DNA of 64,000 nucleotides, taken from contig JAFRPH010000038.1 in assembly GCA_017429205.1 (NCBI GenBank), positions 40,761 through 104,760 of the forward strand, written 5' to 3'. Under the pieces are notes generated by a model. That model was not told where the DNA came from. It searched no databases and worked only from the letters and a program-made list of their open reading frames with translations. The position numbers and the translations under genes were made by a program. The stretch comes from Bacteroidales bacterium. GTDB taxonomy: Bacteria > Bacteroidota > Bacteroidia > Bacteroidales > UBA932. Of the stretch, positions 1-64,000 are shown piece after piece. Positions within the stretch are counted from its first letter, which is position 1, and each line of letters begins with the position of its first letter.

Positions 1-1343
1 AAGTACTTGAGGGCACCGAGGCCGATCATGTGGTACAGTTTGTCCTTCTCCTCCTCGCTCAGATCCGCGAGCTTGCCGCTTTCCTCGGAGGTCTTCTTCG
101 CCTCCTCGTACATGCTCTGGATGAGGTCGTCGGCGTCGACGACGGTTCCCTCGCGGGACTTCATCTTGCCTTCCGGGAGCTCCACCATCCCGTAGGACAG
201 GTGGTAGATCTGGTCGGCCCAGTCGAAGCCGAGCTTCTTGAGGATGAGCTTCAGGACCTGGAAGTGGTAGTCCTGCTCGTTGCCCACGACATACACGTGG
301 GAATCGAGGTCGTACTTGGCGAACCGGCGCTCGGCGGTGCCGAGGTCCTGGGTGATGTACACGGACGTGCCGTCGCCACGGAGGACGAGCTTGCGGTCCA
401 GGCCGTCGGCCGTGAGGTCGCACCAGACGGAGCCGTCAGCCTCGCGGAAGAAGACACCCGTGTCCAATCCCTTCTGGACCAGTTCCTTGCCCAGGAGGTA
501 GGTCTCGGACTCATGGTCCACCTGGTCGAAGGTGATGCCCAGGGCGGCGTAGGTCTCGTCAAAGCCGGCATACACCCAGCCGTTCATCATGGACCAGAGC
601 GCCCGGACGTCGGGATCGTTCTGCTCCCACTTCACGAGCATTTCATGGGCCTCCTTCAGGGAAGGGGCGGCCTTCTTGGCCTCGTCCTCGGACATCCCCT
701 GCTCCATCAGCTGCTTGACCTCGGCCTTGTACATCTTGTCGAAGGCCACGTAGCAGTCGCCCACGAGGTGGTCGCCCTTGATGCCGGTGGATTCCGGGGT
801 CTTGCCCTGGAACTCCTTCTGCCAGGCCAGCATGGACTTGCAGATGTGGACGCCGCGGTCGTTGACGATCGTGGACTTGATGACCTCGTTGCCGCAGGCT
901 TTCAGCAGGCGGGACACGCTGTCACCGAGGAGGTTGTTGCGGATGTGCCCGAGGTGAAGGGGCTTGTTCGTGTTCGGGGAGGAGAACTCCACCATGATGC
1001 GCTTGCCGGTGGGGGCGAGCTGGCCGAACGCCTCGTCGGCGGCGATCTCGGCGAAGGTCTCGTCCCAGTAGACGGCGGAGAAGGAAAGGTTCAGGAAACC
1101 CTTCACGGAGTTGTAGGCCGCGATCTCGGGGACGTTGTCCACGAGCCACTGGCCGATCGCGTTCCCCGTCGCATCGGGGGCGCTGTGGGTGATCTTCAAA
1201 AGCGGAAAGGTCACGAGGGTGTAGTCGCCCTCGAACTCCTTCCGGGTCACGGCGACCTGGAGGCTGTCGGCCTGGACATCCGCCCCGTAGAGGGCCTGGA
1301 TGGCTTCGGCAGCCTTGCTCTGGATGAATTTTTCCGGTGTCAT
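1..1343 (-). CDS. argS: Arginyl-tRNA synthetase, 3' end cut by window edge
   Basis: Class I aminoacyl-tRNA synthetase that charges tRNA-Arg in the cytoplasm. About 447 N-terminal residues are in the window. No stop codon is reached; the frame is still open at base 1, in a GLGALKY-like stretch typical of ArgS. The HIGH-type signature reads HLGH at about residues 129-132, preceded by SPNTNKPL as in ArgS. The KMSKS-type signature reads KMKSREGT at about residue 392, again the ArgS variant. The N-terminal part matches the tRNA-binding Add1 domain region. The start ATG shares one base with the rpoD stop (TAATG), so the two genes are probably co-transcribed and translationally coupled. Only the C-terminal anticodon-binding domain is missing from view. 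Confidence 0.96.
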   Translation of the reverse strand, partial: MTPEKFIQSKAAEAIQALYGADVQADSLQVAVTRKEFEGDYTLVTFPLLKITHSAPDATGNAIGQWLVDNVPEIAAYNSVKGFLNLSFSAVYWDETFAEIAADEAFGQLAPTGKRIMVEFSSPNTNKPLHLGHIRNNLLGDSVSRLLKACGNEVIKSTIVNDRGVHICKSMLAWQKEFQGKTPESTGIKGDHLVGDCYVAFDKMYKAEVKQLMEQGMSEDEAKKAAPSLKEAHEMLVKWEQNDPDVRALWSMMNGWVYAGFDETYAALGITFDQVDHESETYLLGKELVQKGLDTGVFFREADGSVWCDLTADGLDRKLVLRGDGTSVYITQDLGTAERRFAKYDLDSHVYVVGNEQDYHFQVLKLILKKLGFDWADQIYHLSYGMVELPEGKMKSREGTVVDADDLIQSMYEEAKKTSEESGKLADLSEEEKDKLYHMIGLGALKY

Positions 1344-2203
1344 TATCCGAGATAGCCCTTTAAGAGTTTGCTCCGGGACGGGCTCTTGAGGCGGCGGATG
1401 GCCTTTTCCTTGATCTGGCGGACACGCTCGCGGGTGAGGCCGAAGCGCTCGCCGATCTCCTCGAGGGTCATCTCCTGGCAGCCGATGCCGAAGAAGGACT
1501 TGACGATCTCGCGCTCGCGGTCCGTGAGGGTGGACAGGGCGCGCTCGATCTCGGTGTTCAGGGACTCGTTCACGAGGCCGCGGTCGGCCATCGGGGAGTC
1601 GTCATTGGGGAGGACGTCCAGCAGGCTGTTGTCCTCGCCTTCCACGAACGGGGCGTCCACGGAGACGTGGCGGCCGCTCACGCGGAGGGTATCGGAAATC
1701 TTGTCCTTGGGGACGTCGATCATTTCGGACAGTTCCTCGTTGGAGGGCTGGCGCTCGTTCTCCTGCTCGAACTTGGAGAGGGCCTTGTTGATCTTGTTCA
1801 GGGAACCCACCTGGTTCAGCGGCAGACGCACGATGCGGCTCTGCTCGGCGAGGGCCTGGAGGATGCTCTGGCGGATCCACCACACGGCGTAGGAGATGAA
1901 CTTGAAGCCGCGGGTCTCGTCGAACTTCTCGGCGGCCTTGATCAGGCCGAGGTTGCCCTCATTGATGAGGTCGGGGAGGCTCAGGCCCTGGTTCTGGTAC
2001 TGCTTCGCCACGGACACGACGAAACGGAGGTTCGCGCGGGTGAGTTTCTCGAGGGCCACGGGATCGCCCTTGCGGATGCGCTGGGCCAGTTCCACTTCCT
2101 CTTCCGGGGTCACCAACTCTTCCCTGCCGATCTCCTGGAGGTACTTGTCCAAGGACGCGCTCTCGCGGTTGGTGATGCTCTTTGTAATTTTTAACTGTCT
2201 CAT
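1343..2203 (-). CDS. rpoD: Primary sigma factor RpoD/SigA, short Bacteroidota type
   Basis: Sigma-70 family factor of 286 residues that directs RNA polymerase to housekeeping promoters. Region 1.2 is at about 16-50, region 2 at about 56-126 (with [17 protein letters not shown] of 2.3/2.4), region 3 at about 135-215 and region 4 at about 225-280, with the helix-turn-helix [19 protein letters not shown]. Region 1.1 and the non-conserved insert of proteobacterial RpoD are absent. This is normal for the Bacteroidota primary sigma factor, which reads TANNTTTG promoters like those found throughout this window. The gene lies 14 nt downstream of a strong hairpin plus T-tract (2206-2252). Its own promoter must therefore lie inside or just after that hairpin, or it depends on read-through. 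Confidence 0.96.
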
Positions 2204-2205
2204 TA

Positions 2206-2252
2206 TTAATTAAAAAAGTTACGGTCAGTCTCGGTAAGAAACTGACCGTAAC
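2206..2252 (-). terminator. Rho-independent terminator after the HtrA gene, possibly an attenuator before rpoD
   Basis: A perfect 12-bp inverted repeat (GTTACGGTCAGT at 2218-2229, ACTGACCGTAAC at 2241-2252) has an 11-nt loop. On the minus strand it is followed directly by a run of T (2207-2217). It ends the protease gene 28 nt after its stop codon. The rpoD start codon is only 14 nt beyond the stem, so the same structure sits in the rpoD leader. Confidence 0.85.
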
Positions 2253-2280
2253 GGGTATGCTTCAGGTCTTCGGCAGTTCC

Positions 2281-3741
2281 TTACTTGCCAAAGCCGAAAT
2301 AGAAGGACTTTCCATTCTCATCGACACCCTCGATATAGATGCCGCGCTGGGCCTTCTTCGCCTTGGCGATCACGTCTTCGGGTTTCGACACGGGTTCGTC
2401 GTTCACGTACAGGATCACGGAGCCGCTCGTCGCGCCGGCCTCGGCCATCTTGCCCTGGCCCACGGAGACGATCTTGACACCGCCCCGGAGACCCATCGCC
2501 TGCTTCTCCTCGCCCGTCAACTCCTTCAGGCGGGCGCCGTAGAAGGCGACAGAACCGTCCACATCCGTCTCACCGTTCTGCGAGGCGGCGGCGTGGAATG
2601 TGACTTCGGTCGTAAGTTCCTTTCCGTCGCGGACATAGTTGACGACCGCCTTGTCGCCAGGATGGTAGTTGTTCACCTTTTCCTGGACGGAGGCACCGTC
2701 CGTAATCTTCTGGCCGCCGATGGCGACAATCACGTCGCCCTGCTTCAGGCCGGCCTCTTCCGCGGCGCTTCCCTTCGAAACCTCAACTATATATACGCCG
2801 TTCATGGAATTAAGTTTCAAATCTTCTTGAATTTTTTTATCAAGGGTCGAAACGGGCTGCATCGTGATGCCGAGCATCGCGCGCTTGACGGAGCCGAAGT
2901 CGATCAGGTCGCCGGCGACGCGCTTGACGATGTTCACCGGGACGGCGAAGGAATAGCCGGTGTAGGAGCCGGTCTGGGAGACGATGGCGGTGTTGATGCC
3001 CACCAGCTCGCCCTTCTTGTTCACGAGGGCGCCGCCGGAGTTGCCGGGATTCACGGCCGCATCGGTCTGGATGAAGGATTCGATCTTGAATTCGCCGCTG
3101 CCGTCGGGCATCGAACGGCCCTTGGCGGAGACGATGCCGGCGGTGATAGTGCTTCGGAGCTGCTCGCCGAGCGGGGAGCCGATGGCGAGGACCCACTCGC
3201 CGAGGCGGAGCTGGTCGCTGTCGCCCATCGGGATGGTGGGCAGGTTCTGCGCGTCGACCTTGATGATGGCGACGTCCGTGGCCGGGTCGGTGCCGACGAC
3301 GGTGGCGTCGAACTTCTGGTTGTCGTTCGTGGTCACGGAGATCTTGGTGGCGCCGGAGACGACGTGGTTGTTGGTGACGATGTAGCCGTCCGGGCGGATG
3401 ATGACGCCGGAGCCGCTGCCCTTGGCCTCCCGGGACTGGGGCTGGCCGAAGCCGTAGCCGTCGCCGAAGCCGAAGAAGTACTCGAACGGGTCGATGCTGC
3501 GGCGGGCGGTCTGCTGGACCGTCACTTCCACATAGACGACCGCCTGCACAGCGGATTCGGCCGCGTAGGTGAAGTCGGGATAGTCGGAGTCTGCCAGATT
3601 GACAGTACGGTACTCCACACTGCCGTTTTCGCCCTCGATGCGGACGGGGCTCAGGTTCTTTTCATTGGCTTTCACGACGCCGTAGGCGGTCAGTCCGCCG
3701 GCGAGGATGGAAAGCAGTACGGTTAAAAATCCTTTTTTCAT
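2281..3741 (-). CDS. Periplasmic HtrA/DegP-type serine protease with two PDZ domains
   Basis: Trypsin-like protease and chaperone of the envelope stress response, about 486 residues. The ATG at 3741 is preferred over an upstream alternative codon because it opens a normal signal peptide (MKKGFLTVLLSILAGG). The catalytic triad is visible: His126 in TNNHVV, Asp156 in ATDVAII and Ser235 in GNSGG. PDZ1 follows at about 270-365 and a second, more diverged PDZ at about 385-480. A glycine/phenylalanine-rich loop (FFGFGDGYGFG) lies before the protease core, where DegP proteins carry the LA loop. The gene is transcribed alone, away from dnaN, and ends in the hairpin at 2206-2252. Confidence 0.95.
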   Translation of the reverse strand: MKKGFLTVLLSILAGGLTAYGVVKANEKNLSPVRIEGENGSVEYRTVNLADSDYPDFTYAAESAVQAVVYVEVTVQQTARRSIDPFEYFFGFGDGYGFGQPQSREAKGSGSGVIIRPDGYIVTNNHVVSGATKISVTTNDNQKFDATVVGTDPATDVAIIKVDAQNLPTIPMGDSDQLRLGEWVLAIGSPLGEQLRSTITAGIVSAKGRSMPDGSGEFKIESFIQTDAAVNPGNSGGALVNKKGELVGINTAIVSQTGSYTGYSFAVPVNIVKRVAGDLIDFGSVKRAMLGITMQPVSTLDKKIQEDLKLNSMNGVYIVEVSKGSAAEEAGLKQGDVIVAIGGQKITDGASVQEKVNNYHPGDKAVVNYVRDGKELTTEVTFHAAASQNGETDVDGSVAFYGARLKELTGEEKQAMGLRGGVKIVSVGQGKMAEAGATSGSVILYVNDEPVSKPEDVIAKAKKAQRGIYIEGVDENGKSFYFGFGK

Positions 3742-3798
3742 ATAGTACACAGTTGTATTTGCCGGCCTTAAAAATTTCAAGATTTATGCCATTTGCGA

Positions 3799-3815
3799 TA
3801 TTTTTGTTATATTTG
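3799..3815 (+). promoter_or_regulatory. Probable dnaN promoter, two overlapping -7 boxes
   Basis: TATTTTTG at 3799-3806 and TATATTTG at 3808-3815 both fit the Bacteroidota TANNTTTG -7 consensus. They lie 60-70 nt before the dnaN ATG, in the divergent gap with the HtrA gene. No convincing -33 TTTG lies at 19 nt for either. Confidence 0.55.
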
Positions 3816-3874
3816 TCAGTTGAGCGGCCGCAAGAAGCCGCTTTTCACAACGAAACATAAAACTTGCGCAAGAT

Positions 3875-4996
3875 ATGAAACTGAACATTTCCAGTACCGA
3901 CCTGCTGAAGGGCCTCCTGGACGTCTCGAAGGCCATCCCGTCCAAGTCTCCCCTTCCGATCCTCGAGAACTTCCTGTTCGTCCTGAAGGGCAACCGGCTC
4001 GAAGTGACCGCCTCGGACTCCGAACTGACGCTCCGCACCGCCCTCGAGGTGGACGGCGCCGAGGAAGACGGCAGCATCGCCGTCCCCGCCCGCCATATGA
4101 TCGACCTGCTCAAGGAACTCCCGGACCAGCCGGTCCGCATCCGCACCGTCAATGACAGCTCCTTCGAGTGCGCCTGGGCGAACGGCAACTCCGTCCTCCC
4201 CTATTTCCCGGCGGACGACTATCCTGAGATCAAGGGCACCGGCGACGACGCGCAGAAGGTCGAATTCCCGGCCGCGAGCCTCGTGGAGGGCATCCAGGGC
4301 ACCGTCTACGCCACTGCGGACGACGAGATCCGCCCGGCGATGAACGGTATCTTCTTCGACATCGACACCGCCTCCACCACCCTCGTCGCCTCCGACTCCC
4401 ACAAGCTCATCTGCTACACCACCACCGACGTGAAGGCCGCCGAGAAGGCCTCCTTCATCCTCCACAAGAAGCCCGCCGCCGTGCTCCGCAGCATCATCGG
4501 CAAGGACGTGGAGAACGTCGACGTGGAATTCGACGGCAGCACCGCGCAGTTCACCTTCGGCGCCACGACGATGATCTGCCGCCTGGTCGTGGGCAAGTAC
4601 CCGAAATACCGCGACGTCATCCCGCAGAACAACGCGAACGTCCTCAAGATCGACCGCACCCTCCTCCTGAACACCGTCCGCCGCGTGGCCGTGTGCTCCA
4701 ACAAGGCGTCGAACCACATCAAGTTCTCCCTCAAGGAAGGCCAGCTGGAAGTCTCCGCGCAGGACCTGGGCTTCGCCCTCGCCGCCTATGAGAAGATCAA
4801 TTGCGACTACTCCGGCGACGAGCTCACCATCGGCTTCAAGTCCACCTTCCTGACGGAAATCCTCTCCAACATGGGCTGCAACGGGATCGTCATCAAGTTC
4901 GCCGACGCCCGCCGCGCCGCCCTCATCCTCCCGTCCGAGGAAGAGGCCGAAACCGAGAAGATCTGCGGCATCCTGATGCCGATCATGATTTCATAA
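3875..4996 (+). CDS. dnaN: DNA polymerase III beta subunit (sliding clamp)
   Basis: Ring-shaped processivity factor for DNA polymerase III, 373 residues, the usual length. It shows the three-fold clamp architecture. The N-terminal motif is MKLNISSTDLLKGLLDVSKAI, the central KYPKYRDVIP matches the conserved [KR]-[FY]-P-x-[YF] region, and the C-terminus ends in ICGILMPIMI, matching the conserved hydrophobic end that helps form the partner-binding pocket. It is followed after 6 nt by an exonuclease gene, giving a replication-related pair. It is not next to dnaA here, which is common in Bacteroidota. Confidence 0.97.
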   Translation: MKLNISSTDLLKGLLDVSKAIPSKSPLPILENFLFVLKGNRLEVTASDSELTLRTALEVDGAEEDGSIAVPARHMIDLLKELPDQPVRIRTVNDSSFECAWANGNSVLPYFPADDYPEIKGTGDDAQKVEFPAASLVEGIQGTVYATADDEIRPAMNGIFFDIDTASTTLVASDSHKLICYTTTDVKAAEKASFILHKKPAAVLRSIIGKDVENVDVEFDGSTAQFTFGATTMICRLVVGKYPKYRDVIPQNNANVLKIDRTLLLNTVRRVAVCSNKASNHIKFSLKEGQLEVSAQDLGFALAAYEKINCDYSGDELTIGFKSTFLTEILSNMGCNGIVIKFADARRAALILPSEEEAETEKICGILMPIMIS

Positions 4997-5002
4997 CTGC
5001 TT

Positions 5003-5980
5003 ATGGAACTGAAACTCGCAAGGCCGTTGCTCTTTTTCGACATCGAGAGCACCGGCCTTAATATTGCCACGGACGGCATCATCGAGCTGAGCTTCGTGAA
5101 AGTGATGCCTGAAGGGGGCGCGCCCCTCGTGAAGACCTGGAAGATCAAGCCCTGGGACTACAAGAACCGCCGCGTGATCCCCATCAATCCGAGCGCCTCG
5201 GAAGTGAACGGCGTGAAGGACGAGGACCTCGTGGACTGCCCCAAGTTCATCGAAGTTCTCCCTCAGGTGGCCGAATGGCTCGCCGGAAGCGATCTCGCCG
5301 GCTTCAACTCCACGAAGTTCGACCTCCCGCTCCTCGCGGAGGAGATCGAGCGCGTGCGGGACTACTGCAACACCCGCATCGAGGATGCGAAAGCCAGCGA
5401 GGAAGCCAAGAAGAAGGCCCGGGCGATGCTCGACTGCATCGACAAGATCGACCTCCACGACTGCAAGATGGTCGATGTCCAAAACATCTACCACCATATG
5501 GAACCGCGGAACCTGCGGGCCGCCTACCGCTTCTACTGCGGCGGCAAGGACTTCGAGAACGCGCATACGGCGGAGGCCGACACCCTCGCCACCTACGAAG
5601 TGCTCAAGGCGCAGCTGGACCGCTACAAGGAACCGACGGACATCCAGCAGGAAGCGCTGAAGAACGACGTGGACGCGCTGGCCAAGATCGGCGCCCGCGC
5701 CCGCAACGTGGACTTCGCCGGCCGCCTGATCCTGAACGACGACGGCGAGCCCACCATCAGCTTCGGCAAGCACAAGGGCCGCACCGCCCGCGAGGTGTGG
5801 GAGAGCGAGCCTTCCTATTTCGCCTGGATCGAGAACGGCGACTTCACGCTGGACACCAAGCGCCAGTTCGCCCGCCTCAAGCAGCAGTTCCAGCGCGAGC
5901 GCAAGGAATCCCTGAACCGTCCCGCCACCGCCGACGAACTCGCCGGCCTGGCCACCAAGTGGGGCGGGAAACTATTCTAA
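5003..5980 (+). CDS. DnaQ-like 3'-5' exonuclease (DEDDh)
   Basis: Exonuclease-fold protein of 325 residues resembling the proofreading epsilon subunit of DNA polymerase III. ExoI is LFFDIESTGL with Asp13 and Glu15. ExoII is in FNSTKFDLPLL. ExoIII is HTAEADTLATYEV at about 187, with the H and D expected for the DEDDh subgroup. The C-terminal third is an extra domain with SFGKHKGRTAREVWESEPSYFAWI, a motif seen in Bacteroidota DnaQ-like proteins. It starts 6 nt after dnaN, so the two are probably co-transcribed and act together on replication fidelity or repair. Its 3' end overlaps the convergent lipoprotein gene by 9 nt. Whether it is the replicative epsilon subunit or a paralogue cannot be decided here. 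Confidence 0.9.
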   Translation: MELKLARPLLFFDIESTGLNIATDGIIELSFVKVMPEGGAPLVKTWKIKPWDYKNRRVIPINPSASEVNGVKDEDLVDCPKFIEVLPQVAEWLAGSDLAGFNSTKFDLPLLAEEIERVRDYCNTRIEDAKASEEAKKKARAMLDCIDKIDLHDCKMVDVQNIYHHMEPRNLRAAYRFYCGGKDFENAHTAEADTLATYEVLKAQLDRYKEPTDIQQEALKNDVDALAKIGARARNVDFAGRLILNDDGEPTISFGKHKGRTAREVWESEPSYFAWIENGDFTLDTKRQFARLKQQFQRERKESLNRPATADELAGLATKWGGKLF

Positions 5981-7090
5981 TTGGAAATAGTAATACCCTG
6001 GGACCTCCGTGCCGTTGAAGATGGCACGGAGGTCTTGCAATATCAGGTCCGGCCGGGCGGGTCCGGTTTCCCAGAAGGCGTTGCCGCCGCCCGGGGTGCT
6101 CTGTTTCGTGTTGTTCCAGACGGACTTCCCGAGAACGGGGAAATCGGCGAAGAGCGGATGGACGCTGCGGAGCTGGGCCTTGGTGGCGCACCAGCCGGGG
6201 TTGAGCCAGCAATCGGCCTCCTGGGCCAGTTCAAAGGCCTTTTCCACGGAGATGACGGAGGACTCGAAGCGGCCGGGGACGGCGCCGAGCACCGCGCCGC
6301 CGGCGTCCTGGATGAGCCGCGTCATATAGTTGTCGCCGCCCGGGATGTACCATTGGTCGGCATAGGGGATGTTCACGAGGACTTTCTGGGGAGTATCGGT
6401 CTCTTTCACCAGCGAGAGGTAGCGGTCGCGGATGTCGGCGAAAAGGCTGTCCGCCAGCGCGGCGCGGCCGGTCAGGAGGCCGAAGAACTTGATGTATTCC
6501 GCCCGGGCCAATGGATGGCTCTCCAGGTGCTCGTGGATGACGGCCGTCCGGATGCCCAGGTCGCGGAGCTTCTGCAGGTACGGCGGCTCCGCGGCGGACA
6601 CGGCATAGGTCAACACCAGGTCCGGCCGGAGCTTCAGGATGGTCTCGTAATCGAGCGCGGCGTCATAGCCCACATCGACGGCCCGGGCCCGCACCTCCGG
6701 GTCCGACACATACGCCAGCCCCGATACGGCCGTCGCCACGGAATCGCACCCCAGCGCATCCAGGAAGCCGATATAGGACGAGGACATGCACACGATACTG
6801 CGCACGGGCGCATCGACCCGGATCGTGTCCGGCGCGCCGCCATAGGGAGAAGTGACGATGGCCTTGTTCCCTTGCAGGTCGAACCACTGCGCATACTCCA
6901 TCCCGCCGCTTTCGGCCGATGGCCGAGTCGTCCGGCAGGACACGGCTTGCCACGTTAACAACAAAACAGCCGCACAGCGCAATACAGCTGTAAACGCGGC
7001 ACGGAAAAACGCCCAAACGGGGGAAAAGGCTGCCGCGTCAACACCTGGAAGGCGTTGGATTGAGGTTTTTCTGTAAACGCGGCACAGCAT
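5972..7090 (-). CDS. Periplasmic-binding lipoprotein, BtuF/FhuD-like (iron-siderophore or cobalamin class)
   Basis: Substrate-binding protein of the TroA/BtuF fold (class III). Two lobes are recognisable: APVRSIVCMSSSYIGFLDALGC followed by YETILKLRPDLVLTY, then the long-helix region and the C-terminal lobe with NIPYADQWYIPGGDNYM. The lipobox TWQAVSC would anchor it to a membrane. The start is uncertain. The ATG at 7090 lies 7 nt after a TAATTTTG box but gives an unusually long 52-residue leader, whereas a TTG at 6982 gives a normal lipoprotein signal (LRCAAVLLLTWQAVSC). A 15-bp direct repeat (6988-7002 and 7071-7085) falls in this ambiguous stretch and would be 5' UTR with the TTG start. No permease, ATPase or TonB receptor is adjacent, so it is an orphan. 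Confidence 0.85.
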   Translation of the reverse strand: MLCRVYRKTSIQRLPGVDAAAFSPVWAFFRAAFTAVLRCAAVLLLTWQAVSCRTTRPSAESGGMEYAQWFDLQGNKAIVTSPYGGAPDTIRVDAPVRSIVCMSSSYIGFLDALGCDSVATAVSGLAYVSDPEVRARAVDVGYDAALDYETILKLRPDLVLTYAVSAAEPPYLQKLRDLGIRTAVIHEHLESHPLARAEYIKFFGLLTGRAALADSLFADIRDRYLSLVKETDTPQKVLVNIPYADQWYIPGGDNYMTRLIQDAGGAVLGAVPGRFESSVISVEKAFELAQEADCWLNPGWCATKAQLRSVHPLFADFPVLGKSVWNNTKQSTPGGGNAFWETGPARPDLILQDLRAIFNGTEVPGYYYFQLE

Positions 7091-7097
7091 AGTGTTC

Positions 7098-7125
7098 CAA
7101 AATTACGGAAAAGTCCGTAGTTTTG
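7098..7125. promoter_or_regulatory. Divergent promoter pair
   Basis: Minus-strand TAATTTTG (7105-7098) points at the binding-protein gene. Plus-strand TAGTTTTG (7118-7125) points at the small gene at 7142. Both fit TANNTTTG and they are 12 nt apart, so the two genes may compete for polymerase. Confidence 0.5.
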
Positions 7126-7141
7126 CAAAAAAGGGACAGTC

Positions 7142-7468
7142 ATGATCCACGTGGACAAAGTCAAACTGATGGACAGCGGCACGGTGCTCTTCCGGGCGGC
7201 TAGCCGGGAGGAAGCCGTCGCGAAGGTAGTGCAGGCGCTGCAGGGCGCGGAGCTGGAAGAATACGCCCCGGGCGCGTTCCTGGCCGATTTCTCCGACGCC
7301 CTCTTCTACAGCGTCGTCCGCGCCGTCGTGGAGCCGATGTCGGAGGAGGGCCGATACGCGGCCAGCTTCCAGGAAGGCAACCGCTGCCGATGCGTCCTCT
7401 GGCCCTTCCCCTCCCGCCAGGCCTGGCGCCGGATGGACCGGATCAAGGCCGATCTTCGCAGGGAATGA
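7142..7468 (+). CDS. Hypothetical protein, 108 aa
   Basis: I do not recognise this protein. It is short, soluble, without signal peptide or membrane segment, and carries many charged residues. A central acidic half (AELEEYAPGAFLADFSDALF) is followed by a basic C-terminus (RQAWRRMDRIKADLRRE). The ATG at 7142 lies 16 nt after a TAGTTTTG promoter box and the GC content matches its neighbours, which supports a real gene. It lies between the divergent binding-protein gene and tRNA-Thr and has no operon partner. Confidence 0.65.
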   Translation: MIHVDKVKLMDSGTVLFRAASREEAVAKVVQALQGAELEEYAPGAFLADFSDALFYSVVRAVVEPMSEEGRYAASFQEGNRCRCVLWPFPSRQAWRRMDRIKADLRRE

Positions 7469-7499
7469 GGCGAATCATCGGCCGAATCACGAAAAATTA

Positions 7500-7529
7500 T
7501 TTGGAATCAAAAAATTATTCCTATATTTG
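7500..7529 (+). promoter_or_regulatory. Promoter of tRNA-Thr
   Basis: TTTG at 7500-7503 and TATATTTG at 7522-7529 are separated by 18 nt, a near-consensus Bacteroidota promoter (-33 TTTG, -7 TANNTTTG). It lies 27 nt before the tRNA. Confidence 0.75.
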
Positions 7530-7556
7530 CAGTCCCGATTCACCGAAATCGGTCTT

Positions 7557-7629
7557 GCCACTTTAGCTCAGTCGGTAGAGCAGCGCATTCGTAACGCGCA
7601 GGTCGGGAGTTCGAGCCTCCTGAGTGGCT
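7557..7629 (+). tRNA. tRNA-Thr (anticodon CGU)
   Basis: A cloverleaf can be drawn by hand. The acceptor stem is GCCACTT with GAGTGGC (one T-G pair). The D arm is GCTC...GAGC. The anticodon loop is TTCGTAA with anticodon CGT, reading ACG codons. The T arm is GGGAG-TTCGAGC-CTCCT. The discriminator base is T and no CCA is encoded. The anticodon stem has an A-C mismatch at 31-39, next to the loop. A terminator follows within a few bases, so it is a single-gene transcript. Confidence 0.93.
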
Positions 7630-7631
7630 CT

Positions 7632-7660
7632 AAAAAGTCCGGATTTTCCGGACTTTTTTG
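7632..7660 (+). terminator. Rho-independent terminator of tRNA-Thr
   Basis: AAAAAGTCCGG, loop ATTTT, CCGGACTTTTTT: an 11-bp stem with a T-run immediately after the tRNA. Confidence 0.88.
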
Positions 7661-7667
7661 TTTATTT

Positions 7668-7836
7668 ACCGGGGGAAGACCCCCGGACCCCCTCCGTCGC
7701 TTCGCCTCCGAAGCATGCTGCTTCGTCTAATAATACCGGAGGAAGACCCCCGGACCCCCTCCGTCGCTTCGCTCCAAGGTTACGAATCTATAAACCGCTA
7801 TCGACTTACAAATACCGGGATAGACCCCCGGACCCA
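7668..7836. repeat. GC-rich repeat, two near-complete copies and one partial
   Basis: Two copies (about 7669-7705 and 7735-7772) share the core AGACCCCCGGACCCCCTCCG followed by TCGCTTCGC. A third, partial copy is at 7814-7835. A related sequence in inverted orientation lies at 14104-14139. The rest of the gap to the gene at 8024 (7837-7995) is AT-rich with no gene or RNA that I can support; a TACCTTTG box at 7996-8003 serves the next gene. Confidence 0.75.
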
Positions 7837-8023
7837 ACCGGAAAAAGGCACCTCGTGCAGAGAGTGTGGAAATATTTGTTAATTTGTTGTTTATAAGTAA
7901 TTAAAACAAAGTTGTTTATACTTATAACTTTTTTGTTATAGCTCAAAGAGCCTGGCAAAAGGCCGGAAGCAGGCCGTTATCTCGCAAAAATATCGTACCT
8001 TTGCCGAAATCTTTGTCAAGTCT

Positions 8024-9520
8024 ATGAAATCGGATATCATTGTGATCGGAGGAGGAGCCTCCGGCCTGGTGGCGGCCCTCGGAGCCGCGGAAGTGTTGGC
8101 GCAGTCGGGCAGCGGCGAAACCGTGACCGTGCTGGAGAAGATGCCCAAGGCAGGCCGGAAGGTGATGATCACCGGCAAGGGCCGGTGCAATTTCACCAAC
8201 GTCAAGGAGTGGGGCGACTTCTCGGACCATGTCCGTACCGACACCAATTTCGTCAGCCCCGCTTGGCACAACCTCACCCCGGAGAAACTCATCGAGCTGT
8301 TCAAGGCCAACGGCCTCCGCAGCGTCGTGGAACGCGGCGACCGCGCCTTCCCGGAGTCCCATATGGCGGGCGACGTGGTGGACACCCTTCTCAGGGCGTG
8401 CACGCTCGCGGGCGTGAAGGTGGTCACGGGCTGCGAGGTCAAGACCGTGGACAAGACGAACCGCGGCTGGAGCCTGGACACCGTGAAGACGATCATCAAG
8501 GAGCGCCGCATTCCCAGCGACGACCCGCGCAAGAAGCCCCAGTTCAAGATCGAAACCAAGATCGAGACCGAGGAATACACCTGCGCGAAGCTCATCATCG
8601 CCACCGGCGGCCTGTCCTATCCGGGCACCGGGTCCACGGGCGACGGCTATATGTGGGCCGAGGAGCTCGGCCACAGCGTCGAGCCCTGCTATCCGTCCCT
8701 GACCGCCCTCGTCCCCGAGGGCTACAAGACGGAGCAGAGCGCCCTCGCGGGCGAGATCAAGCAGGCCTTCCGCGGCCGCACCGTCTATGGAAAGACCAAG
8801 GAGCGGAAAATCACTCCCCTGCCGGACTGGTATCCCAAGTTCGAGAAGCACATCGAGCGCATCAAGCCCCTGTCCGAGCTCGGCGAACTGTTCAACGGGA
8901 ACAACCTGGAGAACGTCCAGCTCACCCTCTTCATCAACGGCGAAGAGGCCCAGAGCGAGTTCGGCGACATCGAGTTCACCGACGGCGGCCTGGAAGGCCC
9001 GCTCGGCTTCATGGTGAGCCGGAAGGCGGTCAACGCCCTCAACAACGGCCAGAAAGTGAGCGTCTCCATCGACCTAAAACCCGCCGTGGAGCTCGAGAAG
9101 CTCGACGAGGACATCCACCAGAAATGGGAGGAGGTCATCCACGACGAGCGTTCGGAAGGCCAGAGCTTCCAGCGCCTGTTCCGCATCATGCTGGGCAAGC
9201 TGATGCCGTGGAACCTCACGCTGGCGTTCCTGAAGACCAATTCCAAGGTGAGCGTCGACACGCTCGCCGCCCGGATGAAGGACTGGCGGATGGACATCGC
9301 CGGCTTCGTGGGCTTCGAACGCAGCGTCGTCACCGCGGGCGGCATCGCCACCGGCGAGGTCGTCGCGAAGACGCTCGAATCCAAGAAGCAGCCCGGCCTG
9401 TATTTCTGCGGCGAGGTGCTGGACATGGACGCCGACACCGGCGGCTACAACCTCCAGCTCGCCTTCTCCACCGGCTACCTGGCCGGCCAGTCCGCCGCCA
9501 AGGCCTTGACAGACAAATGA
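8024..9520 (+). CDS. FAD-dependent oxidoreductase of the HI0933/BaiN family
   Basis: Flavoprotein of 498 residues. The N-terminal dinucleotide-binding motif is IIVIGGGASGLVAALGAA (glycines at 9-14). It is followed by VLEKMPKAGRKVMITGKGRCNFTN, the family signature of HI0933-like proteins, and a C-terminal FAD motif in LYFCGEVLDMDADTGGYNLQLAFSTG. Family members include the clostridial bile-acid pathway enzyme BaiN and many proteins of unknown substrate, so the reaction is not assigned. About 90 residues more than the common 400-residue form are present, mostly in the central part. A TACCTTTG box at 7996-8003 is the likely promoter. The stop overlaps the next ATG (ATGA), so the TonB receptor is translationally coupled. 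Confidence 0.9.
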   Translation: MKSDIIVIGGGASGLVAALGAAEVLAQSGSGETVTVLEKMPKAGRKVMITGKGRCNFTNVKEWGDFSDHVRTDTNFVSPAWHNLTPEKLIELFKANGLRSVVERGDRAFPESHMAGDVVDTLLRACTLAGVKVVTGCEVKTVDKTNRGWSLDTVKTIIKERRIPSDDPRKKPQFKIETKIETEEYTCAKLIIATGGLSYPGTGSTGDGYMWAEELGHSVEPCYPSLTALVPEGYKTEQSALAGEIKQAFRGRTVYGKTKERKITPLPDWYPKFEKHIERIKPLSELGELFNGNNLENVQLTLFINGEEAQSEFGDIEFTDGGLEGPLGFMVSRKAVNALNNGQKVSVSIDLKPAVELEKLDEDIHQKWEEVIHDERSEGQSFQRLFRIMLGKLMPWNLTLAFLKTNSKVSVDTLAARMKDWRMDIAGFVGFERSVVTAGGIATGEVVAKTLESKKQPGLYFCGEVLDMDADTGGYNLQLAFSTGYLAGQSAAKALTDK

Positions 9521-11877
9521 TTTCCCTCCGGCGCATCCTCGGATCGGCCCTCCTGGCGCTCGAGTCCCTGACGGGACTGGCCCAGCCCCGGACGGTCGTC
9601 CTTTCCGGCTATGTCCGCGACGCGGAGAGCGGGGAACCGCTCCCCCAGGCGGTCGTCTTCCTGGAAGACCGGAAGACGGGCGTGGCCGCGGATGCCGTCG
9701 GTTTCTATTCCCTGCACGTCCCCACGGGAAAGCACACCGTCTACTGCTCCTACTTCGGCTACGAGACGGAAGAAGTCCAGCTTGAGTTCACGAAAGCGGC
9801 CAAGCGGGATTTCCTCCTGAAAGTGGACCGGAGCGAACTGGAGGCCGCCACCATCTTCTCGCGCTCCAAGCGGGAGGAGATCAAGCTGCCGCAGATGGGC
9901 CTGCAACGGGTCGATGCGGCCCTGGTGAAGAAAATGCCGACGCTGATGGGCGAAAACGACATCATCCGCGTCATCCAGATGATGCCAGGCGTCCAGACCC
10001 CGAGCGAGGGCTCCACCGGCTTCAGCGTCCGGGGCGGCGGCATCGACCAGAACCTGATCCTCATCGACGGCGCCCCCGTCTACAACTGCGGCCATTTCCT
10101 GGGGTTCCTGTCGATGTTCAACGGCGACGCCATCCGCGGCGCAGACCTCTACAAAGGCGATTTCCCCGCCTCCTACGGCGGCCGCATCTCCTCGGTGCTG
10201 GACATTTCCACCAAGGACGGCAACAACCGCACCTTCGGCGGGAACGCGTCCTTCGGCCTGATCACGTCCAAACTTTTCCTGGAAGGGCCCATCGTCCCGG
10301 GCAAGCTCTCTTTCATGCTTGCCGGACGGCGGACCTACATGGACCTGCTGCTCCCAGTCATCGGCGCCAAGCTGCCGGACAAGACGCAGATGTATTTCTA
10401 CGACCTGAACGGCAAACTCAGCTGGGTCGCCGGCGAGAAGGACCGCGTGTACCTGAGCGCGTTCAGCGGCAAGGACGTGTTCGGTTTCAGCATGCAGGAG
10501 TTCAATCTCAACGAGATGGTCTTCGGCTTCGCGAACCACACCCAGTCGCTGCGCTGGAACCACCAGTTCTCGCCCAAGTTCACCTCGGATGTCATCCTCT
10601 ACAACTCGCTGTACCGCAATGACATCGGCACGGAAATGGACAACGCCGACTTCGACACCCGGCAGGAAATCCGCGAGAGCGGCGTCAAGACAGCCTGGAC
10701 CTGGTACATCGACGGAAACAACACCCTGAAGGCGGGCCTGCAGGCCGCCTGGTTCGGGGTCGTCCCCGGCAATACGAAACCCCGGAACGAGGAGTCCATG
10801 GTCAAGGAAGTCACGATTCCCGAGAATTTCGCCTTCCAGCCGTCCGTCTATCTGCAGAACGAGCAGAAGATCGGGCCGATGACCCTCCGTTACGGACTGC
10901 GTTACGCGTCCTTCACCTCCCTCGGCCCCACCGAGCAGAAGTATTTCGACCCGGAGACCCATGAATTGACCCAGACGCTGCAGGTGGAAAAGGGAAAGGG
11001 CATCCGGAAGTATTACGGCCTGGAGCCGCGCCTGTCGGCCTCCTTCCCCATCACGGACGATTTCTCCGTCAAGGGCGCCTACGTGCGCTCGTTCCAGTAT
11101 ATCCAGCAGTCTCGCATCAGCATCACCGGCAGCCCGGTCGACGCCTGGTTCACCGCCTCCCCGAACGTGAAGCCGCAGCGCTCGGACCAGTATTCGCTGG
11201 GCCTCAACGCCCTCTTGGCAGGCGAGGCGCTGCAACTCTCGCTGGAAGGCTTCTACAAGGACAACAAGAATGCCATGGACTTCGTGGACAATCCCGGCCT
11301 GGTCATGGCCGATCCCGACCGCGAAGGCCTCCTCCGCTTCGGCAACTCCTGGTCCTACGGCGCGGAGCTCATGCTCAAGTACGATTTCGCCCGCTGGAAC
11401 GGCTGGCTGGCCTACACCTGGTCCCGCGCCTGGTACCATATCCCGGAGCTGAACGGCGGAAAGCCCTATCCGTCCCCGCTCAACCACGAACACGCCGTGA
11501 ACATGGTCCTGACGTACGATTTCTCCAAGCGCTGGTCCGCCTCCACGGAATGGGTGTTCTACAGCGGCTCCCCCACCACCTATCCCGTGGGCCGGTTCAA
11601 CTACATGGACCGCTGGATTCCCGTCTATTCCAGCCGCAACGAAGACCGGCTTCCGGACTACCACCGGATGGACGTGTCCCTCACCTACCGCTCCAAGCGG
11701 CGCGTGGCCGGCAAGCGCTGGTCCACGGAATGGAACCTGTCGGTGTACAACGCCTATTCCCGGCACAACGCCTGGTCCATCGCCTTCACGTACAGCAAGA
11801 AGGACGAGGAAGCGCAGTCGGCGAAGATCTATCTCTTCACCGCCATCCCTTCCCTGTCCTGCAACATCCAGTTCTGA
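9517..11877 (+). CDS. TonB-dependent outer-membrane receptor with carboxypeptidase-like N-domain
   Basis: Outer-membrane receptor of 786 residues. A signal peptide ends near ALAQ/GLAQ (about residue 22). A carboxypeptidase-regulatory-like beta domain follows at about 25-110 (LSGYVRDAESGEPLPQAVVFLE). The plug is at about 130-250, with GFSVRGGGIDQNLILIDGAPVYN, and the rest is beta-barrel, ending in an aromatic residue (NIQF). It is smaller than SusC proteins and is paired with a DUF4249 lipoprotein 3 nt downstream instead of a SusD. This is the usual arrangement for this receptor subgroup; the ligand is not known. The ATG overlaps the flavoprotein stop. Confidence 0.92.
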   Translation: MISLRRILGSALLALESLTGLAQPRTVVLSGYVRDAESGEPLPQAVVFLEDRKTGVAADAVGFYSLHVPTGKHTVYCSYFGYETEEVQLEFTKAAKRDFLLKVDRSELEAATIFSRSKREEIKLPQMGLQRVDAALVKKMPTLMGENDIIRVIQMMPGVQTPSEGSTGFSVRGGGIDQNLILIDGAPVYNCGHFLGFLSMFNGDAIRGADLYKGDFPASYGGRISSVLDISTKDGNNRTFGGNASFGLITSKLFLEGPIVPGKLSFMLAGRRTYMDLLLPVIGAKLPDKTQMYFYDLNGKLSWVAGEKDRVYLSAFSGKDVFGFSMQEFNLNEMVFGFANHTQSLRWNHQFSPKFTSDVILYNSLYRNDIGTEMDNADFDTRQEIRESGVKTAWTWYIDGNNTLKAGLQAAWFGVVPGNTKPRNEESMVKEVTIPENFAFQPSVYLQNEQKIGPMTLRYGLRYASFTSLGPTEQKYFDPETHELTQTLQVEKGKGIRKYYGLEPRLSASFPITDDFSVKGAYVRSFQYIQQSRISITGSPVDAWFTASPNVKPQRSDQYSLGLNALLAGEALQLSLEGFYKDNKNAMDFVDNPGLVMADPDREGLLRFGNSWSYGAELMLKYDFARWNGWLAYTWSRAWYHIPELNGGKPYPSPLNHEHAVNMVLTYDFSKRWSASTEWVFYSGSPTTYPVGRFNYMDRWIPVYSSRNEDRLPDYHRMDVSLTYRSKRRVAGKRWSTEWNLSVYNAYSRHNAWSIAFTYSKKDEEAQSAKIYLFTAIPSLSCNIQF

Positions 11878-11880
11878 CCG

Positions 11881-12759
11881 ATGAGAAAGTACCTGATACC
11901 GCTTCTTCTGATCCTGTGCGGCTGCACGGAGAGAATCGACCTTCAGTCGCGGTCGGACTTCCACGACTACCTGGCGGTCGAGGCCACCCTCACCGACCGG
12001 CCGGAAGATCCCCAGCAGGTGATCCTTTCCCGGACCATCTCCTACTTCCATACCGAGGTGCAGCCGATGGTCCGCGGCGCTTCCGTGAAGGTCAATGACG
12101 TGACATTCAGCGAGAAAGAGCCCGGCATCTACACGGCTCCTGAAGGATATGCCTGCGAAATGGGCGTGGAATACAAGCTCCGGATCCGGCTTCCCGAAGG
12201 CGACACCTACGAGGCCGAGGCGTCGATGCCGGAAGCGGGCTTCCGGATGGACGCCATCGACTACGCCTGGGCCGGCGGGAAGACCATGGAGATGGACAGC
12301 CTGTGGACGGTGGGCGTCTGGGGCACGGAGAAAGACATCGACAGCTACTACCTGCTCACGCACGCCGTGAACGGCGTTTACCAGCCCAAGGAAATGTGCA
12401 AGCTGGCCCCCGACCTGTTCTTCAACAGCAACGAGGTGGCCGGATTCCCCATCGAACCCCTGCTCCAGTCGGAATTGCTCCGCAAGCAGTACGGGGAATG
12501 CTACAAGTACTTGGAAATAGGCGACGTCATCACCCTGGAACTCTGGACGATGGACAAGGGCTATTTCGATTACATGCTGTCCCTGACGATGAACGGCGTC
12601 TCCATCCCGCTCTTCACGCCCCAGCCCGCGAACGCGCCCACGAACATCCGCGGCGAACACGTCGTCGGCTACTTCGCCGTCTGCCCCGTCGCCCGCGCGA
12701 GCGTCGAGATAGACGACCCCTTCCGGCCGTATTTCAAGCGGATGTTTCCTTTCCTATAG
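11881..12759 (+). CDS. DUF4249 family lipoprotein
   Basis: Lipoprotein of 292 residues encoded directly after a TonB receptor, 3 nt from its stop. The lipobox LILCGC puts the lipidated Cys at residue 15. The fold is predicted all-beta: the Ig-like N-half has LAVEATLTDRPEDPQQVILSRT, which is typical of DUF4249, and the C-half carries a conserved FAVCPVA-like strand. These proteins accompany TonB receptors in Bacteroidota and are thought to act at the cell surface with them, much as SusD does with SusC. The exact role is unknown. The 3' end overlaps the convergent isomerase-like gene by 6 nt. Confidence 0.85.
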   Translation: MRKYLIPLLLILCGCTERIDLQSRSDFHDYLAVEATLTDRPEDPQQVILSRTISYFHTEVQPMVRGASVKVNDVTFSEKEPGIYTAPEGYACEMGVEYKLRIRLPEGDTYEAEASMPEAGFRMDAIDYAWAGGKTMEMDSLWTVGVWGTEKDIDSYYLLTHAVNGVYQPKEMCKLAPDLFFNSNEVAGFPIEPLLQSELLRKQYGECYKYLEIGDVITLELWTMDKGYFDYMLSLTMNGVSIPLFTPQPANAPTNIRGEHVVGYFAVCPVARASVEIDDPFRPYFKRMFPFL

Positions 12760-13944
12760 CAGTTCCTCGAAAAGCTCCTTGCACCGGCCCGGCACGATGA
12801 TGTGGTGGTTGCCGATGGGATCGGTCAGGAAATAGCGGGCGTCCTCGGGCCTCAGCTGGAGCACGACCTGCGTACGGCAGAGATTCTGTTCGTATTGATT
12901 GCCAATGAGTTCCCCTTCCGCAATAAAGTGACGCTTGAGGTCGCCGGAGACCTTGAAGACGGTCACCGGACCCTCCGGGAACACGCCGTGGATGCCCACG
13001 CCGATGCCGGATTCGAAGTGCGTGTCGAACTGCCAGTTCTCCACCATGTTGAACGGGATGGTGCAGTGCGCGAAGAGGATGCGGCCGGTCTCCACGTCGA
13101 TCTGCGCCGGATTCGCCTGGAAGCCGGAGACGCCGGTGAGGGCGTGGGCGATCATCATCGACAGGAGCGCCGGGACGTCGCCTTCGCAACTGGCGGGAAC
13201 GTCCTCCGAATTGAAGCAGGACAGGGCCAGGCAGCCGGTGTTGCCGACGGTGGAGAGCAGGTCGAAGCAGCGGAGCGTGAAGGCGTCCAACCGGTGCCGC
13301 TCCACGAGGGCCTTCAGGGCCCGGTAGATCTTGACGGCGCCGGGATAGGCCGCGCGGACCTCCGGGGCCATGGGCTCGTCGGCCGGGGCGGGCGCGCCGT
13401 CGGCCTTGCCGATCTCCACCAGGAGCTCTTCCATGGGCACTTCCTCCATCCGGACGCCGAGCTTGTCCAGCACCGCCATCGGGTCCGCCTGGCTGGCGAT
13501 GAGCCAGTCGGAGGGCTGGCCGACGACGCCGATGCGCATGTCCTTGAGCCGGGCGCGGGCATCCTGCACCGTCGCCAGCACCTGGATCCGCCGCGCGACA
13601 TAGTCGTCGGAGCCGTGCAAAACCTCGCCCTTGAGCCCCTGCTGACGCAGGTAGGACAGGATTTCCAGCGACGCGGCCAGGGAGTTGCTCTTGCCGGAAG
13701 TCAAAAGATAGTACCGCTCGATCCCGCGGGCCAGCATCTCCGGCAGCAGCGCCTTGAAGATGCCCTCCGCCCCGCCGGTGCGGACATAGATGAGATCCAA
13801 CGTATGCGTGCCGAAATCGGAAAAATCGGCCCCGCGGAACACGAAATCCCCCCCCGGGAACACCCCCTTCAGGAACGCATCCGAAATCTTGGAAACACTC
13901 GCCTCATCATGGAGGCCCGAAGTGATGGTATATACTGCTATCAT
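12754..13944 (-). CDS. L-fucose/L-arabinose isomerase-like protein
   Basis: Cytoplasmic protein of 396 residues with the layout of the fucose-isomerase-like family. The N-terminal domain starts MIAVYTITSGLHDEASV. The central region has RIGVVGQPSDWLIAS. The C-terminal region has CFNSEDVPASCEGDVPALLSMMIAHALTG, in which the Glu/Asp and Cys residues match the conserved metal-site region, and then FAHCTIPFNM. Family members interconvert aldoses and ketoses, but many are uncharacterised. No sugar kinase, aldolase or transporter is nearby, so the substrate is open. It is monocistronic on the minus strand. Confidence 0.8.
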   Translation of the reverse strand: MIAVYTITSGLHDEASVSKISDAFLKGVFPGGDFVFRGADFSDFGTHTLDLIYVRTGGAEGIFKALLPEMLARGIERYYLLTSGKSNSLAASLEILSYLRQQGLKGEVLHGSDDYVARRIQVLATVQDARARLKDMRIGVVGQPSDWLIASQADPMAVLDKLGVRMEEVPMEELLVEIGKADGAPAPADEPMAPEVRAAYPGAVKIYRALKALVERHRLDAFTLRCFDLLSTVGNTGCLALSCFNSEDVPASCEGDVPALLSMMIAHALTGVSGFQANPAQIDVETGRILFAHCTIPFNMVENWQFDTHFESGIGVGIHGVFPEGPVTVFKVSGDLKRHFIAEGELIGNQYEQNLCRTQVVLQLRPEDARYFLTDPIGNHHIIVPGRCKELFEELL

Positions 13945-14030
13945 AAGTCAATCGTTATTGAAAATCAATCGTTTTCTTAAAGTCTTTCCGTTCATTCTGT
14001 CCTAAACAAAGATTACACTTTGCCCCATTC

Positions 14031-14096
14031 GTGTAAACCTATTTCAGGAAAGGTCATCATACAGTGTAAACCTATTTCAGGACAAGTCAGATAAGG
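14031..14096. repeat. Two tandem 33-bp imperfect repeats, possible insertion-sequence end
   Basis: The 19-mer GTGTAAACCTATTTCAGGA occurs at 14031-14049 and again at 14064-14082, giving a 33-bp period. Short tandem repeats starting with TGT resemble the multiple transposase-binding repeats at IS21-type ends, but no transposase gene is present. The rest of the gap between 13945 and 14030 shows nothing I can assign. Confidence 0.6.
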
Positions 14097-14103
14097 ATTC
14101 GTA

Positions 14104-14139
14104 ACCGGGAGGGGGGTCTCGGGGGGTCTTCCCCCCGGC
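14104..14139. repeat. GC-rich dispersed repeat, inverted relative to 7668-7836
   Basis: Runs of G and C flank GGTCTT and GGGTCTC. The reverse complement contains GAAGACCCCCCGAGACCCCC, close to the core of the copies beside tRNA-Thr. Here too the repeat lies next to an RNA gene, just beyond the 3' end of the SRP RNA. Confidence 0.6.
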
Positions 14140-14150
14140 AAATAAAAAAA

Positions 14151-14248
14151 GGGAAAGCTGATTACATCGCACCGCTACGACCTCCTACCCTTGCTGCATT
14201 CCTGCCCTGGGGGAGTTCAGAGGGAGCTGGTCGTGTAAGACTTTCCCG
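14151..14248 (-). ncRNA. ffs: Small signal recognition particle RNA (4.5S type)
   Basis: RNA partner of Ffh in co-translational membrane targeting. On the minus strand the conserved apical domain is present: GAACTCCCCCAGGGC followed by AGGAATGCAGCAAGGGTAGG, the SRP asymmetric loop and GNAR-type tetraloop region. The ends pair as GGGAAAG (14247-14241) with CTTTCCC (14157-14151), closing a single long hairpin of about 98 nt. A T-run (14150-14144 as read on the minus strand) ends the transcript. The upstream promoter is near-perfect. No Alu domain is present, as expected for the short form. Confidence 0.93.
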
Positions 14249-14251
14249 TTG

Positions 14252-14282
14252 CAAAGGTAGTCATTTTTCCGCGACTACCAAA
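14252..14282 (-). promoter_or_regulatory. Promoter of the SRP RNA
   Basis: On the minus strand TTTG (14282-14279), a 19-nt spacer and TACCTTTG (14259-14252) make an ideal Bacteroidota promoter. Transcription would start near 14247. It lies between the cdd stop codon and the RNA. Confidence 0.82.
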
Positions 14283-14765
14283 TTATTCCACTTTCAAACT
14301 GTCGAAGATCAAGGGCAGGAGGTCCTCCACCTTGGCGAACTTGTAGATGGCGTGCGTGCCGATGAGGATGACTTTCAGCGGGTGGCCGTACAGGCGCTGG
14401 TACTCGGCCATCACCTGGCGGCAGGCGCCGCAGGGCGCGGCGGGCATTTCGCAGACTTCGTCCCCGTTCGCCCCCACGATGGCCAGCGTGTCGAAGGCCA
14501 CGCCGGGATGGTTCGCGCCGGCGGCGAACATCGCGGTGCGCTCCGCGCAGAGGCCGGAGGGATAGGCGACGTTCTCCTGGTTGGCGCCCAGGACGACGGT
14601 CCCGTCCACCAGGCGGAGGGCGGCGCCCACGCGGAACTTGGAATAGGGGGAATAGGAGCCGGCCCGGGCCCGGAGGGCGGCGGCGACCAGTTCCCGGTCC
14701 TGGGGTTCCATCTCGTCGGGGGTGGAATACTCGAGGTAATCGATGGTGATGCGTCTGTCGGTCAT
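14283..14765 (-). CDS. cdd: Cytidine deaminase
   Basis: Zinc enzyme of pyrimidine salvage that converts cytidine/deoxycytidine to uridine/deoxyuridine; 160 residues from the ATG at 14765. The catalytic motif is CAERTA (zinc Cys and proton-shuttle Glu), followed by the second zinc motif PCGACRQ. The N-terminal substrate-binding segment reads YSPYSKFRVGAAL. An upstream alternative codon (14774) lies inside a TATTTTTG promoter box, so the ATG 6 nt after that box is the better start, which implies an almost leaderless mRNA. It is divergent from mnmA. Confidence 0.95.
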   Translation of the reverse strand: MTDRRITIDYLEYSTPDEMEPQDRELVAAALRARAGSYSPYSKFRVGAALRLVDGTVVLGANQENVAYPSGLCAERTAMFAAGANHPGVAFDTLAIVGANGDEVCEMPAAPCGACRQVMAEYQRLYGHPLKVILIGTHAIYKFAKVEDLLPLIFDSLKVE

Positions 14766-14771
14766 AGTTCT

Positions 14772-14808
14772 CAAAAATAGGAAATATTTTTGGAAATCAT
14801 TACTTTTG
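14772..14808. promoter_or_regulatory. Divergent promoters for cdd and mnmA
   Basis: Minus-strand TATTTTTG (14779-14772) lies 6 nt before the cdd ATG. Plus-strand TACTTTTG (14801-14808) lies 19 nt before the mnmA ATG. Both match TANNTTTG. Confidence 0.6.
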
Positions 14809-14827
14809 CAGGTGAAAATCGCACGAA

Positions 14828-16270
14828 ATGGCAGCTTCCGCCCCCGATAACGGCAAAATCAAAGTCTGCGTCGGCCTGTCCGGCGGCGTGGACTCCTCCG
14901 TCGCCGCCCTCCTCCTGAAGGAGCAGGGCTACGACGTCTTCGCCATGTTCATGCAGAACTGGCACGAGGCGGACGCCACCCTCCACGGCGACTGCGAGTG
15001 GGAGGAGGACCGCTTCGTGGCGGAGCTCGTCGCCCGCAAGATCGGCATCCCGTTCTATTTCGTGGACCTGTCCAAGCAGTACCGCCAGCGGGTCGTGGAC
15101 TATATGTTCGACGAGTACGCCAAGGGCCGGACCCCGAACCCGGACGTCCTGTGCAACCGGGAGATCAAGTTCGACGCCTTCCTCGCCGTCGCGGAGAAAT
15201 ACGGGGCCGACTATGTCGCCACCGGCCACTACTGTCGCAAGGAACCCGTCCTGGACGCCGCCGGAAAGCCGGTTCTCGCCGAGGACGGCGAGCCGCTCTA
15301 CCGGCTGCTGGAGGGTGCGGACCCCAACAAAGACCAGTCCTATTTCCTGTGCCAGCTCACCCAGGCGCAGCTCCGGAAGGCGCTCTTCCCCATCGGGGAC
15401 ATCGCCAAGCCGGAAGTGCGGCGCATCGCCAAGGAGGCGGACCTCCCGTCGGCGGAAAAGAAGGACTCCCAGGGCATCTGCTTCGTGGGCAAGGTGGATC
15501 TTCCCACCTTCCTGAAGCAGAAGCTCCGTTCCGTGGAAGGCGACATCATCGAAGTCTACGACGCCTGGTATGCCGATGACACCCTGTATCAGTGGCAGCA
15601 GCGCGTCTTGGACGGTCTCCTCCGCGACGGCGTCGCGCTGGACCGCACCGTCCGCTACGCCCCGGAGGAAAAGGTCCTGACCACGGACGGCAAGCCCCTG
15701 GGCGAGAGCCCCTTCGACCTGGACAAAGCCGCCGCGCTGACGGACGAGGAGCTCCTGCGTCTCGCCACGCCGCTCCATTACGAGATCCGTTTCGAGTACG
15801 AAACCTACCGCAGCGGCAAGAAACATATCAAGAAAACCCGCCTGAAGGCCAATCCCTACGGCGCCATCGTCGGCTCGCACGAAGGGGCTCAGTTCTACAC
15901 GATCGGCCAGCGCAAGGGCCTCGGCGTGGGCGGCCACGCGGAGCCGATCTTCGTCATCGACACGGACACCGAGACCAACACGGTCTATGTGGGCGAAGGC
16001 CACGACCACAAGGGGCTCAGCCGCTTCTGCCTCCGCATCGACCCGGCCGAGGCCCATTGGCTCCGCACCGACCTCGCGATGGCCGACGGCGAGATGCGCC
16101 GCTGCCGCGTCCGCATCCGCTACCGCCAGCCCCTCCAGGGCGCGACGCTGCTCCGCCGCGAAAACGGCCTCTTCCTCCTCTTCGACGCCCCCCAGCGCGG
16201 CATCTCCCCCGGCCAGTTCGCCGTCTGGTACGACGGCGAGGAAATGCTCGGCAGCGGCGTCATCGCCTGA
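14828..16270 (+). CDS. mnmA: tRNA-specific 2-thiouridylase with a large internal insertion
   Basis: ATP-dependent enzyme that places sulfur on U34 of tRNA-Lys, tRNA-Glu and tRNA-Gln. The PP-loop CVGLSGGVDSSVAALLL lies near residues 14-30. The catalytic cysteines are Cys109 (PDVLCNRE) and Cys218 (GICFVG). The ATP/tRNA motifs TGHYCR and KDQSYFL are present. The C-terminal beta-barrel follows FYTIGQRKGLGVGG. The protein is 480 residues, about 100 more than usual. The extra length lies between GDIIEV (about 238) and GAIVGSHEG (about 345), where other family members have only a few residues. The insert is charged and ends in a basic stretch (SGKKHIKKTRLK). It is monocistronic and ends at the hairpin at 16297. 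Confidence 0.94.
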   Translation: MAASAPDNGKIKVCVGLSGGVDSSVAALLLKEQGYDVFAMFMQNWHEADATLHGDCEWEEDRFVAELVARKIGIPFYFVDLSKQYRQRVVDYMFDEYAKGRTPNPDVLCNREIKFDAFLAVAEKYGADYVATGHYCRKEPVLDAAGKPVLAEDGEPLYRLLEGADPNKDQSYFLCQLTQAQLRKALFPIGDIAKPEVRRIAKEADLPSAEKKDSQGICFVGKVDLPTFLKQKLRSVEGDIIEVYDAWYADDTLYQWQQRVLDGLLRDGVALDRTVRYAPEEKVLTTDGKPLGESPFDLDKAAALTDEELLRLATPLHYEIRFEYETYRSGKKHIKKTRLKANPYGAIVGSHEGAQFYTIGQRKGLGVGGHAEPIFVIDTDTETNTVYVGEGHDHKGLSRFCLRIDPAEAHWLRTDLAMADGEMRRCRVRIRYRQPLQGATLLRRENGLFLLFDAPQRGISPGQFAVWYDGEEMLGSGVIA

Positions 16271-16296
16271 CAATCCGCCCATATTTCCCCCCTTCT

Positions 16297-16330
16297 CCAT
16301 CAAATCAATATGATTTGGTGGATTTTTTAA
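16297..16330 (+). terminator. Rho-independent terminator after mnmA
   Basis: CCATCAAATCA, loop ATA, TGATTTGGTGG, then ATTTTTTAA: an 11-bp stem with one T-G pair and a T-run, 26 nt after the stop. Confidence 0.8.
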
Positions 16331-16350
16331 CAGTTTTTGAAAATTTTTTC

Positions 16351-16358
16351 TAACTTTG
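16351..16358 (+). promoter_or_regulatory. Likely promoter of the SusCD locus
   Basis: TAACTTTG fits TANNTTTG and lies 66 nt before the first ATG. The leader that follows is AT-rich with no Shine-Dalgarno sequence. No clear -33 TTTG lies at 19 nt. It is the best promoter candidate ahead of the cluster. Confidence 0.55.
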
Positions 16359-16424
16359 TCACTTATTGCACCCAAAGGTAAACGACAATATTTTAACTAT
16401 AAGTTTTAATTAATCTATCATCTT

Positions 16425-19400
16425 ATGAGAAAATCTGTTAAGTCGATCATTGCGGTTGCGCTCGCTGCGCTCGCCGTGATCGGATGCGCCAAGCAGAGCG
16501 AGCTCGACAAGGTCAGCTCGCGCCTGGATGGCATCGAGAACCGCGTCGGCGTTCTCGAAGAGGCTGTCAAGCAGCTCAATGAGAAGGACATCCCTGGTCT
16601 CCAGGCTCTGGTCCGCGCCATTCAAGACAACATTACCGTCACCGCCGTGGTGGAAACCGAGAGCGGTTACGTGATTTCCTTCTCCGACGGCACCACCGCC
16701 ACCCTCCGCAACGGCAAGGACGGCCAGAACGGCCGCGACGGTGTCGACGGTATCGACGGCATCAATGGAACCAACGGCACCGACGGTACCGACGGCAAGG
16801 ACGGTGTCGACGGCCAGACGCCCGTCATCGGCATCACCCTCGTGGACGGTGTCTATGTCTGGACCGTGAACGGCGCGGTCCTGAAGGACGACGCCGGCAA
16901 GCCCATCCCCGTCACCGGCAACAACGGCAAGGACGGCGAAGACGGTGAGGACGGCGTGGACGGCATCACCCCGCAGTTCGGCATCCTCGACGGCCACTGG
17001 GTGGTCTCCTATGACAATGGCGACACCTGGAAGACCCTCGGCCTCACGAGCGACACCGACTACTCCGCCTACATCGACCCCGACAAGGAGACCGATGACT
17101 ACATCGTCCTTGTGGTCGGCGCGACCGAGGTCCAGATCCCCAAGGAGAAGGCCTTCACCCTCACCTTCACGACCATCGAGAACAATGGTGTCAAGGCCGG
17201 CCAGACCGCGTCCTTCCCCTACACCATCGCCGGTGTCAACGCTTCTGACGAGACTGATGTCGACGTGATCGGCATCGTCGGCGACTGGACGGCCGAGGTC
17301 GTTCCCGCCGACAACGCGTCCGGCGTCCTGAAGGTCACCGCCACCGAGAGCGAGACCGCCAAGGTCACCGTCTATGCAGCGAACCACAAGGGCAAGGCCG
17401 ACATCCGCACCCTCAAGTTCGAGGGCGGCGTCCTCGAGGCCATCATCGAGACCCACGACATCGAATGGGAAGGCGGCGAGCTCGCCCTCACCGTCCGGAC
17501 CAACATGGCCTATGATGTCTATATCCCCCAGGCGGCCCAGGAATGGATCACCGTCGCTCCCACCCGCGTGCGTGAGGACAACCTGACGATCACCGTCGCC
17601 AAGAACGAGACCGGTGCCTACCGCACCGCCACCCTCGAGGTGCTCGATCAGGACTACAACACCGTCAAGGAGATCGAAATCCTCCAGTATGCCAATCCCG
17701 AGGCCGCTACCGACCTCGCTTCCGTCGTCGCCCTCCCGGATGACAAGCCGGTGCAGGTGAACGCCGTGACGGTCGTCGCCGCCTCCAAGGCCAGCACCAT
17801 CGTCACCGACGGCAAGAACTTCTCCTATGTGGCCGGCTACTCCGGCAAGCCGGGCACCGTGATCGACGTCACCGGTGTCAAGAAGACCGACGACCTGGAT
17901 CTCGGCTATGTCGAGGCCACCGAGGTGAAGGAGAACGCCGAGGCCACGCCGGCCGAGGTGGACAAGAAAAAATCCTACTATTATTATGGTTACGGCGCCA
18001 ATGGCTTCACCTACTTCTACACGGCCAACAACGGCTACGTGTCCGAGAATGAGGGCGTGTACTACGTGACCGCGCTCGAGGAGCCCCAGCAGTTCGTGAT
18101 TGAGAATCCGACGCAGGACCTGAGCGCCCTGGTGGGCAAGTTCGTCGCGATGAGCGGCTGGGTCAAGGCCGTCGACTACGAGCATGGCGTGAAGGAGGAC
18201 ATCGTCACGGTCCTGACCGACATCCACGAAATCGTGTTCGCCGAGGAGACCGGCTGGAAGCCGTACTATGGCGGCACGACCACCGACGAGCCCGGCTATC
18301 CCGAGCTGATCGGCAACGAGGTGTCCAACCCGACCGAAGGCAGCTACTACCAGCTTGTCGTTTACCCGGAGGAAGCTGCTGCCGAGTATCCTACCCTGGA
18401 TGATTTCATCGCCGACGCCGCCTACTACACGTCCGACGATCTCCTCTTCAATCTGACCAAATATGGCATGAGCTGGGGCTATGATTATGTTTTCGACGCG
18501 TTTGCGCACGCCGAATCCGCGAAAGATTACTTCAAGGACTTCGGCTACGGCAAGTTCTACCTCCTCGCCGTGGGCCTGGATGCGGAAGGCCGCCTCAGCG
18601 GCAAGTATGCCATGACCGCCTTCGAGAAGGAGAGCCCGTACAAGAAGGCCGCCTACGAAGACTTCCTGGGTGAATGGACCTACACCGGCGCCAGCGGTTC
18701 CGAGGTCTGGACCATCAAGGAGAAGGAAAATGGCAGCACCTACACCATCGAGGGCATCAGCAAGATCCAGCCGGGAGGTGGTGTTTACCCGGAGGCCGTG
18801 TACGATGCCGAGAACGGCACGTTCACCCTCTCCTGCCAGGAGCTGGGCAAGTTCGAGTTCCAGGATTACCACATCACCGACCAGATGACTGCCGTTTATT
18901 ACTATAACGGCAATTACTATGACAACGCCGAGTACATGCTCGACCCGCTCATCTTCACCGCCAATCTCTGCAAGGACGGCACTGTGGAGGTCGTTCCCAG
19001 CAACGATAGCTACGGCCCGCTGGAGGGTCTGACGATCCTTGGCTACGTCGAAGAATTGGAAGATCAATACCTTACCTACAATTCCTCCACCAAACTCCCC
19101 GGAAAGCTCTCCAAGGGTTCTCAGGAGATGGATCCCAACTATGCCAAGTGGCTGGGCACCTGGGAAATCGATCGTCAGCAGATGGCCTTCAACGGAACGG
19201 AATGGGTTTCCAGCGGAGATCCCGTCACCGACAAGTGGACCATTGCAGAGAATTCGGTCAACGAGTCCTTCACCATTACCGGTCTCTATGGCAAGGGCGA
19301 CAATCTCCCCGTGGTTGCCAACTTCGATGCAGCATCCGGCGAAATCTCCGTGGCCACCCAGGACGTCGGCCCCATCCGTTTCCAGGGTGACGACTATGAC

Positions 19401-19850
19401 TGCGAGGCCTATTTATATGGCGGTCTCCTGTATTCCAACGGCAGCAATTACCGGATCTCCGGCAATTACCCGATCTTCACCGCGAAGATGAGCGGAGACA
19501 ATGCTGCGAACCTCGCTCCCGGCACGGTGACAATCGCCTCTCTCAGCCCCGATCCCCTCGCGCTGAATTTCGCCCGCTTCTATGCGGCCGATCCCAAGGA
19601 CGGCAAGTATTATACCTTTGACGACAAGGCCTTGGCCACCCTGCCCAACACGATGCGTCGTGCCAGCACCTCCAGCACCCAGAGCATGGGCAACGCCCCT
19701 GCCGTCCGTGGCGGAGCTTCCGTCATGGCCGTCTCCGGGACGAACGCCAAGAACGGTTCCCTTGCCAAAATCAACGCGCGCAAGCGCGACGCCAAACCCG
19801 CTTCCGCCCGCAAGAGCGGAAAATCCTTCGAGAAAGCCCTCAAGTTCTAA
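16425..19850 (+). CDS. Large surface lipoprotein with coiled coil, collagen-like repeats and two C-terminal FLGxW modules
   Basis: First gene of the SusCD locus, 1141 residues. The lipobox ALAVIGC puts the lipidated Cys at 21. A short coiled coil follows (SELDKVSSRLDGIENRVGVL, about 23-60), then about 12 collagen-like Gly-x-y triplets rich in Asp and Asn (about 99-135), with a second short tract near 170. This N-terminal plan is that of DUF4988 lipoproteins. BACON-like beta domains lie around 330-425. Two modules opening YEDFLGEW (about 744) and YAKWLGTW (about 906) close with LPGKL and LPNTM; the same module recurs in other proteins of this locus. The C-terminus is very basic (ARKRDAKPASARKSGKSF). 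No catalytic motif is visible. It probably projects a ligand-binding head from the cell surface beside SusCD. Confidence 0.85.
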   Translation: MRKSVKSIIAVALAALAVIGCAKQSELDKVSSRLDGIENRVGVLEEAVKQLNEKDIPGLQALVRAIQDNITVTAVVETESGYVISFSDGTTATLRNGKDGQNGRDGVDGIDGINGTNGTDGTDGKDGVDGQTPVIGITLVDGVYVWTVNGAVLKDDAGKPIPVTGNNGKDGEDGEDGVDGITPQFGILDGHWVVSYDNGDTWKTLGLTSDTDYSAYIDPDKETDDYIVLVVGATEVQIPKEKAFTLTFTTIENNGVKAGQTASFPYTIAGVNASDETDVDVIGIVGDWTAEVVPADNASGVLKVTATESETAKVTVYAANHKGKADIRTLKFEGGVLEAIIETHDIEWEGGELALTVRTNMAYDVYIPQAAQEWITVAPTRVREDNLTITVAKNETGAYRTATLEVLDQDYNTVKEIEILQYANPEAATDLASVVALPDDKPVQVNAVTVVAASKASTIVTDGKNFSYVAGYSGKPGTVIDVTGVKKTDDLDLGYVEATEVKENAEATPAEVDKKKSYYYYGYGANGFTYFYTANNGYVSENEGVYYVTALEEPQQFVIENPTQDLSALVGKFVAMSGWVKAVDYEHGVKEDIVTVLTDIHEIVFAEETGWKPYYGGTTTDEPGYPELIGNEVSNPTEGSYYQLVVYPEEAAAEYPTLDDFIADAAYYTSDDLLFNLTKYGMSWGYDYVFDAFAHAESAKDYFKDFGYGKFYLLAVGLDAEGRLSGKYAMTAFEKESPYKKAAYEDFLGEWTYTGASGSEVWTIKEKENGSTYTIEGISKIQPGGGVYPEAVYDAENGTFTLSCQELGKFEFQDYHITDQMTAVYYYNGNYYDNAEYMLDPLIFTANLCKDGTVEVVPSNDSYGPLEGLTILGYVEELEDQYLTYNSSTKLPGKLSKGSQEMDPNYAKWLGTWEIDRQQMAFNGTEWVSSGDPVTDKWTIAENSVNESFTITGLYGKGDNLPVVANFDAASGEISVATQDVGPIRFQGDDYDCEAYLYGGLLYSNGSNYRISGNYPIFTAKMSGDNAANLAPGTVTIASLSPDPLALNFARFYAADPKDGKYYTFDDKALATLPNTMRRASTSSTQSMGNAPAVRGGASVMAVSGTNAKNGSLAKINARKRDAKPASARKSGKSFEKALKF

Positions 19851-19880
19851 GCCTCTCGCTTATACCCTATCGAATTGTTT

Positions 19881-22800
19881 ATGAATAAATTGAGATATAT
19901 TCTCACGCTACTGGCGCTTGCGTTCACGGCGTTGGTCGCACTGGCCCAGAACCGTACGGTCCGGGGCAATGTGACCTCCGCCGCGGACGGGGCCCCGGTC
20001 CCGGGCTGCTACGTGTCCGTCGAGGGCACGAAACTCGGCGGCATCACGGACCTGGACGGTAACTTCGAGATCAAGAACGTTCCCGAAAGCGCCCAGTACG
20101 TCGTCACGTCCTTCATGGGCGCGAAAGATGCCCGTGTCGCGATCACGCCCAACATGAAGATCGTCCTCGAGGACGATGCCGAAGTGCTGGAAGGCGCGGT
20201 CGTGAACGGTATGTACACGGTGGACCGCCGTATGAACACCGGTTCCGCCGTGAAGGTGGATGCCAAGGAAGCGAACATCAGCGGTATGGTGGATATCTCC
20301 CGCTCCCTCGAGGGACGTGCGGCCGGCGTGTCCGTGCAGAACGTCTCCGGTACGTTCGGTACCGCCCCCAAGATCCGCGTCCGCGGCGCCACCTCCATCT
20401 ACGGTTCCTCCAAGCCCCTGTGGGTCGTGGACGGCGTGATCATGGAAGATGTCGTGGACGTGAGCGCGGACGACCTGTCGTCCGGTGACGCCAACACCCT
20501 GATCTCCTCGGCCATCGCCGGCCTTAACTCCGACGATATCGAGAGCTTCGACATCCTCAAGGACGGTTCCGCCACTTCCATCTACGGTGCGCGCGCCATG
20601 GCGGGCGTCATCGTCATCACGACCAAGAAGGGTACCTCCGGATCCAGCAAGATCAGCTACACCGGCGAATACACCTATCGGCTCAAGCCCAGCTACAACA
20701 CCTTCAACATCATGAACTCCCAGGACCAGATGGAAATCTACCAGGAGCTCCAGCAGAAGGGTTACCTGAACTACGCCGAGACGGCCAACGCCAGCAACAG
20801 CGGTATCTACGGCAAGATGTACCAGCTGATCACCCAGTACGACGAGTCCAGCGGCTCCTTCGGCCTCGCGAACACCGAGGCGGCGAGAAACGCCTACCTC
20901 CGCGCCGCCGAGTTCCGCAACACGGACTGGTTCGACATCCTGTTCAACGACACGATCCAGCACAACCACTCGGTGAGCGTTTCCGGCGGTTCCGGCAAGG
21001 GTACCTACTACGCCTCCCTGTCCGCCCTCGGCGATCCGGGCTGGACCAAGCAGAGCTCGGTCAGCCGCTACACCGGCAACCTGAACGTCACCTACAAGCT
21101 CTCCGACAAGCTGACGGCGAACCTCATCAGCAACGCCTCCTACCGCAACCAGCGCGCGCCCGGTACCATCAACAGTGAAATGGACGTGGTCTCCGGCGAG
21201 GTGAAGCGTGACTTCGACATCAACCCGTACTCCTACGCGCTGAACACTTCCCGCGCCCTGGACCCGGACGAGTTCTACACCCGCAACTACGCGAAGTTCA
21301 ACATCCTGCACGAACTCGACAACAACTACATCGACCTGAAGGTCCACGACCTCCGCGTGCAGGGCGAACTGAAGTACAAGCCGTTCGCGCACCTGGACCT
21401 GAGCGCCCTGGCCGCCTACAAGGCCACCACCACCTCCCAGGAGCACTACATCAAGGATGCGGCCAACCAGGCCCTCGCCTACCGCGAGATGTCCACCGCC
21501 TCCATCCGTGACGTCAACCCGTTCCTGTACACGGACCCGGAGAACCCGTACGCCCTGCCGGTGACGGTCCTCCCCGTGGGCGGTATCTACGAGCGTTCGG
21601 ACAACAGCATGGACAGCTGGGACATCCGTACCACGGCCACCTACAACAACACGTTCTTCAACGACCACATCGTGAACCTGTTCGGCGGCGCCGAGGTCAA
21701 CAACATCGACCGCCACAGCATCTGGTTCCGCGGCTGGGGCATGCAGTACGATTTCGGCGAGATCGCCAACTACGACTGGCGCGTGTTCAAGCAGGGTTCC
21801 GAGGAGAACACCCAGTACTTCACGATCTCCAACACCAGCAGCCGCAGCGTCGCGTTCTTCGCGAACGGCACCTATTCCTACAAGGGCCGCTACACCCTCA
21901 ACGGCACCTACCGCTATGAGGGTACGAACGGTCTGGGCAAGGCCCGCACCGCCCGCTGGCTGCCTACTTGGAACGTCTCCGCCGCCTGGAACATGCACGA
22001 GGAGAACTGGATGAAGTCCCTGTATCCGACGATCACCCACCTGAGCCTCAAGGGTTCCTATTCCCTGACCGGCGACCGCCCGAGCGTCACGAACGCGGAA
22101 GTGGTCATCGGTTCCACGAACCCCTGGCGTCCGTTCGCCGACGACAAGGAGTCTTCCCTGTACATCTCCGACATGGCCAACCAGTCCCTCACCTACGAGA
22201 AGAAGCACGAGCTGAACCTCGGTTTCGAGGCCGGTTTCTTCGACAACCGGATCAACCTCACCTTCGACTGGTACAAGCGTAACAACTACGACCTGATCGG
22301 CCCCGTCACGACCGTGTACGGCGTCCGCCTGGGCAATGTCGCGTCGATGGCCTCCAACGGTTTCGAGATCTCCCTGACGACCAAGAACATCCAGACCAAG
22401 GATTTCTCCTGGACGACCAACTTCATCTATTCCCACACGAAAAACCAGGTCACCCAGCTGGAGAGCCAGGTCCGCGCGTTCGACTTGATTTCCGGCACCG
22501 GTTTCGCCTTCGAGGGCTATCCCGTCCGGAGCCTGTTCTCCTACCAGTTCACCGGCCTGAACTCGGAAGGTCTCCCGACGTTCATCAACGAAGCGGGCGA
22601 ACCCACCGTGTCCGACGTGTACTTCCAGGAGCGTGACAAGGACCTCCTGAAGGAGAACCTGCTCTATTCCGGCAGCGTGGATCCCACTGACGTCGGTTCC
22701 CTGGGCAACATCTTCTCCTGGAAGGGCTTCCGGCTCAACGCCTACATCACCTATTCGTTCGGCAACGTGATCCGTCTGGATCCCGTGTTCCGCAGTACGT

Positions 22801-23210
22801 ACGACGACCTCAACTCGATGCCGCGCGAATTCAAGAACCGCTGGACCATCCCCGGTGACGAGGCGAAGACCGACATCCCGGTCATCGCCAGCTACTGGCA
22901 GAACCGCATCTACGCCAACAGCAGCTCGTACCTGAGCTATGCGTACAACGCCTACAACTATTCCGACGCCCGCATCGCCCGCGGCGACTTCGTCCGGCTC
23001 AAGGAGCTTTCCCTCTCCTATGATTTCCCGAAACGGATCGTCGAGAAGATGAAGCTCGGCACCCTCGGTCTCAAGGTCCAGGCGACCAACCTCTTCCTCC
23101 TGTATGCCGACAAGAAGCTGAACGGCCAGGATCCTGAATTCTACAACACCGGCGGTGTGGCTGTTCCGCTCGCGAAGCAGTTCACCTTCACCCTCCGGAT
23201 CGGCCTTTAA
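19881..23210 (+). CDS. SusC/RagA-family TonB-dependent transporter
   Basis: Outer-membrane importer of 1109 residues, the usual SusC size. Translation starts at the ATG at 19881; a TTG codon 6 nt upstream is less likely. A signal peptide ends at ALAQ (about 23). A carboxypeptidase-like domain follows (VRGNVTSAADGAPVPGCYVSVEGTKLGGITDLDG), then the SusC plug with RVRGATSIYGSSKPLWVVDG and the family motif SFDILKDGSATSIYGARA. The barrel ends FTFTLRIGL. It works with the SusD lipoprotein encoded 18 nt downstream, which closes over it as a lid, and with TonB/ExbBD for energy. Because neighbouring genes encode proteases, peptide or glycopeptide is my inferred substrate. Confidence 0.95.
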   Translation: MNKLRYILTLLALAFTALVALAQNRTVRGNVTSAADGAPVPGCYVSVEGTKLGGITDLDGNFEIKNVPESAQYVVTSFMGAKDARVAITPNMKIVLEDDAEVLEGAVVNGMYTVDRRMNTGSAVKVDAKEANISGMVDISRSLEGRAAGVSVQNVSGTFGTAPKIRVRGATSIYGSSKPLWVVDGVIMEDVVDVSADDLSSGDANTLISSAIAGLNSDDIESFDILKDGSATSIYGARAMAGVIVITTKKGTSGSSKISYTGEYTYRLKPSYNTFNIMNSQDQMEIYQELQQKGYLNYAETANASNSGIYGKMYQLITQYDESSGSFGLANTEAARNAYLRAAEFRNTDWFDILFNDTIQHNHSVSVSGGSGKGTYYASLSALGDPGWTKQSSVSRYTGNLNVTYKLSDKLTANLISNASYRNQRAPGTINSEMDVVSGEVKRDFDINPYSYALNTSRALDPDEFYTRNYAKFNILHELDNNYIDLKVHDLRVQGELKYKPFAHLDLSALAAYKATTTSQEHYIKDAANQALAYREMSTASIRDVNPFLYTDPENPYALPVTVLPVGGIYERSDNSMDSWDIRTTATYNNTFFNDHIVNLFGGAEVNNIDRHSIWFRGWGMQYDFGEIANYDWRVFKQGSEENTQYFTISNTSSRSVAFFANGTYSYKGRYTLNGTYRYEGTNGLGKARTARWLPTWNVSAAWNMHEENWMKSLYPTITHLSLKGSYSLTGDRPSVTNAEVVIGSTNPWRPFADDKESSLYISDMANQSLTYEKKHELNLGFEAGFFDNRINLTFDWYKRNNYDLIGPVTTVYGVRLGNVASMASNGFEISLTTKNIQTKDFSWTTNFIYSHTKNQVTQLESQVRAFDLISGTGFAFEGYPVRSLFSYQFTGLNSEGLPTFINEAGEPTVSDVYFQERDKDLLKENLLYSGSVDPTDVGSLGNIFSWKGFRLNAYITYSFGNVIRLDPVFRSTYDDLNSMPREFKNRWTIPGDEAKTDIPVIASYWQNRIYANSSSYLSYAYNAYNYSDARIARGDFVRLKELSLSYDFPKRIVEKMKLGTLGLKVQATNLFLLYADKKLNGQDPEFYNTGGVAVPLAKQFTFTLRIGL

Positions 23211-23228
23211 TGAATGGGAGGAATGACT

Positions 23229-24896
23229 ATGTTGAAAATGAACAACTTACTCAAATCTACCATCGTCGTCATCGCCCTCGTCGGCCTGACGGCCTGCGAC
23301 AAGTTCCTGGACAAGATGCCCGACAACCGGGCCGAGATCAACTCCCCGGAGAAAATCCGCGCGCTGCTGACCTCCGCCTACTCGACCGGAACCTACCTGT
23401 ACTTCAGCGAATACATGTCGGACAACGTGGACAACATGGGTGACGACAACCCCGGAACGAACCGTTCGGTGGACCAGTTCTACACCTGGGCCGACGTCAC
23501 GGAAGTCGGCAACGACAGCCCGAAAAGTTTCTGGGAAAGCGGCTACGAGGCGATCAACCACGCCAACCAGGCCCTCGAGGCGATCGAGAAGCTGGCCGGT
23601 TGCGAAGGCGAACTCTCCGTCTCCGCCATCGAGCAGGCGGGACTGACCGCGGAAATGGCCGAGGCGCTGCTGTGCCGCGCCTACAACCACTTCATGCTGG
23701 TCAATTTCTTCAGCCTGAACTACAACGCAAACACCAGCGACAAGGACCTCGGCGTCCCCTACATCGACCGCGTCCCCGTGGAGCTGAACCCCAAGTATGA
23801 CCGCGGTACGGTCGCGGAGGTCTACGAGAAGATCGACCAGGACCTCCGGATCGCCCTCCGCTATGTCAGCGACAGCTATTATCTGGTCCCCAAGTACCAT
23901 TTCAACGTCAAGGCGGCCTACGCGTTCGCCTGCCGGTTCTACCTCTTCTACGAGAAATGGGACCTGGCGGCCGAATATGCGACCAAGTGCCTGGGTTCCC
24001 AGCCCGCGCAGGTGCTCCGCAACTGGCAGTACCGCAACGGACTGGAGAAGGACATGGACGTGAAGTCCAACGACTACATCAAGTCCTCCTATGACGCGAA
24101 CCTGATGCTGGTCACCGCCTACACCGGCTTCGGCTATTATATGGGCTATCCCGGCATCACGAAGTACTCCCACAACTCCTTCCTGAACTTCACGGAGATG
24201 CACTACGCGCAGAACATCTGGGGCAACACCGAGACCGGTTGGCGGAACGTGTACTCCTGGTTCTGGGAAGCGCCGGAATGGTACAGCGGTTCCACCTTCG
24301 ACCAGCTGGTCTACTGGAAGATCCCGTACCTGTTCGAGTACACCGATCCCGTGGCCCGCATCGGTTACGCCCACGCGGTGTATCCGGCGTTCACCACCGA
24401 CGAAACCCTCCTCAACCGCGCCGAAGCCTACATCATGCTGGGCAGGTATGACGAGGCGGCCGCCGACCTGGACACCTGGACGCACAATCTCATCAAGACG
24501 CAGTACTTCTCCGAGACCCTGACGCCCGAGTTCATCCACGAGTTCTACAAGAACGTCGAGTACTGGACGCCCGAGGTTCCGTCCATCAAGAAGCACCTCC
24601 ACCCGGCCTTCTCCATCGGTGGCGAAGGCGAGCTCCGCGAAAGCATGCTCCAGTGCGTGCTCGGCTTCAAGCGCATCGAGAATGCGGCACAGGGCCTCCG
24701 CTGGCTGGATGTCAAGCGGTACGGCATCGAAATCACCCGCCGCACCCTCGAGCCGGATCCGGCCGCCGGCCAGTACGACGCCGCTTTCAAGATCCTCAAG
24801 GGTGACGTGGACGTGCTGAAGGTCGACGACCCCCGTCGCGCCATGCAAATCCCGCCGGACATCCAGACCGCCGGTATCGCGCCGAATCCCCGTTAA
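23229..24896 (+). CDS. SusD/RagB-family nutrient-binding lipoprotein
   Basis: Surface lipoprotein of 555 residues that binds substrate and caps SusC. I prefer the ATG at 23229 over upstream in-frame ATGs (23214, 23223) because GGGAGG lies 7 nt before it. The lipobox is LVGLTAC. SusD family marks include CDKFLDKMPDNRAEINSPEKI at the mature N-terminus, helical TPR-like segments with AEALLCRAYNHFMLVNFFSLNY, and the C-terminal LLNRAEAYIMLGRYDEAAADL. The sequence is close to RagB-type proteins that partner peptide importers, but that cannot be settled by eye. Confidence 0.93.
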   Translation: MLKMNNLLKSTIVVIALVGLTACDKFLDKMPDNRAEINSPEKIRALLTSAYSTGTYLYFSEYMSDNVDNMGDDNPGTNRSVDQFYTWADVTEVGNDSPKSFWESGYEAINHANQALEAIEKLAGCEGELSVSAIEQAGLTAEMAEALLCRAYNHFMLVNFFSLNYNANTSDKDLGVPYIDRVPVELNPKYDRGTVAEVYEKIDQDLRIALRYVSDSYYLVPKYHFNVKAAYAFACRFYLFYEKWDLAAEYATKCLGSQPAQVLRNWQYRNGLEKDMDVKSNDYIKSSYDANLMLVTAYTGFGYYMGYPGITKYSHNSFLNFTEMHYAQNIWGNTETGWRNVYSWFWEAPEWYSGSTFDQLVYWKIPYLFEYTDPVARIGYAHAVYPAFTTDETLLNRAEAYIMLGRYDEAAADLDTWTHNLIKTQYFSETLTPEFIHEFYKNVEYWTPEVPSIKKHLHPAFSIGGEGELRESMLQCVLGFKRIENAAQGLRWLDVKRYGIEITRRTLEPDPAAGQYDAAFKILKGDVDVLKVDDPRRAMQIPPDIQTAGIAPNPR

Positions 24897-24914
24897 TCTT
24901 TAATGCGGAAAGTT

Positions 24915-25859
24915 ATGAAGAAATTGATATACAGCATCACCATCGTCCTGGCCGCCCTCGCCGCCTCGTCCTGTCAGCGTGACGTGATCGAGCCGGAGAG
25001 CGTGATCAAGGATTCCACGGTGGAAATGAACGACTTCGACCGGTGGCTGGAGGTGAACTTCCTGAAGCCCTACAACATCGAGTTCAAGTACCGCTACGCG
25101 CTGAACGAGTCCGACATGGGTTACTATACGGTCCCGGCCGACGTCAATTCGTCCGTCATCTACGCGCACCTGGTCAAGTACCTGTGCATCGACACGTATG
25201 ACGAGATCGCCGGCGTGTCCTTCACCCGGTCCTACTTCCCCAAGATGTTCTTCCTGATCGGCACCTGGGAGTACCGCAACAACGGCAGCATCGTCCTCGG
25301 CACCGCCGAGGCCGGCAAGAAGATCATGCTCGCCGGCGTGAACGAGCTCCCGCTCGTCTTCCAGTACTACGAAGGCGCCGAGCTGGACGACTACCTGAAC
25401 ACCTATTACATCAAGACCATCCACCACGAGTTCACGCACATCCTGAACCAGACCAAGGAGTTCTCCGACGCGTTCAAGCAGATCACTTCCCCCACCTATG
25501 TCGCGGACGCCTGCTTCGACACGGACCAGTACTGGCGCGGCCGCGGCTACATCACCGCCTACGCCCAGTCCGAGCCTCGCGAGGATTTCGCCGAACTGCT
25601 CTCCGAGTACGTGACGCACAACGCGGCCTGGTGGGACGAGCAGATCTCCGCCGCCTCCAAGGAGACCGCCGAGGTCCGCAAGACCGACCCGTCCGCCCAG
25701 GACGGCGCCACCCTGATCGAGTCCAAGATCGACATCGTGCGCAACTACATGCAGGATTCCTGGAACATCGACATCGACGTGCTCCGGGACATCATCAACC
25801 GCCGCATGGGCGACGTGGTCGCCGGCAAGGTGGATCTCAACACCGTAGAAATTCTGTAG
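24915..25859 (+). CDS. SusCD-associated zinc metallohydrolase lipoprotein (HExxH)
   Basis: Lipoprotein of about 314 residues; an in-frame ATG 12 nt upstream (24903) is also possible. The lipobox LAALAASSC anchors it. The zinc motif is HHEFTHILNQ (HExxH), with a downstream acidic residue in AQSEPREDFAELLSEYV that fits the third ligand position of gluzincin-like enzymes. The layout matches the family described as substrate-import-associated zinc metallohydrolase lipoproteins encoded next to SusC/SusD. It most likely hydrolyses peptide or a related bond in the captured ligand at the cell surface. It is followed by a strong ribosome binding site for the DUF4302 gene. Confidence 0.87.
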   Translation: MKKLIYSITIVLAALAASSCQRDVIEPESVIKDSTVEMNDFDRWLEVNFLKPYNIEFKYRYALNESDMGYYTVPADVNSSVIYAHLVKYLCIDTYDEIAGVSFTRSYFPKMFFLIGTWEYRNNGSIVLGTAEAGKKIMLAGVNELPLVFQYYEGAELDDYLNTYYIKTIHHEFTHILNQTKEFSDAFKQITSPTYVADACFDTDQYWRGRGYITAYAQSEPREDFAELLSEYVTHNAAWWDEQISAASKETAEVRKTDPSAQDGATLIESKIDIVRNYMQDSWNIDIDVLRDIINRRMGDVVAGKVDLNTVEIL

Positions 25860-25863
25860 GAGG
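25858..25863 (+). promoter_or_regulatory. Strong Shine-Dalgarno site (AGGAGG)
   Basis: AGGAGG overlaps the preceding TAG stop and lies 8 nt before the ATG at 25872. This is a canonical site in a phylum where such sites are usually weak or absent. Confidence 0.75.
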
Positions 25864-25871
25864 ACCGAACC

Positions 25872-27155
25872 ATGCGTAAATTGAAACTCATTTCCATCCT
25901 CGCTACCGTCGCCTTCGCGGTCCTGCCTGCCTGCCAGCAGCTGGAGCCCGATGCGTTCGACAAGCCTTCCTCCACCCGCATGTCCGAATTCCTGGAAGAC
26001 ATCCGCACCACCCTCGCCGCCGAACAGTACGGCTGGACGATGGATTACTTCCCGGGATCCAAGTATGCCGGAGTCACTTATGCGCTCAAATTCACCAACC
26101 AGGAGGTGACTGCCTGCCTCGAGACCGCTCCCACGGTTACCGAGACTTCCTCCTATGCCCTGAAGACCGATGACGGCGCCGTCCTGTCGTTCGACACCTA
26201 CAACACGGTGCTCCACGCCTATGCGACGCCGGACCAGAAGAACTATCAGGCGAAGGGCGGTGACTTCGAGTTCGAAATCAGCTCCTTCGACAAGGAGAAG
26301 AAAGAGATCGTCCTCATCGGCAAGCGTTCCCGCAACCACTGCACCCTGCGTCCGCTGACCAAGCCCGCGGAAGAGTATTTCGCCGGGGTCAAGGAGTTCG
26401 AGAACAGCCTCGCCATCCCGGCGGCCGCCGCCACGGTGGACGGAAAGGAGATCGAACTGTATGTGGATTCCGGCAACCGTTCCATCACCATCGGTGAGAA
26501 GGGAGCGGATGAGGCCGAGCAGCAAATCGTCCGCTACATCCTGACCGAGAACACGCTCCGCTTCTCCCAGCCCTTCAGCATCGGGAACGTGCAGTTCGAC
26601 GAATGGACCTACGATGCCCAGAACGGAACCCTGAACGGTTCCGGCGTCTCCTTCGTCAAGTTCATCCCGCCGGGATATGTCACTTTCGAAGAGTATCTGG
26701 GCGACTACACCTTCTACTACAGCAACGGAAACCGCAACTTCAAGGTCTCCCTCGTCGAAGACGAGCCCGGACGCTCCTTCAAGATGAAGGGCTTCTCCAC
26801 CTACTTCGAGCCCGTCCTCACCTTCGACGGCGGACGCGGACGCCTCAACTGGATCAAGCAGACCATCGGCGGTTCCGGCAGCCTGGAGTACATCCTCGCT
26901 CCTTGGGACTCCAACGCCGGCTACCTGACCTGGATGGAGGGTGTCGGCCTGGTCGGTTCGGTCGAGGACAACTCCGTGCCGGATTTCGTCATCACCTTCG
27001 CAGACAACGGCGTCTGGGAGGACTACACGGCCAACGCCTGGCTGCTCTGGTCGATGAACGGCGACTCCAGCGCGGGCGCCGTGTCCAGCTGGACGACGGC
27101 TACTGGCAGCTACCAGGTTCCCGGTGCGCTTTCCATGAAAAAGATTGCCGAGTAA
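25872..27155 (+). CDS. DUF4302-type lipoprotein
   Basis: Lipoprotein of 427 residues with lipobox AVLPAC. The N-terminal half begins PSSTRMSEFLEDIRTTLAAEQYGWTM, a pattern I associate with DUF4302 proteins encoded beside SusCD and the HExxH metallohydrolase. The middle is beta-rich (KGGDFEFEISSFDKEKKEIV). At about 270 there is a FEEYLGDYTF motif resembling the FLGTW modules of its two large neighbours. No catalytic residues are recognisable, so I take it as an accessory binding protein of the uptake system. A perfect AGGAGG site lies upstream and another lies between it and the next gene. Confidence 0.8.
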   Translation: MRKLKLISILATVAFAVLPACQQLEPDAFDKPSSTRMSEFLEDIRTTLAAEQYGWTMDYFPGSKYAGVTYALKFTNQEVTACLETAPTVTETSSYALKTDDGAVLSFDTYNTVLHAYATPDQKNYQAKGGDFEFEISSFDKEKKEIVLIGKRSRNHCTLRPLTKPAEEYFAGVKEFENSLAIPAAAATVDGKEIELYVDSGNRSITIGEKGADEAEQQIVRYILTENTLRFSQPFSIGNVQFDEWTYDAQNGTLNGSGVSFVKFIPPGYVTFEEYLGDYTFYYSNGNRNFKVSLVEDEPGRSFKMKGFSTYFEPVLTFDGGRGRLNWIKQTIGGSGSLEYILAPWDSNAGYLTWMEGVGLVGSVEDNSVPDFVITFADNGVWEDYTANAWLLWSMNGDSSAGAVSSWTTATGSYQVPGALSMKKIAE

Positions 27156-27161
27156 AGGAGG
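27156..27161 (+). promoter_or_regulatory. Strong Shine-Dalgarno site (AGGAGG)
   Basis: AGGAGG starts one base after the preceding TAA stop and lies 8 nt before the ATG at 27170. It decides that start over the long open frame extending upstream. Confidence 0.75.
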
Positions 27162-27169
27162 AAACGCGT

Positions 27170-29296
27170 ATGAAAAAGATTTTTAGCATCTTACTGACTC
27201 TGATGGCAGCGCTGGGCGTCTTCTCCTGCCAAATCGAGAAAGACGCGGACGGCTCCCAGTATCTGGCGGGACCGGCCCTGGAGATCGTCTCCAAGGAAGT
27301 GGTCTTCGCCCCCCAGGGAGGCAGCGGCTCCATCGTGATCAACACCCGGGAAACCCTCTCCGCCTCGGCGGACCGTTCCTGGGCCACCGTGACTGTCGCG
27401 GGCAACCGCGTCACCGTCACCGTCGACCGGAACGAGAGCCTGGAATCGCGGTACGCCACGATCAAGCTCGCCGCCGGCGGCGCCACGGCCGAGGTTCAGG
27501 CCCAGCAGTTCGGCATCAACTCCGCCCACGCCTGGGATGACACCTACACCTTCCCGTACGGCGGCGGCGAGCTCGACCTGCCGTACGGCGAGAACGGGAC
27601 CGTCTGGGTGGACGTCTCCGAGGCGAACTGGATTTCGGCCCTGGTCGACGAAGAGAATCACCTGATCCACTTCACCGTGGCCAAGAGCATCTACAACTAC
27701 GAGCGCGTGGGCCACGTGACCGTGACCATCGGTGACGACTACACCCGCGAACTCACCTTCATCCAGCAGAAGAACCCCGCCGGTCTCAACCCGGGCGAGG
27801 AAGAACCTGTCGAATTCACGGTCCAGCCCGCCTGGACGCCCAAGTACATCCAGCCGACCGATCCGAACGCCCCGGTGTCCACGGTTGGCGTGGATGTGGC
27901 CGAAGGCCAGAGCGGCGGCCGCTACTTCATCCAGGTCGTTCCCCAGGCCGACTTCAACGCGGCCGGCGCGGACGAACAGATCTTCCTCAACCGCAACGCG
28001 GCGACGTGGGCCGCAGCCTCCCCGAGGCTGTTCCGCGCCACCTCCACGCTGGAGATCGACAAGCTGGAGAACGGCAGCTACCGGGTCTACGCCATCGGTG
28101 TCGACAACGACAACAAGGTCAACCACACCTATGCGGTGGCCACTTTCAACGTGACGAAGGTCCTCTCCCCTTACGAGAAGTTCCTCGGCACGTGGTCCAT
28201 CCAGCGCGGCACCTTTGACGACGTGTGGACGATCGTCGAGAAAGAGCCCGGCAAGAGTTATACGATCACAGGTCTGGAAGGAGGCTCCCAAGCCTTCCTG
28301 GGCGAGTACGAGATTACCGCCGAGTTCGACTCCTCGGACAACAGCTTCTCGATCAAGACCCATCCCAACCTCGGCCAGTATACCTTCACGAACTCCGGCG
28401 AATCCCATACGGTGACGATGCGCCTGACGGGTCTGGTCACCTACAACGGCACGCCGAACGTCACGGTGGGCGGCAACTACACCGTCTGCAAGGTCGCCAT
28501 TACCGGCGACGGCGAATTCACGGTCACGGCCGGTCCCGACCTGTCCCTGCAGGGCGCCGGCGGCACCTTCCCGCTGACGGGTATGAACTTGAATGGTCTG
28601 GAAAGCTCCAGCGCCTGGACCTTCGACAACGGCACGCCGTACAATTTCCCGTTCAAGGCGACGCAGCTCACCCAGGGCAGCGGCTCCGACCCGGGTGACG
28701 ATCCCGGCGACGATCCGGGCAATGATGCGTACACCAAGTGGCTCGGCACCTGGAACGTCGGTTCCGGCCGGACGGTCACCATCGCGCCCGAAGAGCAAGG
28801 CAAGAGCTATCGGGTGACCGATTCCGGTTTCGGTGGTTTCGAGTATGTGACCTTGCTGGACAGCAGCACCGGCGAGATGCTCTTCCACTTGCAGATGGTG
28901 GACGAGTATGACATCGATGAGTACTACTTCATCGGCGTTGACGGGAATTCTCTCCGCTACGGCGATGAAGGCCAGGATTACCTGCTCGCACGCGGTGTCC
29001 TTTCGGCCAACGGTTCGTCGATGACGATCTCCCCGGTCAAGTACATGTCCGACGGCGAGGAGGTCCAGGCGGCCGCCGTGACGATTCTGGACTATCAGAC
29101 GGAGGACGGAAACGGATACGACAAAGGCTGGTACGGTTTGAACGGCATTGACGATTTTACGCTTCCCGCCACCCTCACGAAGGCCTCTTCTTCCGCGCTG
29201 TCCGTTGCCCGGACGAACTACTATGACATGAATCTGAACCGGTTCGTCCCTGCCGCCCGCGCGGCGGCGCCGACCAAGTCCCGGAGGATTCAGTAA
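27170..29296 (+). CDS. BACON-type surface lipoprotein with two FLGTW modules
   Basis: Lipoprotein of 708 residues; the Shine-Dalgarno site and signal peptide (MKKIFSILLTLMAALGVFSC) fix the start. Two BACON-like beta domains occupy about 35-110 and 115-200, with SWATVTVAGNRVTVTVDRN and NWISALVDEENHLIHFTV. A further beta domain follows. Two modules open at YEKFLGTW (about 335) and YTKWLGTW (about 520), separated by the acidic linker DPGDDPGDDPGND. The last ends FTLPATLTKASSS, matching the module ends in the first lipoprotein of the locus. The C-terminus is short and basic (AAPTKSRRIQ). BACON domains usually act as spacers or carbohydrate/mucin-contacting modules; no enzyme motif is visible. Confidence 0.82.
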   Translation: MKKIFSILLTLMAALGVFSCQIEKDADGSQYLAGPALEIVSKEVVFAPQGGSGSIVINTRETLSASADRSWATVTVAGNRVTVTVDRNESLESRYATIKLAAGGATAEVQAQQFGINSAHAWDDTYTFPYGGGELDLPYGENGTVWVDVSEANWISALVDEENHLIHFTVAKSIYNYERVGHVTVTIGDDYTRELTFIQQKNPAGLNPGEEEPVEFTVQPAWTPKYIQPTDPNAPVSTVGVDVAEGQSGGRYFIQVVPQADFNAAGADEQIFLNRNAATWAAASPRLFRATSTLEIDKLENGSYRVYAIGVDNDNKVNHTYAVATFNVTKVLSPYEKFLGTWSIQRGTFDDVWTIVEKEPGKSYTITGLEGGSQAFLGEYEITAEFDSSDNSFSIKTHPNLGQYTFTNSGESHTVTMRLTGLVTYNGTPNVTVGGNYTVCKVAITGDGEFTVTAGPDLSLQGAGGTFPLTGMNLNGLESSSAWTFDNGTPYNFPFKATQLTQGSGSDPGDDPGDDPGNDAYTKWLGTWNVGSGRTVTIAPEEQGKSYRVTDSGFGGFEYVTLLDSSTGEMLFHLQMVDEYDIDEYYFIGVDGNSLRYGDEGQDYLLARGVLSANGSSMTISPVKYMSDGEEVQAAAVTILDYQTEDGNGYDKGWYGLNGIDDFTLPATLTKASSSALSVARTNYYDMNLNRFVPAARAAAPTKSRRIQ

Positions 29297-29308
29297 CGCT
29301 TACAAGTC

Positions 29309-29344
29309 AAGAGGGACGTTTCTATGAAATGTCCCTCTTCTTTT
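29309..29344 (+). terminator. Rho-independent terminator or attenuator
   Basis: AAGAGGGAC (29309-29317) pairs with GTCCCTCTT (29331-29339), followed by CTTTTC. It separates the SusCD operon from the S8 protease gene but ends only about 10 nt before that gene's ATG, so partial read-through would feed the protease. Confidence 0.75.
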
Positions 29345-29353
29345 CACGATTGA

Positions 29354-31966
29354 ATGAAACTGAAACTGCTTGTATTCCCTGTCCTGCTGACGGCACTCGT
29401 CTCCTGCGTGCGGGAAGCCCCAGTCACCCCGGAGACGAAGCCGGAAGCGGGCCAGGTAACTGATTCCGAACAAGCACCTTCCTACGTGAAGGTGCTTTTC
29501 AGCGAAGAGATGTGCGACCTCGTCGAGGAAGACCTTTCCCTCGGACAGGTCCGTACGCGTTCGGAAGGCCTCAACGGGCTGGTGGACGAGCTGGGCATCG
29601 AATCGATGGAACGGCTCTTCCCCTTCGCCGGCGAGTTCGAACCCCGGACGCGGAAGGAGGGCCTGCACCGCTGGTACAAGGTCAGCTACGCCGAGGGCGT
29701 GCCCGCCACGCGGGCCACGCGCGCGTTCGAATCCCTTCCCGGCGTGGAAATGGTCGAGGAGCCCCTCAAGGCCTCCCTCACGACCAATGACAAGTACTGG
29801 GGGGACATGTGGGGACTCAACAACACCCGGTATCCCGGCAAGGACGTCAACGTCCAGGAAGTCTGGGAGAACTATTCGGTCGGCAATCCGGACGTGGTCG
29901 TAGCCGTCATCGACGGCGGCATCGACCTGAACCATCCCGACCTGGCGTGGAACTGCCTCCCTTCGGGCCACAAGAGCTACGTGCCCGGGGCTGCGAACGT
30001 CGTCGGACACGACCACGGGACGCACGTCGCCGGCACGATCGCCGCGGTGAGCAACAACGGCATCGGCGTGGCCGGCATCGCCGGCGGCAATTACGCCGAA
30101 GGTCGCCGGGGCGTCAGCCTCCTCTCCCAGCAGTGCTTCTACACGGTCGGCACCGGCGCCAACGCCCGGGACCGGAGCGGCGATTTCGAGACGGCCATCA
30201 AGGAGGCCGCGGACAAGGGGGCCCTGATCTCCTCCAACAGCTGGGGGTATAACTTCGATGCGGACGACGACGGGGTAATCTCCAACGCGGAACTGGCGTC
30301 CGCCCGCTCCGCACACCAGAATGTCCAGTACTACTCGATCGCGCGCGCCATCGACTACTTCGTCAAGTACGCGGGCTGCGACAACGACGGCAACCAGCTT
30401 CCGGGCAGCCTGATGAAGGGCGGCCTGGTCGTGTTCGCCGCCGGCAACGAGAACATCCCCTATGGCTGCCCGGCCAACTACGAGCCCTGCCTCGCCGTCG
30501 GCGCCACGACGGTCTCCGGAAGCCGGGCCAGCTTCTCCAACTATGGAGAGTGGGTGGACCTCTGCGCTCCCGGCCAAAACATCATCAGCACGCATCCCAA
30601 CAGCTCCTACATCTCCTATTCGGGAACGTCCATGGCCTGCCCGCACGTCACGGGCGTGGCCGCCCTGGTCCTGTCCTACTTCGGCGGACAAGGGTTCACG
30701 GTCGATGACCTGAAATCCCGCCTGCTCGAGGGCGCCAAAGACATCGGTCTTTCGTCCGGCAGCCGGCCGGTCGGGTCCCTCGTGGACGCCATGGGCGCCT
30801 TCATGGCCCATGACAGCGGAACCCCCGACCCCGTCGCGGACTTCACGGTCGAGCCCATCGGGCACAACCTCCGCCTGGACTTCCAGGGCGGTGGCGGCAC
30901 CTACGGCTACATGGCCCTGGCGGCCAAGAGCGAAGAGGCCCTCCGGAAAACGCGCCTGTCGATGCTGGACACCGGCATCGAGTTCGCCCACCTGGTCATC
31001 GGCGACGTGGAAGCGCCGGTCGCTCCCCGCAGCATCGAGCTGCTGAGCCTGGAGCCCGACACGGACTACTACGTGTCCATCGCCGCCTACAGCTACGGCC
31101 GCCGCTATTCCGACCTGGCCCCGATCAAAAAGGTCCACACCGATCGCAACGGCAAGCCGACGATCGAGACCGATCCGGCGGAAACCTTCGTGTTCCGCCA
31201 GTTCGAGGAGGTGGACATTCCGTTCACGATCCTCGATCCGGACCGGGACACCATCGCGGTGGACTTCCAGACCAACGGACGCGCCACGCTCAAGGCCGAG
31301 ATGGACGGAAAATGGCATTTCCGCCTGATCTGCCAGGCCGTCCGCGGCCCGGCGAGCTTCCAGGCGACCCTCGTCGCTTCCGACCGGTTCGGCGAGCGCG
31401 CGCTGCGCTCCTTCAAGTATTCCGTCCTGGAGAACGTGGAGCCGGTCCTCTCCCGCGAAATCGCGCCCATCGCGCTGAACGCCGTGGGACAGAGCGTGGA
31501 CATCGACCTCTCCCAGCATTTCACGGACGAGGACGGAGAGCCGCTGGACTACCGGGTCAACAGCCTGGCTGCCAGCACGGTCGCCGCCGAGCTCGTGGAC
31601 GGGAACAAAATGCGCATCACCGCCCGCGCCTTCGGGCTCGGGGAGGTGCGCGCCGCCGTCTTCGACGCGATGGGCGCCACCGCGAAGTGCGACATCCCGG
31701 TCCTAGTCCGCCCGGCCGGCGAGAAAGTGACCGTGCTGGAAGGCAATTTGTTCACGGACAAGCTGACCATCCTGACGGCCGAACAAGCCACGCAGACTAC
31801 TGTGCGGCTCGTCTCGGCGTCGGGCACCGTGATCGCGTCGGCCTCCGGCGAGTACAGCGCCTTCAATCCGGTCGTCCTGGATACCGGCAAAGTCGCCCCC
31901 GGACTCTACACGCTGTCCGTAGACATCGCCGGCGACGTGACCCGCATGACCCTTGTAAAGAAGTAA
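29354..31966 (+). CDS. Subtilisin-like (S8) serine protease lipoprotein with T9SS-like tail
   Basis: Secreted protease of 870 residues. The signal ends in the lipobox LTALVSC. An inhibitor-like propeptide covers about 40-150. The S8 catalytic domain has Asp187 (VIDGGID), His221 (HGTHVAGT) and Ser426 (GTSMACPHVTG), all present. Fibronectin- and cadherin-like beta domains follow (about 490-780). The last about 75 residues (from VTVLEGNLF to PGLYTLSVDIAGDVTRMTLVKK-type strands) resemble a type IX secretion sorting domain of the PGxYxL class. Having both a lipobox and such a tail is odd. Its position after the SusCD genes suggests that it digests protein so that the transporter can import the peptides. 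It is followed 1 nt later by a PorV/PorQ-like gene. Confidence 0.9.
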   Translation: MKLKLLVFPVLLTALVSCVREAPVTPETKPEAGQVTDSEQAPSYVKVLFSEEMCDLVEEDLSLGQVRTRSEGLNGLVDELGIESMERLFPFAGEFEPRTRKEGLHRWYKVSYAEGVPATRATRAFESLPGVEMVEEPLKASLTTNDKYWGDMWGLNNTRYPGKDVNVQEVWENYSVGNPDVVVAVIDGGIDLNHPDLAWNCLPSGHKSYVPGAANVVGHDHGTHVAGTIAAVSNNGIGVAGIAGGNYAEGRRGVSLLSQQCFYTVGTGANARDRSGDFETAIKEAADKGALISSNSWGYNFDADDDGVISNAELASARSAHQNVQYYSIARAIDYFVKYAGCDNDGNQLPGSLMKGGLVVFAAGNENIPYGCPANYEPCLAVGATTVSGSRASFSNYGEWVDLCAPGQNIISTHPNSSYISYSGTSMACPHVTGVAALVLSYFGGQGFTVDDLKSRLLEGAKDIGLSSGSRPVGSLVDAMGAFMAHDSGTPDPVADFTVEPIGHNLRLDFQGGGGTYGYMALAAKSEEALRKTRLSMLDTGIEFAHLVIGDVEAPVAPRSIELLSLEPDTDYYVSIAAYSYGRRYSDLAPIKKVHTDRNGKPTIETDPAETFVFRQFEEVDIPFTILDPDRDTIAVDFQTNGRATLKAEMDGKWHFRLICQAVRGPASFQATLVASDRFGERALRSFKYSVLENVEPVLSREIAPIALNAVGQSVDIDLSQHFTDEDGEPLDYRVNSLAASTVAAELVDGNKMRITARAFGLGEVRAAVFDAMGATAKCDIPVLVRPAGEKVTVLEGNLFTDKLTILTAEQATQTTVRLVSASGTVIASASGEYSAFNPVVLDTGKVAPGLYTLSVDIAGDVTRMTLVKK

Positions 31967-31967
31967 G

Positions 31968-32888
31968 ATGATGAAGAGATCCGTCTTGTCCCTTTTCCTC
32001 GCCGGCATCCTGTGCCTGACCGCCCTCCCTGCGGCCGCCCAGGACGCTGCCGGCGCGAATGAAGCGATGGGATCGCTTCGTGTCGACCGCGACCCGGTCC
32101 TCCTCTCGATGGCGGGCGCCGGTTTCGCGATGACTTCTTCCAACCAGGCCTACGCCGCCTTCGGCAATCCGGCCGCGGCCGCCTTCTCGCCCAAAAAGCT
32201 CGAGGCAGGCGTCTCCTACGGCTCCTGGGCGCCCAAGTACGCGGCGGGCAGCCAGATTTCCGCTGGCGTGACCGGCCACGTGAAGAAAAGCGTGGCGCTC
32301 TCCCTCGGATTCTCCCGCACGGGTTATCCGGGCCTCGATTTCGAGCCCGCCTCCGCCTTCAAGCCTTCGGATCTCGTGATCCGGGCGGGCGTGGGGTTCG
32401 CGGTCTCGGAGTCCTTCGGCATCGGCTTCACCGCGGGCTATGCGAAGGAGGCGCTCCTGTCGGACTACAGCCTTTCAGCCTTCAGCGTTTCCGCCCTGGC
32501 GCAGTACCGCGTCGCGGGCCTGAACCTGGCGGGCGGCATCGTCCACCTGGGCGGCAAGGTCGCCTCCGCCTATCCCCTGCCCTCCTCCGCCAAACTGGCG
32601 GCGGACTACAGCTTCGAATTCGGGAACAGCAACCTGCACGTCGCGCTCGACGGGGACTACTACTTCAGCGGCAACTATTCCGTGGCGCTGGGCCTGAACG
32701 CAGGCATCGGCGGCATCGGGTTCGTCCGGGGCGGCTACCGCCTCGCCAGCGCGAACGCCGCCATCCCTTCGGGCCTGGGCCTGGGCGCCGGCCTCGCCTG
32801 GCACGGCATCTCCCTGGACGTGTCCTTCGTGACCGCTTCCGAAACGGTCGGCGGCAGCTGGATGGCGGGACTGGGCTACCGGTTCTGA
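31968..32888 (+). CDS. PorV/PorQ-like outer-membrane beta-barrel protein
   Basis: Barrel protein of 306 residues with a signal peptide ending ALPAAAQ. The segment RVDRDPVLLSMAGAGFAMTSSNQAYAAFGNPAAAAF matches the family pattern of PorV/PorQ (a mature N-terminus with a GxG-A-x-A-x-A run and a conserved NPA). The rest is alternating amphipathic strands ending YRF. PorV recycles cargo in type IX secretion and PorQ has a related role. Other members of this barrel family have no known function. The gene starts 1 nt after the S8 protease stop, so the two are co-expressed, and the protease carries a sorting-domain-like tail. Confidence 0.78.
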   Translation: MMKRSVLSLFLAGILCLTALPAAAQDAAGANEAMGSLRVDRDPVLLSMAGAGFAMTSSNQAYAAFGNPAAAAFSPKKLEAGVSYGSWAPKYAAGSQISAGVTGHVKKSVALSLGFSRTGYPGLDFEPASAFKPSDLVIRAGVGFAVSESFGIGFTAGYAKEALLSDYSLSAFSVSALAQYRVAGLNLAGGIVHLGGKVASAYPLPSSAKLAADYSFEFGNSNLHVALDGDYYFSGNYSVALGLNAGIGGIGFVRGGYRLASANAAIPSGLGLGAGLAWHGISLDVSFVTASETVGGSWMAGLGYRF

Positions 32889-32910
32889 TCCGCTCCCCTC
32901 TTGCATGATG

Positions 32911-32949
32911 AAGGCGGCCCCGGGTTTTCCGGAGCCGCCTTTCGGTTTT
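32911..32949 (+). terminator. Rho-independent terminator ending the protease cluster
   Basis: AAGGCGGC-C-CCGG, loop GTTTT, CCGG-A-GCCGCCTT, then TCGGTTTTAC: a 12-bp stem with one internal mismatch, 22 nt after the stop. Confidence 0.8.
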
Positions 32950-32970
32950 ACTTAACAGTGATTCTCCGCG

Positions 32971-33522
32971 CTAGAAGGCGGCGATGAGTTCGTCGTTCGT
33001 GTAGGCGTCGGCGCCGTAGCAGGTCTTGAGGTAGGCCAGGCCGCCGAGGTAGTCCTCCTCCGTGAAGGAGTTCGTCGCTTCCTTGGCGACGACCACGTCG
33101 TAACCGAGGCAGTAGGCGTCGGCGGAGGTGTGGCGGCAGCACATATGCGTATGGAGACCGGTGATGACGACGGTCTTGACACCCAGTTCCTTGAGGAGGA
33201 TGTCCAGGTCCGTCTGGAAGAAGCCGCTGTAGCGGCGCTTCGGGACGACATAGTCGCAGGCCTGCGGGGTCAGTTCGGGAACCACCTCGGCGCCGGGCGT
33301 GCCCTTGATGGCGTGATCGCCCCAGATTTGCAGTTCGCGGTCGATGCCGGGAAGGTGGCAGTCGTTGCAATAAATCACGGGAACACCCTTTTCGCGGGCC
33401 GCCTCCAGCAGACGGGCGGTGGCGGGGAGGATTTCTACGGCGCGGGGGCAGCCGATGGAACCGGTCACGAAGTCGTTGAGCATGTCGACGACCAGGATGG
33501 CGGGATGGTTGAGTTTTTCCAT
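32971..33522 (-). CDS. Cysteine hydrolase, isochorismatase/nicotinamidase fold
   Basis: Cytoplasmic enzyme of 183 residues. The catalytic triad of the superfamily is visible: Asp in ILVVDMLNDF, Lys in VVPKRRYSGFFQTD and the nucleophilic Cys in THMCCRHTSADA. The position before the catalytic Cys (HTHMCC) resembles proteins of the nicotinamidase-related group, not isochorismatase proper. The substrate could be nicotinamide or another small amide. No NAD-salvage gene is adjacent. It is monocistronic and divergent from the ATP-grasp gene. Confidence 0.88.
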   Translation of the reverse strand: MEKLNHPAILVVDMLNDFVTGSIGCPRAVEILPATARLLEAAREKGVPVIYCNDCHLPGIDRELQIWGDHAIKGTPGAEVVPELTPQACDYVVPKRRYSGFFQTDLDILLKELGVKTVVITGLHTHMCCRHTSADAYCLGYDVVVAKEATNSFTEEDYLGGLAYLKTCYGADAYTNDELIAAF

Positions 33523-33617
33523 TTCTGAGTGTAAGTGTTAATAGTCGTTTCCCGATGCCGGGAGCATCGTACCCAATCCAACATCCGTGCCAATGACCAC
33601 CATTGCCGTTTTTTTCG

Positions 33618-33625
33618 TACCTTTG
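33618..33625 (+). promoter_or_regulatory. Probable promoter of the ATP-grasp gene
   Basis: TACCTTTG fits TANNTTTG and lies 32 nt before the ATG. No matching -33 element is found at the usual distance. Confidence 0.5.
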
Positions 33626-33657
33626 CACCCCGAAAGTATCGAAATGGACAACGAACT

Positions 33658-34842
33658 ATGAACTTTATATTCATCTCCCCCAATTTCCCGCAGACCTACT
33701 GGAACTTCTGCGAGCGGCTCCGCCGCCGGGGCGTCACGGTGCTGGGCATCGGCGACGCGCCCTACGAGGGCCTCTCCCCCGAACTGAAAGCGAACCTGAA
33801 CGAGTATTACCGCGTGGACTCCCTGGCCGATTACGCGCAGACCTTCCGCGCCGTCGCGTACTACTCCTACAAATACGGCAAGATCGACTGGCTGGAATCC
33901 AACAACGAGTTCTGGCTGGAGCAGGACGCCCGCCTCAGGACGGACTTCAACATCACGACCGGTGTCCAGCGGCAAGGGATCGGGCGGTTCAAGAGCAAGG
34001 CCGCCCAGAAGATTTACTATGCCAAGGGCCACGTCCCGACGGCCCGCCAGCACCAGGTTTCCACCCCGGAGGCCGCGAAGGCCTTCCTGAAGGAAGTGGG
34101 CTATCCCGTGATCGTGAAGCCGGAGGTCGGCGTCGGCGCCGAAGCCACCTACAAGGTGAGCGACGACGCGGAACTGGACGCCTTCTTCGCCTCCAAACCC
34201 GCCGTCCCCTATGTGATGGAGGAGTTCGTCACCGGTGACATCTACTCCTACGACGCCATCGTGGACAGCCACGGCAAGCCTCTGTTCGAATCCAGCGCCT
34301 TTTTCCCGCCGTCCGTGATGGACATCGTCCTGGGCAATCTGGACATGCCCTACTGGGTGCTGCCGGAAGTGCCCGCGCAGCTCAAGGAACGCGGCCGCGC
34401 CACGCTCAAGGCGTTCGGCGTGAAAAGCCGATTCGTGCACTTCGAGTTCTTCCGCCTGACGAAGGCCCGCAAGGGACTCGGCGAGGTGGGCGATTTCGTG
34501 GGCCTGGAGACCAATATGCGCCCCGCCGGCGGCTACACCCCGGACATGATGAACTTCGCCCACTCCACGGACGTGTACACGATCTGGGCCGATATGGTCG
34601 TCTCCGACAAGCGCCTCCTCGCGGAGAGCGGCGACGACCACTGGTGCGTCTACTACGGACGCCGCGACGCCCACGCCTATGTCCATGACGACAATGCCGT
34701 GGCAGCCCGCTATGGCGCCCGCATGGCGATGACCGGCCGCATTCCCGCCGCCATCGCCCCGGACCTCGGCGACCGGATGTTCATGGCCCATATCCGCTCG
34801 GAGGAAGAACTGCAGGAATACCTGCGGTATCTCTCGGAATAA
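33658..34842 (+). CDS. ATP-grasp carboxylate-amine ligase-like protein
   Basis: Protein of 394 residues starting MNFIFISPNFPQTYWNFCERL, a pattern I recognise from Bacteroidota ATP-grasp proteins. The N-terminal pre-ATP-grasp domain is followed by the ATP-binding subdomain (YPVIVKPEVGVGAEATYKV, then VMEEFVTGDIYSYDAIVD) and the metal/phosphate site FVGLETNMRPAGGYTPDMMN. Such enzymes join a carboxylate to an amine or thiol through an acylphosphate. The products include modified amino acids and peptides, so the substrate stays open. The start is the ATG at 33658, downstream of a TACCTTTG box; longer upstream open frame is probably untranslated. Confidence 0.86.
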   Translation: MNFIFISPNFPQTYWNFCERLRRRGVTVLGIGDAPYEGLSPELKANLNEYYRVDSLADYAQTFRAVAYYSYKYGKIDWLESNNEFWLEQDARLRTDFNITTGVQRQGIGRFKSKAAQKIYYAKGHVPTARQHQVSTPEAAKAFLKEVGYPVIVKPEVGVGAEATYKVSDDAELDAFFASKPAVPYVMEEFVTGDIYSYDAIVDSHGKPLFESSAFFPPSVMDIVLGNLDMPYWVLPEVPAQLKERGRATLKAFGVKSRFVHFEFFRLTKARKGLGEVGDFVGLETNMRPAGGYTPDMMNFAHSTDVYTIWADMVVSDKRLLAESGDDHWCVYYGRRDAHAYVHDDNAVAARYGARMAMTGRIPAAIAPDLGDRMFMAHIRSEEELQEYLRYLSE

Positions 34843-34847
34843 TTGCC

Positions 34848-34855
34848 TATCTTTG
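34848..34855 (+). promoter_or_regulatory. Promoter box of tsaD, probably leaderless
   Basis: TATCTTTG fits the -7 consensus and is followed by only 6 nt before the tsaD ATG, so transcription would start at or next to the start codon. Confidence 0.65.
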
Positions 34856-34861
34856 TAGTCT

Positions 34862-35884
34862 ATGGCGGACATCATTCTCGGCATCGAATCTTCCTGCGAC
34901 GACACCTCGGCGGCCGTCCTGCGCGACGGCGTCCTGCTGTCCAACGTCATCGCCTCGCAGCAGGTCCACAAGGACTTCGGCGGGGTGGTGCCGGAACTGG
35001 CGTCCCGCGCCCACGAGCAGAACATCGTCCCGGTCGTCTCCGAGGCGCTGCGGAAGGCGGGCGTCGGTCCGGAGGACCTCACCGCCATCGCCTTCACCCG
35101 CGGTCCGGGCCTGCTGGGCTCCCTCCTGGTGGGCACGTCCTTCGCCAAGGCGCTGTCCCTGTCGCTGGACATCCCGATGGTGATGGTGAACCATCTGCAG
35201 GGCCACATCCTGGCGAATTTCGTCCGGCAGCCGGACAAGCCCGTGAACGAGCCCTCCTTCCCCTACCTGTGCCTGCTGGTCTCCGGCGGCAACTCGCAGA
35301 TCGTCAAGGTGAACAGCCCGCTCGAGTACGAAATCCTGGGCCAGACCATCGACGACGCCGTGGGCGAAGCCTTCGACAAGTGCTCCAAGATGCTGGGCCT
35401 GGGCTATCCCGGCGGCCCTGTCATCGACCGCCTCGCGAAGCTCGGCGACCCGAACCGCTTCCATTTCGCGAAACCCAACATTCCGGGCCTCGACTACAGT
35501 TTCAGCGGCATCAAGACCTCGCTCCTGTACTTCGTCCGCGACGAGATGGCGAAGGATCCGGAGTTCCTGGAGAAGAACAAGGAGGACCTCTGCGCGAGCT
35601 TCCAAAAGACCCTCGTCGACATCCTGATGGGCAAGCTCATCCGGGCGGTGAAGGAGACGAAGATCCGGGAGATCACCATCGGCGGCGGCGTCTCCGCCAA
35701 CAGCGGCCTCCGCGACCGGATCGTCGCCGAAGGCAAGAAACGCGGCTGGAAGACGTATCTCCCCGAGTTCAAGTTCACGACCGACAACGCGGCGATGATC
35801 GCCGTCGCCGGCTGGTTCCGCTACAAGGCCGGCGAGCGCACTCCCCTGGACGTCGCCCCCGTCTCCCGCATGGCGGACTATTAA
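34862..35884 (+). CDS. tsaD: tRNA N6-threonylcarbamoyladenosine transferase
   Basis: Transfers the threonylcarbamoyl group to A37 of ANN-decoding tRNAs, together with TsaB and TsaE. It has 340 residues, the usual length. The ASKHA-type motifs are GIESSCDDTSAAVL at the N-terminus, the metal-binding pair in NHLQGHI, the nucleotide site LLVSGGNSQIV and the second phosphate loop GGGVSANSGLR. DNAAMIAVAGW near the C-terminus is the usual last motif. The mRNA is probably leaderless. A methylthiotransferase for the same modified base (mtaB) lies 8.5 kb downstream. Confidence 0.97.
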   Translation: MADIILGIESSCDDTSAAVLRDGVLLSNVIASQQVHKDFGGVVPELASRAHEQNIVPVVSEALRKAGVGPEDLTAIAFTRGPGLLGSLLVGTSFAKALSLSLDIPMVMVNHLQGHILANFVRQPDKPVNEPSFPYLCLLVSGGNSQIVKVNSPLEYEILGQTIDDAVGEAFDKCSKMLGLGYPGGPVIDRLAKLGDPNRFHFAKPNIPGLDYSFSGIKTSLLYFVRDEMAKDPEFLEKNKEDLCASFQKTLVDILMGKLIRAVKETKIREITIGGGVSANSGLRDRIVAEGKKRGWKTYLPEFKFTTDNAAMIAVAGWFRYKAGERTPLDVAPVSRMADY

Positions 35885-35885
35885 G

Positions 35886-35920
35886 TCCCTTCCCCGAGGG
35901 AAGGGATTTAGGGAAGGGGT
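35886..35920. repeat. Dispersed-type repeat with hairpin
   Basis: TCCCTTCC-CCGA-GGGAAGGGA forms an 8-9 bp hairpin just after the tsaD stop and is followed by TTTAGGGAAGGGG, an inverted echo of the same sequence. It has the look of a small dispersed repeat and could also act as a weak terminator. Confidence 0.5.
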
Positions 35921-35928
35921 AACGTGGG

Positions 35929-35950
35929 ATAAAAAACTCGCGTTTTTTAT
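35929..35950 (+). promoter_or_regulatory. AT-rich hairpin covering a start codon
   Basis: ATAAAAAAC, loop TCGC, GTTTTTTAT: a perfect 9-bp inverted repeat whose last two bases are the first two of the ATG at 35949. It could hide the start codon in the mRNA, although A-U pairing makes it weak. Confidence 0.45.
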
Positions 35951-37484
35951 GAAAGAATTTGAAATAGCCATCAAAATTGGCAAGGAACTGACGGAATCCG
36001 AACTGAAAAAAGCGGCCGCCAAGGCCTTGGGCGTCAAGCCCGAGAAGGTGGGCGCCGTGGTCGTCGTCCGCCGTTCCGTCGACGCTAGGCAGGATATCCT
36101 GTACCGCTATCGCGTGCAGGCGTACCGCGAAGGCGAGGCCTACGAGCCTTACAAACTCCCTGATTATCAGGATGTCCACGATGCCGCCCCGGTCGTCGTC
36201 ATCGGCGCGGGCCCGGCCGGCCTGTTCGCCGCCCTGAAGCTCCTGACCCGGGGTCTGAAGCCCGTCATCCTGGAGCGAGGAAAAGACGTCCACCGCCGCA
36301 AGGCCGACATGGCCAAGCTGTCGGTGGAGGGCGTTGTCGACCCGGACTCCAATTACTGCTACGGCGAAGGCGGGGCCGGGGCTTTCTCCGACGGAAAGCT
36401 CTTCACCCGCTCCTCCAAGCGCGGCGACATCCGCGAGGTCCTGCACCAATTCGTGCGCTTCGGGGCCGATCCGTCCATCCTCATCGACGCGCACCCGCAC
36501 CTGGGGACGGACAAGCTGCCCGGCATCGTGGAGAACATTCGCCTGTGCATCGAGGAGCACGGAGGCGAATACCATTTCGACAGCCGCGTGACGGACATCG
36601 TCCCGGTCGCCGGCGGTTTCGAGGTCCACGTCGGGGAAACCGTATACAAGGCCGCGAAAGTCATCCTCGCCTCGGGCCATTCCGCCCGCGACATCTACGA
36701 GATCTTCGCGCGCCGGGGCTGGGCGCTGGAGGCCAAGGGCTTCGCCCTGGGCGTCCGCGTCGAGCACCCGCAGTGGCTCATCAACCAGATCCGCTATCAC
36801 GGCAAGTACCAGCCCTTCATGCCCACGGCCGAATACTCCTTCGTCCAGCAGGTGGAGGGCCGCGGCGTCTTCTCGTTCTGCATGTGCCCGGGCGGCATCC
36901 TGGTCCCCTCCTCCACCGAGGACGGAACCGTGGTCCTGAACGGGATGTCCAACTCCGCGCGCAACTCCAAATGGGCCAACGCGGGCGTGGTCGTGCAGAT
37001 CGAACCCGGCGACCAACCCGCTGATTATCAAGGACCTTTCGCGCTGATGGACTACCAGCACGACATTGAGAAAAAGATGTACGAGTACGTGTCCACGCAC
37101 GGCGGGAAACACCCCCTCGCCGCACCCGCGCAGCGAATGAAGGACTTCTGCCGCGGCATCGTCTCGAAGGACCTGCCCAAGACGTCCTACCACCCGGGCG
37201 CGTGGTCTTCGCCGCTGCACGAGCTCCTGCCGGAGCACGTGGCCCTGCGGCTCCGCCGCGCCTTCCCGCAGGTGGACCGCCAGATGCACGGCTATTACAC
37301 GAACGGCGCCCTTCTCCTGGGCGTGGAATCCCGCACCTCGTCGCCGGTCCGCCTGCCGCGCGACCCCGAGACGCTCGAGCACGTGGACGTTCCCGGCCTG
37401 TACCCCTGCGGGGAAGGTGCCGGTTACGCCGGAGGCATCGTCTCCTCCGCCCTGGACGGCATCAACAGCGCGGAGAAGATATGA
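35949..37484 (+). CDS. FAD-dependent dehydrogenase, COG2509 type
   Basis: Flavoprotein of 511 residues. An N-terminal domain of about 75 residues (KKAAAKALGVKPEKVGAVVVVRRSVDAR) precedes the FAD-binding motif VVVIGAGPAGLFAALKL. Next come the family-typical YCYGEGGAGAFSDGKLFTR and the C-terminal GLYPCGEGAGYAGGIVSSALDG. Members of this group are described only as uncharacterised FAD-dependent dehydrogenases, so no substrate is assigned. The start codon lies in an AT hairpin. The stop overlaps the next ATG (ATGA), coupling it to the YbaK-type gene. Confidence 0.92.
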   Translation: MKEFEIAIKIGKELTESELKKAAAKALGVKPEKVGAVVVVRRSVDARQDILYRYRVQAYREGEAYEPYKLPDYQDVHDAAPVVVIGAGPAGLFAALKLLTRGLKPVILERGKDVHRRKADMAKLSVEGVVDPDSNYCYGEGGAGAFSDGKLFTRSSKRGDIREVLHQFVRFGADPSILIDAHPHLGTDKLPGIVENIRLCIEEHGGEYHFDSRVTDIVPVAGGFEVHVGETVYKAAKVILASGHSARDIYEIFARRGWALEAKGFALGVRVEHPQWLINQIRYHGKYQPFMPTAEYSFVQQVEGRGVFSFCMCPGGILVPSSTEDGTVVLNGMSNSARNSKWANAGVVVQIEPGDQPADYQGPFALMDYQHDIEKKMYEYVSTHGGKHPLAAPAQRMKDFCRGIVSKDLPKTSYHPGAWSSPLHELLPEHVALRLRRAFPQVDRQMHGYYTNGALLLGVESRTSSPVRLPRDPETLEHVDVPGLYPCGEGAGYAGGIVSSALDGINSAEKI

Positions 37485-38014
37485 TCCACACCAGCGACAT
37501 CCGTACGACCGCTCCCGAGGCGTTCGCCAACGAGACCCAGCGGCAGGTCTATGCCGCCCTGGAGCGGCTGGAAATCCCCTTCGGACGCATCGACAACGAC
37601 CCGGCCGTGACGATGGAGGACTGCATCGCCATCGACGAGGCGCTGGGCGTTCCCACGGTCAAGACCCTCCTTCTTTGCAACCGGCAGCAGACGGTGTTCT
37701 ACCTGTATGTCATGCCGGGCGACAAACCGTTCAGCACCAAGGACTTCGGCGCCGCGCTGCAGATTTCCCGCGTGTCCTTCGCCCCGGCGGCGATGCTGCA
37801 GGAACTCCTGGGCACGGAGGTGGGCGCGACGACGCCCCTGAGCCTCGTCGCCGACCCGGAGAACCGGGTCCGGCTCGTCGTCGACCGGGCGGCCGTCGCC
37901 CCGACGTCCATCGGCTGTCCCGACGGCACGACCACCTGCTATATGCGCCTGAAGACGGCGGACTTGCTGGGGAGATTCATCCCGGAGACAGGGCACGAGC
38001 CCACTTTCATTTAA
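37481..38014 (+). CDS. YbaK/ProX-type aminoacyl-tRNA deacylase
   Basis: Protein of 177 residues related to the editing domains that hydrolyse mischarged tRNA (YbaK, ProX, PrdX group). Typical features are QRQVYAALERLEIPFGRIDNDPAVTMEDC at the N-terminus, VKTLLLCNRQQTVFYLYVMPGDK with the conserved Lys, and the GATTPLSL/VGCTPG-like loop before the final strands. PrdX/ProXp-ala proteins remove Ala from tRNA-Pro, and this is the most likely role by family layout. The ATG overlaps the flavoprotein stop. A dispersed repeat begins exactly at its stop codon. Confidence 0.87.
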   Translation: MIHTSDIRTTAPEAFANETQRQVYAALERLEIPFGRIDNDPAVTMEDCIAIDEALGVPTVKTLLLCNRQQTVFYLYVMPGDKPFSTKDFGAALQISRVSFAPAAMLQELLGTEVGATTPLSLVADPENRVRLVVDRAAVAPTSIGCPDGTTTCYMRLKTADLLGRFIPETGHEPTFI

Positions 38015-38062
38015 AAAGATTCCTTCGCTTCGCTCGGAATGACAAGAGGCGCTTCGCTCAGA
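38014..38062. repeat. Dispersed repeat, copy identical to one inside mtaB
   Basis: A 32-bp string (38014-38045), with core ATTCCTTCGCTTCGCTCGGA, occurs again without change at 43739-43770. It is followed here by a second related unit (GCTTCGCTCAGAATGACA). A small hairpin (GAAAATCC-AA-GGATTTTC, 38076-38093) lies just after it. Confidence 0.85.
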
Positions 38063-38073
38063 ATGACAAAGGA

Positions 38074-38102
38074 TTGAAAATCCAAGGATTTTCTTATCTT
38101 TG
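38074..38102 (+). promoter_or_regulatory. Promoter of the tamB operon, probably leaderless
   Basis: TTG at 38074-38076 and TATCTTTG at 38095-38102 are spaced about 18 nt. The GTG start of tamB follows after only 6 nt. A GAAAATCC/GGATTTTC hairpin fills the spacer. Confidence 0.6.
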
Positions 38103-38108
38103 TAGATT

Positions 38109-41100
38109 GTGAAGAAGGCCCTGCGCATAACGCTTTGGATTCTGGCGGCACTCTTGATCTTGCTGCTGGGGCTCCTCATTGCCGTCCAGGCGCCGGCGGT
38201 CCAGACCGCCCTCGCCCGGAAGGCCGTCTCCCGGCTTTCGGAGAACATCGACGGGGACATCAGCGTGGGCCGCATCTCCTTCCGCCCCTTCGACGCCGTC
38301 ACGCTCGAGGACGTCGTCCTCACCGACCGGAATCCCTACGCCGGCGGGGACTTTCCCCCGCAGGACACGCTGGCCCGCATCGGCAGCCTGTCCGCCCGCT
38401 TCTCCCTGAAGGGGCTCCTCCACCAGGAGCGCATCGCCGTGAGCCGGCTCAAGCTGCAGGACGGGGAGCTCAACCTGGTCCTGGAGCCCGGGACCGGGGA
38501 GAAGGCCATCCTGGACAACATCTCCCGCATCTTCCGCCTCAAGAAGGATCCCGACAAGCCCGACAAGGACTTCGGCGACCTGCTGGAAGCCCGCAAGGTG
38601 GACGTCGAGGACTTCACGTTCCGGATGTACAATCCGGTCTCCGACGCCCGCCGCGACGCGTGGGGCGGCAACCCTGTCCCCGACGACGTCATCGACTGGA
38701 ACGACCTGGAAATCAAGGCCGACATCCACGCCTCGGACATCCTGGTCAAGGACGGGGTCATCAGCGGCGACGCGGACCATATCGTCCTCACGGACAAGAC
38801 GGGCTGGAACGTGCGCGACCTCTCCGGCAAGGTGAAAGTCGGCCACGGAAAGGTCCTGCTGGACAACCTCCACATCGACGACGGGGATTCCGACCTGTAT
38901 TTCCGCTATTTCCGCATGCTGGGCACGCTGGACGACGACTACAACGACTTCATCGACCGGGTCCGGCTCGAGGGCGAGTTCATGGAGCCGACCGTCTTCT
39001 CGATGCAGACCGTGCGCCATTTCGCCCCCAACCTGGAGCGATTCACGTTCAAGTCGGACCTTGCCGGCAAGGTGGAGGGCACCGTGTCCGATTTCGCCGT
39101 CAAGGGCCTTGGCCTCCGGGAGCATGGCAGCGGCATCACAGGCCGCGTGGACGGGACGATGAAGGGCCTGCCCGACATCAATACCGCGCAGCTGAACTAC
39201 CGCGTCCAAGACTTCCGCTTCGGCCTCGGCGGCCTCGGGACGTTCATCCAGGAATGGGCGCCGGACACGAAGCTGAACCTCGGCAAGTTGGGCAAGGGCA
39301 CGGATTTCCGCCTGGACGCCACCGCGAAAGGTCCGCTGGACCGCCTGGCCGTGAAAGGCAATCTCACCTCCAACGCGGGCGCGGCCGACGTGGACCTCAC
39401 CCTCCGGAACGTCCTCGACCGCAAGCGGAACATCGCCATCGACGGCGTCCTCCGCACCCGGGACCTGGACGCCGGCCGGATCGCCGGCATCAAGGAGCTG
39501 GGCCCCGTCACCCTGACGACCGGCGTGAACGCGACCCTGGCGCCGCGGAACCTCCAGGTCCGCATCGATTCCCTGCGCGTGGGGCGGCTGAACGCCCTGG
39601 GCTATGACTATACCGGCATCGTGGCGATGGGCACCTATTCGGACCAGGCCATCGACGGCCGCATCGTGTGCGACGACCCGAACCTGAACGCCCTCGTCCA
39701 GGGCAAGTTCGACCTGTCCCCCCGCACGCGGAACGCCGCCTACCAGTTCCTCGCCAATGTCGGCTATGCCGACCTCAACGCCCTCCACATCGACAAGCGG
39801 GGGCCTTCCAAGGTCTCCCTGCAGGCCGATGCGAACTTCATCCGCACGCGCGACCGGGACCTCCTGGGCGAGATCAACCTCCGGGACGTCCAGCTGGAGA
39901 ACGCGAACGGACGGCACCACATCGGCGACATCCGGGCCAGCGCGCACGCGAACGACGACATCCACCGGGTGCTGTTCGAGTCCGGCTTCGCCGAGGGCAC
40001 CTTCGTCGGGGACGAGTCTCTGGTGGACATGGTCTCCGACCTCAAGGACCTGGTGGTCCGGAAGGAGCTCCCGTCCCTGCTGGCGAAGCCGGGCAAGCTT
40101 TGGGACGGAACGCCCTACGAGGTGAACTTCAAGTTCTTCGACACCCGCGAAGTGCTCGGATTCCTCGTCCCCGGCCTGTATATCGAGAAGAACTCCTCCC
40201 TGCGGCTCAAGGTGGGCGAAGACGGAAGCGTCGACGGAAACGTCACCTCCGGCCGCCTCGCCCTCGGCACCCGGTACCTGAAGGATTTCCGGATGGACTT
40301 CGACAACCGGAACAACGCGATCCGCGCGGACGTGACCGGTGGGGCCATCAACCTCGGCGGGATCGAGCTGCGGGACAACCACATCGACCTGATGGCCGAT
40401 GACGACCGCATCACCCTCAACTACACCTTCGACAACGAGGCCACGGAAGCCAGCAAGGCCGACCTCCGCTTCACGGGCGACCTCTCCCGCGACGCCGCGG
40501 GGCTGGCCGTCGTCGCCTCCGTGCTCCCCTCCTCCCTGTACTACCACGGCAACCGCTGGGTCCTGGATTCCGACGACGTCACTCTCCGGGACGGCGACCT
40601 CCGGGTGGACCGCTTCCGCCTCCGCAACGGGCGGCAGACCCTGGTCGTGGACGGCGGCCTGTCGCCGGACAAGACGGACACCCTCGCCATCCGGATGGAG
40701 CAGTTCGACATCTCCCTGCTGAACTCCCTCGTGATGAAGGGGAAGATGGACATCAAGGGACAGGCGACCGGACAGGCCAGCCTCGTCTCCCCGTCCAAGC
40801 CGACGCTGGCCCTGCTCGCCAACATCGACTGCGATTCCACCTACCTGGCTGGGAGGCCGATGGGCACCTTGCAGGTGGGAAGCGTCTGGAACGAACCCGA
40901 AAAACGGTTCGACTTCCAGCTGAGGAACCTCCTGGACGGCGTCCGGAACTTCGACGTGGACGGCTACCTGCGTCCGAAAGACAAGGCCATCCGAGCCGAC
41001 GCGACGCTCAACCGGCTGGACATGGGCTACGCCGCGCCGCTGCTCGCCGGGGTCTTCGACCGCTTCGAGGGCGCCCTGGACGGCAAGGTGAAGGTGGGCG

Positions 41101-42698
41101 GCACCCTGGACAAGCTGCAGATCGGAAGCGAAGGAATGCAGATCGTGGACGGCCTCCTGGGCGTCGAGTTCACCCGGGTTCCCTACCAGGTGTCCGGACC
41201 GGTTTCCGTGGATACGGAAGGGCTTCATTTCCAGCATGTAACCCTGGCGGACGGGCTCGAAGGCACGGGCACCGTCACGGGCAGCCTCCGGTTCGGGGGC
41301 TTCAAGGATATGCGGCTGGACACGCATCTGCAGTTCGAGCGGATGAAAGTGCTGGGCATCACCGACCGGAACGGTCCCATCTACGGCGACGTTTACGGGA
41401 CCGGCCGCGTGGACATCACCGGTCCTTTCGACGCGCTTGCCCTCAACATCGAGGCGCGGACGGTCAAGAGCGGCCACCTGCACATCCCGCTGCGGTCGGG
41501 CGGCGCGAAGGCCACCGGCGACCTGCTGGTGTTCAAGCAGCCGTATGTCGAGGAGGAGGAAGACCCGTACGAGCAGATGCTGCGCTCCACCCGCGCCAAC
41601 AGCAAGAAGAAGACGCAGAGCGACCTGGACGTCCGGGTCCGCGTCCGTGCGACGCCGTCCGTGACCGCCTATGTCGACATCGGCGAGAACACCCTGCAGG
41701 GCCTCGGGAACGGCCTCATCGACCTCCGGGTCCGCACGGGCAACAGCAGCCAGTTCACCATCAACGGAGACTACACCCTGTCCAGCGGCGAGTTCAAGTT
41801 CTCCGCCCTGGACGTGGTCACGCGCGAGTTCACCATCCGCGACGGCAGCAGCATCCGCTTCAACGGCGACGTGATGGACTCCGACCTGAACGTGACCGGC
41901 GTCTATTCGACCAAGGCCTCGATCTCCACCCTCCTGTCCAGCATGGCCTCGGCCGAATCGGCCCGCCGACAGGTGGACTGCCTCATCGACATCTCCGGCA
42001 AGCTGCGGAACCCGGAGATCAAGTTCGACATCGAGATCCCGCAGCTGGACCCGGGCACGGAAGGCCTGGTGACGAGCGCCCTGAACACCGAGGACAAGGT
42101 GATGAAGCAGTTCCTGTACCTGCTCATCGCGAACAGCTTCCTCCCCAACGAAGAGTCCGGCATCATCACCACCGGCGGCTCCAACATGCTCTATTCCAAT
42201 ATGACCGGCATCATGGCCGGCCAGCTGAACAGCATCTTCGAGCGGCTGCACATCCCGTTGGACCTGGGCCTGAACTACCAGCAGAACGCCTCCGGGCAGA
42301 ACCTCTTCGACGTGGCCCTCTCCACCCAGCTGTTCAACAACCGGGTGATCGTGAACGGCACGATCGGCAACCGCCGGCTGTTCGGGACCACCACCGACGA
42401 GGTGGCGGGCGACCTGGACATCGACATCAAGCTGAACCCGCCGGGCACCCTCCGGTTGAACCTCTTCTCCCACTCGGCCGACCAGTACACGAGTTTCCTG
42501 GACAACAGCCAGCGCAACGGCGTGGGCGTCGCCTACCAGCGGGAGTTCAACAACCTCAAGCAGTTCTTCCGCGACCTGTTCCACCCCCGCCGGGAGCGGG
42601 AGGCGCTGGAATCGCTGCAGCCCGTCGAGCGGATCTCCCTGCAGATCGATTCCACTGGCAAGGCCCATTCCCTGGTTGAAACACCTGTCCATGAATAA
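38109..42698 (+). CDS. tamB: TamB-like translocation/assembly protein (AsmA superfamily)
   Basis: Envelope-spanning protein of 1529 residues with a GTG start. One N-terminal membrane helix (ITLWILAALLILLLGLLIAVQ) is followed by AsmA-like sequence (ARKAVSRLSENIDGDISVGRISFRPFDAVTLEDV). A long repetitive beta-helix-like body comes next. The conserved C-terminal DUF490/TamB domain (about 1290-1510) includes QLFNNRVIVNGTIGNRRLFG and FREFNNLKQFF-type ends. Such proteins form a hydrophobic groove across the periplasm, for phospholipid transport to the outer membrane or for help in outer-membrane protein assembly. The stop overlaps the rsmI-like ATG by 8 nt, starting a tightly coupled four-gene operon. 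Confidence 0.92.
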   Translation: MKKALRITLWILAALLILLLGLLIAVQAPAVQTALARKAVSRLSENIDGDISVGRISFRPFDAVTLEDVVLTDRNPYAGGDFPPQDTLARIGSLSARFSLKGLLHQERIAVSRLKLQDGELNLVLEPGTGEKAILDNISRIFRLKKDPDKPDKDFGDLLEARKVDVEDFTFRMYNPVSDARRDAWGGNPVPDDVIDWNDLEIKADIHASDILVKDGVISGDADHIVLTDKTGWNVRDLSGKVKVGHGKVLLDNLHIDDGDSDLYFRYFRMLGTLDDDYNDFIDRVRLEGEFMEPTVFSMQTVRHFAPNLERFTFKSDLAGKVEGTVSDFAVKGLGLREHGSGITGRVDGTMKGLPDINTAQLNYRVQDFRFGLGGLGTFIQEWAPDTKLNLGKLGKGTDFRLDATAKGPLDRLAVKGNLTSNAGAADVDLTLRNVLDRKRNIAIDGVLRTRDLDAGRIAGIKELGPVTLTTGVNATLAPRNLQVRIDSLRVGRLNALGYDYTGIVAMGTYSDQAIDGRIVCDDPNLNALVQGKFDLSPRTRNAAYQFLANVGYADLNALHIDKRGPSKVSLQADANFIRTRDRDLLGEINLRDVQLENANGRHHIGDIRASAHANDDIHRVLFESGFAEGTFVGDESLVDMVSDLKDLVVRKELPSLLAKPGKLWDGTPYEVNFKFFDTREVLGFLVPGLYIEKNSSLRLKVGEDGSVDGNVTSGRLALGTRYLKDFRMDFDNRNNAIRADVTGGAINLGGIELRDNHIDLMADDDRITLNYTFDNEATEASKADLRFTGDLSRDAAGLAVVASVLPSSLYYHGNRWVLDSDDVTLRDGDLRVDRFRLRNGRQTLVVDGGLSPDKTDTLAIRMEQFDISLLNSLVMKGKMDIKGQATGQASLVSPSKPTLALLANIDCDSTYLAGRPMGTLQVGSVWNEPEKRFDFQLRNLLDGVRNFDVDGYLRPKDKAIRADATLNRLDMGYAAPLLAGVFDRFEGALDGKVKVGGTLDKLQIGSEGMQIVDGLLGVEFTRVPYQVSGPVSVDTEGLHFQHVTLADGLEGTGTVTGSLRFGGFKDMRLDTHLQFERMKVLGITDRNGPIYGDVYGTGRVDITGPFDALALNIEARTVKSGHLHIPLRSGGAKATGDLLVFKQPYVEEEEDPYEQMLRSTRANSKKKTQSDLDVRVRVRATPSVTAYVDIGENTLQGLGNGLIDLRVRTGNSSQFTINGDYTLSSGEFKFSALDVVTREFTIRDGSSIRFNGDVMDSDLNVTGVYSTKASISTLLSSMASAESARRQVDCLIDISGKLRNPEIKFDIEIPQLDPGTEGLVTSALNTEDKVMKQFLYLLIANSFLPNEESGIITTGGSNMLYSNMTGIMAGQLNSIFERLHIPLDLGLNYQQNASGQNLFDVALSTQLFNNRVIVNGTIGNRRLFGTTTDEVAGDLDIDIKLNPPGTLRLNLFSHSADQYTSFLDNSQRNGVGVAYQREFNNLKQFFRDLFHPRREREALESLQPVERISLQIDSTGKAHSLVETPVHE

Positions 42699-43398
42699 AG
42701 GAAAGCTTTATCTGATTCCGTCCCCGCTCGGGGACAACGACCCGGCCGAAGTGCTTCCGGCGCCGGTCCTGGAACTCCTGCCCACGCTGGACTGCTTCGT
42801 GGTCGAGGAGGTCCGGACGGCCCGTCGGTTCCTGTCCCGCGCCGGCCTCAAGGGCCATATCGAGGGACTGGAGTTCCACGAGCTCAACGAGCACACGGCC
42901 CCGGCGGAGATCGCGCCCCTCGGGCGCCTGTTCGACGGCGGCCGCAACGTGGGCCTCATCTCCGAGGCCGGTCTTCCCGCCGTGGCGGACCCCGGCGCCC
43001 AGCTGGTGGCCCTGTGCCACCGGGAGGGAATCGAGGTCGTGCCCCTGGTGGGTCCCTCGTCCCTGATGCTGGCCCTGATGGCCTCCGGGCTCAACGGCCA
43101 GTCCTTCGCCTTCGCGGGCTACATCCCCGCGAAGACCGAGGAGCGCCGCGCGGCCATCCGCCGGCTGGAGAAGCGGTCGGCCGCGGAGCGTCAGACGCAG
43201 ATCATCATCGAGACGCCCTATCGGAACGACGCCCTCCTCACGGACCTCGCGGCCACCTGCTCCGGCAAGACGCTCATCACCGTCGCGGCGAACCTGATGC
43301 AGCCCGACGCCTTCATCCGCACCCTGCCGGCGTCCCGCTGGAAGGAGCATCCCGTCACCATCGGCAAAAGGCCGTGCGTATTCCTCCTCCTCGCATGA
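42691..43398 (+). CDS. RsmI-family SAM-dependent methyltransferase
   Basis: Tetrapyrrole-methylase-fold protein of 235 residues, starting at the ATG at 42691. Motifs are KLYLIPSPLGDNDPAEVLP, VEEVRTARRFLSRAG, GLISEAGLPAVADPGAQLV (the SAM-binding region, related to ISDAGTPLISDPG of RsmI) and VGPSSLMLALMASGLNGQSFAFAGYIP. RsmI methylates the 2'-O of C1402 in 16S rRNA. This sequence departs from canonical RsmI at several conserved positions, so it may be the second, shorter Bacteroidota paralogue. It overlaps tamB by 8 nt and mtaB by 4 nt. Confidence 0.87.
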   Translation: MNKGKLYLIPSPLGDNDPAEVLPAPVLELLPTLDCFVVEEVRTARRFLSRAGLKGHIEGLEFHELNEHTAPAEIAPLGRLFDGGRNVGLISEAGLPAVADPGAQLVALCHREGIEVVPLVGPSSLMLALMASGLNGQSFAFAGYIPAKTEERRAAIRRLEKRSAAERQTQIIIETPYRNDALLTDLAATCSGKTLITVAANLMQPDAFIRTLPASRWKEHPVTIGKRPCVFLLLA

Positions 43399-44696
43399 AA
43401 GTCGCCCTCACCACCCTCGGCTGCAAGCTGAACTATGCGGAAACGTCCACCTATGAGCGCGGATTCGTCGCCCACGGGCTGGAAGTGGTCCCCTGGAGCG
43501 CCGTGGCCGACGTCTATGTCATCAATACCTGCGCGGTGACGGAAACCGCGGAAAAGAAGTCCCGCAACCTGATGCGCCGGGCGCACAAGACGAACCCGGA
43601 CGCCCTCGTCATCGTCACCGGCTGCTACGCCGAGCTCAAGAAGGAGAAACTCTACGACATCGAGGGCGTCTCCCGCGTATTCGGGGCTTCCGAGAAATCC
43701 CTGGTGGTGTCCGAGACCCTGTCGATGCTTTCGGGCGCAAAAGATTCCTTCGCTTCGCTCGGAATGACAAACGACTGTCATCCCGAGGAGGTCGAAGACC
43801 GACGAAGGGATCTCGTCGATACCCTCCCGGCGTACTCTTCCGGCGAGCGGACGCGGTCGTTCCTGAAGGTGCAGGACGGGTGCAACAACTTCTGCGCGTA
43901 CTGCACCGTGCCGTTCGCCCGCGGCCGGAGCAGGAACATTCCCATCTGCGAGCTCGTGAAACAAGCGGAGCAGATCGCCGCGAAGGGCATCCACGAGGTG
44001 GTGCTGACGGGCGTGAACACGGGCGATTTCGGCCGCACGACGGGCGAATCCTTCCTGGACCTGCTGAAGGCCCTCGACGCGGTGGACGGCATCGACCGAT
44101 ACCGGATCTCGTCCATCGAACCGAACCTCATCACGGAGGAGATCGTGGACTGGATCGCCTCCGGCACCAAGTTCCAGCGGCATTTCCACATCCCGCTCCA
44201 GTCCGGCAGCGACACCTTGCTGAAGAAGGTCGGCCGCCGGTACGACACGGCCCTGTTCGCCTCCCGCATCGACTACATCCGTCAGGCGATGGAACGCCCC
44301 GGAGAGCCGAAGGTGTTCTTCGGCATCGACGTTATCGTCGGCCTGCCGGGCGAAACCGAGGAATTGTTCCTGGAGACATACCATTTCCTGAAGGACCGGA
44401 TCAAGCCCGCGTTCCTGCACGTGTTCCCCTACTCCAAGCGTCCCGGCACCCGCGCCGCCGTGATGCCGGACCAGGTCCAGGACAGCGTGAAGACGGACCG
44501 CGTCGCGCGGCTCGAAGCCCTCTCGGACGAACTCCACGCCGCTTTCGTCGCGGCCAACAAGGGCCTTCCCGAACGCGTCCTGTGGGAATCCAGCGTCAAG
44601 GGCGGTATGATGTTCGGCTACACCGGCAACTACATCCGCGTCGAGAAGCCCTACGACCCGGCGCTGGTGAACCAGTTGGAGAATATCGTGTTATGA
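43395..44696 (+). CDS. mtaB: tRNA t6A37 methylthiotransferase
   Basis: Radical-SAM enzyme of 433 residues that converts t6A37 to ms2t6A. The N-terminal UPF0004 domain has TLGCKLNYAET, VINTCAVT and VTGCYAELK, giving the three cysteines of the second cluster. The radical-SAM motif is Cys163-x3-Cys167-x2-Cys170 (GCNNFCAYC). HIPLQSGSDTLLKKVGRRY and GLPGETEE are also typical. The linker between the two domains (about residues 115-145) is encoded by a dispersed repeat (43739-43770 and the following unit). The repeat keeps the reading frame and gives a linker of about normal length. The TRAM-like C-terminus is short. It functionally follows TsaD, encoded upstream. Confidence 0.94.
   Translation: MKVALTTLGCKLNYAETSTYERGFVAHGLEVVPWSAVADVYVINTCAVTETAEKKSRNLMRRAHKTNPDALVIVTGCYAELKKEKLYDIEGVSRVFGASEKSLVVSETLSMLSGAKDSFASLGMTNDCHPEEVEDRRRDLVDTLPAYSSGERTRSFLKVQDGCNNFCAYCTVPFARGRSRNIPICELVKQAEQIAAKGIHEVVLTGVNTGDFGRTTGESFLDLLKALDAVDGIDRYRISSIEPNLITEEIVDWIASGTKFQRHFHIPLQSGSDTLLKKVGRRYDTALFASRIDYIRQAMERPGEPKVFFGIDVIVGLPGETEELFLETYHFLKDRIKPAFLHVFPYSKRPGTRAAVMPDQVQDSVKTDRVARLEALSDELHAAFVAANKGLPERVLWESSVKGGMMFGYTGNYIRVEKPYDPALVNQLENIVL
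43739..43825. repeat. Dispersed repeat inserted in frame in mtaB
   Basis: Positions 43739-43770 repeat 38014-38045 exactly. The next unit (TGTCATCCCGAGGAGGTCGA onwards) is a second repeat type of similar style in inverted sense. Together they encode the linker that includes SFASLGMTNDCHPEEVED, so the repeat is translated. Confidence 0.8.
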
Positions 44697-45646
44697 GTGA
44701 AGTGAAGCTCACATTTCTGGGGACGGGGACCTCGCAGGGGATTCCGATCATCGGGTGCCAGTGTGCGGTGTGCCGGTCGACGGATGCGCACGACAAGCGG
44801 TTCCGGGCGGCGGCGTTCGTGGAGTACGAGGGGTTCCAGGTGCTCATCGACGCCGGTCCCGACTTTCGGATGCAGATGCTCGCGAAAGGGATCCGCCACC
44901 TGGACGCCATCCTGCTGACGCACAAGCACAAGGACCATACGGGCGGCCTGGACGACGTGCGGTCGTTCAACTATATCGACCGGAAGGCCGTGGAGATCTA
45001 CTGCGAGCCGGAGGTGCTCAAGTCGCTGCGGAACGACTATGCCTATGCCTTCGCCGAGCACAAGTATCCCGGCGCCCCCGAATGGCACGTGCATATCATC
45101 GACGAGAAGCCTTTCCGCATCACCTCGCTGGAAAACACCGGCGACCTGGAATGGGTCCACGACGTCGGCTATTTCTACCGGCAGCCGGACGGGTCGCTCA
45201 TTCCTTCGGACAACGCCGTCGTGCCCGCCTTGCCGGCCCTTTCCGGCCCGGACAGCGGGATTGTTGACGGAGTCAAGTACTTGAATATCATCCCCATCCG
45301 GGGCTTCCACGACCAGATGCCTGTGCTAGGGTTCCGGTTCGGGAACATCGCGTATATCACGGATATGAGTTCCCTGCCGGACAGCGAACTGGTTAAGTTG
45401 CAAGGGCTGGAGCACGTGTCGCTGAACACGGTGGGCTACCACCCCCACCACTCGCATTTCTCGCTGGACCAGGCCCTGGAGCTGGCGGACCGCATCGGCG
45501 CGAAGCATACCTGGCTCACGCACCTGAGCCACGCGTTCCCCTCGCACGCCGCTTTCTGCGACGATCTCCGGCGCCTGTGCGCCGAGCGCGGCATCCGGTC
45601 CGACGTCCAGCCCGCCTACGACGGCCTGACTGTCACGGCTCGGTAG
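44693..45646 (+). CDS. Metallo-beta-lactamase-fold phosphodiesterase, PhnP-like
   Basis: Cytoplasmic hydrolase of 317 residues. The opening KLTFLGTGTSQGIPIIGCQCAVC is typical of PhnP-type and related MBL phosphodiesterases, with the extra cysteine pair. The metal motif is LTHKHKDHTGG (HxHxDH), later ligands are in YITDMSSL and GYHPHHSHFS, and a final TWLTHLSH provides the last His. Relatives cleave cyclic phosphodiesters or nucleotides; the substrate here is not known. The ATG overlaps the mtaB stop, making it the last gene of the tamB operon. Its 3' end overlaps a small minus-strand gene by 14 nt. Confidence 0.88.
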   Translation: MSEVKLTFLGTGTSQGIPIIGCQCAVCRSTDAHDKRFRAAAFVEYEGFQVLIDAGPDFRMQMLAKGIRHLDAILLTHKHKDHTGGLDDVRSFNYIDRKAVEIYCEPEVLKSLRNDYAYAFAEHKYPGAPEWHVHIIDEKPFRITSLENTGDLEWVHDVGYFYRQPDGSLIPSDNAVVPALPALSGPDSGIVDGVKYLNIIPIRGFHDQMPVLGFRFGNIAYITDMSSLPDSELVKLQGLEHVSLNTVGYHPHHSHFSLDQALELADRIGAKHTWLTHLSHAFPSHAAFCDDLRRLCAERGIRSDVQPAYDGLTVTAR

Positions 45647-45749
45647 CGAGCGTATCTTCCTGTCCGTCCCGGACGTATTCGATGGCACTGTCCAGCAGGA
45701 GCCAGATGGCGAAGGCCGCAAGGCCCAGGGTGACGACGATCTCGAACAT
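45633..45749 (-). CDS. Putative 38-aa single-pass membrane protein
   Basis: Short gene that I do not recognise. It encodes one hydrophobic helix (FEIVVTLGLAAFAIWLLLDSA) and an acidic tail (YVRDGQEDTLATEP), a common plan for small regulatory membrane proteins. A TACCTTTG promoter box lies 27 nt before the ATG, on the correct strand, in the gap between two plus-strand transcripts. That promoter, together with the coherent helix, is why I list it. It converges with the MBL gene and overlaps its end by 14 nt. Confidence 0.55.
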   Translation of the reverse strand: MFEIVVTLGLAAFAIWLLLDSAIEYVRDGQEDTLATEP

Positions 45750-45776
45750 GGCGCTTTCGTTTTTGGTTTCCAAGGG

Positions 45777-45784
45777 CAAAGGTA
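45777..45784 (-). promoter_or_regulatory. Promoter box for the 38-aa gene
   Basis: TACCTTTG on the minus strand fits TANNTTTG. No -33 TTTG is present at 19 nt. Confidence 0.45.
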
Positions 45785-45854
45785 GCGCCCCATTGTGCCA
45801 AGTCACAGCACAGTCATCCCTTTTTCCCCATTTCCCCAAGTCGGGAAAAAAGCG

Positions 45855-45862
45855 TATATTTG
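45855..45862 (+). promoter_or_regulatory. Promoter box for the lipoprotein at 45882
   Basis: TATATTTG fits TANNTTTG and lies 19 nt before the ATG. Confidence 0.55.
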
Positions 45863-45881
45863 CAAAATTTAACGACTGACC

Positions 45882-46589
45882 ATGAAAATTTTCAAGCATC
45901 TGATCCTCGGACTCGCCGCCCTCCTTCTCCTGGCGGCCTGCGGTCCTTCCCGTTACACGAATTCCAGCGTCAACCTGGCCTCCGTCCCGGAGTACGCTTT
46001 CGTTGAGCCCTACTCCTTCATCGTCCTTTACGGCGACGACGGGAAAGGCTATTATAACGAAGAGTCTTCCGCCACGGCGACGAGAACGATCACGAATATC
46101 ATCAATTCGGAACGCTTCCCCTTCTCCGACATGATCCCGGCCGACTACGACGGTGAGAACGCGGACATCAAGAACTGGCTGCGGACCTTCCCGGATGTGG
46201 ATCCGGCCAAAGCCGACCGTCTCCGCGTCCCCAAGTCCCTGCGCAAGATGCTGGACAAGAGCGGCCTCCGCTACGGCATCGTCATCTACTCCTACGGCTA
46301 TGTTCAGACCAAGGCGGGTTACCAGCGTGAAAAGGTGGAGAAAGCCACTTCCAAACTCATCGACAAGGCCGTCGAGAAACTCACCGGCATCACGGGCCTG
46401 ACCAATCCTTCCCAGAATTATTCTGTCAGCGACCCGTACGGCAACGTCCTCTACTGCGCCGTCATCGACGGAGAGACGGACCGCGTCATCCATTTCGTGA
46501 ACGAGACCCCGACCTTCGGCTCCCACCCCACAGAAAACGCCTACGTCAGTGAGCTCCTTCACAAACTCCTGAAAGAGTTCATCCGATAA
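45882..46589 (+). CDS. Hypothetical lipoprotein, 235 aa
   Basis: Lipoprotein with lipobox LLLLAAC (Cys near 20). The mature part starts GPSRYTNSSVNLASVPEYAFVEPYSFIVLYGDDGKGYYNE, a pattern shared by uncharacterised Bacteroidales lipoproteins that I cannot name. A helical middle (YQREKVEKATSKLIDKAVEKLTG) is followed by a beta-rich end with VLYCAVIDGETDRVIHFV. No catalytic motif is visible. It has its own TATATTTG promoter and is followed 27 nt later by a second small lipoprotein. Confidence 0.8.
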   Translation: MKIFKHLILGLAALLLLAACGPSRYTNSSVNLASVPEYAFVEPYSFIVLYGDDGKGYYNEESSATATRTITNIINSERFPFSDMIPADYDGENADIKNWLRTFPDVDPAKADRLRVPKSLRKMLDKSGLRYGIVIYSYGYVQTKAGYQREKVEKATSKLIDKAVEKLTGITGLTNPSQNYSVSDPYGNVLYCAVIDGETDRVIHFVNETPTFGSHPTENAYVSELLHKLLKEFIR

Positions 46590-46616
46590 ACTTTATACAG
46601 TACAATTGATACGACT

Positions 46617-47021
46617 ATGAAGAATTTGAAACTTTTCGGCCTGCTGGCCGCTTGCTGCCTCGCTTTGGCGGCCGTCTCCTGCTCCAAGGACAATTCCGGA
46701 AACAATGAACAGGGCGGCGGTGGCAGCGGAAAACCGGGTGAAGCCGTGGCCTCCCTCAAGGGAACCACCTGGTCCACGGCGGACTTGATGGGCGTCGGCA
46801 CCCTCACGCTGTCTTTCACCGACAAGGAGGCGACCCTGACGCGCGTTTCCGGTAGAATCACGTCCACCTGCACCTACCCGTATACGTACAGCAACGGCAC
46901 GATGAAAACCCAGGGAAAACTGCTGAATGACGAGCTGCAGGACATCACCGGCACCGTTTCCGGATCCAACATGAATGTCGTCTTCTCCAAGAGCGGCAAC
47001 TACGCTTTCAGCAAGAAGTAG
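46617..47021 (+). CDS. Small hypothetical lipoprotein, 134 aa
   Basis: Lipoprotein with lipobox LAAVSC, then a flexible Gly/Ser-rich linker (SGNNEQGGGGSGKPG) and a small beta domain (about 45-134) built of short strands: TWSTADLMGVGTLTLSFTDKEATLT, YPYTYSNGTMKTQGKLL and ITGTVSGSNMNVVFS. This plan resembles lipocalin-like lipoproteins of Bacteroidota. No function can be assigned. It shares a transcript with the preceding lipoprotein and ends at a strong terminator. Confidence 0.78.
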   Translation: MKNLKLFGLLAACCLALAAVSCSKDNSGNNEQGGGGSGKPGEAVASLKGTTWSTADLMGVGTLTLSFTDKEATLTRVSGRITSTCTYPYTYSNGTMKTQGKLLNDELQDITGTVSGSNMNVVFSKSGNYAFSKK

Positions 47022-47043
47022 CACCGATTCCGCCTATCGAACA

Positions 47044-47079
47044 AATAACCTCCTGGCCAACGCCAGGAGGTTATTTTTT
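47044..47079 (+). terminator. Rho-independent terminator, strong
   Basis: AATAACCTCCTGGC, loop CAAC, GCCAGGAGGTTATT, then TTTTA: a perfect 14-bp stem 22 nt after the stop. It lies between convergent genes and may also stop the minus-strand transcript. Confidence 0.9.
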
Positions 47080-47096
47080 ATGCTATGTCGCGCCGA

Positions 47097-48587
47097 TTAC
47101 CGGCCGTCCGCGAGGAAGGCGGCCTGGACCGGGCCGAGGCGCCGGTAGCCGTCCTCGTTCATATGGAGCTTGTCGCCCAGATAGTAGAGGCCCACGTTGA
47201 ACTCGTTGATTCCCTGGAGGTTGAACTGGTCCAGCACCGGGATGCCGTAGTAGGCGCAGCAGGCCTTCTGGGCCTCGATGTAGTCCGCGAAGGTCTTGCC
47301 GGTCTTGTTGGGCTCCGCCGAGTACGGATTGTGGCCGGCGTCGGCCCCGAAGAAACGGAGGGAGGTGAAGAAGTAGATCTCCGCCTTCGGATTCTTCTCC
47401 AGCAGGGTCTTGATGCAGTAGTTGATGCCGCCGCACTGGGTGGTCAGCTTCCGCGGGTCGTAATTGTCGTAGACGGTGTAGTCCTGCCAAGTGCCGCACT
47501 CGCGGCTATTGTTGTAGTCGTTGGTCGACGCCCAAAGCACATACACGTCGTACACGCCGGCATCGTCCACCTGTTTCTGGAGGGTATAGCCCTGTTTGTT
47601 GGAGAAACCGGCCCCGCCCACGCCATAGGTGGTAACCTCGGCGTTCAGGAGGTCCGCCCAGCACTGCTTCGCGGCGTCGGACTCGTTGTTCACGGAGAGG
47701 GAGCCGCCGAAGACGGCGATGCGCTTGCCATAGTTCTTGTGGCCCTTGTACGGGCTGTCCTTTGCAACCTTGCGGTTCGGGACCAGGTGGTGCTTCTCCG
47801 GCTCGGGGCGCCGGTTGCGGAGCCACGCCTGCCCGGCTTCGGCATCGGCCTCCGCCAGGGCCTTGAGCTCCTCGCGGGCCGCGGCCACATCCTCCCGATA
47901 CGTCTCGTTGGAGTGCATCGCGGCGAAGGTGGCCGATGCCAGAAGCTTGGACGCATCGACATCGCTCTGCCAATGGTAACCCGCGATCACGCGGCTCTGG
48001 CCCCACTCATAGCCGGCCTTGAGCAGCGTGTCCTGCCGTTCGGGATTCAGTTCCGCCAGGACCAGGGCCATGCCCCAGCCGCGGACCGTGTGCCCGGACG
48101 GATAGGATCCGCTCCGGCGGGAACCCTCCTCGCTCTTGGGCATCAGCGTCCCTTCCCGATAGAAGACATACGGGCGCAGGCGCATATACGCGGCCTTGGG
48201 GCCGCTGGCTCCGAGGCGGAAGGTGCGGATGCTCCGGTCCAGCAGGTGCATCGTTTTCGGCGTGGTCTGGCGGGACAGTTTCCGGCCGAAGGCGCCGCTG
48301 AACAGCGCCGCCATGGAATCCACGTTGGTCGTCTCCTCCTTGATGGCGCGGAGGGCGCGCGCGCCGACCCGCTGGGTCTTGCCCCACTGGTACTGCGCCT
48401 CGTCATAGGCGAACTGGGGTGTTCCCTCCTCCGGAGGCGGCGGGAGGAACACGACCGCGTTGGGGATTTCTTTCTCTCCCAGGTACGGTTCCACCCGGGC
48501 GAACGGAAGCTGCTGCGCGGCAGCGTTCCACGCAAGGGACAGTCCTGCCACGAGGACGGCCGCGGATGTCAAGATTCTCTTGCCCAT
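47097..48587 (-). CDS. Fusion of class A acid phosphatase and SGNH hydrolase, secreted
   Basis: Secreted protein of 496 residues with a signal peptide ending WNAAAQ. The N-terminal half is a PAP2-fold class A non-specific acid phosphatase. The full signature is present: K-x6-RP in KAAYMRLRP, PSGH in GSYPSGHT, and SR-x5-H-x3-D in SRVIAGYHWQSD. After a charged linker (about 255-295), the C-terminal half is an SGNH/GDSL-type hydrolase: AVFGGSLSVN (nucleophile block), GVGGAG, WASTNDYNN (oxyanion block) and DKLHMNEDGYRRLG (D-x-x-H). The protein would remove both phosphate and ester groups in the periplasm or outside. It is followed 4 nt upstream on the same strand by a LolA-like gene. Confidence 0.9.
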   Translation of the reverse strand: MGKRILTSAAVLVAGLSLAWNAAAQQLPFARVEPYLGEKEIPNAVVFLPPPPEEGTPQFAYDEAQYQWGKTQRVGARALRAIKEETTNVDSMAALFSGAFGRKLSRQTTPKTMHLLDRSIRTFRLGASGPKAAYMRLRPYVFYREGTLMPKSEEGSRRSGSYPSGHTVRGWGMALVLAELNPERQDTLLKAGYEWGQSRVIAGYHWQSDVDASKLLASATFAAMHSNETYREDVAAAREELKALAEADAEAGQAWLRNRRPEPEKHHLVPNRKVAKDSPYKGHKNYGKRIAVFGGSLSVNNESDAAKQCWADLLNAEVTTYGVGGAGFSNKQGYTLQKQVDDAGVYDVYVLWASTNDYNNSRECGTWQDYTVYDNYDPRKLTTQCGGINYCIKTLLEKNPKAEIYFFTSLRFFGADAGHNPYSAEPNKTGKTFADYIEAQKACCAYYGIPVLDQFNLQGINEFNVGLYYLGDKLHMNEDGYRRLGPVQAAFLADGR

Positions 48588-48591
48588 GGCC

Positions 48592-49218
48592 CTATCGCTT
48601 GTCGATGATGGTGGCGCCGGGATAATCGGCCTTGTTGAAAGTCACTTCCTCCTCGGTCACGTTGAACTTGAGGTTGCGCATCGTGACGGTGACCAGATCC
48701 ACCTTGGCGCTCAGGCTCATCGGGTAGTAGGTATCCTTCGCGATGACGATTTCCATGTTCTTGGGATCGTCCTTGTTCGTGTTGAAGCGGTTCTTCTTGC
48801 ACTTGATGGTCCAGGCCGAGGACGTTTCCTTGGCGATGGACACGTCATACCCTTCCGTGGCGCTCTGGAACATCTTCATGTTCTCCTCCTCGTCGGACTT
48901 CTTGGTCTTGTCCTGGTTCTCGATGGTGATGGTGTTCTCGCCGGCGTCATAGGTCCATTCCGTCTGGCCGTCCTGCCAGGTGACGAGCTTCTTGCCCATC
49001 ATCTCCGCCTCCAGGCGCATCTTGTCTCCCAGGCTCCAGGCGTTGGAGGACATCGTGCCCAGGATGGGAATCTTGATGTCCATCGTCATCCGGAAGCCAT
49101 TCTCCGCACTGACCTGTTCCATCGCGGCATCCATCTTGGCGACGATTTCTTCGGCGGTCTGCGCATAGGCCGCCACGGCCAAGGTCAAGGCGGTCAGCAA
49201 AGCAAAGAATCTTTTCAT
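48592..49218 (-). CDS. LolA-like periplasmic protein, paralogue of 54304-54930
   Basis: Protein of 208 residues from the ATG at 49218, downstream of a TATATTTG box. The signal peptide ends AVAAYAQ. The mature part starts TAEEIVAKMDAAMEQ and folds as an incomplete beta-barrel of the LolA/LolB type: FRMTMDIKIPILGTMSSNAWSLGDKMRLE, then WTYDAGENTITI. LolA carries lipoproteins across the periplasm. Many Bacteroidota LolA-like proteins have no proven cargo. It is the same length as the second copy at 54304 and shares the block EEENMKMFQSATEGYDVSI and NTNKDDPKNM. It precedes the phosphatase/SGNH gene by 4 nt in one transcript. Confidence 0.82.
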   Translation of the reverse strand: MKRFFALLTALTLAVAAYAQTAEEIVAKMDAAMEQVSAENGFRMTMDIKIPILGTMSSNAWSLGDKMRLEAEMMGKKLVTWQDGQTEWTYDAGENTITIENQDKTKKSDEEENMKMFQSATEGYDVSIAKETSSAWTIKCKKNRFNTNKDDPKNMEIVIAKDTYYPMSLSAKVDLVTVTMRNLKFNVTEEEVTFNKADYPGATIIDKR

Positions 49219-49243
49219 AATCAACAGCATTTGTTCAATCACA

Positions 49244-49251
49244 CAAATATA
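49244..49251 (-). promoter_or_regulatory. Promoter box of the LolA-like gene
   Basis: TATATTTG on the minus strand, with CTTG 19 nt upstream in place of the ideal TTTG. It lies 25 nt before the ATG at 49218. Confidence 0.6.
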
Positions 49252-49253
49252 GC

Positions 49254-49286
49254 AAAAAAAAGGCCGACCGCAAGGGTCAGCCTTTT
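49254..49286 (-). terminator. Rho-independent terminator of pckA
   Basis: On the minus strand AAGGC-T-GACC, loop CTTGC, GGTC-G-GCCTT, then a run of T. It sits beyond a dispersed repeat and just upstream of the LolA-like gene's promoter. Confidence 0.8.
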
Positions 49287-49292
49287 GAAAGG

Positions 49293-49321
49293 ACAGATTC
49301 CCGGTCAAGCCGGGAATGACG
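49293..49321. repeat. Palindromic dispersed-type repeat
   Basis: ATTCCCGG, spacer TCAAG, CCGGGAAT forms a perfect 8-bp hairpin next to the pckA stop codon. It has the look of a small dispersed repeat, similar in style to those at 38014 and 43739. Confidence 0.6.
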
Positions 49322-49327
49322 ACAGTA

Positions 49328-50944
49328 CTAGAGCTTCGGACCGGCCTTGACGAGGGCCTTGCCGGCGCGGTTGGACTCGTACTTGTGGAAGTTCTTGATG
49401 AAGCGGCCGGCGAGATCCTTGGCCTTCTCCTCCCAGATGGCGGGATCGGCGTAGGTGTCGCGAGGATCGAGGATGCCGGTGTCCACGCCTTCGAGCTGGG
49501 TGGGAACCTCGAAGTTGAAGTACGGGATCATCTTGGTCGGGGCCTTGTCGATGCTGCCGTTCAGGATGGCGTCGATGATGCCGCGGGTGTCACGGATGGA
49601 GATGCGCTTGCCGGTGCCGTTCCAGCCGGTGTTCACCAGGTAAGCCTTCGCGCCGGACTTCTTCATCTTCTTGACAAGCTCCTCGGCGTACTTGGTCGGA
49701 TGGAGCTCCAGGAAGGCCTGGCCGAAGCAGGCGGAGAAGGTCGGGGTGGGCTCGGTGATGCCGCGCTCGGTGCCCGCGAGCTTGGCCGTGAAGCCGGAGA
49801 GGAAGTAGTACTTGCACTGGTTCGGGGTCAGGATGGACACCGGAGGCAGCACGCCGAAGGCGTCGGCGCTGAGGAAGATCACCTGCTTGGCGGCGGGGCC
49901 GTGGCTGTCCGGACGGACGATCTTCTCGATGTGGTAGATCGGGTAGGACACGCGGGTGTTCTCGGTGACGGACTTGTCGTTGAAGTCGATCTTGCCGTTC
50001 TCGTCGACGGTGACGTTCTCGAGGAGGGCGTCGCGGCGGATGGCGTTGTAGATGTCGGGTTCGGACTCCTTGTCGAGCTTGATGACCTTGGCGTAGCAGC
50101 CGCCTTCGAAGTTGAAGACGCCCTTGTTGTCCCAGCCGTGCTCGTCGTCGCCGATGAGTAGACGCTTCGGGTCGGTGGAGAGGGTGGTCTTGCCGGTGCC
50201 GGAGAGGCCGAAGAAGATGGCGGTGTTCTCACCGTTCATGTCCGTGTTGGCGGAGCAGTGCATCGCGGCGATGCCCTTGAGCGGGAGGTAGTAGTTCATC
50301 ATGGAGAACATGCCCTTCTTCATCTCGCCGCCGTACCAGGTATTGAGGATCACCTGCTCACGGGAAGTGACGTTGAAGGCGACGCAGGTATCGCTGCGGA
50401 GGCCGAGTTCCTCATAGTTGTCAACCTTGGCCTTGGAAGCGCAGTACACCACGAAGTCGGGTTCCTGGTCGAATTCCTTCTGGTTCTTCGGACGGATGAA
50501 CATGTTCGTGACGAAGTGGGCCTGCCAGGCGACCTCCATGATGAAGCGGACCTTCATGCGGGTGTCGGCGTGGGTGCCGCAGAAACCGTCCACGACGAAG
50601 AGGCGCTTGCCGCTGAGCTGCTGCTGGGCGAGCTTCTTGACGGCCTTCCAGGTCTTCACGGACATCTTGTGGTTGTCGTTCGGATAACCTTCGGTGGTCC
50701 ACCAGATTTCGCCCGGGGCGCCTTCCTTGGTGGTCTCGTCGTACACGATGTACTTGTCCTTGGGGGAACGGCCGGTGTAGATGCCGGTCATGACGTTGAT
50801 GGCGCCGAGCTCGGTCACCTGACCCTTGTCATACCCCTCGAGACCGGGCTTGGTCTCCTCGTTGTAAAGGACCTCGTAGGTAGGGTTGTAGAGGATTTCC
50901 TTGACCCCTTTGATACCATACTTGGCCAGACTGATGTTTGCCAT
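49328..50944 (-). CDS. pckA: Phosphoenolpyruvate carboxykinase (ATP)
   Basis: Interconverts oxaloacetate and PEP with ATP/ADP. In Bacteroidales it usually runs toward oxaloacetate, fixing CO2 for succinate formation. It has 538 residues, the normal length. Motifs include [11 protein letters not shown], the substrate site [19 protein letters not shown], the P-loop [11 protein letters not shown], the metal site [19 protein letters not shown], and NTGWNG with [10 protein letters not shown] near the C-terminus. A TAAATTTG promoter box (50988-50981) precedes it by about 37 nt. It ends at a dispersed repeat and terminator. Confidence 0.98.
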
Positions 50945-50980
50945 AATTATACGGGTTTAAAGATTATTTCTTCAATTCTG

Positions 50981-50988
50981 CAAATTTA
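50981..50988 (-). promoter_or_regulatory. Promoter box of pckA
   Basis: TAAATTTG on the minus strand fits TANNTTTG. It lies in the divergent gap between pckA and recQ. Confidence 0.55.
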
Positions 50989-51054
50989 TTAATAATTCAG
51001 AACTTTTCCAATGAAGCCACTTATCTTTTTGTAAAAAATACGTACCTTCGCGCC

Positions 51055-52911
51055 ATGACGCCGAAGGAGGTCTTGAAAACATATTGGGGATACGAGGGAT
51101 TCCGGCCCATGCAGGAACGCATCATCGACGAAGCGCTTGCCGGCCGGGACGTCCTGGGCATCCTGCCCACTGGAGGCGGGAAATCCGTATGCTTCCAGGT
51201 TCCTGCCCTGATGAAGGACGGAATCGCCCTCGTCGTCACCCCCCTCATCGCCCTGATGAAGGACCAGGTGCAGAACCTCTCCGCCCGGGGCATCCGGGCG
51301 ATCGCGGTCCACGCCGGAATGAACCGGCACGAAGTGGACCTGGCCCTGAACAACGCCGCCTATGGCGACTACAAATTCCTCTACCTCTCCCCCGAAAGGC
51401 TCCAGACACGCCTTTTCCAGCGTTATCTCCCCGTCCTGGACATCTCCTTCATCGTCGTGGACGAGGCACACTGCATCTCGCAGTGGGGCTATGACTTCCG
51501 ACCGGAATACCTGCAGGTCGGGCAGCTCCGGAGGATGGTGGACGCCCCGGTCATCGCCCTGACCGCCACCGCCACCCCGGTTGTAGCGGAAGACATTATG
51601 GCACGCCTGGAATTCAAGGAGAAAAACCTTCTGAAATCCGGCTTCGAGCGGCCCAACCTATCCTACATCGTGCGGAACTGTGAAGACAAGGCCGGCCAGC
51701 TCCTTTCCGTCTGCAACGGCGTTCCCGGCACCGGCATCGTGTACGTCCGCAACCGGAAGAAAGCCGAGGAAACGGCCCAGATGCTCCACGTCGCCGGCAT
51801 CTCCGCATCCTACTATCATGCGGGCCTGTCAACCGCTGCCAGAGCCCTCCGGCAGGAGGACTGGAAGGCGGGACGGATCCGGGTGATGGTGTGCACCAAC
51901 GCCTTCGGGATGGGCATCGACAAGGCCGATGTCCGCTTTGTCGTGCATTTCGACCTGCCGGATTCGCCGGAAGCCTATTTCCAGGAAGCCGGACGAGCCG
52001 GGCGCGACGGAGCCCCATCCTACGCCGTCCTCCTCTGGAACGACGGGGACCGCCGACGCCTCAGCCAGATCGAAAAGGCGTCCTTCCCTTCCCTGGAATA
52101 CATCGAGGACATCTACCACAAGGTCCACATCTTCCACGAGATACCCTATGACACCGGAAAAGGGCGCCAGCTCAAGTTTGACCTGGCCGCTTTCTGCCGG
52201 CACTTCCACCTCCAGCAGGCGGCGGTCTTCTATGCCATCAAGTATATCGAGCGGGAAGGACACTGGACCTTCAACGAGGACCTGGAGATCCAGACGCGGG
52301 TGCAGATTACCGTCGACCGGACGGACCTTTACGGGACCGAACTCCCGGATGCGAGGATGGTCTCCCTGCTGGAAACCCTGATGCGAAGCTACACCGGCCT
52401 GTTTTCCTATCCGGTCTCGATTGACGAGGAATACATCGCGGGGAAATGCGGCACAACCGTATCCCAGCTTCGCCAGCTCCTGTACGGACTGTCCGTCAAC
52501 CACGTCATCAAATACATCCCTGCCGACCGGGCCGATGTCATCTACATCCTCCACGACCGCCTGCACGAAGGGAACGTGAACCTCTCCCCCAAGCGTTACG
52601 AAATGCTCAGGAGCGCCTTCCATGAACGGGTGGAGACGATGCTTTCCTATGCCGCCGAACAGGAAGAATGCCGTTCCCGCTTCCTTCTGCGCTATTTCGG
52701 ACAGGAGGAAAGCGGGGACTGCGGGCACTGCGACATCTGCCGCGGAAAAGCGAGGGACCTCCGCGACCTGGCCTCCCGGCTGAAAGCATCCGTCAAGGCG
52801 CCTTATACCCTGGACGACGTCCGGACGGCTTTCGGGACGGCCGACACAGGCTGGATGGATGTGCTCCGCGACCTTATCGACCGGGGCGAAGTACCTCCTT
52901 ATGAGTATTGA
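51055..52911 (+). CDS. recQ: ATP-dependent DNA helicase, RecQ family, without HRDC domain
   Basis: Superfamily 2 3'-5' helicase of 618 residues for DNA repair. The motifs are motif 0 FRPMQ, Walker A LPTGGGKSVCFQVPA, the DEAH box VVDEAHCISQWGYDFRPEY with the aromatic-rich loop, TATATP, and motif VI QEAGRAGRDG. A zinc-binding region near the C-terminus has CRSRFLLRYFGQ and CGHCDIC. A winged-helix region is followed by only a short tail, so the HRDC domain of classical RecQ is missing. The start lies 4 nt after a TACCTTCG sequence, a weak promoter-like box. Its stop overlaps the MATE gene. Confidence 0.93.
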   Translation: MTPKEVLKTYWGYEGFRPMQERIIDEALAGRDVLGILPTGGGKSVCFQVPALMKDGIALVVTPLIALMKDQVQNLSARGIRAIAVHAGMNRHEVDLALNNAAYGDYKFLYLSPERLQTRLFQRYLPVLDISFIVVDEAHCISQWGYDFRPEYLQVGQLRRMVDAPVIALTATATPVVAEDIMARLEFKEKNLLKSGFERPNLSYIVRNCEDKAGQLLSVCNGVPGTGIVYVRNRKKAEETAQMLHVAGISASYYHAGLSTAARALRQEDWKAGRIRVMVCTNAFGMGIDKADVRFVVHFDLPDSPEAYFQEAGRAGRDGAPSYAVLLWNDGDRRRLSQIEKASFPSLEYIEDIYHKVHIFHEIPYDTGKGRQLKFDLAAFCRHFHLQQAAVFYAIKYIEREGHWTFNEDLEIQTRVQITVDRTDLYGTELPDARMVSLLETLMRSYTGLFSYPVSIDEEYIAGKCGTTVSQLRQLLYGLSVNHVIKYIPADRADVIYILHDRLHEGNVNLSPKRYEMLRSAFHERVETMLSYAAEQEECRSRFLLRYFGQEESGDCGHCDICRGKARDLRDLASRLKASVKAPYTLDDVRTAFGTADTGWMDVLRDLIDRGEVPPYEY

Positions 52912-54286
52912 TCCGATGACTGGGACAAAAGACTATTTGCTCGGGCAGATCCGGGGCGGCGGTTCCCTGACAGGCTTGCAGCAGCTGAAACTGTGCCTCA
53001 TGCTCAGTTATCCGGCCATCATCGCACAGCTCTCGTCCGTCCTGATGCAGTACATCGACACGTCGATGGTAGGTCACCTTGGAGCGGCGGCGGGCGCGTC
53101 CATCGGCCTCGTGTCCACCTGCATGTGGCTGCTCGGCGGTTTCTGCGGGGCCTGCGGCAGCGGATTCTCCGTCCAGGTGGCGCACCTGATCGGCGCCAAC
53201 AACTTCAAGGCCGCCAGGGAGGTGCTGCGGCAGGGGCTCGTCAGTGCCCTCGTCTTCAGCGGGTTCATCGCCCTCGTCGGCATGGCCATAGCGGGGCCGC
53301 TCCCCTACTGGCTGGGCGGTACGGATGAAATCGCCTCCGACGCGACGAAGTATTTCTTCATCGTCGCCGCCTGCATGCCGTTCATGCAGATCGACTGGAT
53401 GTGCGCGTCCATGCTGCAGGTGAGCGGAAACATGAAGGTTCCCAGCTACCTGAACATCGGGATGTGCCTGATGGACGTGGCTTTCAACTATCTGTTCATC
53501 TATGTCCTGAAAATGGGCGTCGTGGGGGCGGCCCTGGGAACGGGTCTGGCGGAAATCATCACCGCAGCGGCGATGCTGTATTTCGTCACCGTCCGTTCTC
53601 CCGAGCTCAACCTGCTGCAGGATAAAGGATTGTTCCGTCCGACGAAGACCGTCCTGGGCAAGGCGCTGGGCATCGGAGGACCGATGGCCCTGCAGAATAT
53701 CCTGATCCGTGGGGGGTATATCGCCTCGACCATCATCGTGGCTCCCCTCGGCACCATTGCCATCGCGGCGAACTCCTTCGCCATCACGGCGGAGAGTTTC
53801 TGCTACATGCCGGGCTACGGCATTGCCGACGCATCGACGGCCCTCGTGGGCCAGTCCGTCGGAGCGAACCGGAAAGAACTGGCCCGTCGGTTCGCCTGGA
53901 TCACCACCCTCACGGCTATGGGTATCATGGGCATCCTCGCCATCCTGATGTACGCTTTCGCCCCGCAGCTGATGGGCCTCCTCACACCCGAGGGCGAAGT
54001 CATCGGCCTCGGTGCCCGCTGCCTGAGGATCGAGGCCTTCGCCGAACTGGGCTACGCGGCCTCCATCGTCGCGTACGGTGCCTTCGTAGGTGCCGGCGAC
54101 ACCAAGTGGCCGAGCGTCATGAACTTCACTTCCATGTGGATCGTGCGCATCATTCCGGCCATCTTCCTGGTCAAGGCGTACGGGCTCATCGGCTTCTGGA
54201 TCGCGATGGCCGGTGAACTCACCTTCCGCGGCACCATCTTCCTGATCCGTCTGGGCCGGGGCAGATGGCTCCATCAAACGCATTAA
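52901..54286 (+). CDS. MATE-family multidrug/sodium antiporter
   Basis: Inner-membrane exporter of 461 residues with about 12 helices. The ATG at 52901 lies inside the recQ end (11-nt overlap) and is preferred over an upstream alternative codon. MATE marks are YPAIIAQLSSVLMQYIDTSMVGHLG at helix 1, the PLPYWLG region, and the second repeat starting LGIGGPMALQNILIRGG. The GQSVGANRKELA loop is a typical family motif. Such transporters expel drugs or metabolites against Na+ or H+ entry. It shares a transcript with recQ and probably with the LolA-like gene downstream. Confidence 0.94.
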   Translation: MSIDPMTGTKDYLLGQIRGGGSLTGLQQLKLCLMLSYPAIIAQLSSVLMQYIDTSMVGHLGAAAGASIGLVSTCMWLLGGFCGACGSGFSVQVAHLIGANNFKAAREVLRQGLVSALVFSGFIALVGMAIAGPLPYWLGGTDEIASDATKYFFIVAACMPFMQIDWMCASMLQVSGNMKVPSYLNIGMCLMDVAFNYLFIYVLKMGVVGAALGTGLAEIITAAAMLYFVTVRSPELNLLQDKGLFRPTKTVLGKALGIGGPMALQNILIRGGYIASTIIVAPLGTIAIAANSFAITAESFCYMPGYGIADASTALVGQSVGANRKELARRFAWITTLTAMGIMGILAILMYAFAPQLMGLLTPEGEVIGLGARCLRIEAFAELGYAASIVAYGAFVGAGDTKWPSVMNFTSMWIVRIIPAIFLVKAYGLIGFWIAMAGELTFRGTIFLIRLGRGRWLHQTH

Positions 54287-54303
54287 ACCCTACTATTTCA
54301 GAT

Positions 54304-54930
54304 ATGAAACGGATTTCTACCCTTCTTCTTTTCCTATCCCTGGCGGTGACGGCCTTCGCCCAGACCGCTGAAGAGATTGTCGCCCGGATGGATGAAGTCA
54401 TGGAAAAGTACGAGTCCAGCGAAGGCATCGCCATGACCATGGATATGAAGATTCCCCTGCTGGGCACCTTCTCGTCCTCCGTCAAAAGCTATGGTGACAA
54501 GCTGCGGATGGAGATGGACGTGAAAGGCGAGCACATGATCACGTATGTCGACGGCGATACGGAGTGGGACTACCATGTCAAGGAAAAAGTCATCAAGATC
54601 AAGAAACGCGACGCCAGCAAGAAATCCCAGGAGGAGGAGAACATGAAGATGTTCCAGAGCGCCACCGAGGGGTATGACGTTTCCATCTCCAAGGAAACGG
54701 ACAAGGCCTGGTATCTCCGCTGCAAGAAGAGCCGCACCAACACGAACAAGGATGACCCCAAGAACATGGATCTCGTCGTCGCCAAGGATTCTTACCTTCC
54801 CATAAGCCTGAGTACCAAGATGTACGGCATCACGATCACCATGCGGGACCTGGGCTTTGACGTCACGGACCAGGACGTGACCTTCCGGGAAGCCGACTAT
54901 CCCGGCGTCCAGATCGTGGACGAACGGTAA
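54304..54930 (+). CDS. LolA-like periplasmic protein, second copy
   Basis: Protein of 208 residues, the same length as the paralogue at 48592-49218. The signal peptide ends AVTAFAQ. The mature part starts TAEEIVARMDEVMEKYESSEG, and the beta-barrel segment MTMDMKIPLLGTFSSSVKSYGDKLRME follows. A block of 19 identical residues (EEENMKMFQSATEGYDVSI) and the motif NTNKDDPKNM are shared with the other copy. The ligand-binding first strands differ more. It starts 17 nt after the MATE gene and converges with a WalJ-like gene. Confidence 0.83.
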   Translation: MKRISTLLLFLSLAVTAFAQTAEEIVARMDEVMEKYESSEGIAMTMDMKIPLLGTFSSSVKSYGDKLRMEMDVKGEHMITYVDGDTEWDYHVKEKVIKIKKRDASKKSQEEENMKMFQSATEGYDVSISKETDKAWYLRCKKSRTNTNKDDPKNMDLVVAKDSYLPISLSTKMYGITITMRDLGFDVTDQDVTFREADYPGVQIVDER

Positions 54931-54932
54931 TC

Positions 54933-55742
54933 CTACAAGGCAAGCAGCGGCGAAGGGATGCCGCGCTCCAGGATGCGAAGGTGCACCGTACCGGGCTCTA
55001 CGCCCAGTTCACGGAGCACCTTGCTTGCATGCTCATAGGCCAGGCGCGGGGTATTGTTGTTGCCGCTGAGATGACAGAGGAAGAGATTCCTGAGGCCGGG
55101 GTGCATGAAGCGGCGGATGGCGTCGCCGCAGGCATCGTTGGAAAGATGGCCGGAGCCCTGGCAGATGCGCATCTTGAGGTAATGCGGGTAGGAGCCGCCC
55201 AGGAGCATGTCCACGTCGAAATTCGACTCCACCACGACCGTATCGGCCTGGGAAGCCCAATACATCGCCTCGTCCGTCACGTGGCCCAGGTCCGTCATCA
55301 GGACGAACAGATGCCCGTCGCAACGGATGGCATAACCTACGGTCTGGGTAGCGTCGTGCGGGACTTCAAAATACTGGACCTCAATCCCTTCCGCCACGCG
55401 GTTCCAGGCGTCCGTCAACAGGTCCTGCCGGCAGCCGCCGATTTCCAGCCGGGTGAAGGGATTGCGCGTAAGCGCATCCTGCAGGACCGGCGTGGTATAC
55501 ACCGGCTTGGACAGGCGCTTGCAGATGGAGCCGAGATTGCGGATATGGTCGCCATGGTCGTGCGTGACCAGAACCGCCTGAAAACAGTCGAAGTCCAGGG
55601 AAAGGCTCTCCAGGATCCTTTTCATCCGGCGGATGCTCACGCCAGCGTCGATCAGGATGCCCGAAGGGGCCGTTCCGGGTTCATCCCGTAACAGGAGATA
55701 GCAGTTGCCGCAGCTGCCGCTGGAAAAGCTCAGGAAACGCAT
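54933..55742 (-). CDS. Metallo-beta-lactamase-fold hydrolase, WalJ/YycJ-like
   Basis: Cytoplasmic protein of 269 residues starting at the ATG at 55742. The opening MRFLSFSSGSCGNCYLL is typical of the YycJ/WalJ subgroup. The metal motif is VTHDHGDHIRNLG, later ligands lie in FEVPHDATQTVGY and MTDLGHVTDEA, and the last motif is NLFLCHLSGNNNTPRLAYEHA. WalJ proteins are described as nucleases or modulators of envelope signalling in Firmicutes; the role in Bacteroidota is unknown. The start shares one base with the TPR gene's stop (TGATG), so it is the second gene of that operon. Confidence 0.88.
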   Translation of the reverse strand: MRFLSFSSGSCGNCYLLLRDEPGTAPSGILIDAGVSIRRMKRILESLSLDFDCFQAVLVTHDHGDHIRNLGSICKRLSKPVYTTPVLQDALTRNPFTRLEIGGCRQDLLTDAWNRVAEGIEVQYFEVPHDATQTVGYAIRCDGHLFVLMTDLGHVTDEAMYWASQADTVVVESNFDVDMLLGGSYPHYLKMRICQGSGHLSNDACGDAIRRFMHPGLRNLFLCHLSGNNNTPRLAYEHASKVLRELGVEPGTVHLRILERGIPSPLLAL

Positions 55743-57751
55743 CAGTTCCGTTCCTCCTCGCAATACCGGGAAATCACGCTGTAGGCGTCCCCGATGCCCA
55801 GTTCACCGGCACGGGAGAGGTCAATGCAACCTTTCTCCTTGTCTTTCAGATAGATGAGCACCAGTCCCCTGTTGAAGTAGGCATCACCCATATAGGGATA
55901 CTGCGCGATGGCTTTCCCATAACACTCGATGGCGTTCACCAGCTGCTGGGACAGGCAGTACAGATTGCCCAGGTTGAACTGGATGTAAGGCATGTTCGGG
56001 AGGACGGAGGCAGCCTGTTCCAGATCGGAGAGTGCCTCGGAATAGTCGTAATGGCTGGTCACCTGCTCGCGCACACGGGCACGGGTGTTTCCCTTGTCGT
56101 CCATGGTGAGGGTTTGCACGTTGGACTCGATGGAGGCGATGAAGTCGATCATTTCCGCCCGAAGGACCGCCCGGTTCATCAGGTAGAAAGCCTTGTAATA
56201 GATCTCATACCGGTCCCCATCCCCTTCAATGGCGCGGTCGTAATGGGCCTGGGCTGCGTTGTACTGCTTCTGGTCGATTTCGGAAAGCGCCAGCAGGAAC
56301 TCGCGGGACGGTCCCTCCTGCATCCCGCCATACAGGACCTGGTCCAGGGTTTCCCGGGAAGGAGCCGGAACGGAAGAGCCGTCTGCCGTAATCACGACAG
56401 GAAGCGGCAGCGTACCATAGAAACGCTCCAGGAGAGGGTTCTCGTACCGGTGCTCCAGGGCATAGTTGGTATCGTCACGGCCGGAAGCCAGGACGAACTT
56501 GTACAGCGGCTTCAGGTTGATGTCCACATCGCGGTGCTGGAGCATCTCGTCATCGAAGTCGTGCTTGGCGAAATCGGCGTCCAGGGCCAGCAGGCTGCTG
56601 TACTTCCTGGTGGTGTCGGCAAACTCGGCGGCACCGGCGGCGTTCTTGGCCCTATATTCGGCGACCTTCCGGCGGCCGGTCTTGTAGTCTTCCCTCGATG
56701 CCCGGTTCATCCCCAATTGCAGTTCGGCATAGGCGCGGTTCATATAGGCCTTGGCAAAGTCCGGATACAGTTCGATGGCCTTGTTATAATCGGCGAGGGC
56801 ATCCTCCCACCGCCCCATCTCCAGGAAGAAACCGGCCCGGTTGAAATAGGCCAGCACGTTGTTGGGATTGATGTTGATGACGCGGTCCATATCAGACAGG
56901 GCCGATGCGAAATCGCCCACCTGGGCCGAGATGAGGCTGCGGTTATACAGGGTGAGGGCGTTGCCGGGTTCGTGCTTGAGGACGGCGTTGAGATCCGACA
57001 TCGCCTCGTTCAGATGGTTCTGCTCGGAATGGAGGATGGCCCGGTTGAAATAAGCCAGGGTATTGGTGCTGTCCAGCTCGATGGCCTTGTCCATATCCTT
57101 GATGGCCGCATCATACTCGCCCCGGGCAGCCAGCAGGCGACCCCGGCGGATATAGCCTTCGGGTTCGAAACGGTCGATCTTGATGGCCTTGTTGTAATCG
57201 GCGACCGCCTTGAGGGTATCTCCCAGGAACAGGTACGAAGCGCCCCGGTTCAGATAGGCCGAAGGATCCTTGGGCTCCTGACGGATGTACTTGTCGAAAT
57301 CCCTGACGGCCGGCTCGAACTGCTGGCTGAGGAAGTAGGTCACACCCCGGGTGAAATACAGGCCGGAGGAACCCGGACGAAGCGAAATCGCCTTTTCAAG
57401 GTCCTGCAGGGCATCCTCATAGTCCCCGAAACGACTCGCCGTAATGGCCCTGTAATGGTATCCGGAGGTAAAGACGGGATTCAGGCGGACGGCGGTGTTG
57501 AAATCCGCCCGCGCACCGCGGATATCGCCCAGGTTGTACTTGGCGATGCCCCGGTAGAAGAAAGTCCAGTAGTCGGTGGAATCCAGCTGGGCAAGGACGT
57601 TGAAATGGGATACAGCCTCGGCCAGGTGGCCTTCCGCCAAAGCGTTCCGTCCGCGGAACATAAAGACATCCTTGTCATACTGCGCACGCGCCGGAAGGAC
57701 GCCGAGCAGCACGGCGACCAGCAGCAGGATGACTTTCTGAGGACACTTCAT
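55742..57751 (-). CDS. Secreted tetratricopeptide-repeat protein
   Basis: Protein of 669 residues with a signal peptide ending LPARAQ. About 11-13 TPR units are visible in two blocks. The first runs from about 28 to 360, with repeats such as AYFNRAGFFLEMGRWEDALADYNKAIELYP. The second runs from about 480 to 660. Between them lies a non-repeat segment with DINLKPLYKFVLASGRDDTNYALEHRYENP. TPR arrays mediate protein contacts; in Bacteroidota such proteins often act in envelope assembly. It has no enzyme motif. A TATCTTTG box lies about 52 nt before the start, and the WalJ-like gene follows with a TGATG overlap. Confidence 0.88.
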   Translation of the reverse strand: MKCPQKVILLLVAVLLGVLPARAQYDKDVFMFRGRNALAEGHLAEAVSHFNVLAQLDSTDYWTFFYRGIAKYNLGDIRGARADFNTAVRLNPVFTSGYHYRAITASRFGDYEDALQDLEKAISLRPGSSGLYFTRGVTYFLSQQFEPAVRDFDKYIRQEPKDPSAYLNRGASYLFLGDTLKAVADYNKAIKIDRFEPEGYIRRGRLLAARGEYDAAIKDMDKAIELDSTNTLAYFNRAILHSEQNHLNEAMSDLNAVLKHEPGNALTLYNRSLISAQVGDFASALSDMDRVININPNNVLAYFNRAGFFLEMGRWEDALADYNKAIELYPDFAKAYMNRAYAELQLGMNRASREDYKTGRRKVAEYRAKNAAGAAEFADTTRKYSSLLALDADFAKHDFDDEMLQHRDVDINLKPLYKFVLASGRDDTNYALEHRYENPLLERFYGTLPLPVVITADGSSVPAPSRETLDQVLYGGMQEGPSREFLLALSEIDQKQYNAAQAHYDRAIEGDGDRYEIYYKAFYLMNRAVLRAEMIDFIASIESNVQTLTMDDKGNTRARVREQVTSHYDYSEALSDLEQAASVLPNMPYIQFNLGNLYCLSQQLVNAIECYGKAIAQYPYMGDAYFNRGLVLIYLKDKEKGCIDLSRAGELGIGDAYSVISRYCEEERN

Positions 57752-57803
57752 CTAGAAAAATTTTCAAATCACGGCTGAAATGGCTAATTTCGCACCAATT
57801 ATG

Positions 57804-57811
57804 CAAAGATA
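57804..57811 (-). promoter_or_regulatory. Promoter box of the TPR-WalJ operon
   Basis: TATCTTTG on the minus strand fits TANNTTTG, in the divergent gap with the M28-like peptidase. Confidence 0.5.
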
Positions 57812-57836
57812 AGCATTTATCGTGCCCGTTCTACGG

Positions 57837-58826
57837 ATGAAAGTGAAATTTTTCCATATCGGCGTTCTCCTGCTCGTGTCCTGCCTGACGGCGGCAGCCC
57901 AGTCCCGGGGCTACTTCATCAGCGCCTCGAATGCGGCACCGCTGGCCACCGAGGAGGATCTCCGTTACCAGGTCGGACTGCTGACCGACAGCCTGTGTAC
58001 CGGCCGGGCCACGGGCACGGTCGGGTCGGTCCGGAGCCAGGCCCTCATCGGACAGCTGTTCGAATCGGCCGGACTCCTTCCCGCCGGCGGCAGTTACTAC
58101 CACGGATTCCGGACCATGACGGGGGCGAAGGCCCACAACGTCATCGGAATCCTTCCCGGCAGCGGCGACCGGTATGTCGTCGTCGGTGCCCACTTTGACC
58201 ATCTCGGCACCCTTTCCGGGGCCCTGTATCCCGGTGCCGACAGCAATGCATCCGGCGTCTCCTCGCTCCTGACGCTGGCCCGGATGTTCCAGCATCTGAA
58301 ATCGCTGGGAAAGACCTACGCGCACTCCATCATCTTTGTCGCCTTCGACGCCAAGGAGCAGAGCCTTGGGGGCTCCTTCCATCTCTGGAACGAAATCGCC
58401 GGCGGACGGCTGACCAACCCCCGGACCGGACAGGTCATCACCCCGGGCGTCATCGACCGGATGGTCAACATCGACCAGGTGGGCGGCACCGAAGCCCCGC
58501 TGCACAAGGACCGGCCGGATTTCCTGATGATGCTTTCCGAGGAGAGAAGCGGCCGGCGGGATGCGCTCCTCATCGCCAACATGAGCCCGGAAGTGAGTCT
58601 CGACATCGCGTTCGACTACTATGGAAGCAAGGATTTCACACGGGTTTTCTACCGAAGCATCTCGGACCAGAAGCCTTTCCTGGACAACGGCATCCCTTCC
58701 GTGATGTTCACTTCCGGCATCACCCTCCGCAACAACAAGGTTGACGACAATCTGGAATCCCTGGATTACGGGATCCTCCGCCGCCGCGTGCTGGCGATGT
58801 TCTATTACCTGGTACGGGTGATATGA
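57837..58826 (+). CDS. M28-like zinc aminopeptidase, secreted
   Basis: Exported protein of 329 residues from the ATG at 57837; an upstream GTG is less likely. The signal peptide ends LTAAAQ. The M28 fold shows VVVGAHFDHLG (zinc His and Asp), GADSNASGVSSLLTLARMF (bridging Asp), AFDAKEQSLGGS (Glu pair region) and NIDQVGG (zinc Asp). The last zinc His of typical M28 enzymes, usually in an H-T-x-x-D block near the end, is not obvious: the matching place reads FTSGITLRNNKVDDNLE. The enzyme may therefore be altered. It probably trims peptides in the periplasm. It is coupled to the next gene through ATGA. Confidence 0.84.
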   Translation: MKVKFFHIGVLLLVSCLTAAAQSRGYFISASNAAPLATEEDLRYQVGLLTDSLCTGRATGTVGSVRSQALIGQLFESAGLLPAGGSYYHGFRTMTGAKAHNVIGILPGSGDRYVVVGAHFDHLGTLSGALYPGADSNASGVSSLLTLARMFQHLKSLGKTYAHSIIFVAFDAKEQSLGGSFHLWNEIAGGRLTNPRTGQVITPGVIDRMVNIDQVGGTEAPLHKDRPDFLMMLSEERSGRRDALLIANMSPEVSLDIAFDYYGSKDFTRVFYRSISDQKPFLDNGIPSVMFTSGITLRNNKVDDNLESLDYGILRRRVLAMFYYLVRVI

Positions 58827-59215
58827 ACCGGACCCTCTCCGTCCTGTCCCATCTTTGGCAGCTGCCCCAGGACCTTGCCGGCCTGGTCTTCGGCCTGTTC
58901 ATGAAGGACAAACGCCGCGTCCGTGGAATTCCGGGTATCCCGGATACCGTCCGCGTCCTTTGCTCCCCGTCCATGTCCGGCGGCATCTCCCTGGGACATT
59001 TCATCTACGTAAAGCGAAGCGACGACATACGGATCATCCGGCATGAATACGGCCACTGCCGCCAATCCCTTCTGCTGGGGCCGCTGTACCTCCTTGTGAT
59101 CGGCCTCCCCTCCCTCCTTTGGGCGGCCTGGTGGCATCCCGGCCGGCGCAGGTCCTATTATCACTTCTGGCCGGAACGCTGGGCGGACCGCCTGGCCGGG
59201 CTGGACCGGAAATAA
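58823..59215 (+). CDS. Small membrane protein with HEYGH motif, 130 aa
   Basis: I do not recognise a named family. The central motif RHEYGHCRQSLLLGP is an HExxH zinc site followed by one hydrophobic segment (PLYLLVIGLPSLLWAAWW). An acidic residue in FWPERWADRLAGL could be a third ligand. This layout recalls small membrane-associated metallopeptidase-like proteins. The N-terminal part has a hydrophobic patch and basic residues (KDKRRVRG). Its ATG overlaps the stop of the M28-like gene, so the two are made together. Its last 55 nt overlap the convergent symporter gene. Confidence 0.7.
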   Translation: MNRTLSVLSHLWQLPQDLAGLVFGLFMKDKRRVRGIPGIPDTVRVLCSPSMSGGISLGHFIYVKRSDDIRIIRHEYGHCRQSLLLGPLYLLVIGLPSLLWAAWWHPGRRRSYYHFWPERWADRLAGLDRK

Positions 59216-60408
59216 CCGCAGTCCCGGTCCGTCATGGCGCAGACGCAGGAGTCGGACCAGACGTTTTCGGCCGTTTCCACCATGTCGATGATGGTATAGA
59301 TCGGAAGGATCAGGCCCAGGACCTCGACAGGAGCGCCCAGGCCCGTCATGAGAGAGACCGTCAGGAAGAAGCACCCCATGGGCACACCGGCGTTACCGAC
59401 AGCCGCAAATACGGATACGACAACCCATAGAAGCATGGTTCCGATGCCGAGGGACATTCCGCCGTTCTGCATGACGAACAGGGACGTCACCAGGATGAAG
59501 GCCGCGCAGCCGTTCATGTTGATGGTCGTGCAGATGGGAAGGACGAAACGGGACACCTTGGGATCCACCCCCAGCCGGTTTTCCGCCGATGACAAGGTGA
59601 CAGGGAGAGTGGCAGCAGAGCTCTTCGTGAAAAGCGCCATCACCACGGCAGGGCTCATCGCCTTGAAAACCTTCAGCGGATTGATCCTCCGGGCGAGCAG
59701 GAACAAGGGTAGGACGACAAAGAACTGCAGGATGTTCCCCGCAAGGATGACCGCCGCATACTTGCCGAGGGAGCCGAGGGCGACGCCCCCGCTGAGCTGG
59801 GCGGAGAGCTGCGCGGCAAAGGCGGTGATACCCAGGGGAAGGGTCCAGATGAGCGCCTTGATCAAGGTGAAAAACAGTTCCTGGAGGCCTTGGATCCCTT
59901 TCACCACAACACCTTTTCCGTCGCTGTCGGGCATCCATGCCAGGGCAAGGCCGAAGGCGATGGCAATCAGGAGGATGGACAGGACGTTTCCGGAAAGGAA
60001 AGGCTGGACGACGTTGTTGGGAATGACTGAAATGATATGGTCCCGGAAGGTAGTTCCTCCGGCATCAACCTGTCCGGCCGAAGAAACCAGTTCAGCCGGC
60101 AAGTTCTCCGGAGCGATCAGCAGGTACAGGCCCATCCCGACAAGCGCGGCCGCAAAAGTGGTCAGAAGGGTGTAGGTCACCGTATGGACGAACACCTTCC
60201 GGGTACTCCGCTGCTTCCCGAACAGGATGAGCGTCGTCATGATCGCGAGCGCCACTGTAGGGACCGCCAGGAACTGGAACAGCCGGGTATAGACAGTGGC
60301 GACAAACCCGCACACGGCATCAACGGCGCCGCTATGCAGAAGTCCCAGAACGGTTCCCAGCGCCAGCGCACCGAGCCACCAGAGGAGTTGTTTGTTCGAG
60401 GCTTTCAA
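59161..60408 (-). CDS. Dicarboxylate/amino acid:cation symporter (DAACS family)
   Basis: Inner-membrane transporter of 415 residues with about eight helices and two re-entrant loops. Family marks are FLAVPTVALAIMTTLI, the serine-rich re-entrant loop MALFTKSSAATLPVTL, TTINMNGCAAF (the conserved NMDG-type motif, here NMNG) and GNAGVPMG. Members carry glutamate, aspartate, succinate or other dicarboxylates with Na+ or H+. The change of Asp to Asn in the NMDG motif may alter ion coupling or substrate. It converges with, and overlaps, the HEYGH gene by 55 nt. A TATCTTGC sequence near 60438-60431 is a weak promoter candidate. Confidence 0.9.
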   Translation of the reverse strand: MKASNKQLLWWLGALALGTVLGLLHSGAVDAVCGFVATVYTRLFQFLAVPTVALAIMTTLILFGKQRSTRKVFVHTVTYTLLTTFAAALVGMGLYLLIAPENLPAELVSSAGQVDAGGTTFRDHIISVIPNNVVQPFLSGNVLSILLIAIAFGLALAWMPDSDGKGVVVKGIQGLQELFFTLIKALIWTLPLGITAFAAQLSAQLSGGVALGSLGKYAAVILAGNILQFFVVLPLFLLARRINPLKVFKAMSPAVVMALFTKSSAATLPVTLSSAENRLGVDPKVSRFVLPICTTINMNGCAAFILVTSLFVMQNGGMSLGIGTMLLWVVVSVFAAVGNAGVPMGCFFLTVSLMTGLGAPVEVLGLILPIYTIIDMVETAENVWSDSCVCAMTDRDCGYFRSSPARRSAQRSGQK

Positions 60409-60454
60409 GGGGCAGATTCATTAACAGGCTGCAAGATAACCATTCCCAGTCAGA

Positions 60455-60640
60455 TTAGCAAACGGGCGGGCGGCCTCCGATAACCGAATACTGCTCAATC
60501 ACTTTCCCGTCCCGATAGATGGCAAAGCCCTTCTTTCCCGACCGCATGACGATCCCACCATAGAAGCAGCCCGGCCGTTTCCCGGCTTTCTTCGCCCGTC
60601 TCAGGGCTTCCTCAAGACTATGGCAGTAGTAAGTGGTCAT
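60455..60640 (-). CDS. Putative small protein, 61 aa
   Basis: Short gene starting at the ATG at 60640. The product (TTYYCHSLEEALRRAKKAGK, then PGCFYGGIVMRSGKKGFAIYRDGKVI) has one helix and a small beta segment and no signal peptide. I cannot name a family. A TATCTTCG sequence 8 nt before the ATG resembles the box before recQ. The composition is coding-like and no other gene occupies this gap. It could still be spurious. Confidence 0.5.
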   Translation of the reverse strand: MTTYYCHSLEEALRRAKKAGKRPGCFYGGIVMRSGKKGFAIYRDGKVIEQYSVIGGRPPVC

Positions 60641-60783
60641 ATCGGAGGCGAAGATAGCCCAGGATATGGCCAAAGGGTGGTACAGCCGGAGCCAAGGGGC
60701 TCTTCCCGACGACAGATATCCTTGTTTTTGTCGTCGAGATGAAGGACATTATCAGTGTATCCACAAATCCAGTGAAAAAGAGT

Positions 60784-60791
60784 TATATTTG
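60784..60791 (+). promoter_or_regulatory. Promoter box for the RsiV-like gene
   Basis: TATATTTG fits TANNTTTG and lies 25 nt before the ATG at 60817, which rules out the upstream in-frame starts. Confidence 0.6.
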
Positions 60792-60816
60792 TCATCCAAC
60801 CTGTTTTAACGTTGTT

Positions 60817-62169
60817 ATGCACCCCATGAAATCTGGCCTGTTACTTCTCACCTGCCTTGGAACGTTGTTCTTGGGGACGGACAATCTGCCGGCCCAGACG
60901 GTCAGGACCGAAACATTCAGCCGGACAGCGTTCGGAGACCATTACTCCGCCCGATTCAACATCGACCTTCCCGTCTCCACGGAAGGTGTTGTGGGATCGA
61001 TCCGTTTCCTTCTTTCCTACGTCATCGAAAGTTCCCTCAATGGCGAGGGGGAAAATATCGCCTATCCTCCTTTCAGCGGTGACTGGAAGGACTCCCAAGT
61101 CCTTACCGAATACTTCTTCTCCAATACCATAAAGAGGATTCATGAGTTGGCGACGGACGGGTATGAAGAGTCCGGAGATGCCGAGTATTTCCTTTCCCTG
61201 GACTATTCCCTCAAGAAAGGCTATGAAAACGACAGGCTGCTGGTTTTCGACCAGACCTTCAACTATCACGAAAGCGGGATGATGAGAGATGACTTCTACC
61301 GCGATGCAATCACCTTCGACAAGCAGAAAGGCGAGATATTCATCGATTTCTTCGGAGGCGAGCCGGATCTTTCCCGTTTCCAGCCCATGATCCGGAAAGG
61401 TCTCTGCGAATATTTCGGGGTCAACCCGGAAGACCTGCTCGATGAACTGCAGGTTGACGGCTATACCATTCCCCTTCCCCGGGCCTATCCCTGCCCTTCA
61501 GCGGAGGGCCTCGTGTTCACCTACTCTCAGGGCGAGATTGCTCCCGAATCGGCAGCCTCCCCTTCGTTCACCGTGCCCTATGACGAGGTGATAACCTTCC
61601 TTTCACCGGAGGGGAAACGATTCTTCACAGGGGGCAGGGATGTCACCCGGGAACTGTCCGGGACAGCGCTTGAGCTTTGCAGCTATATCCCCGACCACTT
61701 CCTGACCGTAGATACGGAGCGGTTCATGACGCCGGATTATTTCAGGGCTGTGGATGAGGCTTTTTCGGCGCCGGACGGATCTTATGGATACATCGGTGAC
61801 AGCGAATGGCTGCGCTATTTCGTATCCGGTCAGGATGGCGGGCCGCTTTTCAAGGTCAAGGATGTCATCCTGGTCGACCAGGACCATGCGCTCGCGGACA
61901 TTGAGATAAGGATAGAGGGTTGGGCAGACAGCCCGGTGAGCCACCGTTGTATCAAGATGAGAAAGATGCGGGGCAGATGGCTGTTGGACGACTACGAGGA
62001 TACCAAGCAGGAATGCCGGAACTATGTGAAGGCGATGCGCAAGCAGTACAAGTCAGGGGAAATCCTCCGGTTTCTCCAGTCCAATGAAGACACCAGGGAA
62101 TATGTTCCGGCATTCAAAGAAAGCGTAGAATCCTTTTACAAACAATTCGGAGAGGATTCCGACCAATGA
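60817..62169 (+). CDS. Secreted protein with RsiV/DUF3298-like domain
   Basis: Exported protein of about 450 residues; ATGs at 60817 and 60826 are both possible. The signal peptide ends NLPAQ. Residues about 25-280 resemble the DUF3298/RsiV group: paired beta strands, a segment FYRDAITFDKQKGEIFIDFFG, and the ending YSQGEIAPESAASPSFTVPYDEVITFLSPEGKRFF, close to the IPY motif of that family. The last about 150 residues form a separate DUF3828-like beta domain (VKDVILVDQDHALADIEIRIEGW). RsiV binds lysozyme in Bacillus; in Bacteroidota the role is unknown. Codon use is more AT-rich than in genes to the left. Confidence 0.72.
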   Translation: MHPMKSGLLLLTCLGTLFLGTDNLPAQTVRTETFSRTAFGDHYSARFNIDLPVSTEGVVGSIRFLLSYVIESSLNGEGENIAYPPFSGDWKDSQVLTEYFFSNTIKRIHELATDGYEESGDAEYFLSLDYSLKKGYENDRLLVFDQTFNYHESGMMRDDFYRDAITFDKQKGEIFIDFFGGEPDLSRFQPMIRKGLCEYFGVNPEDLLDELQVDGYTIPLPRAYPCPSAEGLVFTYSQGEIAPESAASPSFTVPYDEVITFLSPEGKRFFTGGRDVTRELSGTALELCSYIPDHFLTVDTERFMTPDYFRAVDEAFSAPDGSYGYIGDSEWLRYFVSGQDGGPLFKVKDVILVDQDHALADIEIRIEGWADSPVSHRCIKMRKMRGRWLLDDYEDTKQECRNYVKAMRKQYKSGEILRFLQSNEDTREYVPAFKESVESFYKQFGEDSDQ

Positions 62170-62187
62170 GTTCTTTCCCGATAATTC

Positions 62188-62217
62188 AAAAAAAAACGCC
62201 CACCGAACTGGCGAGCG
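62188..62217 (-). terminator. Rho-independent terminator of the toxin-antitoxin operon
   Basis: On the minus strand CGCTCGCC, loop AGTTC, GGTGGGCG, then nine T. It ends 9 nt after the PIN gene stop. Confidence 0.82.
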
Positions 62218-62225
62218 CTTGAAAG

Positions 62226-62630
62226 TTACAGATTCTTGATGATCTCCAGCAATTCTGATGGCGTTACCACAATCGGAGTTTTCGGGAAGTGCTTGGTATT
62301 TCCTGTTACAAGATAGGATCCCTCCTTCGATAAGGCGACCTCATAAAACACCACATCTTTCGGATCTGGGATCACTTCTTCTGTTCTTGTACGCCCCAAA
62401 ATCAATCCATTCCTGGTAACAGCATCAAGAATGTCATCAATCTTGCCTGTGGGGAATTGGAATTTAGGACGGTGCAGGACGTCCAGGTATTCCTGGTATA
62501 TCTCCTCGTTGTATAACGGGACAATCGTTCCCTCCAGAATATGGTTACGGACGACGACAGTACTTGAATCGTCATGACTGGAAAGCAAAGCCGACACCAA
62601 TACATTCGTGTCAATTACAGCATACAGCAT
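62226..62630 (-). CDS. PIN-domain toxin of a type II toxin-antitoxin pair
   Basis: Predicted ribonuclease of 134 residues. The PIN acidic residues are visible: Asp7 in VIDTNVLVSALLSS, Glu in NEEIYQEYLDVLHR, and the later acidic pair in VIPDPKDVVFYEVAL. The ending SYLVTGNTKHFPKTPIVVTPSELLEII is typical of the COG1569 subgroup, in which TGNxKHFP is a hallmark. Such toxins cleave RNA when released from their antitoxin. The start overlaps the antitoxin stop by one base (TAATG). Confidence 0.9.
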   Translation of the reverse strand: MLYAVIDTNVLVSALLSSHDDSSTVVVRNHILEGTIVPLYNEEIYQEYLDVLHRPKFQFPTGKIDDILDAVTRNGLILGRTRTEEVIPDPKDVVFYEVALSKEGSYLVTGNTKHFPKTPIVVTPSELLEIIKNL

Positions 62631-62923
62631 TACTTTCCTTCCCGCGCAAGCCTGATCTCCTCATTGATCTCATCAAGAGTCATGCTTGGAATCTCTCCGC
62701 GCATCACCATGCCCCGAATCTCGTCAAATGCGGCCTTTCCCTTCGTTGCAATATCCTCCTTCTCGGGGGCCTCAATAATAAAAGGAATCTGCCGTTTGCG
62801 AACAACGGCGCGGGCAAAGATATTGAATGCGGTATTGGTGCTCATCCCGAATTCATCACAAAGGGCATCAAACTGCATTTTCAAGTCGGAATCCATCCGA
62901 ATAGTCATCGCTGTCTGTGACAT
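62630..62923 (-). CDS. RelB/DinJ-family antitoxin
   Basis: Antitoxin of 97 residues starting at the ATG at 62923, about 17 nt after a TATATTTG box. The N-terminal ribbon-helix-helix segment MTIRMDSDLKMQFDALCDEFGMSTNTAFNIFARAVVRKRQIPF is of DinJ type and would bind DNA and repress the operon. The C-terminal half (GKAAFDEIRGMVMRGEIPSMTL onwards) should wrap the toxin. DinJ-type antitoxins more often pair with RelE/YafQ toxins; here the partner is a PIN protein, a combination also seen in Bacteroidales. Confidence 0.88.
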   Translation of the reverse strand: MSQTAMTIRMDSDLKMQFDALCDEFGMSTNTAFNIFARAVVRKRQIPFIIEAPEKEDIATKGKAAFDEIRGMVMRGEIPSMTLDEINEEIRLAREGK

Positions 62924-62939
62924 AGTTCTCCGTTTTTTG

Positions 62940-62947
62940 CAAATATA
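62940..62947 (-). promoter_or_regulatory. Promoter box of the antitoxin-toxin operon
   Basis: TATATTTG on the minus strand fits TANNTTTG, about 17 nt before the antitoxin ATG. Confidence 0.6.
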
Positions 62948-63314
62948 ATTACTTTTCATCGTTTTGCAATCATTATGCCATCTTTTTATCTGGATTAAAT
63001 GCGCGTCCTATACTGCACACGCAAAAACACGTACCAGAACACCCCCTCCCCATAACGTTTTTGGGGGGAATTATTCACACAACCGACCTTACCTGGGTAG
63101 GGACACACTGTCTCATGTCTTGATAGATTGGCGGTTGAAATGCTACAAAAAATACACCGTTCGTTTCCATGCTGGCCGGCGAAAAGAGAAAGGACTGGTC
63201 CCCAATCCTTTCTCGTAATAGCGTTCACCCAACGACTTCATATTCATCGACCCCGGGGAGGAGTGCGATGCCGGTTTCTTCAAGGTGAATCTGGCCGGCG
63301 GAGTCAATGAAGCG

Positions 63315-63421
63315 ATGTACAAGTCTCGCTCGTACGCCAAAATGCGCATCTGGCCGAGGTTTTCTGCTCAAGCCTTCCGGAATCAGGCGGATAATCGACC
63401 AAATCGGCGAGACTTGTACAT
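63315..63421. repeat. 107-bp segment with 15-bp terminal inverted repeats
   Basis: ATGTACAAGTCTCGC at 63315-63329 is the exact inverse of GCGAGACTTGTACAT at 63407-63421. The enclosed sequence contains no gene I can support. The outline fits a very small non-autonomous element or a regulatory structure. Confidence 0.7.
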
Positions 63422-63446
63422 GGAATCGTCGTTCTGCCGATGCTTT

Positions 63447-63471
63447 CCTGTACAAGCCAGACTTGTACAGG
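63447..63471. repeat. 10-bp palindrome with the same core
   Basis: CCTGTACAAG, spacer CCAGA, CTTGTACAGG: a perfect hairpin using the same TGTACAAG core as the pair at 63315 and 63407. Confidence 0.75.
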
Positions 63472-63508
63472 AGCCGAGCAGCGCAAACGAGCCAAGCCAG
63501 GACATAAC

Positions 63509-63537
63509 AAAAACGCCCCGCATTTCTGCGAGGCGTT
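63509..63537 (-). terminator. Terminator-like hairpin after the tRNA fragment
   Basis: On the minus strand AACGCCTCGC, loop AGAAAT, GCGGGGCGTT, then TTTTG, with one mismatch in a 10-bp stem. It is positioned as a tRNA terminator. Confidence 0.65.
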
Positions 63538-63561
63538 TGGAGCGAAAAACGAGACTCGAAC
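63538..63561 (-). pseudogene. tRNA 3'-end fragment, tRNA-Gly-like
   Basis: On the minus strand GTTCGAGTCTCG, then TTTTTCGCTCCA: the T-loop, 3' half of the T-stem and acceptor 3' strand of a glycine tRNA, differing at two places from the E. coli tRNA-Gly end as I remember it. Upstream of the T-loop the pairing breaks down, so no complete tRNA exists here. Such copies are left by integrases that use tRNA 3' ends as attachment sites. Confidence 0.55.
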
Positions 63562-63807
63562 TGTTTCTTGTAATACATTGAAAATCAACAATTTAGAAGA
63601 AGCCGAAAAGACATCAGGTGAAACATAGGTGAAACTTTCGTGGCTTTTCAGGACGTATAGGGAAAGCGACTTGTACGGCCATCTTTAACTATTAAGACGC
63701 CGTCTATGGACTTCAAACGCCCGTTATTTTCTTGGCGAATCGGCTCGTTTTCGGCTCAACAACGACGATTTTCGGCTCTAGAGTTAGGATATGTCTCAGA
63801 ATTACCC

Positions 63808-63815
63808 TATATTTG
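63808..63815 (+). promoter_or_regulatory. Promoter box for the last lipoprotein gene
   Basis: TATATTTG fits TANNTTTG and lies 34 nt before the ATG at 63850. Confidence 0.5.
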
Positions 63816-63849
63816 GGCAGTATGCTTTATTATCTCAGTGATTGTCAAT

Positions 63850-64000
63850 ATGAAACGCGTGGTTATATTTCTTTTGCTTGGTTTGGGCGTAGTACTCTTC
63901 TCTTGCCAGAAAGACAATCCGGATGTCCTCAAACCGGTGGATGACGTCTGCTCCGTGATGGACGATGAAGGGTTTAAGAAGTATTGTCTGGGATCCTTCG
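63850..64000 (+). CDS. Lipoprotein, N-terminal fragment cut by window edge
   Basis: Fifty codons are visible. The signal (MKRVVIFLLLGLGVVLF) ends in the lipobox VLFSC with the lipidated Cys at 19. The mature part begins QKDNPDVLKPVDDVCSVMDD and then EGFKKYCLGSF. That is too little to name a family. A TATATTTG box lies upstream. Confidence 0.7.
   Translation, partial: MKRVVIFLLLGLGVVLFSCQKDNPDVLKPVDDVCSVMDDEGFKKYCLGSF

Follow-up and report, generated by a model that had tools for sequence, protein, structure and literature searches.

The 64,000-nucleotide stretch of a Bacteroidales genome analysed here (the window) carries at 16425-32888 what is probably a SusCD locus for foraging protein or glycoprotein at the cell surface, with a subtilase (S8) lipoprotein docked on a PorV-like barrel of its own without a T9SS. 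Three lipoproteins (LP1 and those with DUF4302 and BACON domains) would hold the substrate at the surface, the Mx1 zinc hydrolase and the S8 subtilase, both lipoproteins, would cut it, and SusCD would take in peptides or glycopeptides by TonB-driven import. The S8 protein itself would be kept at the outer membrane by docking of its T9SS type A-like tail on the neighbouring PorV-like barrel.

Table 1 Features of the locus and its flanks, with positions in the window
Feature	Position	Strand	Evidence
Terminator-like hairpin of upstream mnmA	16296..16322	+	12-pair stem then T run; fold z -3.7 for 16285-16335
TAACTTTG, match to Bacteroidota -7 element TAnnTTTG	16351..16358	+	without clear -33 element
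LP1 large lipoprotein	16425..19850	+	DUF4988, BACON, weak DUF4987; collagen-like Gly repeats below cut-off; lipobox AVIGC by eye
SusC-type TonB-dependent transporter	19881..23210	+	TIGR04056 609 bits (cut-off 368)
SusD-type lipoprotein lid	23229..24896	+	PF14322 E 4.5e-37; lipobox GLTAC by eye
Peptidase_Mx1/TIGR04549 zinc metallohydrolase lipoprotein	24903..25859	+	PF15890 E 2.9e-78; TIGR04549 308 bits (cut-off 75)
DUF4302-DUF4987 lipoprotein, candidate binding protein	25872..27155	+	DUF4302 E 5.8e-48 plus DUF4987
BACON multi-domain lipoprotein, candidate binding protein	27170..29296	+	BACON match
14-pair hairpin between BACON lipoprotein and S8	29309..29339	+	-21.4 kcal/mol for 64-nt 29290-29353, z -3.8
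S8 subtilase lipoprotein	29354..31966	+	Peptidase_S8 E 2.4e-42 plus Peptidase_S8_N; lipobox ALVSC
T9SS type A-like C-terminal tail of S8, residues 802-870	31757..31963	+	TIGR04183 19.2 bits, E 9e-4 (cut-off 23)
PorV-like 14-strand outer-membrane barrel	31968..32888	+	PorV_fam NF033709 69.9 bits, below cut-off 90
Terminator-like hairpin ending locus	32910..32942	+	fold z -4.2 for 32905-32952

The eight genes lie on one strand with intergenic gaps of 1-57 nt (Table 1). Domain calls on their proteins with Pfam and NCBIfam profiles recovered every gene that an earlier note on this DNA had named, at the coordinates it gave: SusC/SusD, an HExxH lipoprotein, an S8 protease, a PorV/PorQ-like barrel and three binding lipoproteins. 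The same profiles agree with its claim that the locus has no glycoside hydrolase (GH), lyase, sulfatase or sensor, and none of these matched the ten further window proteins scanned (DUF4249, cytidine deaminase, MnmA, isochorismatase, ATP-grasp, TsaD, FAD protein, periplasmic binding protein and two without a match); a glycan enzyme in the locus, the mark of a classical CAZyme PUL, was thus found in 0 of the 8 locus and 10 other window proteins. A SusC recognised by TIGR04056 adjoins a SusD-like lipoprotein recognised by PF14322, which identifies the pair as a SusCD, and the SusD_RagB profile (PF07980) scored just below its cut-off on the latter (21.4 versus 23.1). By sequence, the nearest solved SusC and SusD structures are 8ypt/8ypu, which are 95% identical to B. 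fragilis genomes and which we take to be ButCD; membership of this subfamily was rejected, the SusC proteins being 26-30% identical and Mx1/DUF4302 occurring in 0 of 80 loci (the best 80 of 135 relatives). LP1 is a candidate substrate-binding protein. The DUF4302-DUF4987 lipoprotein gave a predicted model with pLDDT 90, and the whole two-domain model found no reliable fold match in the PDB among the 50 matches listed (probability at most 0.47, TM at most 0.14). For the third binding lipoprotein, a longer reading frame starting at 26603 was dropped in favour of the start at 27170.

By its TIGR04549 score and its place beside SusC/SusD, Mx1 is a SusCD-linked metallohydrolase. Its metal motif, HEFTH, begins at residue 175 (25425-25439), HExxH is kept in 65 of 66 Mx1 proteins, and 9urd and 4l7a are solved relatives; as NCBI calls it a metallohydrolase, Mx1 might cut non-peptide bonds. 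The earlier note had proposed looking for the same gene order in other Bacteroidales, and the core SusC-SusD-Mx1-DUF4302 is contiguous in 54 of 66 loci ranging from Flavobacterium to Bacteroides. Its view of the locus as an undescribed system is not supported for this core, which is widespread and already bears an NCBI family name (TIGR04549) that says "substrate import-associated"; the unusual part is S8-PorV. Among the accessory proteins at the 66 Mx1 loci, 50 of 85 representatives of at least 150 aa were scanned, leaving out the largest cluster (114 proteins), and these included one GH (GH3, locus L068). Other neighbours were sugar-linked, namely galactokinase, GntR and MFS genes (L206) and CBM_4_9 (L207; below cut-off in L199), and one locus (L208) had a transporter of the POT family (PTR2), whose members include peptide carriers. 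The peptidases M16 (L052), C1 (L072) and M50 (L060) probably only happen to lie nearby; a stronger candidate for an accessory peptidase is M43 (L192, B. salyersiae).

The substrate could also be approached from the glycan side. In an alternative that we regard as unlikely, the locus would be a PUL for mucin-type glycoproteins, with O-glycans as both signal and carbon, proteases freeing glycopeptides for SusCD, and deglycosylation by enzymes encoded elsewhere, as proposed for BT4240-50. In B. theta, PUL71 (BT3958-3961) is listed as induced by mucin O-glycan/core 1 (PMC5238430, PMC13088901), and has the same annotated order of SusC, SusD, a gene called a protease (BT3960, 'putative calpain-like protease'; a putative counterpart of Mx1) and DUF4302 (BT3961). 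Because this counterpart is listed as glycan-induced, the window locus may likewise respond to a glycan and so have a glycoprotein as its substrate. An iron study lists BT3958-59 and BT3961 as lower when iron is scarce. PUL52, with the zinc peptidase BT3237, is listed as unknown or pectin-linked. BT4244-M60L provides a precedent of a protease with SusCD for which glycopeptide import is proposed (PMC11992087), and sugar-linked genes lie near some Mx1 loci (L068, L206 and L207). Against a mucin PUL stand the absence of a CAZyme from the window locus and the single GH in the accessory scan. The earlier note's machine that binds, cuts and imports protein is upheld in part: the SusCD is protease-bearing and CAZyme-free and related loci carry further peptidases (C10, S41), but the substrate may also be a glycoprotein, and the O-glycan listing of BT3958-3961 touches what that note had named as contrary evidence, namely induction by a polysaccharide only or a linked glycan enzyme.

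The S8 protein has a subtilase domain with a D/H/S triad that is intact by alignment (D187, H221, S426), followed by a degenerate tail that lacks YPNP and falls below the TIGR04183 cut-off. Across the window and the nearest genus, 26 of 29 T9SS type A-like tails match TIGR04183 at E 0.001, and a penultimate Lys is present in all 29, the window's included. Contact with PorV has been reported for a nearly invariant Lys near the C terminus (PMC10994853), and the penultimate Lys is taken to be this position. PorV lies downstream of 28 of the 29 tail-bearing S8 genes (27 adjacent and one, L255, with one gene between; L266 is the exception) and of 0 of the 12 short-form, tail-less ones (Fisher p 1.6e-9, ignoring shared descent). 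The S8 loci came from a selection of 34 stretches among the S8 matches, and the count left out L247_S8_0 (other ending), L250 (masked stretch) and L273 (found later), where PorV is just upstream of a tail-bearing S8 with no SusC match in 12 kb. PorV-family matches with E <1e-9, from 10 of the 14 genus genomes searched, adjoin a tail-bearing S8 in 14 of 14 cases, and three weak matches had E 4e-5 to 9e-4. Among tail matches in the 14 genus genomes, 3 of 13 had no S8 or PorV nearby (G196:C53, G042:C19 and G042:C23; short frames), while TIGR04183 misses E 0.001 in G001 and G208 despite the presence of S8-PorV. The window barrel has a predicted PorV fold, while its PorV_fam score lies below the family cut-off.

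In the nearest genus, the S8-PorV cassette repeatedly follows SusCD loci of several kinds, with SusC upstream in 18 of 21 gene-called loci and also in the window, L034, L036 and L038. Of 33 unlabelled same-strand proteins >250 aa encoded up to four genes upstream of S8 at the 21 S8-PorV loci, 20 were scanned, yielding C10 peptidases in two and S41 in one, and no GH; three of the 20 came from loci without SusC (L254, L272) and were a sigma-54 regulator, DsbD and serine dehydratase. S8-PorV might instead be an independent surface-protease cassette beside the import locus, its proteolysis uncoupled from import, a reading that we think fairly improbable and that is itself compatible with docking. 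It would fit the occurrence of the cassette behind many SusCD types and its restricted distribution at Mx1 loci, where S8 was found in 4 of 66 stretches, all from the window or the nearest genus, and not in the other 62, some stretches being cut by contig ends. It would also fit the distance correlations over the 21 loci (ignoring shared descent), which are higher for tail and PorV (r 0.62) than for PorV and SusC (0.34) or tail and SusC (0.28). However, the S8 part without its tail also correlates with SusC (r 0.43, ignoring shared descent), the spacing between S8 and the gene before it is -8 to 19 nt in 12 of the 21 loci, and attachment to SusCD recurs.

The hairpin at 29309-29339, a candidate terminator or attenuator, likewise favours an independent cassette, since so strong a structure before S8 suggests that S8-PorV could be under regulation of its own and leaves a single transcript for the whole locus less well supported. 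Upstream of LP1, the match in Table 1 is the sole TAnnTTTG, presumably the Bacteroidota -7 promoter element, in 225 bases, against 0.05 expected from how often it occurs across the window. At the window locus, no regulator was matched. Regulators at related loci vary: L038 has a hybrid sensor upstream, and certain other loci have sigma and FecR genes.

Docking without a T9SS draws on searches of the nearest genus, in which SprA and GldM were undetected in 23 of 23 genomes (completeness 72-100%; the window organism's own genome is not among them, and the nearest, G001, shares 25% of words with the window). GldK exceeded its cut-off in 0 of 25 genus genomes, with sub-cut-off matches or none, while G008 and G160 match strongly in the T9SS component searches. 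PorU exceeded its cut-off in none of 26 genomes, a search in which G008, meant as the positive control, did not exceed it either. A lipobox pattern occurs in 22 of the 29 tail-bearing S8 proteins, unlike classical T9SS cargo. That the tail and PorV serve a divergent or undetected T9SS in the window's organism is very unlikely given these non-detections and lipoboxes, even though the genomes searched are relatives, several of them incomplete, and no positive control passed the cut-off in the PorU search. The export tag of S8 and its partner barrel seem to have been taken over from a secretion system that was not detected in the nearest relatives.

Protein foraging by gut Bacteroidota is far less known than glycan foraging. 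Beyond the window, a gut Bacteroidales genus without a T9SS translocon may have kept the type A tail and PorV to dock lipoprotein proteases, one PorV per protease, plugged into many SusCD loci to give protein-utilization loci analogous to CAZyme PULs; we hold this wider proposal as plausible, more tentatively than the reading of the locus itself. If true, the recurring combination of SusCD and subtilase cassette would be a sequence signature for protein-utilization loci, and the survival of a PorV-tail pair without SprA would mean that PorV has two separable roles, taking cargo over from the translocon and retaining it, and that surface anchoring can proceed independently of the T9SS. Titles and abstract openings in the open-licence literature, among the matches listed, held no description of SusCD-S8-PorV loci or of PorV-tail pairs without a T9SS.

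Several known systems share parts of this arrangement. RagAB of P. gingivalis and BT2263-2264 are peptide-linked SusCD systems with reported peptide cargo (PMC11817032, PMC11992087). RagA aligns with the window SusC at 178 bits only. We know of no protease cassette adjacent to RagAB or BT2263-2264. The TIGR04549/PF15890 loci of Bacteroides, Phocaeicola, Paraprevotella and Flavobacterium share the SusC-SusD-Mx1-DUF4302 order, with SusC 58-67% identical to that of the window in most Bacteroides and Phocaeicola loci, but S8 and PorV were not found in those stretches; in several of them SusC is longer and genes of the sigma/anti-sigma type lie upstream, and accessory genes vary. Similarly, the mucin glycoprotein PUL BT4240-50 combines a surface protease with SusCD, but its protease is M60 instead of S8/Mx1 and it carries GH2 and GH109. 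Binding of a CTD by a FadL-family barrel, as proposed here, is reported for T9SS PorV with type A CTDs (PMC10994853), and binding of a CTD or surface lipoprotein for PorP-like proteins with type B CTDs and for BamG-BamH (PMC9143113, PMC12611786). In contrast to these systems, the putative cargo in the window is a lipoprotein subtilase, with its barrel encoded beside it and SprA undetected in the nearest genus.

Eight genes on the + strand, flanked by mnmA and an isochorismatase-family gene, make up the window locus, which bears out the earlier note's account of a protease-bearing SusCD locus. They include a first large lipoprotein (LP1) with DUF4988, collagen-like repeats and BACON domains, an HExxH zinc metallohydrolase lipoprotein of the Peptidase_Mx1/TIGR04549 family (Mx1), and an S8 subtilase encoded beside a PorV-like outer-membrane barrel (PorV). 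Intergenic gaps are, in order, 30, 18, 6, 12, 14, 57 and 1 nt. Since lipoprotein signal peptides were seen by eye at the start of LP1, SusD, Mx1, DUF4302, BACON and S8, six of the eight genes are predicted to encode lipoproteins.

Features of the window and of related loci (L-numbers, DNA stretches from other genomes; g1, the genus nearest to the window organism)
Feature	Location	Remark
LP1, SusC, SusD, Mx1, DUF4302-DUF4987, BACON lipoprotein, S8 subtilase, PorV-like barrel	16425-32888	gene order, + strand
Promoter-like element TAACTTTG	16351	match to TAnnTTTG, which we take to be the -7 promoter consensus
Hairpin	29309-29339	divides first six genes from S8-PorV
Hairpin	32910-32942	closes locus
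Periplasmic binding protein (PF01497); further along, TonB-dependent-receptor-like frame (by eye), then DUF4249 lipoprotein	5972-12759	possible second uptake locus
C10 (streptopain-type) and S41 peptidases	L249:10259-11932; L268:7726-9159, 5831-7375	within other g1 SusCD-S8-PorV loci
M43 (pappalysin-type) peptidase	L192:4751-6889	B. salyersiae Mx1 locus, two genes 3' of DUF4302; further protease tied to Mx1 core

Within the nearest family, 36 of 149 genomes gave a TIGR04549 match (34 above cut-off), as did 11 of 40 g1 genomes and 16 of 25 genomes reached via named loci, including Bacteroides, Phocaeicola, Paraprevotella and Flavobacterium. A search for the shared gene order, as the earlier note had proposed, covered 65 loci from matching genomes plus the window and found SusC, SusD, Mx1 and DUF4302 contiguous in 54 of the 66; the other 12 comprise one locus truncated at a contig end, three with split frames and eight in which the gene after Mx1 was unrecognised as DUF4302. 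The HExxH motif was found in 65/66 Mx1 proteins. Two structures of Mx1 relatives have been solved (9urd and 4l7a), the former sharing 95% identity with a copy from a SusC-SusD-Mx1-type locus of Bacteroides xylanisolvens, and the NCBI name for TIGR04549 already carries the link to substrate import. The core is a widespread, already named locus type, and the earlier suggestion of an undescribed system is not supported for it; what is unusual is the S8-PorV cassette, found in bacteria whose relatives have no detectable T9SS translocon.

S8 was present in only four of the 66 Mx1 stretches, some of which end at contig ends: the window and L034, L036 and L038 from g1. A Peptidase_S8_N search was positive in 28 of 37 g1 genomes (at most about six copies per genome), and 34 stretches round selected matches yielded two further full relatives, L264 (SusC 78%, Mx1 69% and S8 51% identical to the window) and L267, in which LP1 lies 3' of PorV, whereas in the window it lies upstream. 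The catalytic D, H and S were retained in all 41 alignable subtilases, which occur in two forms. The tailed form ends in lysine plus one residue and is followed by a PorV-like gene in 28/29 cases (27 adjacent; L255 with one gene between), while the short form had PorV in 0/12 and ends in GWL (11/12) or GGL (the twelfth, partial). In L241-L248, L251, L252 and L271, all g1 stretches with short-form S8 and no PorV, the conserved NG(G)WL-like C terminus is possibly a sorting or docking motif. All 14 PorV-family matches (E < 1e-9), spread over 10 of the 14 g1 genomes searched, lay beside tailed S8, although three of 13 tail matches in the same genomes had no S8 or PorV match nearby.

Of the 29 S8 tails, which include the near-identical ones of the window and L034, 26 gave a match to TIGR04183, the sorting domain of T9SS type A (best E 2e-12). 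YPNP or FPNP occurs in 20 of the 29 tails and a penultimate lysine in every one. In F. johnsoniae translocon structures, a near-invariant lysine near the C terminus is reported as the only possibly conserved PorV contact (PMC10994853). The penultimate lysine of the S8 tails presumably corresponds to it. Close to the Mx1 loci of L199, L186 and L200 (B. nordii), features of large surface-type proteins include T9SS-like tails, above the Pfam cut-off only in L199, and LRR, GLUG and Cleaved_Adhesin domains. The Bacteroides cellulosilyticus DSM 14838 genome (G160, source of L091) has full-length SprA, GldM and GldK matches on C57 and C62, which to our knowledge are not expected in Bacteroides.

Among 21 gene-called S8-PorV loci, SusC lay upstream on the same strand in 18, as in the window, L034, L036 and L038, and two of the 21 (L264, L267) belonged to the Mx1 type; round L273, a later find, no SusC lay within 12 kb. 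Distance correlations across the 21 loci were highest for tail and PorV (r 0.62), followed by tailless S8 and PorV (0.50), then SusC with tailless S8 (0.43), PorV (0.34) and tail (0.28), so the tail and PorV seem to co-travel more than either does with SusC. The spacing between S8 and the preceding gene is -8 to 19 nt in 12/21 loci, and hairpins lie 5' of S8 in the window and, there without shuffle control, in L239, L240, L249, L257 and L258. The 20 scanned proteins directly upstream of S8 (of 33 listed unlabelled) included two C10 peptidases and one S41 peptidase, Calx-beta, fn3 and Big domains, SusD, a sigma-54 regulator, DsbD and serine dehydratase, with no glycoside hydrolase among them. 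Regulation varies among g1 Mx1/S8-PorV loci, because L038 (the second Mx1 locus of G042) has a hybrid two-component sensor, with a BACON protein, upstream of Mx1-S8-PorV.

Gene content, gene linkage and predicted fold are observed; location, docking, activity and substrate we infer, most probably as follows. A protein or glycoprotein would be retained by the binding lipoproteins and cleaved by Mx1 and S8 close to SusCD, which would import the pieces; S8 would be a cell-surface lipoprotein whose tail docks on PorV. In its broad lines, the earlier reading of a machine that binds, cuts and imports protein is plausible. Near some other Mx1 loci there are signs of sugar use (GH3 in L068, galactokinase in L206, CBM_4_9 in L207) and of peptide transport (POT family, L208). 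The divergent SusC-SusD-Mx1 locus of Labilibaculum (L206) shares its run with genes for galactokinase, GntR and MFS, which hints at sugar use in that case.

Among solved structures, the nearest SusC and SusD are those of 8ypt/8ypu, which we take to be ButCD, the B. fragilis receptor for a ubiquitin-homologue. The window locus is not ButCD: among ButCD-type loci drawn from genome records (the best 80 of 135 relatives), none had an Mx1 or DUF4302 match and SusC was 26-30% identical to the window's. For docking, there are two precedents of FadL-family barrels that retain a surface protein: PorP-like proteins, with type B CTD cargo (PMC9143113), and BamG, whose partner is the lipoprotein BamH (PMC12611786). 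By annotation and gene order, the window core has a putative counterpart in B. theta BT3958-3961, which public annotation gives as SusC (BT3958), SusD (BT3959), a protease-like protein (BT3960) and DUF4302 (BT3961); BT3960 is described as enriched in outer-membrane vesicles, and the locus is listed as responsive to mucin O-glycan (core 1) (PMC5238430, PMC13088901).
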